64,000 nucleotides of DNA from Trebouxia sp. TZW2008. Lineage: Eukaryota; Chlorophyta; Trebouxiophyceae; Trebouxiales; Trebouxiaceae. A program made the translations under genes and the position numbers. The first letter of the stretch is position 1, and each line of letters begins with the position of its first letter. The notes beneath the pieces were generated by a model. It was not told the origin of the DNA. It saw only the letters and a list, made by a program, of their open reading frames with translations, and searched no databases. Below, in pieces: positions 1-64,000 of the stretch. The DNA is taken from assembly GCA_002118135.1 (NCBI GenBank), contig BDIU01000331.1, forward strand, positions 124,596-188,595, read 5' to 3'.

Positions 1-1226
1 GTCGTTGGCTTCAGAGCCAGAGTATACAGCATACGTAACCTGCAGCTCAGTCAAAATCACTCAGTGAGCATGACTCTGAGCGCATGGTTCAGTGAGCTCC
101 AGTCATTGTAAGTGCAACCCGTCACTGCTACATGCCAGGCGCCTGGCACACTAGCTCTGGCTACTCATCATGCTAGGTCACTGGCTTCAGAGCCAAAGCA
201 TGATGCATACATGCCCTGCAGCTCATCCACCATCACTTAGTAAGCATTACTTGGTGAGCATCGCTCAGTGAACAGTTTAGTGAGCATGACTCAGTTGACA
301 TGACCAGTGAGCACCACTCAGCAAAGTCCACTGGGTTTGTCGCTTGCTGTGATGTTTGAACCGGCAGCTGGCCACACATTTCACTGCATGCAAATTTGCT
401 TGGTGAGGCAGGTGTGCAAGCAGTCGTGCTGATTATGAGCAACGGATGCTGGTGACAATCAGTCGCTGGCCAGGGTGAATAATATGCTGTTATTGGCAAT
501 CAGGCCAGGCAGGACTCTTTGAACCCACCAAAAAGCTTGCATGAAGCCAGAAGAGTTTAGAAGCATGTTCACACACCAAAGCCATACTTGATAATTTTCA
601 GCCTGAGCTTTTCGCGACAACTGGCAAGAAATGTATGCGGTGTAGGTGATAAAGTCTGGACATCACCTGCAGAAGTTCTGGCATTTTGTCTGTAATGCCT
701 TTGGCAAGCTTGACTAGCTTGTCATGCAGGTAGCGGGAGTTGGTGTTGAGAGTTTCCAGCTGCTTGGTGACAGCTGCTGTGACCTGCATCAAGCACACAA
801 AAGCTGAGGAGACCAACGGTGCTGATGATACATCCTTAGCAAATGCTGAAAAAGAAGCAAGGTGTCAGGAGGCATTGTGTTACAGACTGCACTATCGTTC
901 GCAGTTGCCATAAGCTGTCGATGCTGTCCAATGACGATGTCTTTGCTTGTTCACGTCAAGACTCGTCAACAGCAGCAGCAGGCTGTGAGCAAGCAACCAG
1001 TTGTCAAGCAGATATAGCTCTGCTCTTTCAGCTTCACCTTGGGATGACAGTGGCCCACATGGGCAACATTGTTGCAGCAGTCTAGGTACTGCCTGCCATC
1101 AGAGTCATATAGGTATTGGCCTTTGCCACGCACTATGTACAGGGGCTCATCAAAGGACAAAGCAGAGTTGGGGCCTATCAAGATAGCTCTTTGTGCAGAC
1201 ACCTCTGCTGTGCTGAGCCCACTTGC
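1..1226 (-). CDS. Ethanolamine-phosphate phospho-lyase-like class III aminotransferase, 5' part
   Basis: PLP-dependent class III aminotransferase fold; the closest family I recognise is AGXT2L/ETNPPL, which breaks O-phosphoethanolamine into acetaldehyde, ammonia and phosphate. Three exons are visible on the minus strand: 1226-1038, 783-667 and 39-1, the last running off the window. All junctions are phase 0 with GT donors and CAG acceptors. Exon 1 encodes GPNSALSFDEPLYIVRGKG and then YLDCCNNVAHVGHCHP, the family's N-terminal signature. Exon 2 encodes LETLNTNSRYLHD. Exon 3 encodes VYSGSEAND, the start of the SGSEAN cofactor-binding loop. The catalytic lysine lies outside the window. The start codon is not resolved: an acceptor at 1227-1228 implies an upstream exon somewhere in 1230-1640. 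A plain alanine-glyoxylate aminotransferase 2 role is the main alternative. Confidence 0.85.
140..215 (-). pseudogene. Decayed tandem copy of phospho-lyase exon 3
   Basis: The first 220 bases contain two related blocks about 175 bp apart. The copy at 39-1 is the intact exon. The copy starting at 215 keeps the CAG acceptor and reads FGSEASDLA where the exon has YSGSEAND, then hits a stop and diverges. It sits in the intron between exons 2 and 3 and cannot replace exon 3. Confidence 0.75.
216..660. other. Intron 2 of the phospho-lyase gene, degenerate CAGTGAGCAT-like short repeats
   Basis: This is intronic on the minus strand. The stretch 240-320 and the matching stretch at 60-100 hold several loose copies of a decamer resembling cagtgagcat. 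I see no other coding signal. An 88-codon open frame here lacks any family similarity and is probably a chance frame. Confidence 0.5.
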
Positions 1227-2112
1227 CTGCAAAACAGAGCAATCGTTCAGCTTTGTTTGGCTGCCTGCTGAGAAGTGACTTCTGTTTCGGCTTGCGCAGA
1301 TCATGAGCGCCAACCTGCGCTATTTGCGAGACTTTGACGTCATGCTTGCTGTTTCCGTTTGCTGAGCCTGGGGTCCGACCGTCGATCTCAGGGCTCATAC
1401 CGTTCTCGCTGGAGTCCAGTTGAGGACCAGCACCTGCGGTGCGCGATGCAGGTATTAGATCGTTTGTGCACGCTTGTTGTATCTTGTTGCGGGACGTCAC
1501 CAAGTTGATCTGTGCACTCACTTGCGCTGCTGCTTGGGTGTGGCATAAGATCAGGATCTGTAGAATATTCCTTGTCTACGAAAGTTGCTGGTGCATCAGC
1601 TGAGCAGTGCTCGCAATCGATGTGAGAAATGCCCAAGACAAATCTGCCAAAATGATGCTTTCGAGGCTGACCGTTCGCGACAGCGGTTCCGACACGATTC
1701 AGAAATTCACCAGTGATAGTCTTGAGTTAACGACTTTTGCTTGCAGATGCAGATACTTCGCCTTTATCGCAGCAAATGGTAAAGCGACTTGTATAGCTTG
1801 CGCAATGACTGCTAACGAGCGACTGTCGCGAAATGGGACCCCTTGCTTGTTTGTAGCTTTGCCTTGACCACAGTACGTAAAACTCTGACTAACAGGCATT
1901 GTCCATTACTAACTCTTACTCATAGCCTCTGTGACCTTGATGCTATGCATGCGCATGCCTGCAAGCCGTGTAGCATGCAAACCTGCGGAACTGCCTTCAC
2001 GCATGGCAAATTAGCGCGTGCGAGTCGTTTTGTGCGTCTGTCACAAGGCCTTACTCCACATCGGCCTTTGCTGTCTGATCCAAGCAGCCTCAGGCAGACA
2101 TGCACTAGAAGC
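1227..2112. promoter_or_regulatory. Divergent intergenic/5' region between the phospho-lyase and FHIT genes
   Basis: This CpG-richer stretch separates two divergent genes and must hold the 5' end of the phospho-lyase (minus) and the FHIT promoter (plus). A possible upstream phospho-lyase exon lies in 1230-1640 but its frame cannot be fixed. Upstream of the FHIT start used here, the same frame stays open to an ATG at 1945. Confidence 0.4.
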
Positions 2113-3312
2113 ATGTCTGCCGGCCAGATCAAGGTATGCCATGCCTGATGTATTTGCTTTGCACATCTCCTTGGCAGCAAGAAAGTTCTCAAGTCAACCG
2201 CAGCATCGTTTGGGTTATGTAGGACCGACAGTTCGGTAAATTTCCTGTGGACAGCTCACAAACTTTCGCAGAATCTCAACTCTCCTTTGCTTTTGTAAAC
2301 CTCAAGCCAGTTGTCCCAGGTCACGTGCTGGTCAGCCCAGATCGAATTACTCCACGCTTCGAGAACCTCAACTCTGACGAAGTTGCTGATCTGTGGTAGG
2401 CTGCATGCGCTAATTTCCTGACACACCTGTCAGTGGTGGCCGCTGCCATTCCAGTGCCAAAAAAATCTACACGCATTTTGACGCAGGCTGTTGGTTCAGA
2501 AAGTTGGCAAAGTAATCAAGCCTCATTTTAAAGCAGAGTCACTGACATTTGCTGTCCAGGTAAAAAGCCAATGCTCAGGACGGTTGCTCCCTCGACAATG
2601 CATTGACTGCCAGATTGTTGATTGCCCTCCTCTGCCTGATCCCGTGTACGCACTGCACGTTCAACCAATTCTGCTCATCAACATGGTGTCTGAATTTGCA
2701 ATCCCAGGTCTGACGCTGACGTCGCAGTAGCATTACATGTTGTGACACTCTGTCAAGCTGAAGCCTGTACTAACATGCAATGTCACGCTACTGCAGGACG
2801 GGCCTGCTGCTGGGCAGTCAGTACCCCATGTGCATGTGCATGTCCTGCCTCGCAAGAAGGGAGACTTTGCTAATAATGATGAGGTCTATGACGCAATAGA
2901 CGACAAGGCCAATGCATACAACCCAGAGTAAGCATTTCTGCCTGTGGTTGCGCCATGCGTGTGCTGCCACACAATGATGTCTGCTGGGCTTTTCCAGTTC
3001 TGCCAGGCCAAACCCCATGCTTTGGTGCATTGCTACATGGCGGCTGTTGCCTTCGCCCTCTTTACGTGAAAGTAACAGCTGCCAAAATCACACTCATGTA
3101 GCTGCATATGTTTGCGGTGGTGGTCAATATGCCAGCAGTCCCCACTGCTGCAAGAAAATTGCTGCTCAACTTCAACTATTGGTTCTGACTTGACGTTGGT
3201 GGGCAGGGACACTCAAAAGCTAGATATGGAAGCTGAGAGGCGCCTCAGAACACCTGAGGAAATGGCTGCAGAGGCATCTGAGCTCAGGCAGGCTATGGCA
3301 AAAACCACATAA
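2113..3312 (+). CDS. FHIT: FHIT-type bis(5'-adenosyl)-triphosphatase (HIT family)
   Basis: Diadenosine polyphosphate hydrolase of the histidine-triad superfamily. Exons 2113-2133, 2232-2395, 2487-2559, 2797-2927 and 3207-3312 join in frame to about 164 residues. Motifs in order: [18 protein letters not shown] (substrate-binding strand), SLTFAVQDG, then the catalytic triad [11 protein letters not shown] in exon 4 and the family tail [14 protein letters not shown]. Length and order match eukaryotic FHIT. The short start MSAGQIK was chosen because plant FHIT proteins start close to this point. However, the frame is open upstream to an ATG at 1945, adding 56 residues rich in Arg, Ser and Thr and poor in acidic residues, which looks like an organelle transit peptide. 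Both forms are plausible. The phospho-lyase gene is divergent upstream and the methyltransferase gene follows on the same strand. Confidence 0.95.
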
Positions 3313-3850
3313 ACTTTCAATCACCAGCACCGGGACCTCGTCATCAGAACACCCCGGCTCTGAACTGTAGCTTCCCCACAAGACTGTCCTTGCTTTGTCT
3401 CTTCCTGTTGTTGGCATCAGGCTGTCCTTGATCCTTCAGCAGAATCAAATAGCCTTTCAATCATCAGCACCTTGACCTCAACATCATCAGAACACGCTCA
3501 GCTCTGGAAAAGTAACTCCACAGCAATCGTTGTCCTAGCTCTGCTACTCCCTTTGTTGCCACCAGACTCCCAAGCTGTTTGAGTTTTCAGCAGAAGTCAC
3601 TCCAGGGTCTGTGACAGGCAGTAGGGCAGCTTCTCAAGTTCTGTCCTGGCTTTGCCAATCTGGGTGCTGCCATCAGGCTGTCCTCATTTTTTCAGCAGAA
3701 ATCACTACAGGGTCTGTTATAGGCCCAGAGGCAGCCCCCTGTATTCTGTCCTGGCTTCGCCACTCTTGGTGCTGCCATCCTTGACCCTCAGCAATAGTTA
3801 CTAAGAGGGTCTATAGCAGGTCCAAAGGCAGCTATTTGCGCCCTGCCTGT
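3312..3850. repeat. Degenerate tandem repeats downstream of FHIT
   Basis: Blocks beginning ctttcaatca at about 3314 and 3454 are 140 bp apart. Related blocks containing cagcagaagtcact, cagcagaaatcact and cagcaatagttact follow near 3589, 3696 and 3788. I see no reading frame with family similarity. This is intergenic or 3'-UTR sequence built from decayed tandem units. Confidence 0.65.
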
Positions 3851-4218
3851 GTGGCATGCTGTCAGCAGCACTGCACAGCACCACGCTTCCAAGACACACA
3901 ATTCGACACTGCATTCAGCAACACCTGATTGCCCATTGCCAAGGTGCCTCTGGCCTGTTCTATCCTTCCCAGCACCAGCACTATCACAGGCAGCACATCA
4001 GCCTTGCACATTGCAAAGCTGCTTCTGGCCTGACATACTTCCCCCAGCGCCATCATAAGCAGCACATCACCACCACTGTAGGCCTGGTGCAATTCAGGCT
4101 GTCAAAACAGCTCAAGTCTATGCCAGCCGGCAATCTCTGTCTGCTCATCAGATCTGATTGCATATTCTGCAGATCCCTGCATCATCAGCTGCAGCAGCCA
4201 ACTTTGATTTCAGCTTTC

Positions 4219-7200
4219 ATGGCAGGGCAGGCAGACCACAGCATGCACAGCGCGCACAGCATGTACAGTATGCACAGCACAGCAGCCTGCAGAGCATATG
4301 TCGGGGAAGCCACTCCAGCAGCTGATGAGTACCACAGTGAGGACTTTGACTGGGAGGATTGGAGGCGGGAAGCAGAAGCGCTGCTTGCGGCTCGCAGCGC
4401 ACAACAGCAGGTGACGCTTGCCTGCCTTGCATGGAATCATGGTAGTGACAATCATGAAGCAGTCTGTGTGATGACTTTGACTTCAAGGACCTGAGGCGGG
4501 AAGCAGAAGCGCTGGTTGCAGCTCACAGTACACAGCAGCAGGTGATGCATGCCTTCCCTTTGCATTTGGTTTTTGATTGATCAATACCTGTGCCCATGCG
4601 AACACGAGGTAGGTAACACGTATGCCTCAGGCTGTTTCTGTAGGCCATACAGCAGGCTCATCCTGTCACCCAAAGGTATGCAGACGATCTCCCTTTGCAC
4701 AGGCAGTGCATACCTTCACATTCCTGTGTCATGCTACAGTAAACTCTCTTTGTAAGGACACTCGATGTAAGGACAATCTCGATGTAGAGACAGCGCCATT
4801 GGTCACCAACCACTGCATTCCGACTGCAATAGTCCTTCTGAGTAAGGACATTTCAATGTAAGGACATATTTGTTGGTTACCAGAGCAGTCGTTACAAAGA
4901 GATTCTACTGTACAACTCTGCTGGCACAGCGCATCAGTGTGCACGAGCAGGTGGTTGGTCTAGCATGGTCAGCTTCAACCAAGCACATGCATAGGATGAA
5001 CTTGACAACATCACATACAACTTGAGAGGCAGTTCAGAGTCAAGGCAGTAAGTTTAGGTCTCAGGGTGTCATGCAGGGCATTGTTGGCCATGCTCCAGCA
5101 GACACGGCAGCGCTGCAAGCCCATGACCCCAGCTTCAACCTCAAACTTGCATCTCTGTCTGCCAATGGTTCCCCAAGCAGCAGTGCAAAGCCGCAGCATT
5201 GCCAGCAGCACCAGCCGCAGCAGCAACAAAAGCAAACACAGCATGAAGAAACAGGTCAGCAGCAGCAGCAACAATGGCAGTGTCAGCGGCAACAGGAGAC
5301 TTGTCAGCAAAAGCAGCATCAGCAGGATCAGCAGCAGGCGGGTGATGACTTGAGCAGGCAGCAGTATGACAAGGGGTGCTGGGAAGCCTTTCATGCGCGT
5401 GACAACGCTACTGCCAGGTTCTACAAGGAGCGCAGGTCAGTTGAGCCTTCTCTCATTCTTGACTCTGTCAGGTGTTGAGCGCTGCCTGGCATTCAGTCCC
5501 TCAAGCGGATGCACACAGATGCATGCAAGCCGTGAGTTGCAGTTGCATGGATGCCAGGTAGCTGAAACGCTGTAGCTGCACGTGTACAGAGGCAATCAGT
5601 CCTTAGCTCAAGACTAAGCCCTTGGATGGACCATCTGCCTCCATCCTACACAAACCTGCCCCATGACGGCCTATTCCTCCCCACTGCCCCCTTCCCGTAG
5701 CAGCCACAGTAGAGACTTCAACCTTCCCTCTTGTGTGCAGATACCTTCTCCTTGAGTTCCTAGCCCTAACAGTTACACACCCACCGCAGCATTTCCTAGA
5801 GATTGGCTGTGGCTGTGACTCATCCCTGCTGCCAGTGCCAAAAGCCAACGCAATGTGTACTGTTACTGGTGATAACCCTCACTTTTGCTATGTGAGTGCA
5901 GGTACTTGCTGCTTGAGTTCCCAGCCCTGACAGTGTCCCAGGCCCCGCAGCATTTCTTAAGATTGGCTGTGGCTGTGGCTCATCACTGCTGCTTGTGCTC
6001 AGGGCAACCCAACCTGTACTATACCTGTCATTCACCCTTGCTTTTGCTGTATGTGTGCAGATACTTGCTGCTTGAGTTCCCAGCCCTCACAGTTACACAG
6101 CCGCCACAACACTTCCTAGAGATCGGCTGTGGCTGTGGCTCATCGCTGCTGCCTGTGTTGAAAGCCAACCCAACCTGTAGTGTGACTGGCACAGACCTCA
6201 GCCCCACAGCTGTGGCCATGTTCAAACAGGCTGCGGTCAAAGCGGGCATAGCAGCAGATCGCTTCAATGGCTGGGCAGCTGACAGCACTCTCTTGGGTGA
6301 CGGCAGCTCTGTTGAAAGCACAGGTGTGGCATCACCAGCAGCGCTGCAATTGTTGCCCATGTGTGATACAAATTGTTTGTGCTTCATGCGTGCCTGCATA
6401 ACTTTTGTATGGCTTGTACAACCTGAGCTAACGTTACACCCATTTGCTTGTGATGTGCCATTGTGCCTCTCTTCAATCGTATTCAAACAATTGCAACTGG
6501 ATTTTGACCACCGTTCCAAACAGATCGACATCAAAGCTCCTGTTCCTATCTCAGGATGCATGCCCTGTAGCATATGCTGGCTGTGTCACAAGCCGCTTGT
6601 GATGTGCAGATTCAGCCAAAGCACATGCTGTGCTGCTCATCTTTACCCTGGCAGCTGTCCATCCCCTTGAGATGCCAGCCATGCTGCAGACTGCTTTCCA
6701 GGTGGGCCCTGCTCAATACTTTGTTTTTTGACACTATTTGTTCTGGCTGATCACTACAACATATGCATGTCTTCTGTAGTATGTTGCTTGCCCTGGTTGC
6801 ATACTTCCTGCAGTTTGTTGCCAGCAATGCATGTTACATATATGCTGGCTTTGAGGTTCTGCTTGTTATTGCCAAACTGCTGATCAATGCCTGCTTTCTG
6901 GTCCGTGTGGCATGCTTATTGGTGCACCGCGCTTGATGATGGTTGCTGGGTATTTGTCCTTTGCTCAATTTGACTTCAGACACCATGTTTGTCTTCTCCA
7001 GTAGGTATGTCAGCTGTTGCAGCTGCACAGCAGGCAGTTTGTGCTGCAAGTGGCTGCAGCGTCAGCAAGCAACTCTCCTACCTTAGCAAAGCCAATAATC
7101 AATCAACACTGGCAAGGTTGCAGTTACGCATGACTTGTGTTTGTGTTTTTTGCAGGCATTGCAGCATGGCGGTCTATTGCTGATCAGAGATCATGGTCTG

Positions 7201-7437
7201 TACGACCTGACGCATCTCAGGCTGCCTCCAGAGCAGCAACTGGCTGACAAGCTATACAGACGACTTGATGGCACCACCTGTTACTTCTTCACCACAGAGG
7301 ACCTCCAAGCAAAGGCTGAAGCTGTGGGCTTTGTCACAAAAGAGTGCAAATATGCATGCACTAAGCTGTTCAACAGGAAGAAGCAGCTCAACATGAAGCG
7401 CGTCTTTGTGCATGGAGTGTTCCAGAAGCCTTTTTAA
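4219..7437 (+). CDS. METTL2/6/8-type tRNA 3-methylcytidine methyltransferase
   Basis: SAM-dependent methyltransferase of the family that makes m3C at position 32 of tRNA-Ser and tRNA-Thr. Best exon chain: 4219-4410, 5077-5435, 6061-6323, 6610-6701 and 7156-7437, about 395 residues, which fits the family. Exon 2 has a Gln-rich stretch and ends WEAFHARDNATARFYKER. Exon 3 supplies motif I, FLEIGCGCGSSLLP, and the acidic loop TGTDLSPTAV. Exon 4 reads HAVLLIFTLAAVHP. Exon 5 has LLIRDHGLYDLTHLRL and the family hallmark CYFFTTEDL. Junctions 2-3, 3-4 and 4-5 agree in phase and in conserved sequence. Exon 1 is less certain because two similar candidates exist (ending 4410 and 4541, both phase 0); the N terminus may differ. 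Extra copies of exon 3 lie in the intron before it. Confidence 0.9.
4465..4541 (+). repeat. Second copy of the methyltransferase N-terminal exon
   Basis: This reads DDFDFKDLRREAEALVAAH, against EDFDWEDWRREAEALLAAR in 4338-4410. Both end in a Gln run followed by a phase-0 GT donor and lie about 130 bp apart. Either could be the real exon, or both may be used alternatively. An acceptor at 4459-4461 is present, but it leaves a phase that does not obviously suit an upstream partner. Confidence 0.6.
4737..4910. mobile_element. Pogo/Tc1-mariner-like MITE
   Basis: A 174-bp element flanked by TA on both sides (4735-4736 and 4911-4912), the target duplication of the Tc1/mariner superfamily. The ends are inverted repeats: left CAGTAAACTCTCTTTGTAA, right (reverse complement) CAGTAGAATCTCTTTGTAA, differing at two positions. 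Subterminal copies of tgtaaggaca follow. The CAGT(A/R)GA...TCTCTTTGTAA terminus with repeated GTAA-GAC steps is typical of pogo/Tigger-type elements. There is no transposase, so it is non-autonomous. It lies in an intron of the methyltransferase gene. Confidence 0.82.
5741..5868 (+). pseudogene. Tandem copy 1 of the methyltransferase SAM-motif exon
   Basis: The copy keeps a TGTGCAG acceptor, an open frame reading FLEIGCGCDSSLLP and a GT donor at 5869. It stops about 135 nt short of the full exon. Its donor phase (1) does not match the next acceptor (phase 2), so adding it upstream of exon 3 would shift the frame. Relative to copy 3, Asp replaces Gly in motif I. Confidence 0.8.
5902..6060 (+). 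pseudogene. Tandem copy 2 of the methyltransferase SAM-motif exon
   Basis: Begins after a GTGCAG acceptor with YLLLEFPALTV. It then carries a one-base deletion near 5958 that destroys the GCGCG motif frame. Copies start at 5741, 5902 and 6061, a step of 161 and 159 bp, and the duplicated unit includes intron sequence before each acceptor. Confidence 0.85.
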
Positions 7438-7910
7438 GGATGCATGCAAGTTTGAGCTCGGTATGTTTTGAGTAGATGACAGCACCATGCGTTACGGCAA
7501 TCGCCATATCAAATAGCTCTTACTGTTACGTGACTTGATCTAGCGTAGTGGTAGTCATAGCAGCCATGGACTACTTGACTTTTCGTGATGGCCAGCCTGC
7601 CTATACGCTTCAAGCTACAGCAGGATGGTGCATGCTTCTATTCTGATAGCTACAGCGTCTGACAGTGAAACAAAACAGAAGGCTACCTACATTACGCTTT
7701 GTACTCCAGATACATATCATAGCATGGTACATGACTATCACTTGCCGGGATGCATGCCATGCATCATTTCAGGGACACCTTGACTATTTTCCAAGCTGCT
7801 GAGAATGCTCACAATGTGCTTCTCTGGCCAAACGACATGCCTGATAGCAGAATTTGTGGCAGGGTCAAATGTGCAAGGCATAGCCACAGAGCGCTCGCGC
7901 TTGTATGCCA
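7438..7910. other. Convergent intergenic region, no gene seen
   Basis: This lies between the methyltransferase stop (7437) and the STPGR stop (7911). I find no convincing open frame, RNA gene or repeat; it presumably holds the two 3' UTRs. Confidence 0.6.
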
Positions 7911-10900
7911 TCAGAATTTGACAGTGTAGAAAGGTGCACGCCCACCAATTCCAAAGCTGAAGCTTCCACCATGGTTGTGCTTGCTGTTCAGCAGTGACAC
8001 TTGTGGGTTGTAACAGGGACCTGGGCTAGCAGCCTTACTATCCACAGATGACTCTGCACAAGCAACAGCACATCTCCATTTACACATCTGGCAGCATTTC
8101 TCGAATGTCAACTAAACAGAGCAAATGGACAAAATCATGCAGGGCAATGAAAATGCAGTACAGCGCTGCCCTGAGGGTCGTTCAGAGCAGTGTCAAGACA
8201 TCAGAACCTGCTGAGCAACACACATCATGATGATTGTGTTGTGATCAAGATTGCCACCAGCCTCTGCTGAGTGACGCTGAAGGTGACACTTTGCATGCTG
8301 TGTCAGCAAACTTGCTACTCATCTCTGCTGATTGATGCAGAAGGTGATGTTTTGGGCTGCAACTACACTTCATGCTTTGGGCCATATATTTTGTATCAAT
8401 ATCAATCAATCAATCACTCAATAGAATTTACAGTCCGGGGCAGGGAGCCGGATGTGACTCATCGGACTTCCTGGCTTGAAAGCACAGGTGAATGTGTCTG
8501 GCAACCAAAGGCAGCTGATCAGGGTTCCGTGAGCATCTGTGAGCAAGAGTGTTGCTCACCTCTGCTTATTGACGCTGAAGGTGACACTTTGGGCGGCAGC
8601 TTGACACCATGCTTCCACTTTCCCCAGGGGGCGCCAGGACCCAGTTTGCTGGGCTTGCCCTGAATATTGACATTTGGCCCTGGAGAGTCCCGCCCTAGTG
8701 TGCCAAGTGCGCCTGCGCCCATGAGTCATACAGCCATAGTCATGCGAGTGTGAGTCATGCAGCCATGAGTCATGCAAGCATTTGTTCTTTCTTCCATCAA
8801 GCAAGGCATGCAATGAAGTGTTCAATGTCCCTGCATGCATCAGCCTTGCAGTCATGTTTCCTTACCTCAAGCAAGGCATGTATTGCATTGGGCCATTTGC
8901 AAGCAATACGCTTATCATTGTCCAATTGCTATGGGTGCAATAGAACCAATTTGCACTGTTCAAACTGTGCTCAAGTATGACCCATGTTGCCGCCAATCAC
9001 CGTCTACACATGGATGTGTGCTGACTATGCCCTTGAATGTAGGCATGGAGCAGCCAGGTTGCAGGAGCCTGACTAGCAGCATAGACTGTTGCACCTAGCA
9101 GGGCGAGACAATCCCGCAAGCATGTAATGATGATGGGTCTCACCAGTGAAGAAGTCTGGCACTGTCTGGGCATGTGCTGGTGGAGGGGGCGCTGTCCTGT
9201 CACCAAACACTGGCGCTGTTATTCGCCGCTTGCCTGCGCATCATATAGTCTTGCTGTGACCGCTTTGACTGGGCATGTGGCATTTGCAGACCCAGGTTTT
9301 GCTCATGATGTTGCCTTGTTGTATCACAAAGCAGTCAGGCATAATTTTCACCAAGTCAGCTGCTGTAACAGAGCCAGGTGTTACCTTCTGAGGCTGAGTT
9401 CTCACACAAAGTCTTGGTGTCTATGCGTTATGAGGGAGTCAGGCAGGATTTTCACAGGTGGTATTGTTGTAGAGCAATGGATTCATTTGTCACCTTCACA
9501 GGTTGAGGTGTTGTATATGGGTCCTGGGGAATCTGACTTGGGGATGAAGCTGTAGCGCGTGGTGGATCGGCCCTTAAGGGAAGCTGAGCCCAGGTAGGCG
9601 TGCTGGCTGCTGCACTGCTCCAGCTCCTGATCTGTCAGCATCCTGCATGCACATAAAATCCCTGGGCCTCACATTCCGCAGCTATGCAAAATTGTCCACA
9701 TTTCTCTTCTGACCTTGACATCCCATGCTGCACCAAAAGGAAGCCTGCTACATTTGCCATGTGATTTGCTTCCGTCAAGCTTGCAGCAGCTGGATAGCAA
9801 AGGCTGGGCAATCACAGTCTTGTCCTGCTCCTGGTCTGTCGGCACCATGCATGCGCAAAATCGCCTTGGCACTTCACAAGAATCAGCAGAAATGATGACA
9901 CGGCACAAATGCCCAGTTGGCATGCATGACCAGCAGTCTTGGTGCACATCTCCAGCATGCCAAATGACGCCAAGACAAAGCTTGTTATGGCTGTCAAGCT
10001 ATGGCGCCCCTACTGATGGATTGCAACAAGCCAACAGCGTACAGCCTGTGCTTGTTGAAGTTGACGTGCAGTGTGATGTCAAAATTAAAGATGGCGTCAG
10101 AAGTGGCGTGAATAAGGCCTGACACTTGAATGCATTAGATGTGAGATGCCAGGGGTTCTTACATGCTACAGTGATGTCGAGCTATCAAACTCAAACACGG
10201 AGATGGGATATCCAGCTTTTGATGCAACTCAGTTATCTGCAGATCTTAGAACTTTTTGGTGATGTACAGAAAATTCAGGGAATTTTGGTGTTCTGCCTGG
10301 CAGGCCTTTTGACATAAGGTTTTTTCGATGCACAAGGAGCAAATTGAAGGGTGGGCTGGTGACCTGTAGGCTCCTGGGCCAGGGCGGGCTGAGGTGGGGC
10401 GGGGGGTCTGCCAGGGGGGCGACAGGCTGAAGGCTGGAGCCACTGGGTGGCGGCTGCAGTGGTCTGTGCCATCCTCTGCCTTGTATGTGCCAGGCCCTGG
10501 CAGTGACAGCCTGTATGCATTCAATACTTTTGCTGTCAGGAAAGGTGTATCACCGTGGTACATGACAGCCAGCTGCATAAAGATGCAAACTTGCATACTG
10601 TGTGCCTAATGTAGGCTGAAGGCTGGTGCCACTGGATGGCGGCTGCTGTGATCAGTCCCATCCTCTGCGTTGTACCAGGCCCTGGGAGTATCAACCTGCA
10701 TGCAAGCAATACAAGTTCATGCCGTTCTTGTTGTACACAGAATGTAGGGTGGTTCTGATGCCTAACAGCCAGCTGCATGATCTCGAGACTTGGTTTGCCC
10801 TCTGCCTGGTGTGTTGAACGCCCTGGCAGTGACTGCCTGCGTGGACATCAGCACTGGCCATCGCTGTTCAAAGCATGCAAGAATGATCCTGATGATGGGG

Positions 10901-13900
10901 AGGTGATCGTGTGCAAGACATGACCTTGCAGCGCTCTATATCCTCTGCTTTGCATGTACCAGATTACCACACAGGCGAGTTGCAGGCCCTCAATGGTCGA
11001 CAGACTGTTGATGAAGTGTTAGGATTGGTCTTAGCGCTGCCAATTCTTATGTAAAATTAGGTGCTGTGATCGAGCACGCGCGCAAAGCCAGAGTGAGAGT
11101 TGCCTAGCAAAAGGCTACAGCTTAAGCCCAGATGTTTGGTGTCTCCACACAAGCCAGTCAGCTTGCAATAACAGTCTACATGATTATGCAGACAGTATGC
11201 TATCAACAGTAAGCCATGACTCACTGCATCAATACATGATGCCATGTGACTGCGTAATGTAAAAGCCCCCTTTGCACAGGCTGTTTGCAAAGTATTCATG
11301 GGTACCAACAACATGTTGCAGTAGTCCTCAGCTACAGAATTCAGCTTCACACTGAGGTTCAGCTTTCTGATGCACGAGTGAGCTTTTGGGATCTCACAGT
11401 ACTTAAATTGGCAGTGCTGCTCAACTGGCCAATGCTCAAGGTGCACATGCTGCATGTCTTTAAGCTTACTCAGAATTATGCTCCTTATTGCACTGCCGTT
11501 GCTCTGACCCAAATCCTGGGGCAGGGGCTTTCGGGTGGCCGGACAGGGCCGCAGAATGGGACACAATGTCATACTGCCCTGGACCTGGTCTATGTTCCTG
11601 TCTTGCTGCTCGCGCACTCATCTCTGCAAAGCACAGATGACTGACAGCAGCTTATATATACACGAGTGTCTTCTGGTTTACACTGCAGAAGCTCTTTCCA
11701 CTTGCTGCTTGTTCACCTCAGATCACCAAAAAGCAAAGGGCAGTCAGAAGAGGACATTGCACAATGTCAATACTGCCTGTCCTACGTATGCCAAGGGGCC
11801 CAGGCCCATGCCCATGCCCCTTGTGCCTTGGCAACTTATACATGCATACATGCTTTCTCCGCCATGGTTCAATCGATATGGTAGACTGCGTCTAAACTGA
11901 CATCTGACCGCGGTTTGCGTCAAATTTACTGCATTGTCACTGATGCAGCCCAGCTTTTGACTGCTCAGAGCGCTGTGACTACATCCTGTTGAGAATTGAG
12001 TCATGTTACACATGAGCGTTGCAAATGCAGCACAAGACAAGAGCAAAGCTCACCGACCTCAAGTTGTTTGTGCTTGCTGTGTTTTATGAGCACTTCCCTG
12101 ACTTTGATCATGCTTGCTTTGCTGTAACAGCAATTCCCTGACTTTGCTTTTTGCAGTGGCGTCAAGAGATGCACGTGAAGATCATTCTTTGCTCAGCAAA
12201 CCAGAGCCCTCACCTAGTTGTGTGTTGTAGTCAGGCGTCTGAGCGCGGCTGTCATTGAGCAGGGGTACTGAGCGGCAGCGAGGGGGTGGGGGCCCAAATC
12301 GGGTACAGGGGGTCTTGAAGCTACCAGGCAGATTGATTGCACTCATCACCGTGTCTTCCTGCATGAGCTCCTGCAACAATTCTGCCGTGTATCAAATGCC
12401 TCACAAGATTAGCGCAAGTGTTGCAGAGCAGGGGCACTGAGCGGCAGCGAGGGGGTGGGGCCTCCAAGCGGGTGCAGGGGGTTTGGAAGCTACCAGGCAG
12501 ATTGATTGCACTCATTGCTGTAGCTTCCTGCATGAGCTCCTGCAACAAGCCTGACACACATCAGATGCTGCACAAGGTTGTAGCCACTCAGGCTTGTTGA
12601 GTTGGCACTAGCAGACCCACAAGTTACATATTGATGCAAGACAGGCGCTAGCCTGTAAACTTTTGCACCCCTGTGTCCCTCACTGCTGCATGTTTGTGCT
12701 GCTGGCACAATAGACTTGGATGCAGGCTTGTGCATTTTGGCAACGGCAGTCGTGTTATGGACACACGCACAAGACTGGCATGCAAATATTAATGCACTGA
12801 GCAAGCTGATACAATGCTGCAGAGCTGGAAATGTGACTCTAAACAGGTAGGCAGCTAATTGTTGACATGCTCGTTGGTGAATGCAAGTAAATGACGCTTA
12901 TGGCAGAACATGTACAGCTCTCACATGATGTTGGTTGCGTGTATCACACATGCACTTGCTCGCAAATGTTGCCCACAGAAGACATAATGTAAAATCAGGA
13001 ACGTCAAATTTAGATTGAGCATTTACCCCTCGGCCTGATTTGGCAGCAGAGAAGGAGTAAGCAGCAGCTTGCTTGGCAATGGCTTCACTGGCAGACTCAG
13101 CCTGGTAAAAGCCAGGTCCTGGCGCATCCTTTGCCTCTTCACCTCTTTCCGTTCTTGACCAAAGCACCTGCACATCATGAATGTCACGACACAGCACAGC
13201 ACAGCACAGCACAGCACAGCACAGCACAGCACAGCACAGCACAGCACAGTTACAACTGACTTTCAGGGCTTGGGTTTTGCTCTGCTGCATGCCTCGCCTA
13301 CAAGCACCAGCCGGCCCAAAGATGAAGCGTATGTACTTGTGAAAGACTGGCAGGCTAGCACGCCCAGACTGGCGCTAGCAACAGAACAGAACATGACACA
13401 GCCAAGTTACAAGTGACCATGAGGGCTTGCTTTTCGCTGTACTACATGCCTTGCCAGCCGGCCTAAAGCTAAAGAGTGGTAATTTGTGCAGGCTGGCATT
13501 GCCCAAGCTGGTGGCAACCCCCTCTAACAACAGAACACCACGTAACGTATCATGACATAGCCAATCTAATCGCCCACCTTTAGAGCTTGGCTTTTGCTCT
13601 GCTGCATGCCTCGTCTGCGTGAAGCAGCTGGCCCAAAGCTGAAGCGTGGGGACTTGTGAAAGACAGGCAAGCTGGCATTGCCTAAGCTAGTGCCTGCTTC
13701 ATACACTGGGCCAGGGCTGAAGTTGCTGGGCCGGTCCCAAGCCCCCTTCAGACGGGCCCCAAACTGCCAGGTGGGTGCATCTCCTAGGGTGTGGGGTATG
13801 CGCCTTCCCTCCTTCTGCCTGCCACATGCATGTATCAGTAATGCTGTATAAAAGGAAGCAGTGACTTTTGCACTTTGCCTCCCTAAAGCCCTTTTCAGGC

Positions 13901-16584
13901 AGGCCCCAAATTGCCAGGTGGGTGCGTCTCCCAGGGTGTGGGGTGTATGCCTTCCCTCCTTCCGCCTGCCACCAATTGCATGTGTGTGAGTTGTGTCATG
14001 ATCGGCAAATGAAATCTGCGTTTGCCTCCTTCAATGTCTGAGCGGCCGGAATTTAACTGCCTGGTGGGTGAGCCTTCTCTAATTGGTATATTGTGTGCCT
14101 TGCCTCTTTCTGCCTGCCAAGTGCATGCAGCAGCTATCTGAAAGTAAATAACGCAAACGGCTAGCAACACTAGGTGATCATGCAGCCATGTAGGTCAAGC
14201 CTATGATTAGAACATACCAGCGCGCATTTTTAGTTGCAAACCTGCGTCTGATTCAGATATACTGGCATCACAGCTGAAGCTCCCTATTCATGGAAGACCA
14301 GACAGGAGCCCAGCCTTCACTGCCATCTGAGACCTGCGAAGGCTTGGTGATGGTGGACAAATTTGGGATGCTGTATGTGCAAGCATTTCAGCATTAGACT
14401 GCCAATGGCCAAGCAGACCAAAGCAGCAGCGTCACATGCAGTTTTCGGGTGCAGCAGTACAGCTGCATGTAAGTTGCAGGAAGCAAGCTGGCACATATGT
14501 ATTGTCTGTAGTGTGATCACTCCTTTGTGTCCGGTGTGCCCTGCAGTGAGTCTCACAGCTGTCACTTGAGGGCCGTTGCAGGCAGCCGGACAGCGCATAC
14601 GATGCAAGTATCTACAGCAGAAGGCTGTACAGGTGGTGACAGGGCTCATTTGTAGGCAGCTGGGCCAGGAAATGCAGTACAAAGCAAGGTGGCCTAACTG
14701 TGTTGGGAGCTGTGGAAGCTGTATGTGAGTTGCATATATGTGCAGTGAAAGACTCGGTGACTGGTGATAGGCCTTCCATGTAGGCAGCTGGGCCATGCGA
14801 TGCAGTGCACAGCAGAGTGGCTTGGCTGTGTTGAGAGATGTAGAATCCGTACGCCAGTTGTGAACATGCGCAAGGAAGGACTTGCTGACTTGCAAACATG
14901 TGCAGGCAAGGAACTGGTGGCTGGTGATAGGGCTTACTTGTAGGCAGCTGGGCCATGCAATGCAGCAGAGTGGCTTGGCTGTGTTGAGAGATGTAGAATC
15001 CGTACGCCAGTTGTGAACATGCGCAAGGAAGGACTTGCTGACTTGCAAGCATGTGCAGGCAAGGAACTAGGGCTGGTGATAGGGCTTACTTGTAGGCAGC
15101 TGGGCCAGGCGATGCAGTGCACAGCAGAGTGGCTTGGCTGTGTTGAGAGCTGTAGAACCTGTACGCAAGTTGCGAACATGCGCAAGCAAAGACCTGCTGA
15201 CTACTTGCAAACATGTGCAGCCAAGGGACTGGCGACTGGTGATAGGGCTTACTTGTAGGCAGCTGCGCCAGGAGATGCAGTGCACAGCAGAGTGGCTTGG
15301 TTGTGTTGGGAGATGTAGAATCTGTACGCAAGTTGCGAACATGCGCAAGCAAAGACCTGCTGACTTGCAAACATGTGCAGGCGAGGGACTGGTGACTGGT
15401 GATAGGGCTTACTTGTAGGCAGCTGGGCCAGGCGATGCAGTGCACAGCAGAGTGGCTTGGCTGTGTTGAGAGCTGTAGAATCTGTGAGGCTCGTCTCGGC
15501 TGCCGACGCCAAAAGTGCCTTCGCCATGCGGACTGTGCCGCACAGCAGCCTGCAGCAACAACAATTTCATGAAACACAAACTTCATGAGCATGCAGACCC
15601 ACTGCCCCTGTGACTTCATGAACAAATGATTGCATACCGAGACTTCACTGTCCGCCTCAAACATGTCCCTGCAGACATGCATGCATCAGACTTGAACACA
15701 ATATTGCAATGCATGCACATGCAGGCTTGCAGCAGGGAAGATATGACATCCTCAACAGGCTTGTGTAAATAGATACGGCAGCGATCAGCTCGCGGCGTTG
15801 TCAATGTTTGCAAGAGCAGCAAACAGTCAGAATGCTACATGAGACTTTGCCCAGCAGTCACTAGTCAAGGCAAGTTTGCCAAACAGCTGCCATGGCAGAA
15901 TCATTGCGGCAGCTTGGCACATGGCTGAATGCAAGACGCCTTTCTGTGCAGCAGAATTTAGCTCAAACAGCAGAGTTCCTGCGATTATTGATACACTGTG
16001 GCAAAATATGTTACAAACATTGCATTCAGACTGCTGCTAAGTAGGCTGACGAGCTGCAAACACTGATCAACGTCATGATCTGGTTTTGTCATAACTCAAG
16101 AAGTCTTGTGAAAGCACTACCTTTTCCAGATAGTCATGACCATGGCTGGAATCATAGACAGGGCCTGGTGACTTGGACCTCTCAATTTCATCATGGCGGC
16201 CTTTCAGTGTCCAACTGGGAGGAGTAGTGTAGATCTGTCGGCCAGAATCGCATTCATGCCTTTTCTCCCCACTGTGCACCCAGCAGAACAACAATCAAAC
16301 GTACTTTTCCTCCCACTTCAAAACCAGCAAAACAACAAGCAAAACAAGAAGCAGACATCATTTTCTACTCATTGTGCAGTCAGCAGAACAGCAAGCAAAG
16401 CTCACGCATGTCAAGACAGGCGAGCTTGCCCAATGCATTGATAGCGCTGGCTTTGGAGGGAAAGAGGGACTGTATTGAACAACAAGACTGCACCTGAAAG
16501 AGGATGGTGCAATGTATGCGCCTGGCCCGGGCACACCATGAATTGCTTTGCCGTTCTCAAGAAGTTGTGGAGCTTCAGGGGAGA
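7911..16584 (-). CDS. Multi-repeat STPGR (ODF3/SHIPPO-like) protein
   Basis: Sperm-tail PG-rich repeat protein; known members bind or coat microtubules of cilia and flagella. Exons in transcript order: 16584-16494, 16271-16121, 15549-15413, 13818-13578, 13167-13027, 12370-12214, 11623-11470, 10510-10364, 9642-9494, 8712-8560, 8053-7911. Every junction agrees in phase, giving about 553 residues. About twelve motifs are spread over these exons: VPGPGAY, SPGPVYD, SPGPAAYK, SPGPVYEAG, APGPGFYQ, QTPDYNT, RPGPGQYD, LPGPGTYK, RPGPGAYR, SPGPIYN, SPGPNVN, SPGPCYN. Many are followed by FxFG-type segments such as RFSFGPAASR and SFSFGIGGR. The first exon is missing: 16584 begins with two bases of a split codon. 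Introns hold several decayed exon copies. Confidence 0.9.
8280..8400 (-). repeat. Decayed copy of the STPGR exon at 8712-8560
   Basis: 8300-8360 repeats the segment at 8555-8600 (shared core tctgctgattgatgcagaa against tctgcttattgacgctgaa) about 250 bp downstream in the transcript. It has lost the PG motif and the reading frame. Confidence 0.55.
10598..10700 (-). repeat. Decayed copy of the STPGR exon at 10510-10364
   Basis: Plus-strand ctgaaggctggtgccactgg matches ctgaaggctggagccactgg of the real exon, about 192 bp away. The copy still reads LPGPGT but then runs out of frame. Shorter fragments of the same unit recur near 10800-10850 and 10925-10970. Confidence 0.7.
12410..12565 (-). repeat. 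Near-copy of STPGR exon 12370-12214
   Basis: About 180 bp upstream in the transcript from the real exon. The block repeats the agcggcagcgagggggtgg core and the taccaggcagattgattgc segment with few changes. It still reads NLPGSFQTPCTRLEAPPPRCRSVPLL but lacks the continuation to the TPDYNT motif. It could be a recently duplicated alternative exon. Confidence 0.75.
13190..13249. repeat. (ACAGC)n pentanucleotide microsatellite
   Basis: About twelve uninterrupted five-base units of acagc lie just upstream, in transcript terms, of the STPGR exon that begins at 13167. The tract contains CAG in every unit, so it forms a run of potential acceptor sites before the real one at 13168-13170. Confidence 0.95.
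13255..13570 (-). repeat. Two decayed copies of the STPGR exon 13818-13578
   Basis: Blocks starting near 13262 and 13421 repeat the 3' half of the real exon (its block starts near 13580). All share the gcttg(g/c)(g/t)tttt(c/g)gct core, atgcctcg-like segment and ggcccaaag(c/a)tgaagc-like segment. Step sizes are about 155-160 bp. Both copies have lost the SPGPVYE motif. Confidence 0.75.
13880..14100 (-). repeat. Two further copies of the 5' part of STPGR exon 13818-13578
   Basis: The block at 13884-13975 repeats 13747-13823 closely, with an open frame reading HTLGDAPTWQFGACLK against HTLGDAPTWQFGARLK. The block at 14034-14115 is more diverged. Steps are about 140 bp. Together with the copies on the other side, this exon is flanked by duplicates both upstream and downstream. 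Confidence 0.75.
14640..15412 (-). repeat. Array of five STPGR exon-plus-intron copies
   Basis: Five units follow the intact exon 15549-15413, with the taggcagctg end-mark at about 14653, 14782, 14941, 15093 and 15257; steps are about 130-165 bp. Each contains the SPGPAAYK-coding end and an AA|GTAAGC-type donor. Decay is graded: 15257 has PGAAAY, 15093 is intact, 14941 has a seven-base deletion, 14782 has HGPAAYM, and 14653 has an in-frame stop. If the internal acceptor TACAG is used, a unit becomes a symmetric 69-nt exon of 23 codons that could be included without shifting the frame. Skipping all five joins 15413 to 13818 in frame. Confidence 0.88.
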
Positions 16585-17749
16585 CTGCACAAGCAATATT
16601 CAGCATTGATACGTGGCTGTCGTTGGTCCCGTGTATTGTCGCTGAGGAAACTGCGATTGCCATGTGCTGCCTTTACCGTATGTCCTGCCAGTCGGACTGT
16701 CTAAGTGCTCCATCAGCTATTGAGTGTTCCGGTTTAGCAGTTCCCGCTGAAGTGACAAACACGCAGGCGGCGGCGATCTTCACGATCAAGCGGAGAGCTG
16801 CTGCTTTCGCAATCGAATGTAAAGCTAGTAATGCGTCGGTCTCGCTGGCGTGCACGCGTCTTAGTTGAGCGATTACACCACGTTACAGCCCATACTTGCG
16901 TATGAGAGACCGAAGCGATTTGTCACACACATGATAGACCTCGCTTACTCCTGATCTGCCATTGCGCTATCGAAATCGCCGCCCATATAGTTGGCGCGCT
17001 ACTCTAGATGACAAGCAATCGCGACTCGAAAGCCAGTGAGCGCCGGGTGAAACTTACGTCAGCATCCCTTGCGCATCACCTTTCGTCAAGCAAGATTGTC
17101 GCAAAATCCGCTCGTCTTTGAGACTGCCGGATCGGGCTGGGCGTGATGTATGGATGCTCGAGCCCAAAGAGGCGTTTCGCTTTGAGTTGGCGTTACACAA
17201 CTGCACAGTTGCGCATTGTTCACAGCATTCATTTGGGGGTCCTAGCATTCCTGATCATTCATGAGCTCACCGTTGATTGACCACGCAAGCGCATTGCGAA
17301 GTTGTGGCAATTGCAACCCGTAGTCTAGGGTTACTGCTTCGAATTCATAATCGTGATTACGAAATGCTAATTATAGCGACCAGCAGATGGCGTGAACATG
17401 ATGGTCGTGGCGTGAGCTCATGGGCAAAGCCTGACCCGTTCAGATGAAGGGCGGTCTCGCATGGCACTTTGCCATTGCGCATAGCTGTTTGCTTGTGGCA
17501 CGCGCAGCGCAATTAGGCGTGAGTATGTCATACGCTCTGCGCAGACATAACGCCAGCTTCCACGTGAGTATGTCACCAGCAATTTGGCGACGCAGAGTAC
17601 AGAGTGAGTTTCAGGCTTCCTGCTCTTGCTTGCACAGCTTCGGAGCGTCAATAGTCGTCACGGCCTACTGACTGGTTTGAGTCTCAGCAAATTGACGCTG
17701 GCGAGCTCAGTCACGAAGCGCTGCTAGCTGGAGTAGGCGACGCTAAAGG
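16585..17749. promoter_or_regulatory. Div. region between STPGR and KDM4-like genes, with a candidate first STPGR exon
   Basis: CpG-richer than its surroundings, as expected for promoters in this window. On the minus strand a strong donor (AC|GTAAGT at 17057-17052) ends an open stretch from 17248, which could be a first or untranslated STPGR exon. Its phase does not match the 16584 exon directly, so another exon or a different first exon is needed. The KDM4-like ATG is at 17750. Confidence 0.4.
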
Positions 17750-20700
17750 ATGCCCGGGACCGGGGCAAACTCCTGCCCGGTCCTTCGCCCAACCAAACTT
17801 CAATTTTCCAAGCCCTTCAAAGAGTTCATGGCCAATTACTTCAAGAAACACCCGGACGTGGCAGTTGTCAAGGTTATTCCCCCCGCAGGCTACGTGCCTC
17901 GAGAGAGTCAGTATCCCAGTGACTTGAAGATTGACGCTCCCATCGAGCAGCGGGTAACGCCGGACCTTTGACCTCTTGTGTATTGTGCATCACCTCCCAT
18001 TGGGTGAGCTAACATGTTGCTTCGCAGGTCCTGTTGCACGACAACAAACCGGGGTACTACGACTGCGTCCTGGTCCAGCAAAAGGTACGCGACTTCCGCT
18101 ATTTGCAAAGCTCTGCCGCTTCTCGTATGAGCTACCTCCGACCTGATGATTGGTGACATGCAGACGCTGACCGTCAAGGAGTTTGAGGATGTCGCAACCG
18201 CGCGTGGCGTGCCCAAGCAAGGTAAAACTGTTCTCGCACTCGGCATGCGCGTCTGGCGTTTCACCGAGAGTGGGCCTGCCACAATACAGACATGCGAAAC
18301 ATCACCTTGCATCAAAGCAGCATTGCGCTAGCTGCTCTCATACATTGCTCTTGCTGCATTGCTTCACTGTGTGATTGCTTTGGTGCATGGTGCAAACAGC
18401 ATATACTAGTCTGAGCTTGGCCATCACCTGCAAGCAAGCCTGCATTCACCCTCAAACTCAACTTTTACTCACGCTCAATCATTGCAGCATCTTCAAGCGG
18501 CCTGTCCTACACTGTTGTCTCATCCTTCTGCACATGTTTCACCATCGGCAAGCAAGCTACATTCATCGCAAAATCCACCCTTGACTTACGCTCATTCGTT
18601 GCAGCATCCTCAAGCGGCCTGTCCTACATTGTAGTGTCATGCGTTGCTTGACCTTCATCAAGTCAGTATCCTGCTGCATTATATCAACAAGCCGAACGCT
18701 GTGTAGGCCGTGGCAGTGAAGAGGATGAGCTCCTCGAGAGGCCATTCTGGAGCTCCATCACGTCCAGGCCCCCATTGTATGGAGCAGACACGCCCCTGAG
18801 CCTGTTTGACAAGAAGCTGGCATTTGGCTGGAACCTGCAAAGCCTAGGGTGTCTACTGTCTCAGTACAATGTGCCAGCCATCCCAGGCGTCACCACTCCC
18901 ATGACGTACTATGGGATGTGGAAGGTATGTTTTCAGTGCAATGCAATGTTGAGCTTCACATTGTGACTGCTTGCCTCTTTGGCTTGATGGGCATTGCACA
19001 ACCACCAGTATATGTGACTGCCTTGGCATAACAGACAGTAAAGTCAAGCATGTATCCTGTGGCATTCTGCAGTCTGGACAGAATATGCAACTTTGTGTGA
19101 TTGTAGACATGTTGGATGCTTACATTACTGCTGCCTATCAGAAAGCAGAGGTTCTGACTGACTTCCTGGCACAGTCAGCTTCATCTGTTTGCATATGCCT
19201 AAGGCTGATGTGTGGTCAGGAGGCAATATCAACCTGACCTTCTTGTTGCGAAGCACATCGTTGGCACTTTACTCATCTGAATGCTGGTGCAGGTCATCAA
19301 TGTCTCCGCCCTGTCATGTGTGGTGCACTCCTGAAGTGGAAACGACCTTTGTGTGAAGCCAACATTTGACTAATGTGCGCAGGCCTTCTTTTCATGGCAT
19401 GTGGAGGATGTGGACCTGCTGTCCATCAACTATCTCCACTATGGCGCATCCAAGGTGCTTCCTTTCATTTGTCAACTCCCAAACATGACTACAAGGCTAC
19501 TCATCCTTCCCTTCTTTCAATCATATGCTTAGTAGCACCAGCAATTTTGCCATTTGTGTTGCCAAGGTGGACACTTGTGGTCTTGGATGCATTGCACCAT
19601 CTTGCTACTGTATGCTCTTCACAATGGTTCAACAAGTTTTGGACAGTCACCTGTGACATGCATAACACAATGACGTCATACACCTCAAGCAAGGCTGTTG
19701 TTTGACCGGGCATCATCCTGACTGCAGATCTGGTATGCTATAGCCCCTGGCGCGTCTCGCAAGAGGTTCGAGGACTTTGCAAGGACTCTGTACCCAAACG
19801 ATGCCAAGAGCTGCAGCAACTTCCTGCGGCATAAGAACGTCATGATCACCCCAAAGCTCATCAGGGATGAGGGAATCCCCATCATTACAGTAAGACCTTT
19901 CTGCCTGTTGTGGTTGTGGCCTTATGCAAGACTTATGCATTTTGTTGACTGCCTGTCACATATAGACCAAAAGGGCGTTTCTTGTCCATGTCATATTGAT
20001 AACGCTAGCCTGTTGCAGACAAGTCTGGAGTGTAGCAGAATATATTCAATGACGCCACTCCTGCATGCTTCATTGCAAGCCATCTTCTGTATGACAGTAT
20101 GGTCAGTCATAGTATCCGAGTCTGTTTTCCCTGCCCTTGTCTGCTCAGCTACATGCAATTTGCAGCAGTGGGTATGCTGCTGCACATCACCTACACTGCC
20201 ACCAAGCTTAAGCGCACAATAGCACCTGATAATGAGCCTGGCGCAGCTGGCAGAAGTGGATTGAATACTGCACACCAGCACAAATTGTCATCTGTTTATG
20301 GGCCTCATGCTTTTTGCAGAGGCTTTGCTATTGCATGATCACATGGCATTGCCACCAGCATCTGCAACCTCTCACATGCATACAAAGCATACATAGCCTA
20401 TACAATACACGTAGCATATTTTTAGCACCTGCTCATATAACATGTCTTTTACCAGCCTGGTGCTCTTTGCTGCAGGTCAAGCAGCATTCAGGTGAGGTCA
20501 CTGTGCTCAATGCTGAGGCCTACCACTCGCACTGCCATCTGCATCAGAAATTTTGCAAACTAATAGCATATATTGCATCTGCAATCTGAATTGCCCACAC
20601 ATGGCATCTACTCAAATGTTTCAAAACTTGTTCACCAACCCAGCGACATATCCTGCAGGTGAAGCAGAATGCTGGCGAGTTCATTGTACTCAATGCTGGG

Positions 20701-23700
20701 GCCTACCATGCCGGATATAACCAAGGCTTCAACTGCGCTGAAGCTGTCAACTTTGCTACTGAGGATTGGATTCCCCTTGGCAAGGAGGCCACGCGGTGTG
20801 ACTGCAGAGCCATGGGAAAGGACGCTGTGTCTGTTGACATGAGGGTGTTCCCTGGATGCGAGGAGTCTTCCTCATCCTCAGATGACTCAGATGGTATGGC
20901 CTGCTCCTTGTGGCTCTGTATGTGCATTGCCAATGACATTGACCTTCTGAGCCTGTGATGCTTTGACACCTGAATCTTTGTTGCTTTAAGACCTGCTGTG
21001 TCTGTGGACATGCGCGTATTGTCGGGCTGTGAGGAGTCATCTTCATCCTCAGATGACTCAGACAGTATGGCCTGCTCCATATGAGCCTGTGAGTTTGGCC
21101 CCCGCCTTGTAGTTTTCTGTTGCTTTTACCCTCAAAGTATGAGGGTTTTGCTGACGAGTCCCTGTAGCTTTAGACATGCTATGTCTGCGGACATGCGGAT
21201 GTTCCTCATGTCTGAAGAGTCTAGAATAGCTGTGAACATTCTTCCAGAATTTTCACACTTGGGGAACACCCGCATGTTGACAGACACAGCAGTTCTCAAA
21301 GCAACAGAGACTCAAAAAGCAGCTTTTGTGGAAAATACGTACACAAAGTCACAAAAGGTGTAGGCCATAGGATGATGATGCTTTGCGTCTTGGTGTATAC
21401 ATGTAAATCTTGGAGACACCAGCTTGCTGGATGTTTGTTGCTTTGCCCCTTGCGTCTCTGTTGCTTTGAGACCTGTTGTGTGAGTGGACATTCGCATGTT
21501 CCTGGGCTGTGAGGAGTCATCTCCCAGCTTGGATGGCTCAGACGGTGTGACCTGCTCCCTGTGTTTCTGTGGGTTTGACATCTGCTTTTTGAGTCTTTGT
21601 CCTGCTCCTTTTGTCTTTATGGGTTTGACGCCAGCTTTTTTAGATTCTGTTGCTATGACATTCAAGTGTTTGATCCTTTGGCTCTTGAGCGTCTGTTGCT
21701 TGGCCTACTGTGTCTGTGGATGTGTGGCTGTTCTAGGGCTGCAACAAATATTGCTTGAGCTTAGATGTCTTTAAGTCATTGGAACTTGAGCAAGACTCCT
21801 CACTGGAACACATGCGCGTTCACAGATACAGCAGGTATCAAAACATCAGAGGTTCAAGAAGCAGGTGTCACAAAAATCATATACGCAGAGGCACTAGGAG
21901 CAGGCCACAGGATGATGATGCCTGTTTGTTGTGTCTTGGTGTATACATCATTCTTTTCTAGTCACCTGCTTCCTGAGTCTATGTTGCTTTGACACCTGAC
22001 TCTCTGTTGCTTCAACATCTGACCGCGGACAAGTGGGTGTTTTGGGGGTGTAAACAGTCTTCCTCAAAGCTCAGATGATGTCTAAGTCAGACTTGGATGC
22101 CATCTGAGCTTTGGAGAAGACTCTTCACACCCTGTGGAAATCCGCATGTCTGTAGACATGGTGCAGAATTCATGACGTGTGGTAGTTGATGAGTTGATCA
22201 AAGTTGTTGTGTGTGATCACAATACGATGTTATCAGAGTTGGAAGTGCATGGTGTGTTACAGGTGATGAGGAGATGGAGGCAGGATCTGATGAAGGTAGC
22301 AGCAATACCCCCAGGCGCCCCCCCTCCAAGCAGGCGCGCAAGAAGGTGGCTCAGAAGCATGGGTAAGCCCTCATGCGTTTGCTGTGTGTGATGCGCACTC
22401 AAGCTTGTTTGCACTTGCGCCTGTTCAGCCAAGCAGATGTGACCAGGTTGCACACAGGTATTGGTAGGCTCCCTCATGCCTTGGTCCACTTGCGTCTATC
22501 ATGTTGCTTGCAACACCATTCCGTCGTAGATGGACGTGTGCTTCATGTTGTGTCAAACTCCAACTAAAATTCACTTCGTCAAAACTGCAAATCAGTGTTG
22601 TCCAGCTGTTATCGGGTACAATTGGCTCCAGGGACATTGCTTGTGTTCTCTGTACACTCAACATTGTCAGCTGGTTCTGCTTCCAGATCTGCCACTGTAA
22701 CATATGCAAGCCATATCAGGACAACATCATACTTAGTCTGCTACCAGATATAGATCATCAGGGTTTTAGGACCAACCCCTGATCTGCACTGCCACAACTT
22801 GTGTATTGGTAAGTTTAGCGCATGTGCAGGGGCAATAGCAAGAGGGGCCCTGGGCGGCCGTGCAAGGCAGCCGTTCCCCCTGACTCAGACTCAGACCACA
22901 GCCAGGCTTCAGGCAACCATTCTAGCAATCTCACGGCCATAAGTCTACGTCTACTTGCTGCAGCTCGTGTTCAGCAGACGTATTGCCTGTGCAGAGCCAT
23001 TGGCAAGCAGGGCTCAACTCTAAGACTGATGACCACAAGCACCAGTCCTGAAGTTAGAGCAATATGCTGCAGCTTTTGTGACAACAGCTTCAATGCTTGT
23101 GCAGGGCCAGTGGCAAGAGGGGCCCAGGCCGACCGCGCAAAGTTGCCCCTCCCCCTGATACTGATACTGACTCGGACCACAGCCAGGCTTCAGGCGGCCA
23201 TGGGAGCAACCTGAAGGCCAGGAATTCCCCTATGAAGGTCAAGGCTTCCAGACAGGTGAGATTCAGGCAGTCAACATACTGTTGAAGTGTTTGTTGTTGC
23301 CCTTTGACACTGACTCAGACCACAGCCAGGCTGCAGGTGACCATGGAAGCAATGTGAAAGCCAGGACTTCTCCTGTGAAGGTCAAGGCCTCCAAACAGGT
23401 AAGCCTTGGGCAGTCTACATTCTGCTGGAAAAGTACACAAGGACATGCTTGGACTGTAATAATTTGACGATTTTAATGCCTTTGTCACGGCCTCCACACA
23501 GGGGATTTTTTGGCAGTCTGGCTTGTTGTTGAAGTGTTTGCTAAGCCAGTGTGACAGTCCCTATGTGTTGGTCAAGGCGCCAGCCTGCAGCTCACAATGC
23601 TGCATCAACATGTAATGTCACACGCACATAAGTATGCAAAATGTCCTCTACGCATGCGCGTCTAGACACGGAAGTCTCCGGCAATGTATGCCCTGATGAA

Positions 23701-26260
23701 ATGCATGCTATGTAAGTGCAACAAGCCCCTCCCTGCTTGTATGATGCTGGATCAGCATATGCATGTCGCATGGATGTGCATCATCTTCTGTGTGCTTGGC
23801 ATGAGCCGTTCAATCACGCGTGGATGTGATGTTGCACCATTCACCTCTTCCCCACATTTTGCCGGATGCTTGCACAGCAGCTTTATCTTCCTGTTGTGCA
23901 AAGAGTCATGTTTTTTGGACTTGTGCACACAATTACTTGACTGTTTGGTGTAGTTCGAATTTCAAAACTGTGCAACAACAGCTTGCTGTGCAGACTGGGG
24001 CAGGAAAGAGCGGGAAGACAGTAGGCAAGAAGATGAGGGAGAGCAAGGAGGGAAGGCGACGGCCGACCTCTGCACCAGGTGAGACACAATTCTTTTGTCT
24101 GCTTTCAAGCCACACATGCTGCACTGTCTCGTTTCAAAGTTCCAGTAAGCATGTTTGGGCAAAAGATCAGCTCTGCTGTTGCTGCGGCCTGTCACTGTTC
24201 TGTTTGTGGTCTGCTTCCCTGTGTACTTTCAGGCCCAGCAAAATCCTTGCTTTTTCTCTGCCTCAACAAAACAGCATGGAAAGTTTAAGCTGCTGCTCAA
24301 CTGTGTGTGATGCCCTATCATCCTCACAGCAAAGCTCCAATGGAGCAGCACTGAGAGCCTGCTGTTTCCCAACCACATGTCATGTGTTGTGCAAGTGGCC
24401 TCATCCCACACTTTGCTGTGCAGCTGCCAGCACACAGGCGTCCCCCAAGAAGAGGAAGGCTCAGCAGCCTGACTCTGAGCCAGCTGCCAAGAGAGCAAGG
24501 GACAACAGTCAGGCTCCCGCCAAGGCTCAGAGGAAACAGCCAGTCCAGGTAAAGAGGAAGCCTGGGCAGCCAAGGAAGCACCCCCTGCGCCCCCAGCCTG
24601 CCCCTCCTGCTCGCCCTACCTCTGCTCAGCCTATTCCCCAGGTAAAGCTCAGCTCCTATCATATGCAAAAGCCAAAGCAAGCTGCTCTGTAATGCTTCAA
24701 TCGCCAATGGCCTTGCTCAGTTGAAGCACCCCTTGCCCGGCAGCGCAACAGACAGCACAGACAGCTTCAGTACAATCTCAGCTGCAGACATCCTCAGATC
24801 CACTCAACTCACCAGCTGAGGTGTACATTCGCTCGCGATCTACGTCACAGGGCACAAACAAGCACCCCTTGCGCCCCCCCCTCTCCCCCCCCCAGCCTGC
24901 CCCCATTCTCCGCCCTACCGCAGCTCAGCCTCTCCTCATATAAAGTTCAAGTCTATTGTTTGCCCCTTTTTCATCCCCTATCAACTTCTGTTCTGTGTCT
25001 TCCTCAACCCCAACCATGTGCAGAACCTGAAAGCAAGCCTGTTTTGGAACGTGCACCGACCAATTGCTTTGCTCAGGTAGAGCTCAACTCCAGTGTGTAC
25101 ATGTATGATCATTGACTTCACTCATCATGATGTGTGTGACGTCATCACACTTGCTCGCTGTCTGTCTCCCTTTCACATTCAGTCACTGCCCCCCCCCACC
25201 CACCCGCCCCCCTACCCACAGCCCCCCACCCATTCATCCGCTTGCTCACGCACTTCTGCGCTCGCTCGCTTGCTCGCTTGCTTGTCTCCTCCTCTGCTCC
25301 CACAGCTTGCCAAATTGCTGAGCATGCAGCCTGTCTTTGAAACCTGGTACAGACTTACATTGAAGCAACCTGTTGTGCAGGCAGCAATATTTCCTGGATT
25401 GAAAGCAGAAGAGGCACCCAAGAGGGGTCACAGGCTTATTGACGGCCTTAAGACCAACACGGACAAGGAGGTGGTTGGTGAGCCCTGCGCTGTCATTGGG
25501 CGTGACGATGAGACAGGAGCCAAGTGAGTCCTTCCAGCCTTGTCTTGGCTTTGCTTTTTGCTTTTCTTGTTTGCTGTGCTTTTTGCTTTCAGGCTGGGAA
25601 AAGTGAGTTTTTCCAGCTTTATCTCAGTTTGGCTTGTGGCATCAGTCATGCCAGCTGATGCCAGCACATGCAAACTTGATTCAAGAGCAAAAGCTGCATG
25701 TGGGTGGGATTTGAGCTTCTGGCATTGATCAAAATTATTCTGCTCCTGGACAATGAGGTCAGATGCCGTGTGCTACAGTGAACATTTCATGCTGTGTTCC
25801 TCCTTACATGGCACTTTCTTGCATTTCCCATCAGTCTGCGTATAGATGCTGACCTTGAAATCTGCTGCAAAAGGTGTTTTTGTGAGGTGCCCTTTGTGCA
25901 ACCCACACTACTACTGTTGAGGCCTTGACAAAACGCTATCAATGACATTATATCATGTTGTCAACAGGTTGTGGTGACAACGTGTTGTGCTGACCATATG
26001 CTGCCTGTTGCTTCAGGTACTTCTACCTGGTACAGCGGCTGTGGCGGCAGGCCAGCCCTGGCAAGGTGACGGTTAGGTGGTTGCAGGAGAATCCCGAGAC
26101 CGGCAACTGGTCCGAAAGCCAGAGGACGTGGCAGGAAGACGCCGGCGCGTTGATGCACGTGAGGACGCAGGCGGTTTACCATCAGAACCGGGCGGCTAGG
26201 CCGTCGTACAAGCTCTTGACTATGAGGAGCAAGATCCTCAACGTCGACCTGGAGGACTGA
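17750..26260 (+). CDS. KDM4-like JmjN/JmjC histone demethylase with AT-hooks
   Basis: Fe(II)/2-oxoglutarate-dependent lysine demethylase. Exons: 17750-17953, 18028-18084, 18164-18221, 18707-18924, 19383-19454, 19728-19889, 20659-20893, 22263-22362, 23105-23255, 23994-24078, 24424-24641, 25306-25523, 26017-26260; about 673 residues with matching phases. The JmjN domain starts CPVLRPTKLQFSKPF. JmjC: YYGMWKAFFSWHVEDVDL gives the HxE metal ligands, SCSNFLRHK gives zinc ligands and the cofactor lysine, AYHAGYNQGFNCAE gives the last histidine, and CDC the final zinc cysteines, all as in KDM4. After an acidic Ser run come KRGPGRPRK and KRKPGQPRK, AT-hook-like. The last two exons (VRWLQENPETG region) are of unknown fold. 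Exons 9-11 are supported by phase and basic composition only. Confidence 0.9.
18462..18642 (+). repeat. Duplicated segment in KDM4-like intron 3
   Basis: Two copies of a roughly 60-bp block (core tcaagcggcctgtcctaca) begin at about 18468 and 18586, a step near 118 bp. Neither matches a recognised exon of the gene. Confidence 0.7.
20476..20540 (+). pseudogene. Decayed copy of the JmjC exon 20659-20893
   Basis: After a CTGCAG acceptor it reads VKQHSGEVTVLNAEAYHSH, against VKQNAGEFIVLNAGAYHAG in the real exon 183 bp downstream. It loses similarity after the histidine and has no suitable donor. Confidence 0.85.
20986..22165. repeat. Direct and inverted copies of the acidic end of JmjC exon 7
   Basis: The 3' end of exon 7 (about 20829-20910, VSVDMRVFPGCEESSSSSDD) recurs in forward orientation near 21000, 21180, 21480 and 21713. 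It recurs in reverse orientation near 21250-21310 and 21795-21860. A larger unit is also visible: 21260-21545 and 21795-22050 both run inverted copy, spacer with aggatgatgatg and cttggtgtatacat, then forward copy. The mRNA joins 20893 to 22263 in phase across this block. Confidence 0.8.
22830..22960 (+). repeat. Upstream copy of the AT-hook exon
   Basis: Starts after GTGCAG in the same phase as the exon at 23105 and reads KRGPGRPCKAAVPPD against KRGPGRPRKVAPPPD; Cys replaces a basic residue in the hook. It lacks the conserved 3' end with its CAG|GTGAGA donor. It could be alternatively used with another donor. Confidence 0.7.
23290..23398 (+). repeat. Downstream copy of the AT-hook exon, hook lost
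   Basis: Repeats the second half of exon 23105-23255 (gactcagaccacagccaggc) and keeps a donor CAG|GTAAGC at 23399. It has lost the acceptor and the GRP hook itself. Confidence 0.75.
24860..24945 (+). repeat. Decayed copy of the Pro-rich end of KDM4-like exon 24424-24641
   Basis: The segment from agcacccct to ctcagcctctcctc repeats 24577-24640 with insertions in its C-runs. The donor is lost and a stop follows. The C-rich tract continues as a cccac-type low-complexity run at 25188-25225. Confidence 0.65.
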
Positions 26261-27666
26261 TAACATCACAATAAAGAGAGTACAATGGGGCTGTCTTTGG
26301 ATTTGTCAGATGGCTCGCTGAGTTCATGGTTTCGAAGTGTTTCAGCTATTTCATGCTTTTATGCAAAGTAGAAGGCAAGGAGTCTTGGGAGGTGTGTGTG
26401 ATACATGGCATGGCAAAATCGAGGAGGTTGCCGATCATGTAGAGCTGCCTTAGTGCTGTGTCTCAGATGACCCTAGCGTCAGCAAAGCATGGTCTGAGAC
26501 ATGACTGTGAGCCTGAGCGCTACAGCATCGAGCAGCTATTAGGATGATGCAACAAGGTGTACAATTATCTATTGACAGCAATGCAGTGCACAGTGTAGCT
26601 GTGCACAGCGTCTGATTTTGGCTTAAATGAGTTGCAATGAAGTTGCGGCTACAGTTTGAAAAGTCAGGAATGAACCCGTTCAGCAACAAATGCAGCTTGC
26701 TCCTGATCAATGCTATTGTCTCTGTTGTGCTTTGACATCATTAAACTGCAGAGTGCATGATTCCCTGACCTCAGCCTTGTTTCAACAACGGCCTCCTGTC
26801 TAATAGTATTTGAGACTCAAAGGTCACTGTGTGATAGTGTTTGCTGGATCCAGTGTGCGACAAGTTGTCTCCTTGTCTTGGCTTGTGCACTGATTGCTGG
26901 CATGTTTGTATGCTGACAACAACGTAGTATTGGTGGTCAGCTGATAGTCAGAGGGGCTTTATTGCCGTATGCTCAGATGTACAAAGGTCACTGTGTAATA
27001 GTGTTTGCTGGATCCAGTGTGCGACAAGTTGTCTCCTTGTCTTGGCTTGTGCACTGATTGCTGGCATGTTTGTATGCTGACAACAACGTAGTATTGGTGG
27101 TCAGCTGACAGTCAGAGGGGCTTTATTGCCGTATGCTCAGATGTACAATGTTGCATATGAAATTGACGCCATAGTTGTGCGGTGAATCAACGGATATGAG
27201 ATGTACATCTGTGCAGGTAGATCACTTGACAAGTTCACAATGTGTGAATTCATCACGACATCGCTGACCTACAATCAATCACCTTGTGATGTTGCCCATA
27301 TCATCTTGCAACTGGGTCTTGCAGCAAACAGCAGTCTAAACAGTCCTTTGGCCAAGGCAGTGCAGTATGTCCCGCATGCAGCTGGACTCACAGATTGAGA
27401 GATTTGCGTAGTTTAAAGCATTATTCATCATTGATGACATGATTCTGCTCTCAAAATCTACAAAGCAAGCTAAATCTTCGACACAAAAATACAGAAACAA
27501 ATATTTATTGCTGTCGGCAAGTCCAATTCAAAATCTACTTGAGGTCGAACAAAATTGTTTGGCCTGTTCAAGGCCAGTTTGAAAGCTGTAACACCTGAAG
27601 CTACATCAATACATGAAATGTCACACATCATGCACTAGGCGCTGAATTGCATGCTAAGCTGGACTC
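26261..27666. other. Convergent intergenic region between KDM4-like and AVT genes
   Basis: AATAAA occurs at 26270-26275, nine bases after the demethylase stop, though green algae often use other poly(A) signals. Apart from the 164-bp tandem duplication annotated separately, I see no gene here. Confidence 0.5.
26821..27148. repeat. Near-identical 164-bp tandem duplication
   Basis: Units 26821-26984 and 26985-27148 differ at only two positions that I can see (gtgatag/gtaatag and ctgatag/ctgacag). No reading frame is apparent. The identity points to a very recent event, unlike the older decayed copies elsewhere. Confidence 0.95.
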
Positions 27667-30600
27667 TCAGAACTCTTGCAGCAAATCCCGGACTGATGTA
27701 TACGTGCCTGACAATGCGCAGAAGACTCCCAAAACCACAATAAAATAGTTGATCAACTTGTCTTTTTGCTCTAGCTCAGCATCGTACAACTTGAGGTAGC
27801 ACAGTGATGGGAAGATGACAGAGACTGTGATGGTCAGGAAGCTTCCAATGACTGCCATGACGTACCCAAAGAATGGTACGCCAGTTGCAAGCAGCAAGGC
27901 ACCGAGGCCGAGGCCTGTCCTCATGACACGACCAGGCAGACGAGAACTCTGCCACACTGCTTGCGCTCTTCGGCCCTGCAGAGAGCAGGAACATCAATCA
28001 GCAGGGCGTACACAATTGCATGTGCGCACCACTCAGGAAGTACGCCAGCAAGGCAGGCTGTTGACCCAGCCCCTTGGTACATACCAACTCAATCAGCGGC
28101 GTCCGCTCATTTGCATGAACTGTTCTAATCTCTGATAGCGGATCTGATAGCGCAGGCTCGCTGCAACATCAGCACTGCCAATCAGCACAGCGTATACCGA
28201 AGTGCATATAGCAAGCAACTTCTATACATGTAGAGCTCATACATTCCAACAGCTTTGCGTCACGTTCCGTCACTTTCAGTGAGAGCAGTAGCTGTACTGC
28301 TGGCGTTTCATTGCATCTGCACACTCAACTCAGCAGCGAGTTGACTGTGTAGGTGCAGTCTTATGCCAACACAAACGTCTCACTCACAAGACTGCAGGTT
28401 GTGGCTTGTTTCTGTGCTTTGCCTGAGAAAAGCCTTTTGCCGGAACAAAGCCTTGCCTGAGAATAGGCTTTGCCTGAGAAACGGCTTTGCCTGCAAAAAG
28501 GGTTCGCTCAAGAAAAGGGGAGAAAGCAGCACGCAGTGGCATAGACCCCGTACATCTCCACTACTCTCGGCTGATCGAAAGACTGTACATGAGAGATTGT
28601 ATGGTGCTTGCCACAGCGAGCAACGGTGCAGCATCTTCAAGCACCTGCTTTGCATGTGCACAGTGGTTGACAATGCTGCAAGCCAGTCATGTGAACTGCA
28701 AGCAAAGTGCCGAGTGTGACTGCTGCTTGTGCCACATCCCTCAAAGGCACAACATCACCTATGTTTGTCTGTACTGCTTGTGCCACACCCCTTAGAGGCA
28801 CAGCATCACCTGTTTTCTGTCTGTACTGCTTGTGCCACAGCACGCCCATGCTGTATGCAGCAGTGTACAGCTCATGCCTGGGGTTATACTGCCAAGCAAC
28901 ACTGTACCTTGCTGCTGGAAACTCATACACAAAACATGTGCATCCTGTGGCAACAGCAGCGCATACAGGTGCTCAGGGCAAGCGCAGCCGCACAGATACA
29001 GCTTCTGTACTAATGCATGCCACATGAGCGTGCTGCTCCACCTGCAGCGCCTCCTGCCAAACTTGTGCATGCTGTGGCACAAACAACACAGCCATAAAAT
29101 AAGGGACGACAAACGGGCACAATTGCTCCCAGGCATGCAGGTGCCACAGTCATACCTTCTGTACAAACTCTTCCACTCCTCGGGCAACAGGTTCTAAGGT
29201 CAGGGCAAACTTGGTGAAGGGGGACACAAGGATAAGTGAGGTAGCAGCCAGTGACAAGGGGCCAGCTCCTAGATTCATTGTCACCTCCTCTAGGGTCTTG
29301 TTCCCATACATGGCGTACCCAGCCACACCTGCAATGTGATGAAAACCGGTGTCATGGCAGTGATGAGTACTGTTGACTGTCAGCGAATGAGCAGCAGAAG
29401 TCCTGCTCCCAGATTCATTGTCACACATTGTTGCTCACAACGTCTGAGTATATGGTATCCAGCACGCTGAGGTAGCGGCTGTATTTGTTCAAGCGATGAC
29501 AGATGCTGGGGCACACAGCATGCAGGGGGTCCACGTGGGACTTAATCATGACTGCTCCATAACTCCAAATGTGAGGAATGCAGTGTCCAGCATGCATGTG
29601 GACTGGCTGCAGGCCTTCATGCTATTGTGGTTTTGGCAAAAGACAGCATGCAGGCGTCTTGGCAAAAATTACCCATCAGACTTGCAGTCACACCAAAAAC
29701 GGCTTCTTGATTGCTGAGAAACACAGCATGCCAATGACTGACAGGACTGGCAAACACAGCATGCAGGGAAACTTACCCATGAGAGCTATAGTGACACCCA
29801 CAACAATGTATATGGTGTCCAGCATGCACAGGTACTGGCTGCGGTCCTTCAGGCTGAAATAAATGCTTGGGAACACAGTGCCCTCTTCTCCAGCGCATTC
29901 CTGAAATTTGGCTTCTTCTTATGCACAAGGGGGGCAGTGGGGGTGGTGAAAAGACAAGACTTACCCATGAGAGCTCCAGTGACACCAACAATGATGTACG
30001 TGGTATCCAGCATGCGCGGGTACTGGCTGCGGTCCTTCATGCTGCGGTAAATGCTGGGGAAGACAGCGTGGCCCGAGAACACAAAGGCGCTGAGGCCAAA
30101 AGTGACTGGCAGGGTGCTGAGGTGCAGGGGAGAGGTGTGGGCCAGGTGAATGCCACCCTCCACGAAATTGTACACTACCACTCCTGCAACACAACTTCAG
30201 GCTTAGCAATTGACAGGGGACAGTGCCATTTTGGCAATCACAACCTTCATGTGCATGCTGTGTTCTTGCCCACAACGACTTTGCTGTTGAGATTCACAAG
30301 ACCCAACATAGCTCAGTAGCGGGACAGATGTGCACTTGACAGACTGTGCTTTCAGTAAAGGGCCAAGAGAATGCGGCCCTGCACACCATTATACACCACC
30401 AATGCTGCAAGACAAGCCCAGACATATTGTAAACACATGCTGCATTACCTTGAAGCTGCATCAGGGTCTGTATGCACTACATCTAGGTATCTCAAACTTG
30501 GTGCAACACCTGTAGGTCCTATAGCAAAGACTACTCCCATGGCCCTCATATACAATAAGGCACCCAGGTCAGGCAGTCGGGTGGTGAAACAAAAGGACGA

Positions 30601-32501
30601 AAAAGATGCCATACCTATAAGGCCTATAGCAGGAATGACTCCCGGAGCCCCCACATGTGAAAGGGCAGCCAGGTGGCGGGCAGGAACTACTTTTGCAACA
30701 GCTATTGAGACAAAAGGACAGAAAAGATGCCATACCTGTAAGGCCTATAGCAGAAATGACTCCTAGGGCGCCCACGTATGACAGGGCACCCAGGTCAGGT
30801 AGCCAGGTGGTGGGCAGGAACAGCCCTGCTGAAACGCCCATAAGCACCCCATGGGAGGGCAGATTGGTGCGGTTGCCTAATAGCTGTTGCAACAGTAGCT
30901 GCAAGTGGTCGCCCTGCAACAGTGCAGAACATTCAAAATGCTGTTCAGTCAGGCTGAGCAATCGTGACAAGGACAGCTTGATAGTTTGCCAATAGCATTT
31001 GTCAAGATTTCTGATGATGACAGGACAACAGCAAGAAGAGTGCGGAGCTGTTTGTACAGAAAAGGCAAGCATGTGCATTCAGTTCATGAGTCAGCATGCT
31101 CAAGCGCTTGAAAACGCTTGATGATGTAATGCCAGCTGCCTCACGGTTGCTGAGACATGCACAGCAAATCTGGCAATGGAAAACCACAGGATTGGGTCCA
31201 CAGAATACAAGAGCCACATATAAATGCACACACAAAGAAGATATTCAAATGTGTCAGGGTGAGAGGATAGCAATTTCTGAACTGACCTCAAGAATGAAGA
31301 AGAGGGCGCAGGTGCCAATTAGTTCAGTGTACAAAACAGCTGTGATGAACGCTCTGCCCTTGTCACCAAAGGCTGCCTGACCGACGTCTTCATAGCTTTG
31401 CAGCAGGCAGGGAGAGGGTGTCTGCACTATGACAGGTTCCCTATAGATATCCTCGTTGGCACCATCTGCCGGCCCTGGCAGAACTGCTGCTGGTGCATAG
31501 GGTACGTTGGGGTCCCGTAGGCCTTCTTCTGCTATCTGGGTGATAACCAGTTTGTTGCCTGCTGTTGTGTGAATACCTAGGGGGAGTGGGGAAGTCTTTC
31601 TGCAGTAGACTTCCTGGCACTTGACCAGTACCTGCAGACAACGCAAGTGGCTTAGCAAAAAGTTCAGAATGCAATAAGGTGCTGCTAATGTGTTTTTGGA
31701 AACATATTCTGTCTGATCTGATGTATCTGGTCCTTGATATGTCATGTTTATGAAGTAGTTTGAGCCAATATGAGCGATCCTTTGCATGCATGCTCCATGA
31801 CAAATCCATTGCGGCAACAAGGAGATGTGAGCTGACCTTGCCAGTGTAGTTAGTGCTGACCCAGAGTAGCCCAAGCACACCCAGAGTTGCCCAACCACCC
31901 TGCACAGCGCCAGTACGCACATCAGACAATGCGCATCAGAGACAGATGTCTTCATTGTGTGGGTTGGCTGCGCCCACAGCAGGGTGTTGAGCAGTGATGT
32001 CGCTAGTGCCAGCATACCTGTTTCAGAGCATAAGGAATTGAGAGCATGCCTACTCCAAGCATGATGTTCACTGAATTGAACAGAGCCTGCTGGAAAGAAG
32101 AGCCTCCAGCTGCATCACAGACACCTTTGCGTGATCGCGACTGATGCTCTGTTGCACATAGCGCAAGAAGACGCTGTCTCGGGGGGCTCACATTCGACGT
32201 TGGTCTGAGACGGCGCAGTTTCGATGAGAGACTCCTGAAGCAGAGCATTATGCCGCTGCGACTGCTTGGTGTCGACTGATGGCGTGCGACGTCGGATAGC
32301 TGCTGTACGCGGAGGCCGCCCAAGTGTTGCCAGCGTCATCACATTTCGCTTGCTGCTGCTTCTAAGTGAGCGCTGCTCTGTGTGCTGCTGCATGCCTGAG
32401 GTTCTTGCCAGGCGCTTCCATGTGTAGTTGAAAGGCCGATCTCGTTTGAGGCAAGGCGCGCTTCGGCCAGCGCCGGCAACGTTGCTGCTGGTATGTTGCA
32501 T
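27667..32501 (-). CDS. AVT1-like vacuolar amino acid transporter (AAAP family)
   Basis: Multi-pass secondary transporter of the amino acid/auxin permease family; AVT1-type members exchange amino acids and protons at the vacuole. Exons in transcript order: 32501-32192, 32109-32018, 31899-31837, 31631-31287, 30913-30736, 30183-29965, 29328-29156, 27975-27667. All phases agree and give about 562 residues, normal for AVT1. Exon 1 is a hydrophilic cytosolic N terminus. Exon 2 carries the signature FNSVNIMLGVGMLSIPYALK, followed by GGWATLGVLGLLW. Later come YELIGTCALFFILEGDHLQ-like and GLSAFVFSGHAVFPSIYRSM segments, then GYAMYGNKTLEEVTMNLG and a final hydrophobic exon. Substrate cannot be read from sequence. 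The ParA-like gene is divergent upstream. Confidence 0.93.
28722..28850. repeat. Short tandem repeat in the last AVT intron
   Basis: Three copies of a unit of about 57 bp with core tgtactgcttgtgccaca lie in the intron between the last two AVT exons. A shorter repeat of gcctgag(a)aa...gctttgcctg lies at 28415-28500. Confidence 0.8.
29443..29880 (-). repeat. Three decayed copies of AVT exon 30183-29965
   Basis: Copies of the exon's 3' half lie at about 29443-29520, 29540-29640 and 29764-29880; the last keeps the acttacccatgagagct donor region. Cores such as gtccagcatgcacaggtactggctgcggtccttcaggct differ only slightly from the exon in the last copy and increasingly in the others. All are downstream of the real exon. 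The mRNA joins 29965 to 29328 in phase 1. Confidence 0.85.
30508..30700 (-). repeat. Two decayed copies of AVT exon 30913-30736
   Basis: The exon's 3' half (ctataaggcctatagcaggaa-type core with its donor) recurs at about 30598-30700 and 30508-30595, steps near 125 and 95 bp. The nearer copy keeps the donor. Neither has a usable acceptor and frame. Confidence 0.82.
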
Positions 32502-33817
32502 ATCTTACAGTTGCCGACCTGTCGACAGGCGGCCTGCAACGCCGTTAGCTGTCGGATCCGATACGATCTACAATCGCTGCTGTAGATCTTTGCATATTCG
32601 AAGCATGCTGTGCATTGCCTGCGCGAACGACAGCGCCTGCGTTGACTTGGCCCAAAGAAGGTGGCTGACAAGGCGGAGATTCGCAATTTTGCTGACCGAA
32701 TTTGCAGAACGTGCATGAATTTTGCCGTTACACAGTGTAGATGCGGTCCAAATGTCTGGAATTTGTCTAAATCTTGAGACCCCCGAGATAAGGCACGTGT
32801 GGCGCCAGGAATGCAGCGACACGTGCGAGACCAACACCAACACTCTCCAAAGCGCTGATGGTAGCCAGGAGCAGCATGCAGAGGAGGCATTGGAATGTGG
32901 CTCTATGTGAGACATTGCAGCTGAGGTCGACTGGACGGACGCTAATATGGTAGTAGGCCTCGCGCTTGACTGGCACACTTGGATGCGCCTGACAGCAGAA
33001 CTTGTTACATGCATATACCAACCTACAAGGCTCATAATTAGGCCTACTGTCGCTGCATTTGCACGCCGCAGTCACTCTAGATCTGGGTTCACATCAAGCA
33101 GAGGTGCTCCGTTGCAGCTATAAGAATTTGGCAAGGGAAAATCGTTTGTCTCAGACCCTAGTCAATGCACAGCCTAGCTAATTCATATGGTCAGTGATAC
33201 CAGCACAGCGCTGTGCATTGACCACCTGCACGCTTGTCAGCTGATGTCACCTACAGGTATACTGTGGTGTTACTGTGATAGCTTGCACGTTGGCGCGCGC
33301 GCGAAATTTGTGCAGCAAGAGGCTTGCTGTGGTGCAGCCTATCTTTGAATTTGAACACGCATATGCAACAAACGCCACTCGTGTGTGTTTTTCACACGAC
33401 CTTCTTGCGCATACGACTGAGCGACGCGTCAGCGTTCCATATACTCCTTTAAAAAAAATTAAAAATGGTTTCGGAGCCAAGGACAGAGCGTAACGCCAAT
33501 CTAACGCCATATCGTGCTGTGCTATGCTGTGCTGTGCTCTTCTGTGCAGGGATGTGCAACTCGCAGGCGCTAGGCAAAACCATTTCGAGACCGTATTTGC
33601 AGTACGCATCTGCTGCCCAGCATCGCAAAAGTCGCTTGTGACACGCTGGTTGTGACGGCGTTAACGTAGGCGCGGAGTTTGATTTCGTTGTCTTGGAACT
33701 TTTGCACGGGCCGACAGGGGATCGGCACTCGACGCAGCAGCATTCTCAGTCGTTTGTGTGGTTGGTGAACCGTCGCTGAGGCTCCGAGGTTGGTGCGAAA
33801 ACCTTGCTGACAACCCC
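32502..33817. promoter_or_regulatory. Divergent region between AVT and ParA-like genes
   Basis: The region separates two divergent start codons and is CpG-richer in 32560-32720 and 33270-33790, consistent with 5' UTRs and promoters. Open frames in 32339-33075 show no family similarity. I see no RNA gene or repeat. Confidence 0.45.
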
Positions 33818-36641
33818 ATGGGTAAGAAGAGCTGTAGTTTGCCTGATCGCCTGACATTTATGGACAGTGCACCCAAACACCAGATGTTGATATCCTTTTG
33901 CAGCTGCGCTTGAAGCTCTCACAGACGCAGCGAGTGCGCTCCAGGCGTCAACACCCCTCATTATTGCTTTCTTCACATTCAAAGGGGGCGTGGGCAAAAC
34001 TACCCTTTGTCACCTGCTTGCATACACCCTTGCGGCCTCTGGATTCAACATTCTGCTCATTGATGCTGACCGCCAATGTAACTTGACCCTTCACTTCCAA
34101 GACAATCCAAAGCAGGAAAGAGACCATGCTGCAGAAGCTGACGAGGTGTGTCACCTGTCCATGCGCATGCAGTTACATGTTGCCAGCCCGGTGTAATGCG
34201 CACGTGTATCAAGGCCATAGCCTGCATTTATAGCCTGTCAGACAGTCCCCAAATTATTCATACGGCTCTGCTGAGATGTGCAATTCCTGTTTTTGCCAAT
34301 GCACCTTAGGTGCATCTGCCCAGACTGCAATGCAACAGCAGGAAGAGAAGGTTTCTTCAACATGTCAAACAACTCTTGTTGCACAGGCAAGCAGTGACGA
34401 GGAGGACGAGGCAGGTAATCTGCAGCAAGCGCTGCAAGCTGGTGCCAAAAAGTTCGCCAAGCAGCTGCTAGAGCAGCAAGCATCAGGGCGCATTCACATT
34501 CCTGACATTGAGGGGGACGCCTTGCCAGCTCCTGAGGAGCTTGTCCCCTTGTCATCAGATTATCTGATTCTAGCCAAGGACGAGTATGATGACCTTGTTG
34601 GCGCCTTGAGTGACTTCATTTCTGGCAAACCTAGAGACCTCAAATTGAGACAGGTCCAAGCAGGGTTGTATGATTCAGAGAAACAGACTGGCACCTTGCA
34701 TCTGTTGAAGGGAACAAGGGTAAGCTCTGCCTTGCATGCTTTGCACACCTGCAGCACTTTGTGTATTTGCATGTTGTCTTCCTGCTTGCACATTGCCATC
34801 TTGCAGCTGTTTGAGTATGTTTATACACAGGGTTTAAGCTGCTGCAAACCCACGCAACCTTGCAGCGCACTTCACACAACTGTTCATAGTCAGGAATTGA
34901 GCTGCTGTAAAGTCACCTAATCATGCTGTGCCTGTTGCAGGCATGAACACTTGCTTGCAATGAACACGTGCGTCCATCATGCTGTTCAAACAAGGAACAT
35001 AAAACCGCAGGACTTTTCTTCCTTGGACAAGGATTTCAGCAGTGAAGGCTCCAACAAATGGCAGGCAATGGCAGCCTTCCGGAAGATGGTTCTGCATGGT
35101 TGCAAGCAAGTTGGTGCACACTTTGCGCTTGTTGACATGGGCCCCTCCACTGATGTGGTGAATCGCACTTTCGCCACTAGCGCAGATGTGATTCAGCCCT
35201 GTGCATGTCCTGATTCCTTCAGTTGGTCTGGGGGCATGACACTGTTCACAGATGTCTTGCCTGACTGGCTGGGCTGGTGGACCCAGCACAAATTCGACGA
35301 GAAGCAGCAGCAAAACCATCAGTATAACAAGTCATTCCCACAGATCATGGTCTTCATGGCAATGCAGGTGCACATTCAAGAAGCAAACACTTGTGATAAT
35401 TTGTGGGGCACAGCAATGCTTACATTATGATCGTGTACTCCTGTCATGGATTGAGCTTTCATGCTAAGCATAAATCATGCCACCGTAATCCATATTGAAG
35501 GCTCCATGTATTTGTTAGGCAACTACAGTGATGGGTGCGCTGGATAGATTTGTTTTCTGTGCTCTGCCTGAGATGCTGTCATGTAGCTAAGCTCAGTCAA
35601 CAACAAATTCAGCAACAGCGCCTTTTAACATCAAGATTCCATGTCTTGCACTTGTGCATGTTGGGCACAGGCCACTTGCATAGACTTGATCTCTTGTTGA
35701 TGTTCCAACTGTGGTGCTGAACTGCAGTATGAGTGGAATGCCAGGGGAAAGGTCATCAACTGGTCAGATGCAAACTTCATACGCTCCCTTGAGGACGGCT
35801 TCAATGAAGTGAAGAACTTGGTGGAAAATGGCCATCAGGGCTCCGGTAGTGATGATGTGGAGCACATGGAGAACGTATGGGAAAGGCATTTGCAATCAAA
35901 ACTACAGGATGACGCATATAAGCAGAAGCTCAAGCTGATCTTTTCGAACAAGTTTGTTCACTGTGGAGAGGGACAGGTAAGACTTGCATGCAGACATGCA
36001 TGCCCTGAGTTGAGACCTGCAGTTTATGCACAACATCCCTGCATTGTGTATGCAAAATGGAGAAAGTTGCATACAGAAGGCTTGATGAGCAACTTGTGCA
36101 AAAGGTAAAGCACTGAAACTGTATGCTTGAGCAATCTCTGCCAAAACAAATGTCGGTACGTCAGCTCAGATTGTAGACTGAAGCCATCAGATGGGTGAGC
36201 GCTTTCAAGCACTGCAATTTTTGGTACAATCTTTGCTATTTTTGAACACAAGCAACTCATGGCAGTGATGCAAACATACATCTGCTGATGCAGGTGGTTG
36301 TGCCCTTGTTGCGCAAATTCAAGCATATGGCCATGTGCCATGAACTTGGTATGGCAATGTTCGATATCACTAAGGAAGCCATCAGAGACTATCTGTATGC
36401 GCCTGGCACCCCTTTGCCACACAATGCAGCCAGTAAAGTCAACAAGGCCTATAACGCTGTGCGCAAGGAAGCCCAGGTCATGTGGACCAGAATGGCGCCT
36501 CTAGCTCATGCATACTTGGCCTTGCTCCTAGAGCACAACAGCGAGTCAGCCAAAAGCAACAAGCGCTCCAGAACAACCAAGACGCCTCAGCCCAACAAAA
36601 GCAGGAGGAGCGCAAGCGCACGCGGTGCAACACGTTCTTGA
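33818..36641 (+). CDS. ParA/MinD-like P-loop ATPase
   Basis: Deviant-Walker ATPase of the SIMIBI class; bacterial relatives partition plasmids and chromosomes. Exon 1 is the four bases ATGG (33818-33821). Then come 33904-34145, 34387-34719, about 34941-35367, 35728-35976 and 36294-36641. Exon 2 has the deviant Walker A FFTFKGGVGKTT and LLIDADRQCNLT. Exon 4 has FALVDMGPSTDVVNR, the Walker B equivalent, then ADVIQPCACPDSFS as in bacterial ParA. The C terminus is basic (SNKRSRTTKTPQPNKSRR), a likely nuclear signal. The junction between 34719 and 34941 is out of phase, so an exon is missing or a boundary is wrong. Exon 3 has no recognised domain. Function in this alga is unknown; possible origins are bacterial or viral. 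Confidence 0.82.
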
Positions 36642-38284
36642 ACATGACCTCTGCAGCAAAACTTGCTTGAGCTTGCAGTCAATCAATTTTTTAAAGCCCA
36701 ACAAAAACTTGGCCCTAGTAGCTTAGCTTGCTGTCAGCTGACATAATGTTTGTGCCTTTGTGCTTGCTTCCTGTCACTTTGCAGAGTTTTGGTGCCTGGC
36801 TGATTTTGCTTTCACTGCTGACGACCACAGAACTTGCAGGCAACACATTTTGTGATGCGTGTTGCAACAGTGATTGATGCTGCTTCTGCAATCAATCCAG
36901 GCTGCTATCAAAGGTCTCTACTGGTGACTGGAGTGTCCCTGCTTGTTCTTGTTTAAGATGTGTATTTCCTACTCACAATGATGGAGAGGCCTGGCGCTCA
37001 GGACCCATCATTGTGGCTAAGTCAAGAATAGTCCAGTCTGTGTTCCTGAACATTGTAAAATATGGTCATGTTGAAAGATTGCGCCCTGCAGGCCAACGCA
37101 TCAACACAAAGCAAATATGTTTTGCAACAGCATAGACACCTGGACTGGTGAGCTGGCAAAGCAGCTGTTGTGTAAGCAGCATGCAGCCCCTTGTTCATGC
37201 ATGCTAGGGGTTTGAGCAATGGTCAATTCATGGCTATAACATCAAACAAAGCACTGTGCTGCCTGTCCTGCTGTATGCCCGCAATACTTGACTTGCTCTC
37301 GAAACTCACATAGAGAGTCTTGTTCCAGATGCATTGCCTCAGGGGCTTTTGTGGCTGCACTTAGCAAAGCAAGCAATGCCACGATGAACTCAGGGCTCTG
37401 TGTTGGCTTGCCTTCTGTAACTAGCAGTCATGCACAGAAAGCTGAATTGGCTTGGGCGTAAGCTAAGAGGGCGAAACAGGGTGCCACTGCAGTGTATATT
37501 TAGTCCTTGTCGGGTCTTCTGCTTTTAAGGGGCCACAGACACTTGTGGCAGAGTGTGTCCATGACTTGTCTGCCTTGCCTGCCCAGTGTATGGGGTTCAA
37601 AGGCTATGAACAGACTTGCATGGATGCAGAAGAGGACCACAATAAGCTGCTCAAGGTCCACCACAGCTTAGCATTGGTACACGGCAGGACCAACAAGATG
37701 TACAGGCAGAGAAATGAAACGCTTGTGCAGAGGCAACAAACAACCAAGAATTTTGCAGAAGTGTGCAGGATAAGCTAGGCAGAAATCCTGCATGCATGAC
37801 GATTCTCTTTCAACAGTGTCGATCAAGGCAAAATGTCATGTGTAATCGACAGTGTCACCCCAAATCGATGCATGTAGAGTGTAATTGACTACTCAGCACA
37901 GGTTGACTGCAGTTCATTGCCATCAAGAGGCGCCTTCGATGCAGGTCAGAAATTAGCTGGACGAAACGTCAAGATCGACAATTTGCAGGAAGGCATCAAG
38001 CAAACAGGGCCCTGCAAAACATAGCTGAAACATCTATAGCTCGATGACCAGGCGCAATATCTAAACGCACTGTAAGCCATCGTGCTTGTCAAAGTGCTGG
38101 GAAGCTTCTTCTGCTAAATTGACCGGTCAAGTGCAAGCTGGCGGCAGCATGACTAAGCGTTTTGTGGACATCACACCACTCTGAAGCCCTCAAGAGCGAA
38201 CGCTGCTTTGAACAAGATTTTGGAACTTCGCTGCTCGTCAAGACTCACTTGCTGTTGTCCTTGAAAAAATCAGTGCTCAACAAA
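36642..38284. other. Intergenic stretch, no gene seen
   Basis: Contains the ParA-like 3' end and the INO1 promoter/5' UTR. Short frames, such as one at 37545-37778, have no family similarity. No tandem exon copies are visible here. Confidence 0.55.
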
Positions 38285-40893
38285 ATGTTGGTTGAGAAGT
38301 TTCAAGTAGACTCACCTGACGTAGAGTACGGCCCTGATCATATCAGGTCGCAGTACAACTACGCCAACACAAACGTAGACCGGGACGCAAACGGCAAATG
38401 GATCGTCAAGCCTGTCCAGACAAAATATGAGTTCCGGACAAGCACCAAGCTGCCTAAGCTGGGGTGAGAGTTTGTCAGAGCATCAGCAGCTCTTTGCGAT
38501 TCTGCCTGTATGCCACGTCTTCAGACACAAAAGCATGCTGCCTATGCCATCAACATCGCATTGAGCGTCTTTGTACCCTTACAGAGTCATGCTGGTCGGC
38601 TGGGGAGGCAACAATGGCTCCACTTTGACAGCTGGCGTGCTGGCCAACAAGCAGTAAGTCTTTGTCCCCAATTCCAGCTCTGACACTGTTGCAGCTGTAG
38701 CATGCCAGACCATTGTGCTTTGATGTGCAAAGCTGACGCTCATGTTTGAGTGTGTTGCAGTGGCGTCACCTGGATGACCAAGGATGGTCTCAAGCAGCCA
38801 AACTATTTCGGCAGCCTTACACAGGCAGCCACACTTAGATTGGGAAATTACAAGGGAGAAGAGGTGTTCACACCCTTCAAGTCCTTGTTGCCAATGGTCA
38901 AGCCAGAGGACATTGTTTTTGGGGGCTGGGACATATCATCATACAATCTAGCAGATGCAATGGAGCGTGCTCAGGTGTGCAACTTGGGGCTGAACATGAT
39001 TTATAGCTGCCTGTGGCACAACCTGACTCAAGCAGGGTTGACTGAATGCAGCTGGTAGCATGCATGTGCCTGACTGCACATGCTTGTTGCAGATTTGCCA
39101 GTACACTGCTTGCAACTACTTTTCCTGAATCAAAAAGCTGTGTTTTGAAACCCTAGTCTTTTGCAATGTTGCATGTGTTGACTGTATGAGCGTTGTAGAA
39201 TCTTTCAGGCAATGGATTACAAGGCAGTGTAATGCAGGTCCTAGACTGGGAGCTTCAGCGGCAGCTGGTGCCTTACATGAAGGAGCAAGTGCCTTTGCCT
39301 GGCATCTTTGACCCTGACTTCATCGCAGCCAACCAGGACGCTCGCGCTGACAACATCATCAAGGGCAGCAAGTCAGAGCAGGTGGAGCAAGTCAGGCAGC
39401 ACATCCGCACCTTCAAGGAGGAGCAGAAAGTAGACAAGGTGGGGTCATCTCAACTATGGTGCATACATTTGACAGATTTAGAAAGACGTCAATTGCAGCC
39501 TTGAACACTGCTTTGCTGATGCTGGTGCTGTCACCATTAGTGCATTTGATGCTTTACATGTGTCTTGAGCACATTGTCCTGCTTCCAAATATGCGACTTG
39601 CTTCAGCACGTTGTCCTGCTTCCAAACCTGTGACTTCAGCCCACCCACTCAAAGCTTGCAAGCACAAGCCTCTTGCAAAATCTTCCAGAGCTGTAGCTAT
39701 ATGCCTGCAATAAACAGACTTTATTGTTTGTCATGCAGGTGATTGTGCTATGGACTGCCAACACTGAGAGATACAGCAATGTCATGAATGGTCTCAATGA
39801 CACATCTGACAACCTGCTGTCAGCCATTGAGCGCGACGAGCCTGAAGTTGCACCCTCCAGCCTATACGCAGTAGCTTGCATCAAGGAAGGTGTTCCCTTC
39901 ATCAACGGTGCTCCTCAGAACACCTTCGTGCCTGGGCTAGTGGACTACGCAGTCCAGAAGAACGTGCTGATTGCTGGTGACGACTTCAAGTCTGGCCAGA
40001 CAAAGATGAAGAGTGTGCTTGTGGACTTCCTTGTGGGTGCTGGCATCAAGCCCACCTCAATTGTCAGCTACAACCATTTGGGCAACAACGACGGCATGAA
40101 CTTGTCAGCTCCACAGACATTCAGGTCCAAGGAGATCAGCAAGAGCAATGTCGTAGATGACATGGTTGCCAGCAACAGCATTCTTTACAAGCCTGGCGAG
40201 CACCCTGACCACGTGGTGGTCATCAAGTATGTGCCCAACGTTGCAGACAGCAAGCGGGCCATGGATGAGTACATGAGCGAGATCTTCATGGGTGGCAAGA
40301 ACACCATTGCCATGCACAACACCTGTGAAGACAGCCTCCTAGCAGCCCCCATCATCCTGGACTTGGTCCTGCTTGCAGAGCTCACCAGCAGAATACAGGT
40401 CAGTCATGTAGCCAGGTGGCATGCTGCTGCATGCCTGGTCTGACTTGTCAATGCATGACTCAGCAGCCTGAACCCTTTCAATTTGCCTGCATCTGTGTTT
40501 GTGCCTGTCAGCATGACTTTCTTCTGATGGTCTCTCCATCTTGCGCACCTCCAACAGTTAGAGTTTAGCTCTGCTTGCAGTTGCTTCTTTGTGAGCTTGC
40601 CTTTGTTGCATTGTGCATCTGTCAAAGTAATCAAGAAGTGCTCTACTAGCAAGTTTGTCTGTGACCGTCCACAACAAGCTTTGGTGATGCTGCAGTTCAA
40701 GGAAGAGGGCAAGGAGCTGCATGGCTTCCACCCAGTGGCAGTGCTGCTGTCCTACTTGGCCAAGGCTCCTCTGGTGCCTGATGGCACACCAGTTGTCAAT
40801 GCCCTAGCCAAGCAAAGGGCGATGCTAGAAAACACCTTCAGGGCGTGCGTGGGTCTCTACCCTGAGAACAACATGATGCTTGAGTTCAAGTGA
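38285..40893 (+). CDS. INO1: myo-Inositol-3-phosphate synthase (INO1/MIPS)
   Basis: NAD+-dependent isomerase that turns glucose 6-phosphate into inositol 3-phosphate, the committed step of inositol synthesis, cytosolic or plastidial. Exons 38285-38463, 38585-38653, 38761-38974, 39238-39438, 39739-40398 and 40696-40893 join in phase to 506 residues, the usual length. Motifs: [15 protein letters not shown] (NAD-binding), [64 protein letters not shown] and [13 protein letters not shown], all diagnostic. The C terminus [20 protein letters not shown] is complete. The start at 38285 was chosen because it gives the family N terminus [10 protein letters not shown]; the frame is open further upstream. 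It is convergent with Cdc73. Confidence 0.97.
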
Positions 40894-41619
40894 GCCAAGC
40901 AAGCAGTCATGGAGGCGGCACGTTTCTCAACCAAAAAAGCAGAGCTGTCTGTAGGGAGTGTGTTTGAGCCGAGTAGCTAGCTGGTTGTGTGTGGGCAGTA
41001 GGATACTGTGGGCGTTGCGTGGTGAACAGGAACAGGGGCATTGTGTCAGGGACTCAGACATTTTGTATCTTGTGCTCATGGCTCATACTGCAATTGAGCC
41101 AGCAATCAGTCATGACAACTTTCTCTCACTTTCCGGTCTGGAGCTTTGTTTGGTCTATGTTACCAGTACTGAGTTGCGCCAGATGAGTGTTAGCCCATTT
41201 CATGTTACAATAGCATTGCCACACTAAGTGCTCATAGCTGTCTCGTGTTGGTGCACTGAAAGCTATATCCAGCTCTGTAGCTACACTAGTACACCAGAAC
41301 TACACATCAATTTATGTCAACTGATAACTCTATGTCACATCTTGGAAGCATACAAGCCTTCAATGTTGGCTGATGCATCATTCGTTCAATATTAGCATAA
41401 CAGGTAACACAACGCAGCATATGCTCAACATACTGGTCCAGCTCCCTAATCTCAAATTGCCGAGCGCAAGTTCTAGCAAAACATTCGTCAGCTGCAGCAC
41501 CAGGGGCTGTTGAGCTGAAGAGCTCATGATCAGTCTGGTGCATGTTAATTTGCATAGACGCTCAACCACCTTGCTTCACATTGAGATTTCCAGTGCACAA
41601 CTGGCAGCAGCACTGATTG
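40894..41619. other. Convergent intergenic region between INO1 and CDC73
   Basis: The two stop codons are 726 bp apart. I see no gene, RNA or repeat; it presumably carries both 3' UTRs. Confidence 0.6.
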
Positions 41620-44600
41620 TCAATATGCCAAAGCAGCTGCCTTCTGAGGGTTTGCATTCACGTGCTTGTCCAGCTCAGAATAGAAGTGACCAGCTTCAGC
41701 CATGTCAGTGTGCCGGTTATGTCTGTTCAACCTCAGGATCTTCACATTCCATTTTTTGACGTCTGCTGGCACCTCCTCATCTGTCATATGCAAATACACG
41801 CCCAGAACCCGGCTGAACAATGCAACTGTGTCTCCAGTATCACAGCCCTGCAGATGTATGAGAGCGCGTCAAAATCATGACAATACCCCAAGGCAGACTG
41901 AGCATTTCTAGCAGCTATTGATGCTGCTGAAGGATTAGGTGCTTGGCCTGACAACTTCTGCTTGTGCTGCTGCAATGACTAGTAATGTCGTGCTGAGGCT
42001 CTGGTTGGCAGACATCACTGCGTACTGTACATATAACAAACACTGTTGTGGGTGAGCCAGCTTGGCAGCTTACTGGAAATAGGTTCTTAGGGTAGCCCTT
42101 GAACTGCCAGGCTTTGCCCAGGCAGAACAACGCCACCACCCTATCCCAATTTGCCTTGTCCGTTGGAGCTTTGTCTGTGATTTCATATCTGATGGGCCGA
42201 TTACGCCCTATAGAGCGGTGTATTCTGTCTTTAGGAAGTTTTGCTTGGCCAGCAGCTGCAGCCTCTTGCCTGCTAGACTCTACCCCTTGATACTGCCCTC
42301 GCTCCAAAAAGGCCTGCTTGTGACACGGTAACAATCAGACATGTCATTGCAGCACAGCATCAACTCGAGAGCTGTCGCACGATTGTCAGGTCTACTGTGG
42401 GCTGTGCAACATACTGAAGATAGAGCGCAATGATTGCTTGTGAGCTGACACTGCCAATGCTCAGAGAGAGTGGGAATGCATTTCACCTGCATGACTACAT
42501 CTCCCGTCAAGCATGCCAGTATGCTGCGATTTTTGTTGAAAGCATGTCCTGCCATCCTCAACAGCAAGCAGTATGTTGAAACTGGACAGTGTGTGAACAA
42601 GCACAGCGCCTCCTGTGGCATTTGCAATCAAAGTAAATTCAAGCATCTTTCATTTGATCAAATACACAGGGGCTGACCTTGGCATTCCACATTGTGATGG
42701 TGGCAGTTTCTCCAGGGGGTACAAGGATGATGGGGGTCCCCTTGGGGGCTCTGCTCTTGTGCTGGGACGAGCTTGGAGGGCGGTCAGACCTGCAAATTGA
42801 AATCATTTGTCAAGCGACGCATCAAGAAAGGAAAGCCTGAAAAGTGATGACAGGAGCCTCTGTGAGTGCAAGCAGCCCAAGATTGCTGCCTCTCGAGCAG
42901 CAATCAGCAGACAGTTGATCCATGGGGGGTCAGAGCATGCCCTACCTTTGCACATGGGCATCATTGGATCCAGATCAACAATTGTCAGCATGTGCAAGAA
43001 TGAGGACAGGAGTTCGCTGCTGATCGATGCCTAGCAAGTCTGACTAGTCACGGATGATGAGCCATGACTGCAAGCTCTGCTCAGATAGAAGGCCAGTAGT
43101 TGCAAGAACTCACCTGCTGCTTATGCTGGGGTGAGGCTGTGGACTATGTGAGTATGGGAGCTTTGCCTTGGAGCGTCTGTGAGTTATGAAACACAGAGAC
43201 GGAGCTCATGAAAAACTACTGCTGCTTGTATTGGCCTAAGGCTGCAGACTCTGTGTGAATGATCAGCTGTGTCATTGAACTACATGCATACAGGGACTAC
43301 TGCTCATAGCAACTCACCTGCCGCTTGTGCTGGGCTGAGGCTGTGACCTGTGTGAAGATGAGGAGAGTTTTGCCTTGGAGGGCGTGGGGGCGGCAGCAGC
43401 AGCAGGTTTGGCCTGGCTCCCCAAATTGATGCCCAGCTGGGCAGCTCCTGCCAGGCCCAGGTCAGGGGCGACCTCCCTCTCTAACCGCCCACTGGGCTTC
43501 ACAAGGCTCTGTGGAGCTGCTGCCTATTACAAACATTTACTTGTCAACATCCTTACTCAAGCACAGTAGTGAATCCCTGCACATCCCCAGACGTGCGTCC
43601 ATAGACGCATTCTGAAGAAGACCCCACTCTGTAGCTGCATTTTGAGCTTCACATGGCTCTGGTGGGCTGCCGCCTGCAGACACATAGCCAATTATAATCA
43701 AGTCAGGTGAAGCACAGCGCCAAGCCTATACACATGTCCAGATATGCCCAACTGTACACCTGCTGGGGTAGTACCCCCTCTCCAGCCGCCCACTGGGCTT
43801 CACCAGGCTCTGCAGAGCCAAGGCCTGCGCACAACAGCAGGCAGTGGTCACATCTTTGATGTCTGCATGATTGCAACACATCAGACATGATCATATTCAT
43901 CCCAACGGAGTGCCTGAACCTCCCTACGCCGCGCGCATGTGACAAAATGCCAATCAAAAGGAGTAAGGAAAGGGTGCAGACAACTGTCTGAGCAGAGGGC
44001 GCAGCTTACCACACACGCATACTGTGAAGATGCACATACAAGCAAGGCTGAGACACCATACCCGAGAAGAGGCCACAGCTGGTCTGGAGGGCTGAACCTG
44101 CTGCTTTACCAACGGCTGCCTCATCAGCTGCAGCTGCTGCTCACAAACTGCCCGCACGCGAGCAAAACTCTTGTTTGGTACCACCAGTTGGCTGTTGCGA
44201 TCTCGTAGCTTGCGCTCTGTGTTGAGAGCATGCTGCAGAATGTCGTCAGCATCTTGATCTGCAGCATCACCTGGCAAACTATTGCGCTTGCATTCTACAA
44301 GCACTCAAGCTCACCATGTGACCAGAATGCATGCTTGATTGGCAAGTAATGCTACTGCAACAGCAAGCTGGGCAAGCACTCACGCCCACCATGTGTCCAA
44401 CATGCATGAGTATTTGGCACAAAATGCAAAGCTATTGCAGCAGCAAGCTGGGGAATGATGAAGTCAGCTTTAATGTGATTTGCAGGTGCATGTAGGATGT
44501 GCTGCAGCTGCTGAGCATTACCTGGCAAGCCTTCGTCCACCCTCTGTCTTTTGTTTGCTTCTTCTTGGAGTGCAGTGTCATCTGCCTGCAACCAGTCAGC

Positions 44601-45207
44601 AGCGTTACTAACCAGCAGTCCTGTGATAATGCCAAGCTTGAACAGCACTCAGTAAATTTACCTCTTGTTGCAATGGTAAGCCTGAAAGGTTGATTTCGGA
44701 CTGTCTGATATACTGGCTGGTCTGTACTTTGCCACTGAGAAATTCTTTCAAGTCCTGCATTCAAAGCGCCAGGTTGAGTGCGTGGTGCGTGACAGACTTG
44801 CGCAATTCAGGTCAGTCTGCATGCTTGAGTCCACCTGTCTGTCTGCAATGGTGACATTGCCAACATGTTGCTTCCGGGCAGTTTGAAAGTAGGCTGAAAA
44901 TTGCTGGCCTGGATGCTGCTGCTCCCATTGAGCCCAAACAGCAAGTGTTTCCAACGGGTAAAAGTCTCCAGTGCCCTTTCCTGCCTGATAGCTGGTAGGG
45001 GCTTTCTTGGCAAAGCTGTACTTGTCTCCAAATCTGAATGCATGTTGCACACACTTTCCTTGACGGGCTGCACAGCGCAAGCAGGCAGCGCGTTTGTGCA
45101 ATCTTAGATCAACTCACAAGCACTTACTGGATTCGATCTCCGTTGGCGACTACTTCTGCCACTCTGCCAGCTATGTAGAACTCCCGCAACGCAGAGAGCG
45201 GATCCAT
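41620..45207 (-). CDS. CDC73: Cdc73/parafibromin, Paf1 complex subunit
   Basis: Subunit of the Paf1 complex that travels with RNA polymerase II and promotes elongation and histone modification. Exons in transcript order: 45207-45128, 45033-44835, 44754-44662, 44585-44522, 44270-44062, 43523-43318, 42789-42678, 42313-42074, 41847-41620. All phases agree; about 476 residues. The N terminus MDPLSALREFYIAGRV followed by QFGDKYSFAK and a DLKEFLSGK segment is typical. Exon 5 matches the central helical region (ERKLRDRNSQLVVPNKSF). The C-terminal Ras-like Cdc73 domain runs GTPIILVPPGETATITMWN, IRYEITDKAPTDKANWDRVV, GKAWQFKGYP and VKKWNVKILRLNRHNRHTD. Exon 6, the Ala/Ser/Pro-rich linker, is flanked by decayed copies. 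It shares a 200-bp divergent promoter with eEF1B. Confidence 0.95.
43105..43265 (-). repeat. Decayed copies of the 3' part of CDC73 exon 6
   Basis: 43105-43180 repeats 43310-43386 (core ctcacctgc(t/c)gctt(a/g)tgctggg) and a shorter copy lies at 43215-43262. The acceptor side is missing. Both are downstream of the real exon. Confidence 0.75.
43615..43835 (-). repeat. Two decayed copies of the 5' part of CDC73 exon 6
   Basis: 43770-43832 repeats the real exon start (cgcccactgggcttcac and aggctctg), reading SLVKPSGRLERG. 43621-43675 is more diverged. They lie upstream of the real exon in steps of about 135-150 bp. With the two downstream copies, one exon has four relics. Confidence 0.8.
44280..44465 (-). 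repeat. Short tandem repeats in CDC73 intron 4
   Basis: Two blocks of about 75-80 bp share gcaaagctattgcagcagcaagctgg-like and ccaccatgtgtcc-like cores at 44355-44400 and 44425-44455; a third fragment lies near 44295-44345. They do not match a recognised exon. Confidence 0.6.
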
Positions 45208-45407
45208 CGGACCTGCCTTCCGAACGCCCGGTCAACGCCAAATGCAAGCAAGTGCGCTATTGAACTCGGCTTGGACACCCCATCATCTTCTTCATGTTGT
45301 ATTGAGATGTCTGTGCGCTGCAGAGATGCTCGTTCAACCCTCACGACGCCGCCAATCAAAAGTACAATCTCCGTCACAGCTCCGAACTTATAGATCAAAG
45401 CATCAAC
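45208..45407. promoter_or_regulatory. 200-bp bidirectional promoter, CDC73 / eEF1B
   Basis: Only 200 bp separate the two divergent ATGs (45207 on the minus strand, 45408 on the plus strand). It must hold both core promoters and 5' UTRs. No TATA box is obvious. The stretch is CpG-richer than the flanking introns. Confidence 0.75.
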
Positions 45408-47412
45408 ATGGCCGTGTCATTCCCAGATTTGAGCAAAGCAGAGGGTCTCAAGGCTTTGAACGATCACCTGGCCCCGTACAGCTACATTGATGGGTACGGC
45501 TCAATTCCTTATAAGATGCCCTGACGATACTCCGTCTCGGCTCATGCATTCAGCCATTATTTCTGTTCAGGTACAATGCGTCTAAAGACGATTTGATCGT
45601 GTTCACTCAAATCCAGAAGGCACCAGACTCCTCCCAATATCCCCATGCCAGCAGATGGTACAACCACGTCAACAAGAGACTACAAGACAGGTTCGAGCGC
45701 TGCGCAGGCATGATGCACTTTAGCCTCTCACAGCTTCTGGTCTGCCTACTAAGGTGCTGTATTGTTTCAGCTTTGAGAACTTCAGCAGTGGCAAGGGTGT
45801 GAAGGTTGCTGGAGCAGCTGCAGCAGCCCCATCCGCAGCTGCCCCATCGGCAGCTTCATCACAGAAAGCAGCTCCTGCAGCAGCCGCTAAGGCCCCAGCT
45901 GCAGGTATACAAAGTTTGCACAGCACACACACCTCTGCTCCAAAATGTCACACCTGAATGCAACACGTGCATGGCATGTTGTGATTCCTGCTGACCTTGG
46001 CCTTGCCACACTCCATCCAATGAGTGGTGCTCAAAGAAAGCGCAAGCCATTGTGAGTGCAGAAGTGAAACTAACAATTCAATCTGATGCAGCTGCTGATG
46101 ATGATATTTCTGGCAGCGATGACGATGATGAGGACTTGGACCTGTTTGGTGAGATGACACCTGAGGAGAAAGAAGCCAAGGCCAAGAAGGACGCTGTAAG
46201 CCAGTCTGACATCTGCAGCTGTTTGCATCTTCCTGCTTTACAACCCAAGGCCATCAGCAAAAAGTGCTGCAGCGAGTTTTGCTGTTCAGAACTGTATGCT
46301 GCGCAAGTTGTTCACACTGTACATCGTCTGTGGATTGAAGCAGCACGCAATGTTTGCTGCTTAACTATCTACAGCACTTTTCCTCTTCACTATTGTCTGT
46401 GCTGGAGCTGGTGCATTGCTACATTCTGGTTGACTGCTGATGCACATGGGGCAAGAACACCTTTATAGGCTTCCTGATGATTTCTTATGTGTATGTTGTA
46501 CAGATCATTGAGGCTGCAAAGAAGCGTGGAGCAGAAAAGGCAAAGTTGACGAAGTCTATGATTGTGCTGGATGTCAAGCCATGGGATGACACCACAGGTG
46601 AGCCGCTTATCATACATCAACTCTGCTTCACAGTGTTTGCCATACATCAACTCTGCCTCACATTGTAGAAGTTACATCAACAACCAATAGCCTTTCCAGC
46701 TCGCATGGTAGATGTGCGTGGCAGAAGTGTGGTCGCCAGGCCAGCTTGTCCATGGCATCATGATGTCATGATGCCTGGTGTCAATATCTCTGTTCAACAG
46801 AGTGTTTGCAGTCTAAGGTGTATTGTGGATCTTGTCCTGGATGGTCTGCTGCACAAGTGTCATGAAGGGTTGCTTGCAGCATGCTAGCACAACCAATAAG
46901 TCTGATCACAGCTGTTTTTGCATTTGTGTGCAGATATGTCAGCGCTAGAGAAGGAGGTGCGAGCCATTGTGAAGGATGGCCTACTATGGGGAAAATGTAA
47001 GCTTTGCTCCTAAGCCGCCATTTTCACCAAACCGCACACGCCTACTGCAGATTAGCATTTGACTCCAATGCATATTGTGACCTTGCAACATAGAGTGACA
47101 TCTGCAAGCTCTGCATGCATATAATGTGTTCAATACTCTGCGCCACCTGTGTGTCACGTCTGTTGCATTGGGGCCAGTGTGTTGTGCATTGCACGACTTG
47201 CAGTACAGCAAAAAGCGTGTGCCGACCCTGCTTGTGTTGTTGCAGCCCAACTGGTGCCTGTTGGCTTTGGTATCAGGAAGATGCAGATCACAGCTGTTAT
47301 TGAAGACGCCAAGGTTGAGAGCATGGACAGCATCATTGAGGAGGAGATCGTTCGTGATGGCGAGTCTGAATACATCCAGTCAATTGATGTTGTCTCGTTC
47401 AACAAGCTATAG
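45408..47412 (+). CDS. Translation elongation factor 1B, beta/delta subunit
   Basis: Guanine nucleotide exchange factor that recharges eEF1A with GTP. Exons 45408-45493, 45571-45690, 45771-45904, 46092-46195, 46504-46597, 46934-46996 and 47246-47412 join in phase to 255 residues. The N terminus has the GST-C-like helix region (GLKALNDHLAPYSYIDGY, WYNHVNKRL). An Ala-rich linker follows, then the acidic block DDDISGSDDDDEDLDLFGEM, the central KAKLTKSMIVLDVKPWDD and the C-terminal exchange domain LVPVGFGIRKMQITAVIED. It ends SIDVVSFNKL, close to the family's usual end. The Ala-rich linker is longer than in land plants. No tandem exon relics are visible. Confidence 0.97.
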
Positions 47413-48093
47413 GCGGCATGACATTGTGTGGATCAGTCTGTGCAGCTCTGCAATACAACGTTTTTGAAAATTATCTCTGCAGGGTATCATTCTTACTTCA
47501 CGCTGTCCTGAACATTTGATCATGTCAATGCTCTGAAATATGCAGACAGCATACTGTCTGCCTTCTGAGAATTGGCACCCTCATGTTCACAAGCATTCGG
47601 GAATGATGTCAGTGCTGGTTGTTGGGGTATAAATCCGCTTGCACACACACTCCAGGTGATGTGGAGCGCAACGATTCTTTAATCTTGTGAGCAATTGATT
47701 GGAATGTCATTCTGCTTGATTTGGAAGGGAGGCGGACAAACACGTGTGCACACCAAGAGCCACACTTTGCAGAAAGAGTCCCTGTCAGACCCGTTCGGCA
47801 AGCCAGCAGTCCTAGCATGCCAAATTGCCAATGATGCAGTAGTAGGCTCTGCGTCAGGCATCTCTCATCAGACAACATGCTGCAGTGCTATGACGTGAAT
47901 CAGTGCTAGCTGGCAAGGCATGTCTGACAGTATGTTGCGGGCACGATTGATTTGCTGCTGATCAAAATACAATGCTTTCCAATGAATCATGCTCAAGCGC
48001 AACAATATTGCAAGCACATGACTGAACCTGCAGGCTACATGCAAACAGATAATAACAGTTGAGTTTTGATTGGATGGCATGAGCGCATCCCGT
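47413..48093. other. Intergenic, no gene seen
   Basis: Holds the eEF1B 3' UTR and the region before the tRNA. Open frames at 47609-47898 show no family similarity on either strand. Confidence 0.55.
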
Positions 48094-48214
48094 GTCTCCG
48101 TGGCTCAGTTGGTTAGAGCGTCGGTCTCATAACATACAAGCGATAATGGCCTGCTCCGACAGATGTCGGATGTGAGAAATCCGGAGGTCGTGAGTTCGAT
48201 CCTCACCGGGGACA
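48094..48214 (+). tRNA. tRNA-Met(CAT), elongator type, with intron
   Basis: Acceptor stem gtctccg/cggggac (48094-48100 with 48207-48213), D arm gctc-agttggtta-gagc, anticodon loop ctcataa with CAT at 48128-48130, T arm gtgag-ttcgatc-ctcac. An intron of about 47 nt (48132-48178) follows the base 3' to the anticodon, the standard position, and contains a ccgac/gtcgg hairpin. The spliced anticodon arm matches plant elongator tRNA-Met, which also has an intron. CCA is not encoded, as expected for a nuclear gene. Confidence 0.94.
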
Positions 48215-48218
48215 TTTC

Positions 48219-48222
48219 TTTT
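48219..48222 (+). terminator. RNA polymerase III terminator
   Basis: A TTTT run begins five bases after the discriminator base of tRNA-Met, the usual pol III stop signal. Confidence 0.8.
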
Positions 48223-48709
48223 GCTGCTAGGCAGCACATCTATGATGCTGTGCACCTCAAACCGAGAGATTGCTGCTTAGAAAGTCCAGCAGCACAATGC
48301 TATGCTATGCTATGCACATGCTATACAAGTCTGGCAATTGATGCCATGCAAAATGATCCCGTAGATAATCATTGTCGCCGCAACTTGTGCCTGTTGCACA
48401 CGTCAAGCGCTGACTGAATTAGGTGAAATGGCTTTTCTCAACACTGCGCGCAGCCATACAAGACCGGGCATTGATGTCATGCAAGCTGATCTTGAAGGTT
48501 GTTGCCAAAGCTTTTGCCTTTTACACAGATCGAAGGATTTTGCTGACATTATTGGTTGCCATTCACAACATACAAAAGTATTCCTGAGCTACATGCGCAT
48601 TGGTGCCTGTTACAGAGCGCGTACGCAATAGAAGACGTTGCTAGCTAGATGGCGAGGCGCTGTTTCCTCACACTGCTACAGTGCTCCTCTAGATGTCAAG
48701 AAGCCAGCT

Positions 48710-49265
48710 GTCATTATCAGTCTGCGAAACCTAAGTGTGCTGGGTCCTCGCTAAACAGCTATCTACAGACCCACAAAGCCTTGTATACAAGGCAGATTTG
48801 GGGGATCAAGCTGTCTTCTCAGCGTCATCATCAGTCTGTGAAGCGCAAGTGTGCTGTGTTGTCACTGAACAGCTGTTCACAGACCCACAAAGCCATGCCT
48901 AGAGAATAGATTTGTGGGATCAAGCTGTCTCTTCAGCCGCCGCAGCTCAGCAAGCTTGCTTGCTCCTCCAACCTGATACTCCAAAGTTGCGTTGTTGACC
49001 GTTGTGGCCAAGTTGTAGTATGGCTGCATAGCACAGACCGATTTGAAATCTCAAGCCTTTCAATCAGAGCATAATGTTTAGGACTGTGCAGGGGCATGAC
49101 TGAGCAAAAACAAATGAACAGAGTCATTTCAAGGGTGATACCTTCCAGTCAGAGCATAACGTCTAGGAATGTGCACAGGCATGCCAGAGCAGAAGGCATA
49201 GGACAGTGTCACCTCAAGTGTAATGCCTTTCAGTATGGTGTCCAGGACTGTGCTAGCGCAGAAAA
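48710..49265. repeat. Tandem repeats between the tRNA and the FAD-oxidase gene
   Basis: A unit of about 114 bp (cores cagacccacaaagcc and gggatcaagctgtct) is present twice in 48715-48935. A second family (core cagagcataa, then ggactgtgc-like) repeats near 49063, 49147 and 49230, about 85 bp apart. No coding signal is seen; 48223-48709 and 49266-49570 show nothing I can support. Confidence 0.65.
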
Positions 49266-49570
49266 GTTCAGATGCGTTTGAGAGTTTGATGAACCTCAAA
49301 CAATCAGCTTGTCAGCTGTGATGCAGTCTTTGCTGTAACACAATTAAAGTGCAGTAGTCAGCAGCTATGCAGTCCTGTACTGTCATGACAAAGCACAGCT
49401 GTCTGATGCGGTTGCAGCTCCAGTACAACTGGGGAAGCATCACAGCCAAGGGCGTTTGAAGTCTGTCATATCAGCCATGCTTTGCAGCTCTGGTCAAGAT
49501 ATGTGTGGCGCAGTTGCGCTCAGCGCACAAGACTTCTACAATGATGCAATCACCACAGCAAATGGCGCAG

Positions 49571-52500
49571 TCAGTAAGTCACCTGAGTGCTGGTTACATA
49601 AGGCGCTATTAGGTCAATGCGCTGCTGACAAAAAGCTGAGTTGGCTTCATCATCAACACCAGCTGGCCACTGATACTTGACAAAGAAATGAAAGTCAATA
49701 TCTCCTGCATTTGCCATGCTGCATGTCAGTACATGAGACCACCAAGAACCAATAACAATGCAGTCGCTACCTTCGGTCAAGCTTGGACAGCGCAGCATGA
49801 CAGTTCAAAGCTTGAAAACAGCAACGCCTTACCTCCAAATGGTGTGAAGGATGCTGTGTTTTTGACTGCATTATCAGATACAGTGTTTCCCCTGGTCGAC
49901 ACACACACAGGAGCTTAGTACCAACCACCATGCATGACAACAGGCGTGAATTTTCACAAGGCAGTTCAATGGACAGGCAAACAGGTGGAGAACAGAAGAC
50001 AGGGCATTCAAATGCATAGGCATACACATGGGAAATAAACATATGGCATGGTGTGTAGCATGAAACGGCTCACAAGTAATCATGAAGGAATAGGTAGGTA
50101 AAGCTGGCTGGGGTATCACGATCATCAAGCGATCAGGGCCATCAAGTCCACCAAACAGATACATGATAGGAATGCAAGTGTAAGCAGCATGACTTACAGG
50201 TAATCAGAAAGGAAAAGGTAAGTGAAGTTGGCTGGGATGTCATGAAGCAATTGTGGCATCAGATCCAGCAATCCATCCTCAGCCTGAAATATCACAATGG
50301 CACAAACGTTAGCAAAAAAGTATTGAACAACTTTTCAAGTTGATCACCTTGTCAAGTGAGCAATGCAAGCAGGTTTTGGCATTTCATGTAGCCTGCAGCA
50401 CTGTCTACAACGTCGTGTATAGGTCTGTAGCAAATGCATGGTAGCATGTGACAAGTCACAACAACGGAAGCTGATGTGCATCTGATGCCGTGTGTGGTGC
50501 GTGAGCATTACACAACATGTTTTGAACACTTACAGCAATTGTAGCACAGCAATGAGCTGTTGCTCTGCAATTGCTACATACAGGAACATGCCATCTGCTC
50601 CAATTTGTGTTGCATGACAAACGAGGGTTGTGCAAGCTGTGTCTCAACATTTAGTCTTTATGTTGCTCTGCAAACTGTGGCTACACATATGAACATGCCA
50701 TCTGCTAGTCACTGCAATCAAAGCTGTGCAGTGCAAGCCATGTACCCACTTCTAGTCAGAGAGAGCTCGATATCCGTGACAAGAGGTTGCAAGGTCTCAA
50801 GACAGGACTTCGGCCACACAAACCTAGCGCTTGTGCCAACACGCGTATGAGTTAATATAACCAAAGTCTTCAAACAAGCGCATAATTGACTTCATAATGC
50901 CGGAGGTTGGCAAACTACAAACTTCGTCTGGCAAGCCCTTGTTGGAGTAGGTGTCACTTTGCATTATGGCTAGTAGACTGTGCAAGCGCTTCCCAAGGGA
51001 CAACTGCTATGACAGCAAGCACAGGTATGGGTCTCACAGCCAAAACGAAACTGTGCATTGCCATTGTGTATTGCAAGCACGGCCACACAGCAATGCTAAA
51101 ATTTGATGCATAAATAGAGGGCAACGCTACCTGTTTGAATGTTAGCACTGCACCAATGTAAAAGATTGATTGGTAGGGCTGAGCATCACCCACCACAGTC
51201 ACAGTTTGTTGGAAGGCAGGGTAGGTCAGGTTGTCTAGTGTATCCTGCAACCAGTAATGGCATCAAGTCAAATCTTTCCTAGCTGGCATGCACAAAGGTG
51301 TTCAGCTGATATTGAATGGCTGCTCTTAGTGTGCTGGTGCAGTGATTACTCTTTCTACAGACTCTCAGCACAGCAACATTCTCAATGTAAGGACCATGCA
51401 GTTGGGAAGCAATCAGGCTGCAGTGCTCCTTTTGGATAAAGGATAATCCAAATCCAACGTAGGGATATTTTCCTTGGTGATGAACAACACGGTCTTTGTA
51501 AAGAGAAGTTATTGTAAGATGTGCTGATTGGCTGCCACGCAGTGTGTTGTTTGGTCAAGGCAGACGTCTGAAAGGATGTCATGCAATCAGCAAGATTGTG
51601 GAGGGCGCCTTGCTATGCAGCAAGCTTGAAGCAAAGCTTACGGCTCTGTGTATGCCACCAAACATGGTCACATGTCGCTTCTGTGCTAGCTCAAGCATGC
51701 CAAGCGAGACCAATTGGACTTTTGCTGCGCAGCTGCTGATTGCACTTGTGGGAGTGCTTTGTGTCCTCTTATTGTTGGATAAGACAACAGCTTCAAAATG
51801 CCTGCAGCACCTGTTGAGTGGAATTTGCAGGTGACAGTGCAAGAACACATGTGCAGCAAATCACCTCAAGGATGTTTGGTAGCTGTTTCAGAGGGGCTAT
51901 GATGCTTTGTCTGTCTTGTACAGGGACGCTCCCGGGCATGCCCACCTGCATGCACAATAAAAATCATCAAAAAACTTATAATGATCGTGTATACAGGTTG
52001 TGCAGAAGGCAGTAATGCTTTGTCAGTCTTGGTTCAACATGCTCCCTGGCATGCCCACCTGGATGCAAGAGAAGTCTCAAAAAAATCAACACTGAATTGT
52101 ATATACAGTTCGCACAGCAAGCTACAATTATTTGTCATTCAGGGACAAAGACGCTTTTTGACATGCCCACCTGGATGGATCACAGGCTGTACTCAGATTT
52201 ATTCACTCATGTTTCAATCAAAACACTTGCTAGACAGGCTCAGCAGGCCCAGCTAGGTACGTAATGGAGCCATCAACTGTTCCCAGATGCAAACCCAGAC
52301 GCTTTGCAGTACGTCAAAGCGCACAATGATGCAGTCCAGCAGGCTGCAAAAAAGGACTTGTGCACAGACATTCAGCATTCTGCTAGAAAGTGTTGTCTTA
52401 CTGTTACTGGTATGCTGAGTAGGCTACAGCTGAAACTTCAAGACAAAGTAAAATGCCAGATTCTATTTGGTGGGCTGAGACCACAAATTGCTGCTTATGC

Positions 52501-55500
52501 CCTCTTGCTGAGCTGTAGTGAATACATACTGGCAATTACACGTCACATCACATTCCAATGCAGTGCTTGACTACTGGCTAAAGTCTGCTAAGAAATTGTG
52601 TGTCAACAGCTTTGCAGCCTTGCAGAAGCTGTTCTGACAGCCGTACAAAGAGAGAGAGTAATGATACATGCTTTAGCCAGCCAACAAGGCTGGTCGCATG
52701 TGCCACATAGTGGCAATGACTATATGTCCGTGAGGTTCAGGCAATCAAACCCTGTTCTTGAGGTGCAACAGGCCATCTCACGTCTCCAAAGCCTCTGCCA
52801 TGAATCAGAGCTCAATCACGATGTTGACCTGCCACCAATCTTTGGAGCACGGACAGGTCAAGATTACACCTGAGCTCTGGAGCATATGCAGAGAATTCAG
52901 ATCCATGCTGCTGAACCTTGAGCCTCAAGTTGTTCAAGAACGCTTCCTGGCATGCTCGTCTGAATGGACAGGAAGTTGTACTGAAATGCTGCAGCAAGGT
53001 AGCAGCTGTTCTTGAACTGAATGAGCCCATCTCAGGCTTCCAAAGCCTCTGCAATGACTCAGAGCTCAAGTGTGATGCTGACCTGCCACCAAATTGCGAA
53101 GTGCTGACAGTTCAACATCGCATTTGAGCTCTGAATCGTTGCAGAGGCCTCACAAGCGTGCTGCTGGACCTAGAGCTAACAGCTTCAAGTCCACACCATC
53201 TCTCCAGGCTCAGGTCAGTCATGACAACAGACACAGCTGGCAAGTCTGCAATATGCCAAAGTTATGCAGCTCGGCAATTAAGATTTGCCAGGCTCTTGCA
53301 ATCAGAACAACTCGGAACACCACCATGAATGACACAGCACAGTGCTCTGACTACACTTCAAGAACCTCACATTGGCATACTGATGTTGAAAGCAGATCAT
53401 ATGGCAACTGGACCACATTTACCTGGTCACGCATAACATCTGAAAGAAAAGCACAAATGACAAATGACAAATACCACACAAACATCGATACATATGACTT
53501 CTCAGGCTGATCAATTGCTCACCTGTACTGTCACTGTGTGGTGGCCGGGAGGCGAAGGTGCTTGAATGACTTCAACGCCAAGAGATGGCTCTCTGGCCAT
53601 TGCTGCTGCTGCCCACTCATGGGCAGCCCTGCATGTTTGTCATGTATCATGATCAATATATGCGCCAGCATTAATGCTAGATGTATGTGGCCCCAGTGCT
53701 CTATCTGCATGCTTGTCCAGTCCCAATATGACACCAAACTGTCTTGCAGTCTCGCTGCTCACACTGCAGCTGACTGCTACAGTACAGACAATCTGTGTGG
53801 CCCCAGATCGGGCCTCTAGTAGAGGTTGAATGGTGTCCTGTGGCGACCCTGTTGGGTTTTGGACAGGACGTTCAACATAAGTGTACATATAAATGTATAG
53901 CTCATGGCCCATTGCCTAAATTGCAGTCTGCACTTGATCAGTACTGAGGACAGGCATAGTGAGTATGTATTTGACAGGCATGGGGCCTGCAGGCATGCAA
54001 ATCTACCGTGACCAATCACAACACCATTTGTACCCTCATGGAGGTGATTGCAATTATGCTTGCATGCTTTCAGCCTAGAAAATGTGCGGTCATGCTTGGG
54101 TGTTTGCGATCACGGCACCACTTGTACCCTTATGCAGCTGATTACTTTTGCGCTTGCGTTCTTGCAGCCTAGAAGGTGTGCGGGCATGCTTGAGTGTTTG
54201 CATCTCAGCGTAAAACAAGCTGGCCTGGCGAGACAATACTCAAACCACACAGATGCAGTACCTGTGACAGCACCTGTCAGAAGGTCATAAGGGGTGCAGA
54301 TTGAATGCGCTTATGACTTGCATCATCATCATATGTTGATGCCATTGGAGCACATGTGATGCCTGACCTGAACGTGGTGCATTTTGTGTTGTCAGCATAG
54401 GTGATGACGCCGCCCTTGTAGTCCGAGACGTCAACAGCCTTGAAAGCCAACTGTGTTACCACCCCAAACAAGGTGCCTCCACCACGCATGGCAGCAAGCA
54501 GGTCTGTGTTGTGAGAAGCATTGGCTGTGACCTGCAGCAAGAATGGGGAAGTACACAACAAAGTGTTGGGGCGATCAGGCGTGAGATGCAATGTTTGTGA
54601 CCTGCAGTGAATTGAGCAAATTTAATGCAGGCAGGTCTGTGTTGTGTGAAGCATTGGCTGTGACCTGCAGTAGATTGAGCAGAATTGCTGCAAGGAGGAC
54701 TTGACAAATGGCAGATGTGTTGGCCATGCCCTGTAGTAGCACGAGCCAATTTCATGCAAGCAGGTCTGTGTTACGGAAGTCATTGGGTGTGACCTGCAGC
54801 AAAATGGGCAAGTCTGACAGTAGGAGGGGTCTATATTCAAGAAACATGTCGGCTTTGTTCTGCAGCAGAATGTGCGCTTTGACACAAGCAGGTCTGTCTT
54901 TTGTGGAGCATTGGCTGTGACCTCTACTGGAATGGGCAGCTTTCAACTGGAGTGACAGCTAACTCAAATGCTCTCAGGTGCACTTGAGAGGACACTTGAA
55001 CACGTTGCAAAGCTCAAGTCTTGGCCACTTGAGAGGTACTGCTTACAAAGTCAAGTCTTTGGTGTGTTAGTTTCACCAAGGGGTTCAAATTGATGTACGC
55101 CTTGCAGCAAATCAGACCCTGCATTTGATGGATGCAAATGCATCTTACGGCAGCAGAGTCAAGCATGGTTGCAGGTATGCATGAGCCCTACAACCGTGTC
55201 CATAAAGATTTGCTCAATACAACCCTGCGTCGGCAGCTGTTCTAGCATCAGCAGTCCATCAAGATCTGTGAAGCAACTTCACTTCATTGGGCGTATGCAT
55301 ACGACCTTCAGCTCAGACACTGTGTGCCAGTCCCTAAATGGAATCGTGCACAATCATGCCAGCTCAAATCCTGTCAAACTGAGAATAGTTCAAGTTGTCC
55401 GTAATCATGCCATCTCAACTTTCTGTGACTCTGAATGCCATTTCAAGCCGTGCAGAATCCTGCCAGCTCAGATGCTGTGACACTGGATATCAGTATTGCA

Positions 55501-56832
55501 ACAACAGCGGAGTAATGTGCTTACAGGAATGGTGGCTCACATGCACAGAAGCAGTCGTACCTCTGTACCATTGGCTAGCACAAGACTTGCATTGATGATG
55601 ATGTCTGTTGTGAGGCCATGTGGACGCAACAAGTATCCAATACCACCACCCAACGCCAGCCCAAGACCTGTACATGTTGACAGGAGGATTTGGGCTTGCT
55701 AAAGGAACAGAAAAGAAAGGAAGAGAAGAGAAGGGAAGAGAAGAAAAGAAGGAAATTCTATGCTTTTAGGCATCGTAATGGGAGCCTTTGCAAATGGAAG
55801 CAGCCCAAAATGCCTGTGCTTACATACTGAGGCAAGCTGCAAAAATTGCCTTACCTGTTGTATCAGCATCTCCCCATGGCACAGCTAGACCATGTGGTGA
55901 TGTCGCTGCAAGAATGTCAGCATAGACCACACCTCCTGTGCAAAAGGCAAGTTGCTCATTTAGCTCAAAATATAATGAAAACAGAGTGCTTGCAGAGATG
56001 ATCACAGCAGAGTTGGAGCCTTGCCTTGAACGATGACCTCTTGCCTTGCTGCATCCACGCTGACTGCTTTCATGAGGGACAGATCGATTGTGAGTCCTTT
56101 GTCTGCTATCCATGTGTTCCTCTGCATATCAAGTTCAGGGTTTTTGGTTGAACCTTTTGATGCCCTTCAGTTCAGTGCTGCAGCATGCAGGTGTCTGTCA
56201 TTGCATTGCTTGATACTCACTCATGGCAAGGCCAAACTGATTGCGTACAGCAGGCTGAAACAACCAAGCTTTACAATATTGGCGTCATACATGGTGAACC
56301 ATGTGCTGCAACATCACTTGCATGAACACGACAGGCGCAACAACACTCACAAACGAATAACCTCCGCCTTTCACGGCAAGTGTCAGATTGCGTGCTGCAG
56401 CAAACCTAACAGCTTGCGCGACATCTGCTGTTCCTGCGCACCAGTGCCGAGGTCAAATGGCGCGTGTGCAGCGTGTCAAGCACGCTGCGTCGACTATGTC
56501 CAGCACATAACCCCAGGCTTACCAGTCGGCTGAACAACAATCCTCGGTGTTATTTGAGCATCTGAAGGGTATCCGGAAGGTTGAAATTCGGCGACTGCAT
56601 CAAGGAAAGCTGATCTCGAGCCAACACTGCTGCAAGTTAGAACTGGCCCTGACACTGCATTTTGCAGTTCCTTGGCTAGCTGAGGGCTGCTTTTCGTCGA
56701 AGATGCCGAACACAAGGCCTCGGCGGCTGCCAGCGCATCTGCACGTCCTACGGGACTGGGCACTGCAACTGCCACTTTGTTTGCGAAGATGCAAAGAGCC
56801 AACATAACACCCAGTCCTGTAATTGCCGGCAT
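49571..56832 (-). CDS. Secreted FAD-linked oxidase, berberine-bridge/PCMH type
   Basis: Flavin oxidoreductase of the VAO family; substrates may be sugars or alkaloid-like alcohols, not determinable here. Exons: 56832-56523, 56433-56351, 56121-56025, 55935-55855, 55667-55561, 54531-54368, 53628-53523, 51244-51131, 50283-50198, then probably one near 49881-49837 and a last one from about 49714 to 49571. Phases agree down to 50283; the last junctions are provisional. An N-terminal signal peptide (VMLALCIFANKVAVAV) points to secretion. FAD domain: NLTLAVKGGGYSF, KGLTIDLSLMKAVSVD, GGVVYADILAATSPHGLAVPWGD, LGGGIGYLLRPHGLTTD and AMRGGGTLFGVVTQLAFK. The His that anchors FAD in bicovalent members is replaced by Tyr. 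One intron is GC-AG (donor at 56024). Confidence 0.85.
50055..50147 (-). repeat. Decayed copy of FAD-oxidase exon 50283-50198
   Basis: Repeats the exon from its middle to its donor (ccagccagctttacctacc against ccagccaacttcacttacc on the coding strand), about 130 bp downstream in the transcript. Frame is lost relative to the exon. Confidence 0.78.
51340..51530. mobile_element. Possible diverged relative of the 4737 MITE
   Basis: tctcaatgtaaggacc at about 51383 and ctttgtaaagagaagttattgta at about 51494 resemble the subterminal repeat and the end of the element at 4737-4910. No clear TA duplication or complete inverted repeat remains. Confidence 0.25.
51830..52180. repeat. Tandem repeats with the ggcatgcccacctg core
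   Basis: Three copies of a unit of about 115 bp end near 51950, 52068 and 52182, each with catgcccacctg(c/g)atg. They lie in an intron of the FAD-oxidase gene. Confidence 0.75.
52300..53150 (+). other. Possible gag-like retroelement relic, opposite strand to host gene
   Basis: A plus-strand frame at 52304-52570 reads LQDKVKCQILFGGLRPQIAAYAL, similar in style to the gag segment of LTR retroelements (KVxxFLxGLRPEI). A following frame at 52598-52873 reads LAEAVLTAVQRERV. A block at 52740-52920 is repeated at about 52995-53150. There is no protease, reverse transcriptase or LTR, so the call is weak. Confidence 0.3.
54595..54935 (-). repeat. Three decayed copies of the start of FAD-oxidase exon 54531-54368
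   Basis: The first 45-50 bases of the exon with its CTGCAG acceptor (gcaggtctgtgttgt...gaagcattggctgtgacctgcag on the plus strand) recur near 54630-54668, 54757-54800 and 54888-54925. Steps are about 130 bp. None contains the AMRGGG part. They lie upstream of the real exon. Confidence 0.85.
55703..55760. repeat. Purine-only AG-rich tract
   Basis: Roughly 55 bases made almost only of A and G (aaaggaagagaagagaaggg type) lie in a FAD-oxidase intron. On the coding strand this is a long polypyrimidine tract about 35 bp before the acceptor of exon 55667-55561. Confidence 0.85.
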
Positions 56833-57896
56833 CGGCAGGCGACAGGCTGAAAGGGCGGGGCAACAGAATATAGTGTCTCATCTTGCCGGTTGTCCTGTCG
56901 TTAGCCCAAGTTCTCGGTGGCATTCCAAGAGTTTCAGGTAATTGTCTCAACCTGTTGTTATCACAGCAGAGGTCATGCGAGTATAGCCTTGCTAGTAACA
57001 ATTCCACATTTCCTTGGGAACATGACAGAACATCGCCGACAGCTTGCAGAAGCGCTCGTCCCGCACTAGAGTTTGCCACTTGTGGCACATGCGATTAGAC
57101 TTGTTGTCTAGCTGAAGCATGTAAAAATCCTGCTCTGGATGGTCTCTGGATATACGGTGTGACGGTGCTCAAGCTCGTATATACGCCACGTGCCGTAATA
57201 TAATCCAGATGAAACGGCGGGCGCCTGACACCAGAGCTCGCAGTGTGCGGCGGAAATTCCTCAATTTGCCAGCGAAAGGCGCAAGATTTGCCTTCATTTT
57301 CGCTCGGACCTGCCCTTTGAATACAGCAAAATCTTTACACTGTTGACCGAGACTGTTGCAGTGAGGGCCAGAAACATCTACACATGTGCAGCACTGAAAC
57401 ATATAGAGTTGATTCATGCTTAGTCATGCTTGCAATGTTGCCAAGATTTTGTGTACGGCTCATGCTGTTTAGGGCACGAAATGCACCAGTTCCACTTGCA
57501 TGTTTAGCACATATATCAATGGGACATCTTGAGGCTAAGCAGCACTTTCCCGTGCCCTGGCAGGTGGTCAGACCATCTGTAGTAAAGCATTAGAAATAAC
57601 AAGAATTGCATTGCCGTAAATTCTTGTCTATGTAGTATGCAACATATTTTGCCATGTTCCAGAAATATTTGGCAAGCACACCAAGAGATGCGTCGTGTCA
57701 AGGCCATCGGGATTTTAATTGAGCCTACACCCAACTCAGGCCACAACATTGGTCCGAAGCTGAATTGCAGTGCTCCAAAAACTGACTGCAAGTTCACAGT
57801 CTGACAATGATACAGGAACCCAGCATCCTTGAGCGTCTTGCACACAGCTGGTCGATCACATTTGGAAGACTGTAATACATCAAAGTGAGAAGTAGT
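56833..57896. promoter_or_regulatory. FAD-oxidase upstream region
   Basis: Lies between the start of the FAD oxidase and the stop of the kinase relic, both on the minus strand. It is CpG-richer in 57130-57330 and has no supported gene. Confidence 0.4.
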
Positions 57897-59163
57897 TTAA
57901 AAGCACTCAGCATGGCGCAGCATTTTCTGCAATGCTAATTGTAACTGTGGGTATTTGACATGACCAGAAGCAGCTAGAAGCTTATGTTGAGGGGTGCACT
58001 CATTTTCAATCAAGACAGCTTTCCAAGCATCTTCTCCTCTGTGCTTGAAGACTTCTTTGATCAAGGCAGCTGCAAGCATGTACCAGTCATATTTAGGCAA
58101 TGCAGGTGTACCCAGCAAGAATTTTTGAGGATTGAACAGCTCGGTGGTACCACCGCACCAGCACCGGTGCTTGTGATTGGTTCAGGAAATTTGACTGCTG
58201 ATCCAAAGTCTCCCAACCACCAATTCCCATCACTGCTCACAAAGAAATTGTCTACCTACAGGAGCACAAACAACTGAGCGACACTGCAGTATATACCAAA
58301 CAAGCAAACCAACGACCTGATCATGTGGAACAAGAGAAACATGCACTGTTCACACCTTGACATCCATGTGTACAAGGAATGCTGAACAGCTTGAATCATC
58401 TGATTGATGCCCTTGAGAAGCTCTGGCTCTGCTGCTGCCATTTGCATCTCTATTGATCCAAGGTATTGGGGCATCAACACAGCTGCATACAGTCCGGGGT
58501 AGTGGCCTGTCAAGGTGTGGTGTTCTGGAGGTATAACAACTTCAATGACTGTTCCCCAAATGATAGGGGCATTGTGGCTTTCTGCTGAGGGCAGTGTAGC
58601 TCTGCAAGCTATAACTTCAGACCCTCCTAGCGACAGGTCGGAGGGCAAGTTGGGCAGCATCTTGATCATCTTTTGCTCATATTTTGCATTGTGTGCCCGG
58701 AGCAACGTGACAGGACCAGTGTCTGAAACACAGAAGAAAGGCCCATCAATCTGCAAACATGTCGCAATCAGGAAGACACTCAACTGCAATGGGCGTTCTG
58801 CCTACTACCGATGAGTGACTGCTTGACCCATCAGGCCATACCACAGCAAACGGTACATGACACACAGCACAAAATATGAGTAGCAACATGCTAGTGTATG
58901 CCGCACAGGATCAGTCGCTCCTTTGTGACAGCAAACATGAAGCACAACCTGGGCCAATAAAAAGGTGAGAGTATGTGAACCTGCAGGCCATGCTGTGCCA
59001 GGAAGTACTTGGTGGTGGATGCGGCAGGCATTGACTGTGCTGCTCTGTAAATTTCCTCTGCCATCTGAACGCTGCTGCAAGCCATCATGCGATGAGTGTA
59101 GTAACGCTCAACAGTATCCAGAACTTCTGCATGTGGACGACGTATGGTGCCGCTTTTCAGCAT
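57897..59163 (-). pseudogene. Protein-kinase-domain gene with frame breaks
   Basis: A kinase C-lobe is recognisable. 58750-58356 contains the hinge (LYAAVLMPQYLGSIEM) and the catalytic loop LVHMDVK, spliced in phase to an exon from 58255 that reads VDNFFVSSDGNWWLGDFGSA (HxDxKxxN and DFG). A downstream exon part reads ELFNPQKFLLGTPALPKYDW, and the end is LIKEVFKHRGEDAW... with stop at 57899. Two frame breaks are visible: near 58378, where the hinge frame and the HMDVK frame differ, and near 58150-58170, where about 20 extra GT/GC-rich bases separate the DFG frame from the KYDW frame. 58805-59163 may hold upstream exons. Sequencing error could explain one break but two suggest decay. Substrate unknown. 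Confidence 0.65.
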
Positions 59164-59700
59164 CTCTGTGAACGACGCTCAGGACAAAATTGCCGACCCT
59201 GCATGCAATGTCCAACTTTAGAGTGAAAACACAGCAAAGGTCCAATCCAATTGCATACAGGTCAGGGGACAATAATTGATGACAAGTCAACATAAGAAGT
59301 ACAGCAGCTGAAAAGGGTTACTAACGGAAGCTGCCAGCAGAAGAATGTCACCAGCGTGCAAGTTTTGGAAACAAGCTGTCACACTAATGCTTCACTTCAG
59401 TCGACTCATCCAGCAGGCAAAGCTCATTGGCCATAGGCCTTGCATGCTCAGCATGTTTGTTTAGGCTTACAAAAGTGCACCTGACCGTAAGTACTGCTAA
59501 CTTTGCTTCCAATATGCATAGCTGTAGGATGCTGCCAAGCTGAGCTGTGCTTGCTCCAGTGACACTGCACATACATCATGCAGTGTGACCATGCTACTAG
59601 GACACAAGCCACACACATGGCTTTGCCATACTGACCTGCATGCATTCAGGCATGAAGCATATGCAGGCTGTCAGTACTCTGAATCAGAACCAGCAATCTG
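59164..59700. other. No gene seen
   Basis: Between the kinase relic and the plus-strand ORF I find only short frames without family similarity. N-terminal kinase exons could be hidden here. Confidence 0.4.
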
Positions 59701-60516
59701 GTGCACACTGGGGCAGAGTCAGTGTGCCGTATGCTAGGCGGAGACTTGAGCTTGGTGGATGAGATACAACGCAGGCATGCCCAGGTGGCTGGCACAGCAG
59801 AGCAGGAGTTTCTGTTGGCAGATGCACATGGTGGCAGCACACAGCAAACAGTGCCACGCAAGAGAGACCTGGATGATGATGAGGAGGTCTATGCTGCCAA
59901 GAAGCAGCAGCTATTGAGTCAGATCAGTCAACAGACCATCAAGCAGCATGCAGAGGGGTCCATGAGCATCCTGGACATGTTGTCAGCAGGGCATGCACCA
60001 CCGGCCACCATGCAACTGCTACAGACCATCAGGCATAATGTCACAGCGCGCCTTGGCAGCATGATAGAGAATGGCATGCAAAGCATGCTTGCAATAGAGG
60101 CTCCAGAGCAGCAGCAAGAGCTCAGCATCAACCAGCAGGCACAGAGGTGGACAGTGCAGATGTATGCAAACAAGCTGGGGCTGCCTGCTGCAGCTTGCAC
60201 TGCAGACAAGCTCAGGGCTATAGGCGCTGCGGCTGGCAAGATATGGACAAGGGAAAGATGCTTACCCACAATAGAACGGTCGCAGGATGGTGCACTGGTC
60301 AGGGTCTGGTTCGAGCCAGGCAGCAATACTGCACAAAAAGCGCCCTATGTGCCAGAAGATAACCCGCACCTGTTTGCTGAAGCCCGCATGAAGTACAGCC
60401 TGGCTTACAAGGGTGGGTATGAAGCCGCAGACAGGGCAAACTTTGACACATGGACATATCCGGCAGACACAGGGGCACAAGTGTTACAAACCGCTTTCCA
60501 AAGACTTGCTAGCTGA
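59701..60516 (+). CDS. Intronless ORF of unknown function
   Basis: 271 codons in one exon, which is unusual here. Visible features: an acidic/basic segment KRDLDDDEEVYAAKKQQLL, a long Gln/Leu helical region with coiled-coil character (60-150), then LRAIGAAAGKIWTRERCLP...DGALVRVWFEPG. The pattern IGxxAGKxWxxxxxxP...DGxxVxVxxY-like is reminiscent of short DNA-binding-type C-terminal domains seen in large DNA viruses and transposon-rich genomes, but I cannot name a family. The neighbours are a kinase relic and a hAT-like element, so it may be of mobile or viral origin. A 75-codon or longer start alternative exists at internal ATGs. Confidence 0.6.
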   Translation: MHTGAESVCRMLGGDLSLVDEIQRRHAQVAGTAEQEFLLADAHGGSTQQTVPRKRDLDDDEEVYAAKKQQLLSQISQQTIKQHAEGSMSILDMLSAGHAPPATMQLLQTIRHNVTARLGSMIENGMQSMLAIEAPEQQQELSINQQAQRWTVQMYANKLGLPAAACTADKLRAIGAAAGKIWTRERCLPTIERSQDGALVRVWFEPGSNTAQKAPYVPEDNPHLFAEARMKYSLAYKGGYEAADRANFDTWTYPADTGAQVLQTAFQRLAS

Positions 60517-60618
60517 TGTCAGTGATGAATTCTGCAATCAGTAGATGGAGTGCGCTGCTCAGCCAAGAGCTTACATAGCTGGCAACAAGAGAGTGATGTG
60601 TACAGAAATGTAATCACT

Positions 60619-61506
60619 TCAGTCAGCCAAGGTCTTAACTGCTGAGCATTCCCACATGCGCCTGTCTGTAGTAACCACATACCGATCTAATTGAATTGCT
60701 TGCAAACAGATCAGTCTGTCTGGGGTGTCTTGTGTCCCAATCTGCAGAGACCTTACTAAATGCTCATTTTGTTCAGCACCCTCCAAAATGGTGAATCCAC
60801 TTTGTACCAAGAAGTCAGACCATCGAGATATTGAATCCAAACTAACTCCTTCTGCATCCTCAGCAATGATGATTGGAGGATGTACATGACAAGAGTTTAT
60901 AAGTAGCTGTAAAACGACTATGTTTGATACGCCTGGCTGGTTCTGAGGAACCAGTCTACGGAGATCCTGACTGGGAAGCACTGAAGCAGGAAACTGGCTA
61001 GGGTACAACAGCCTGCAAACCAATCAACTGTGCTCACCTGTATACATGTATATCTCTGCTCTCGAGTCAAGCAGGAGAAAACATACCTCATCACCACATC
61101 GGCATCAACAGACAGCTTAGCTGTCAGACTGAGACCCTGTCGGGTCACTGTTGTTGTCAAAAGATGGTTCTTGTTCAAATTTGCTGCCTGTCTTCTGGCT
61201 ACTGCAGCCTTCTTTCTCCCCTTTGTGCCCATAGTACTTTAGCATAGCATCTCGGAACACTTGGTTGGACACCCTGAAGGCTTTGTTGCTGTCTTTAGGC
61301 AGGTGAATGACCACTTTGTACCCTTCAGGCTTGGTAGCTGAGATGTGACGTTTCTTGCGCGGCCTGAGATTGTGCTCAGCTTGAAACTCGGGCATGACAC
61401 CTGAGGACACAGGCATAACTTCGGTCTGTTTTCTTACTTGCACAAACTTATAGAATATATAGTTCAAGAAGCTACAGGCAGACAGTGCTCGCAAACGAGC
61501 AGTCAC
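60619..61506 (-). CDS. Hypothetical spliced gene, two or more exons
   Basis: Two open stretches on the minus strand: 61506-61117 (contains KPEGYKVVIHLPKDSNKAFRV and a Ser/Asp-rich end) and 61023-60619 (IIIAEDAEGVSLDSISRW, ending in a stop at 60619). CAG acceptors exist before both. No family is recognised. They could be the N-terminal exons of the kinase-like gene further down the strand, with the ORF at 59701-60516 nested on the other strand, or an unrelated gene. Confidence 0.3.
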
Positions 61507-61689
61507 CTTTGCAGGAAACTGGCGCCGCTTCCGACTGTTCGGGGTCGACCTTCGTGCTACTACAGGATCGATGGTATAACACGTCGCTGTTGCGCCGGAG
61601 CCAGCAGCTGAAGTTTGAGCACAGTAATAAGAGACGTGTCTAGAAAGCCGTTTCGTATTCTATGAACAACCGGCTCCCGCCGCATAACC

Positions 61690-62800
61690 CCAGCCAAATT
61701 TTGGCTGGCATCTACGCGTAGCGTAGAGTAGCGTAGCGTAGACAACTACGCGTAGATCTACGCGTATAAGCCAATTTTGGCTCAAATCTACAACAAAAAC
61801 CAGGCGTAGACGACTTAGCGTATATGAGCGCCAACAGCACTTTTCGACATTTTGCGATCAAAACAGGCGCTGCAAGTCGCATTTCAGCTGCATGCCGCGC
61901 AGGAAAGTGCAGCAAATGATCGCAGTCACGCATAGATGCTACACAGCATGAAGCGCGGCACGTTTTGGCCGACATGAATGCCTTTGATCAAATGATCGCA
62001 AGCAGTGCCAGCACTTCTGCAACCCCTGACAATCGCAACAAGCATGAAAAGAGATTTGATGAGCTTCAGAAACGTCGTCACAACTCTCTCAAAGGTGCTA
62101 AAGGCAGTGCTAGTTGGTTGGAGTGGTTGATACCTGAAGTCAAGCGTGACCCTGGGACCGATGAGATCATACTTGTTCAGCTTCAATGCGTCTTTTGTGA
62201 GCAGCTGTTCTCAGCCTCCAATGAAAGCAGATTTGCTCAGTCACATCTTCATCAAGCTGGCTGTAAGGCAGTTAGGTCTAACCCTGAGATAGCTGCCAAG
62301 GTGGCTACTGCTTTTGCCAAGGCAACAACCAGTGCTTCTCAGACACAAGTTGCACAGGAAGATGTTGCAGTACTTGAGCAGCTGTCAGCGAAAAAGCGCA
62401 AAGCAACAGGACAACCTGCAGTCACTGACCACTTTGTCAGTCTAGAGAAGCAGCAGCAGCTTACAAGGGCACTGTATGACTTCTTCCTAGAGAATTCTGA
62501 TTGCGTTGCTATGCACGCATGTTGTTGCCTTGCTGAATCTTGTATGCCACAGCTTGCTGACCACACAAACCTATTTTTGACTGATTTGACTCATAATTCT
62601 GCCTGGAAATTACGTATTAAGCCTTGCTGTATATACCCCGTATACCCTTCTGTCTACGCTGTCTACGCACTGTGTAGCCTGTAAATGCCTATTTGGGGCC
62701 CTTCCAGCATTTTGGCGTATAGTCGGCCATATACCCGTCGTTCTACGGATACAGCGTAGATCTACGCGTATATATACGCCTTGTGGCTGCCAAAATCGGA
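61690..62800 (+). mobile_element. hAT-like element with palindromic subterminal repeats
   Basis: Both ends carry the same tacgcgtag-type repeats. The left end has a perfect 20-bp palindrome tacgcgtagatctacgcgta at 61747-61766, the right end its 14-bp core gcgtagatctacgc at 62754-62767. Ends resemble each other inversely: ccaaattttggct at 61694-61706 and ccgattttggc read from the right at 62798. A BED-type zinc-finger ORF lies between. No 8-bp target duplication could be fixed, so borders are approximate. Confidence 0.6.
61965..62684 (+). CDS. BED-type zinc finger protein, hAT transposase N-terminal fragment
   Basis: 239 codons. The segment LVQLQCVFCEQLFSASNESRFAQSHLHQAGC gives CxxC...HxH...C, a BED-like finger. 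It is followed by a basic linker KKRKATGQPAVTDHF and ALYDFFLENS, the point where hAT transposases normally begin their catalytic domain. The frame then runs into AT-rich sequence and ends, so the RNase H-like core is absent: a truncated or domesticated copy. No intron is evident. Confidence 0.65.
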   Translation: MADMNAFDQMIASSASTSATPDNRNKHEKRFDELQKRRHNSLKGAKGSASWLEWLIPEVKRDPGTDEIILVQLQCVFCEQLFSASNESRFAQSHLHQAGCKAVRSNPEIAAKVATAFAKATTSASQTQVAQEDVAVLEQLSAKKRKATGQPAVTDHFVSLEKQQQLTRALYDFFLENSDCVAMHACCCLAESCMPQLADHTNLFLTDLTHNSAWKLRIKPCCIYPVYPSVYAVYALCSL

Positions 62801-63600
62801 TTTGTTACGGTAGCCAAAGGTAGTTACGGTCTACAGCCACCGTCACACTGTACATCCAGAGACCCTCCAGAGTTTACATCCCTCGGGCTACGAGAAAGGG
62901 CATGTGGTAGCCCCGGCAACCGTGTCTTGCTCAGCAACGGCGCTTTGCATCGTTCTCACAGCTCTACTTGTATCGGCTCTCAGGAACGCTTCGGGGACTG
63001 TTCCGCTACGTTCATTGCCACGATCTTGAAAGCTCTGCAAGAAACCCAGACCAGGCTGCGTGCTGTTGCACTTCGCGTTGGCGGAAGCAGACGTGATCAG
63101 CCTTGCAACTGCTTGCTGCAGCGACTGAGGACTGTGTGCTCACAGGTTGTTGTGTAGGATAGTTTGTGACCTCACATCGCAGAGCTGTAATACAGAGTGT
63201 CAGCAGCCCTGCTGCATGGTATGCTTCGCTACTACAGGATAACACAGTTTGCTGCATTTATCACTGCAGTGACAGTGCAGTGTTTACTGGCCCTTAGGCA
63301 GGTCTTTGGAGGGTGCCTTGCCAGGCCGGAACTTACAGCACGCTGAAGCGAGGACTTTACGTAGTAGTCAGCCACTGAGCAAAGGTATGAAAACACAGCT
63401 ACTCCAGATGTGGGCATCTCAGTGCAAGCAACTATTGCACAGCATCTTCATGTTTCTGCTACTTTGCACCACATTGGACGCTGCACTGTGTGGCAGTGGT
63501 CGCACATTTCAGCTTGTGTTGCATCCTTGCTGTGATCCACAGTGTGCAGCCAAGTGTTGACAGTCGACCTGCAATGTGGGTGCAATGTGCTGGCTGACAG
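62801..63600. other. No supported gene
   Basis: CpG-richer in 62840-63080. Frames on both strands (for example 62783-63157) show no family similarity. The decamer ctactacagg occurs here at 63231 and left of the element at 61557, possibly chance. Confidence 0.4.
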
Positions 63601-63621
63601 CAACCTCCAAGACATTTCCTT

Positions 63622-63891
63622 ATGCTCCTGAGCACAACTAAGTCAAAAGCAATAGCGATTTGCACAGGCATGGCAAAAACTTTGGGATCTGTGTCTCTGA
63701 AGCTTGAGGATGAGGTGCTCGTCTGGGTCCGAAGTAATACAACAATTGTGGATCTGCTGGACCAGCTAGACAAGGCCTGCAAGGGTGGCAGAATTCAAGA
63801 TGCTGAAGGCTTTGATGTGACTGCACACTGTTCACATGTAACATACCGGATTCGAACCCACGACTATTTCGTGGAGAGGACCCGAACTTAA
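63622..63891 (+). CDS. Small ORF of unknown function
   Basis: 89 codons. The middle, KTLGSVSLKLEDEVLVWVRSN then TIVDLLDQLDKACK, has plausible protein-like composition with alternating beta and helix character. The last 15 codons overlap the tRNA-like sequence, so if real the gene is spliced or truncated. No family is recognised. Confidence 0.25.
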   Translation: MLLSTTKSKAIAICTGMAKTLGSVSLKLEDEVLVWVRSNTTIVDLLDQLDKACKGGRIQDAEGFDVTAHCSHVTYRIRTHDYFVERTRT

Positions 63892-63912
63892 GCTCTTAGC
63901 ACCTTTCTTGTG
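63846..63912 (-). pseudogene. tRNA-like sequence with a consensus B box
   Basis: On the minus strand, gtgctaagagcttaag is followed about 40 bases later by ggttcgaatcc, a perfect pol III B-box consensus. The stems do not close: the T stem has mismatches and no acceptor stem forms. A tRNA-Leu/Ser pseudogene or a tRNA-derived SINE head fits best. Confidence 0.45.
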
Positions 63913-64000
63913 CGCAAAAGTCCGAACCTAAGTGCCGATGTGTTAATTCCTGGATCTGAAGACGTAACTCTGTTACATCCCTCCCCGCCGGGTTTCTAAT

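Follow-up and report, generated by a model that had tools for sequence, protein, structure and literature searches.

The window, a 64,000-nt stretch of the genome of Trebouxia sp. TZW2008, contains exons of METTL-like, KDM4-like (JmjC) and AVT (Aa_trans) genes recognised by homology, an STPGR-like gene and the open tail of one further exon, and partial copies lie beside the exons of all of them (Table 1). The family name STPGR-like is that of the preliminary description, and follows a motif presumed to be characteristic of it; its support here is the continuity of the open frame.

Table 1. Exons, partial exon copies (relics) and other duplicated features of the window
Feature	Position	Strand	Remarks
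Open exon tail, gene not named	4337..4432	+	donor CAG|GTGACG
Downstream relic of 4337..4432 exon tail	4468..4565	+	with donor
Two upstream relics of METTL exon head	5732..6030	+	intron tail, 3' splice site and ~115 bp of exon; step ~161 bp
METTL-like intact exon	6061..6323	+	homology
STPGR-like exon head	12257..12410	-	copy running on in open frame
Upstream relic of 12257..12410 exon head	12426..12579	-	
Downstream relics of tail of exon headed at 13739..13825	13226..13520	-	last one with donor
STPGR-like exon head	13739..13825	-	exon open to about 13578
Upstream relic of 13739..13825 head	13886..13972	-	with 3' splice site
Six-copy array of STPGR-like exon tail	14634..15485	-	5'-most copy (exon end 15413) joined to rest of exon
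Second candidate in-phase 69-nt cassette exon, STPGR-like array	15090..15158	-	identical to matching 69 nt of intact exon except first base
Candidate in-phase 69-nt cassette exon, STPGR-like array	15253..15321	-	
Upstream relic of JmjC exon head	20470..20525	+	3' splice site and head
KDM4-like JmjC intact exon	20659..20893	+	homology
Downstream relic of JmjC exon tail	20995..21078	+	donor changed
Upstream relic of KRGPGRPRK exon head	22820..22939	+	
KRGPGRPRK-containing exon, KDM4-like region	23105..23255	+	end approximate
Downstream relic of KRGPGRPRK exon tail	23305..23427	+	donor CAG|GTAAGC
Young tandem duplication	26818..27148	.	unit 164 bp, 98.8% identity, 3-bp junction overlap; no exon recognised
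About four downstream relics of 29965..30183 tail	29450..29890	-	nearest keeps GG|GTAAGT
AVT (Aa_trans) intact exon	29965..30183	-	homology
Upstream relic of 29965..30183 head	30360..30410	-	by eye, outside BLAST clusters; coordinates approximate
Two downstream relics of 30736..30913 tail	30502..30700	-	nearest keeps AG|GTATGG
AVT intact exon	30736..30913	-	homology

Exon copies had been proposed for at least seven genes of the window. This holds for METTL, KDM4-like and AVT, as judged by homology, and for STPGR-like, as judged by open-frame continuity, and the copies carry flanking intron and one splice site in these four genes, as described. The phospho-lyase and Cdc73 repeats, in contrast, are not established as exonic: the Aminotran_3 piece lies at about 1032-1142 on the minus strand and the phospho-lyase repeat itself at 6-271, while the CDC73_C exon falls within 41918-42334 and the Cdc73 repeats at 43107-44455. 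The proposed splicing in phase across the relics was confirmed for METTL and AVT, where the joined exons skip the relics and align to solved relatives without gaps at the joints, gaps occurring elsewhere (METTL, E about 1e-6; AVT, one weak match, E 0.00023).

The far and near METTL relics match the exon copy at 84.1% and 83.6% identity, respectively, but each other at 79%, which is what constraint on the exon and none on the relics would be expected to give. Ageing of copies with distance, in the manner of a conveyor belt, was considered and dropped: the AVT relics appear by eye to worsen with distance, but the METTL array has no such gradient. Weaker copies of the JmjC tail extend to about 22078, two pairs of them being inverted. 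In the STPGR-like array, the donor AA|GTAAGC is kept in three of the five downstream copies, and the acceptors of the candidate cassettes are made at a duplication junction. This array is an exception, since in-phase splicing would be possible for two of its copies.

Local direct repeats across the genome

BLAST self-comparison of the window gave 29 clusters of local direct repeats (4.5 per 10 kb), with a median offset of 147 bp (quartiles 116.5-185.5). A further 24 stretches of this genome yielded 93 clusters (4.2 per 10 kb), with a median offset of 145 bp (quartiles 119-181); they occur in 20 of the 24 and cover 17% of the bases. The counts exclude two stretches that are pieces of the window (L001, L002) and one taken as organellar (L004; GC 41.5%, 51 direct and 17 inverted close pairs), and L007 was counted minus its 4462 N. 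Since density and offset are alike in the window and the other stretches, local direct duplication is supported as a genome-wide process in this organism, of which the window is not a special case. Partial duplication inside genes had been suggested as a genome-wide behaviour, in agreement with these counts. The proposed nucleosome-sized unit is compatible with the offsets, but the match is weak, the offset distribution being broad.

Pairs within 700 bp are direct in 238 cases and inverted in none in the other stretches, and direct in 44 and inverted in three in the window, two of the latter among the KDM4-like tail copies. No pair was obtained at the same threshold after first-order Markov resampling, performed once each for the window and 19 other stretches, and offsets modulo 3 were unbiased (45, 40 and 37; 122 clusters). 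Best identity per cluster in the 24 stretches ranges from the 65-70% bin up to 97%. No cluster was observed at approximately 30.8-43.1 kb and beyond 55 kb of the window; the INO1 exon (39697-40440), already described as lacking the pattern, lies inside the former region.

For most clusters (115 of 122), nothing similar lies elsewhere in the 287-kb sample. Among the best-scoring candidates of a genome search, the METTL array had no other match and the AVT region (26.0-31.5 kb) had one, of 63 bp. A satellite or mobile element family would agree with the seven clusters that do resemble other places and with a short element in one stretch (L026) recurring at about 40 places among the matches listed; as an account of the repeats it is very improbable, being already contradicted for most sample clusters by their locus-uniqueness and, for METTL, by the genome search. 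Apart from these seven clusters, the repeats of the sample do not behave as a dispersed element or satellite, introners included. Their locus-specificity, together with the direct orientation of exon-edge copies within the same gene, is that of internal (partial) gene duplication.

An assembly artefact is less credible still. Nothing was found in its favour, the copies diverge by degrees, with identities as low as 65-70%, and a relative's contig of other origin carries a similar copy of an exon tail. ORF P0002 of this public contig has its own AVT exon-tail copy at 129 bp, compared to 188 bp in the window, so that the duplication process occurs in a relative as well. Direct alignment of relatives' flanks flagged 3 of 239, with only P0002 convincing; BLAST for internal repeats in relatives' proteins returned none, although P0002 plainly has one.

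Placement of copies relative to exons

Exon relics are also supported at five further loci fetched from elsewhere in the genome. All 19 exon-edge families classified consist of a partial exon with one splice site, the copied piece beginning in the intron and ending in the exon, or the reverse. Head copies lie upstream (10) and tail copies downstream (9) in 19 of 19, a polarity partly built in, because the copy continuous with the remainder of the exon is by definition the 'real' one. This is the placement predicted by tandem duplication across an exon edge. Copies do therefore lie on either side of exons, as previously noted, but they follow this rule.

Exon edges were recognised in 11 of the 29 window clusters and no exon in the other 18. 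When random units were simulated on Pfam exon maps, 62% fell in intron only, 29% took one splice site, 2% both sites of an exon and 7% were exon-internal; an exon was touched in 38%, and one splice site was taken about 15 times as often as two. The simulation set comprised 12 hand-picked genes and left out two relic- or overlap-looking pieces (C28, C123) and other genes with few pieces. As far as tested, exon contact is at the level that random placement gives, the kind of rate which the preliminary description had named as counting against its own reading. The idea of exon-sized units was likewise not sustained, since the pieces cross the intron/exon edge and the single-splice-site pattern is that of random placement.

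Repeats cover 4.5% of the ORFs that reach 250 aa, versus 17.3% elsewhere. When the lower limit is set at 150 or 200 aa, depletion is mild (11.6 and 12.9% versus 17.8 and 16.8%, respectively), and ORFs are not proven exons. Long ORFs were used to train coding scores, but these lacked the power for exon annotation, and a Pfam scan of ORFs recognised families in 6 of 40. Among Pfam top-scoring exons fetched blind to relics, one of nine had a relic; DEAD, ABC and AAA scans scored few candidates (32 of 123, 19 of 185 and 19 of 180, respectively) and were therefore not used for relic rates.

These results bear on the standing supply of spare exons put forward in the preliminary description, that is, exon-targeted duplication keeping copies as a working reserve. 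Several relics do retain open frames and splice sites, and the STPGR-like array, the exception, offers two in-phase 69-nt candidate exons. Nevertheless, we consider such a reserve quite unlikely in general, because the units are not exons, single splice sites and the share of exon contact fit random placement, relics accompany few blindly fetched exons, the long ORFs are depleted, and the classified relics are partial and many of them decayed.

Of the two-copy clusters (window and 24 stretches, n = 73), 21 are contiguous, the alignment spanning 0.9 of the offset or more, 36 are spaced (less than 0.6) and 16 fall in between, so that the earlier term 'tandem array' suits part of them. Offsets of the spaced clusters (quartiles 131-221 bp) lie in the range seen overall, and their copies have length quartiles of 55-86 bp, some at 91-97% identity. 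Residual similarity of their missing part was detected in 9 of 42 versus 2.1 expected in an unanchored test. No surplus was seen with anchored extension (4 of 44 passing at the 10% level versus 4.4 expected), this test being biased because BLAST had already ended there. With 36 of 73 spaced and few showing residual similarity, plain tandem duplication and decay is not the whole explanation. Local templated insertion, in which repair would copy 40-100 bp from about 150 bp away and insert it with a spacer, could act beside tandem duplication. The spaced clusters and a 52-bp relic (C85; 90% identity, 105-bp spacer) speak for it; the contiguous clusters and several homology-checked exon relics that span most of the unit do not, and the 19/19 polarity would not result from insertion at a randomly chosen side. 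We see it as a plausible contributor, although on balance a doubtful one.

A duplication process probably buffered by splicing, and known systems

Taken together, we think it probable that local direct duplication is frequent, places copies about 145 bp apart, is blind to exons, is buffered by splicing and is followed by decay. Duplications would strike without regard to exons, and copies in introns or between genes would be close to neutral. A duplication straddling an exon edge would preserve the true exon on one side and place in the adjoining intron a partial copy with a duplicated splice site; a normal message would still be possible if the outermost sites, giving the shortest exon, were used, as under exon definition. 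Duplications inside coding sequence would mostly be purged by selection, and remaining copies would decay. Their origin may lie in break repair or template switching. The relics would then mostly be what active duplication ordinarily leaves behind. More tentatively, duplication might be intense and continuing, its exon-edge products tolerated by spliceosome pairing across the shortest exon, with many intact decoy sites in genes and occasional in-phase cassettes lengthening a repeat protein, as in the STPGR-like array.

Should this density apply throughout the genome, 4.17 clusters per 10 kb extrapolates to about 28,600 clusters in 68.5 Mb. The genome would then be a convenient system for measuring short duplication in nature and would show how introns grow from exon debris. 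Each relic with an intact site would present, some 100-200 bp away from the true site, a decoy almost identical to it, a natural test of exon versus intron definition. Open relics with good splice sites risk annotation as exons by gene finders.

In the open-licence literature searched (titles and abstract starts), no report of such a pattern in an alga was found. Partial duplications inside genes, some altering exon-intron structure, were reportedly described in an earlier study of internal gene duplication. The present case shares the partial duplications within genes and differs in having about 4 clusters per 10 kb, a density measured for this genome alone, many only as decayed copies. Where tandem exon duplication goes with mutually exclusive splicing, neighbouring exon copies arise from a unit that comprises an entire exon and its two splice sites; such a unit was copied in 0 of 19 classified families here, and the STPGR-like array has junction-made acceptors. 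In a known single case with a new intron, the duplicated piece likewise spans a single intron-exon edge and brings a splice site with it; here many loci are involved, mostly as relics. In the tandem genomic duplication model of intron gain, a segment duplicated in tandem makes new splice sites available (PMC3443670); that model uses AGGT inside an exon, whereas one existing splice site is copied here. At breaks with 3' overhangs, small tandem duplications involving CST-Pol alpha were tested in mouse and human cells (PMC8355091); a process of this kind might give rise to short direct tandem duplications, which in the present genome are known from sequence.

Local direct repeats in the window and in the rest of the genome

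Self-comparison of the window (C309:124596-188595; the genome comprises 68.5 Mb in 527 contigs) yielded 56 pairs at E ≤ 1e-3, direct and closely spaced almost throughout, and 29 clusters of local direct repeats at ≥50 bits. Genes built of exons and introns, together with relatives on environmental contigs, suggest that the genome is that of a green alga. When the window and the 19 stretches of the first sampling round were each resampled once under a first-order Markov model, no pair was obtained. The comparison sample consisted of 25 stretches of at most 10 kb from the same genome, those of the first round being fixed by contig number and position; the six later ones lie on contigs already sampled elsewhere, and their list was fixed before their contents were seen. 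One stretch of contig C27 (GC 41.5%, with very many direct and inverted repeats) is probably organellar and was left out of the counts, leaving 24 stretches and 223,092 known bases.

The preliminary description had presented the repeats as a pattern of the window and suggested self-alignment of every gene in the genome. Self-alignment beyond the window indeed revealed direct repeats at a similar density: 93 clusters, or 4.17 per 10 kb compared with 4.53 in the window, at least one of them in 20 of the 24 stretches, covering 17.4% of bases. Pairs at most 700 bp apart were direct in 238 cases and inverted in none (44 and 3, respectively, in the window). In the 24 stretches, the smallest offset between copies had a median of 145 bp (quartiles 119-181) and the best identity per cluster had quartiles of 75, 81 and 86%, with a maximum of 97%. 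Within the sample, window included, 115 of 122 clusters were locus-unique at 50 bits. Clusters were absent from window positions 30812-43107 and 55000-64000, where the window average predicts about 5.6 and 4.1.

Two other elements were met. An Rfam tRNA match (51 bits) at 48094-48214 of the plus strand probably carries a long intron, since it spans 121 bases; ARAGORN, with the settings used, reported no tRNA there. An element of about 90-100 bp (9059-9158 of sampled stretch L026), possibly a short mobile element, occurs on both strands at about 40 places among the matches listed (80-91% identity; the best 40 of 834 first-look candidates were scored), and an Rfam search with it matched no family.

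Exon relics and their polarity

Many copies are relics, that is, decayed partial exon copies carrying one splice site and lying in the adjoining intron. Each METTL relic comprises the intron end, the acceptor and approximately the first 115 bp of the exon, with a step of about 161; either relic shares about 84% identity with the exon copy, the two relics 79% with one another. With its upstream neighbour joined on, the intact exon can be aligned to METTL6 structures, gap-free at the joint. When joined, the AVT exons keep phase and give a weak alignment to a transporter structure. A second exon of the KDM4-like region also has a head (exon start) relic upstream and a tail (exon end) relic downstream.

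Exon relics, inverted repeats and candidate segments in the window and on other contigs
Feature	Location	Observation
METTL intact exon	6061-6323	two relics upstream
KDM4-like JmjC exon	20659-20893	head relic upstream, tail relic downstream
AVT exon	29965-30183	about four tail relics downstream, one head relic upstream
AVT exon	30736-30913	two tail relics downstream
STPGR-like gene		relics upstream of two heads and downstream of two tails; open-frame continuity
Further exon	ends near 4410	one tail relic, downstream
Clusters with recognised exon edge	4337, 5732, 12257, 13226, 13739, 14634, 20470, 20824, 22820, 29539, 30502
Three local inverted repeat pairs	20971-21502 and 52791-53148	two are copies of KDM4-like exon tail region
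STPGR-like array, candidate 69-nt segment	15253-15321	in phase with exon
STPGR-like array, candidate 69-nt segment	15090-15158	in phase with exon; equals its corresponding 69 nt save the first base
FtsH-like (AAA) gene	C328	head and tail relics
P-type ATPase	C318	head relic
P-type ATPase	C87	tail relic
DEAD helicase	C85	head relic
Aminotran_3 gene	C28	exon head with three copies upstream

Copies had been described as lying on either side of the real exon. Both sides do occur, though not freely: in the window and elsewhere, heads were found only upstream (10) and tails only downstream (9), in 19 of 19 families classified by homology to a family or structure (12) or by open-frame continuity (7), the choice of the 'real' copy relying on the same exon continuity as the rule itself. 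Contigs C28, C87, C318 and C328 were picked for overlapping profile matches and count for polarity, not for frequency. Tandem duplication across an exon edge directly yields this polarity, because when a piece running from intron into exon is duplicated the downstream copy remains continuous with the remainder of the exon, and when it runs from exon into intron the upstream one does. The rule argues against insertion on random sides; taken alone, it offers no evidence of selection.

Units having the observed offsets were placed at random on 12 hand-picked gene maps (61 Pfam pieces). In this simulation 62% touched no exon, 7% were exon-internal, 29% included one splice site and 2% both sites of an exon. 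An exon edge was recognised in at least 11 of the 29 window clusters, near the simulated 38%. Among nine Pfam exons taken regardless of relics (L032-L040; the best DEAD and AAA matches by score, hence a non-random sample), one had a relic, and no other repeat of ≥40 bits occurred across their 11.7 kb, below the 4 per 10 kb seen elsewhere. Repeats covered 4.5% of ORFs of at least 250 aa versus 17.3% of the rest, a depletion that was weaker at cut-offs of 150 and 200 aa. The overall picture is one of random duplication filtered by selection.

Age of the copies and decoy splice sites

Among 73 two-copy clusters, 21 were contiguous, 16 intermediate and 36 had an aligned copy shorter than 0.6 of the offset. 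Residual similarity in the missing part was detected in 9 of 42 clusters tested versus 2.1 expected, so decay accounts for some of them; templated insertion may lie behind others. Young spaced examples exist: in one, 69 aligned bp share 95.7% identity (offset 142), and in another 68 bp share 91% (offset 162). Two contiguous young events had junction overlaps of 3 and 5 bp, too few cases to judge microhomology. The youngest duplication of the window (26818-27148) has 98.8% identity; within it, 27062-27127 matches C78:263665-263727 at 94%.

Protein searches retrieved 95 AVT and 71 METTL relatives, many on environmental contigs. In P0002, an ORF on a public contig with 96% identity over 42% of the AVT query, the exon tail recurs in frame as a separate copy, 43 residues (129 bp) further downstream, the window offset being 188 bp. 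By eye, this copy matches its own exon at 17 of 19 residues versus 13 of 19 for the window relic, which suggests, from sequence, that duplication events are recurrent and lineage-specific; it is the one clear case in 239 flanks, where only in-frame, stop-free copies were detectable.

The nearest AVT tail relics keep donors (GG|GTAAGT and AG|GTATGG), as do three of five downstream STPGR copies (AA|GTAAGC). If the protein comes from the intact exons, the most upstream donor or the most downstream acceptor, and thus the shortest exon, must be chosen, which would fit exon definition. In two copies of the array 14634-15485 that still carry a donor, an acceptor-like TACAG arises ahead of the exon piece where intron meets exon piece, and each of these copies yields one of the 69-nt segments. 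The joins of both 69-nt segments happen to be open in all three frames, so openness is no proof in itself; if used, each would lengthen a repeat protein by 23 residues. This array is possibly a living exon array, judging from its sequence. The earlier idea of a standing supply of spare exons could literally apply here, and nowhere else among the loci examined.

Relation to known duplication events

Among the titles and abstract starts listed from an open-licence library, no report of the exon-edge relic pattern was found. Its abundance, as measured in this genome, is apparently unusual. The mechanism is likely ordinary. Tandem duplication is a known route of intron gain (PMC4974935; PMC3443670), and breaks give rise to short tandem duplications (PMC8355091).
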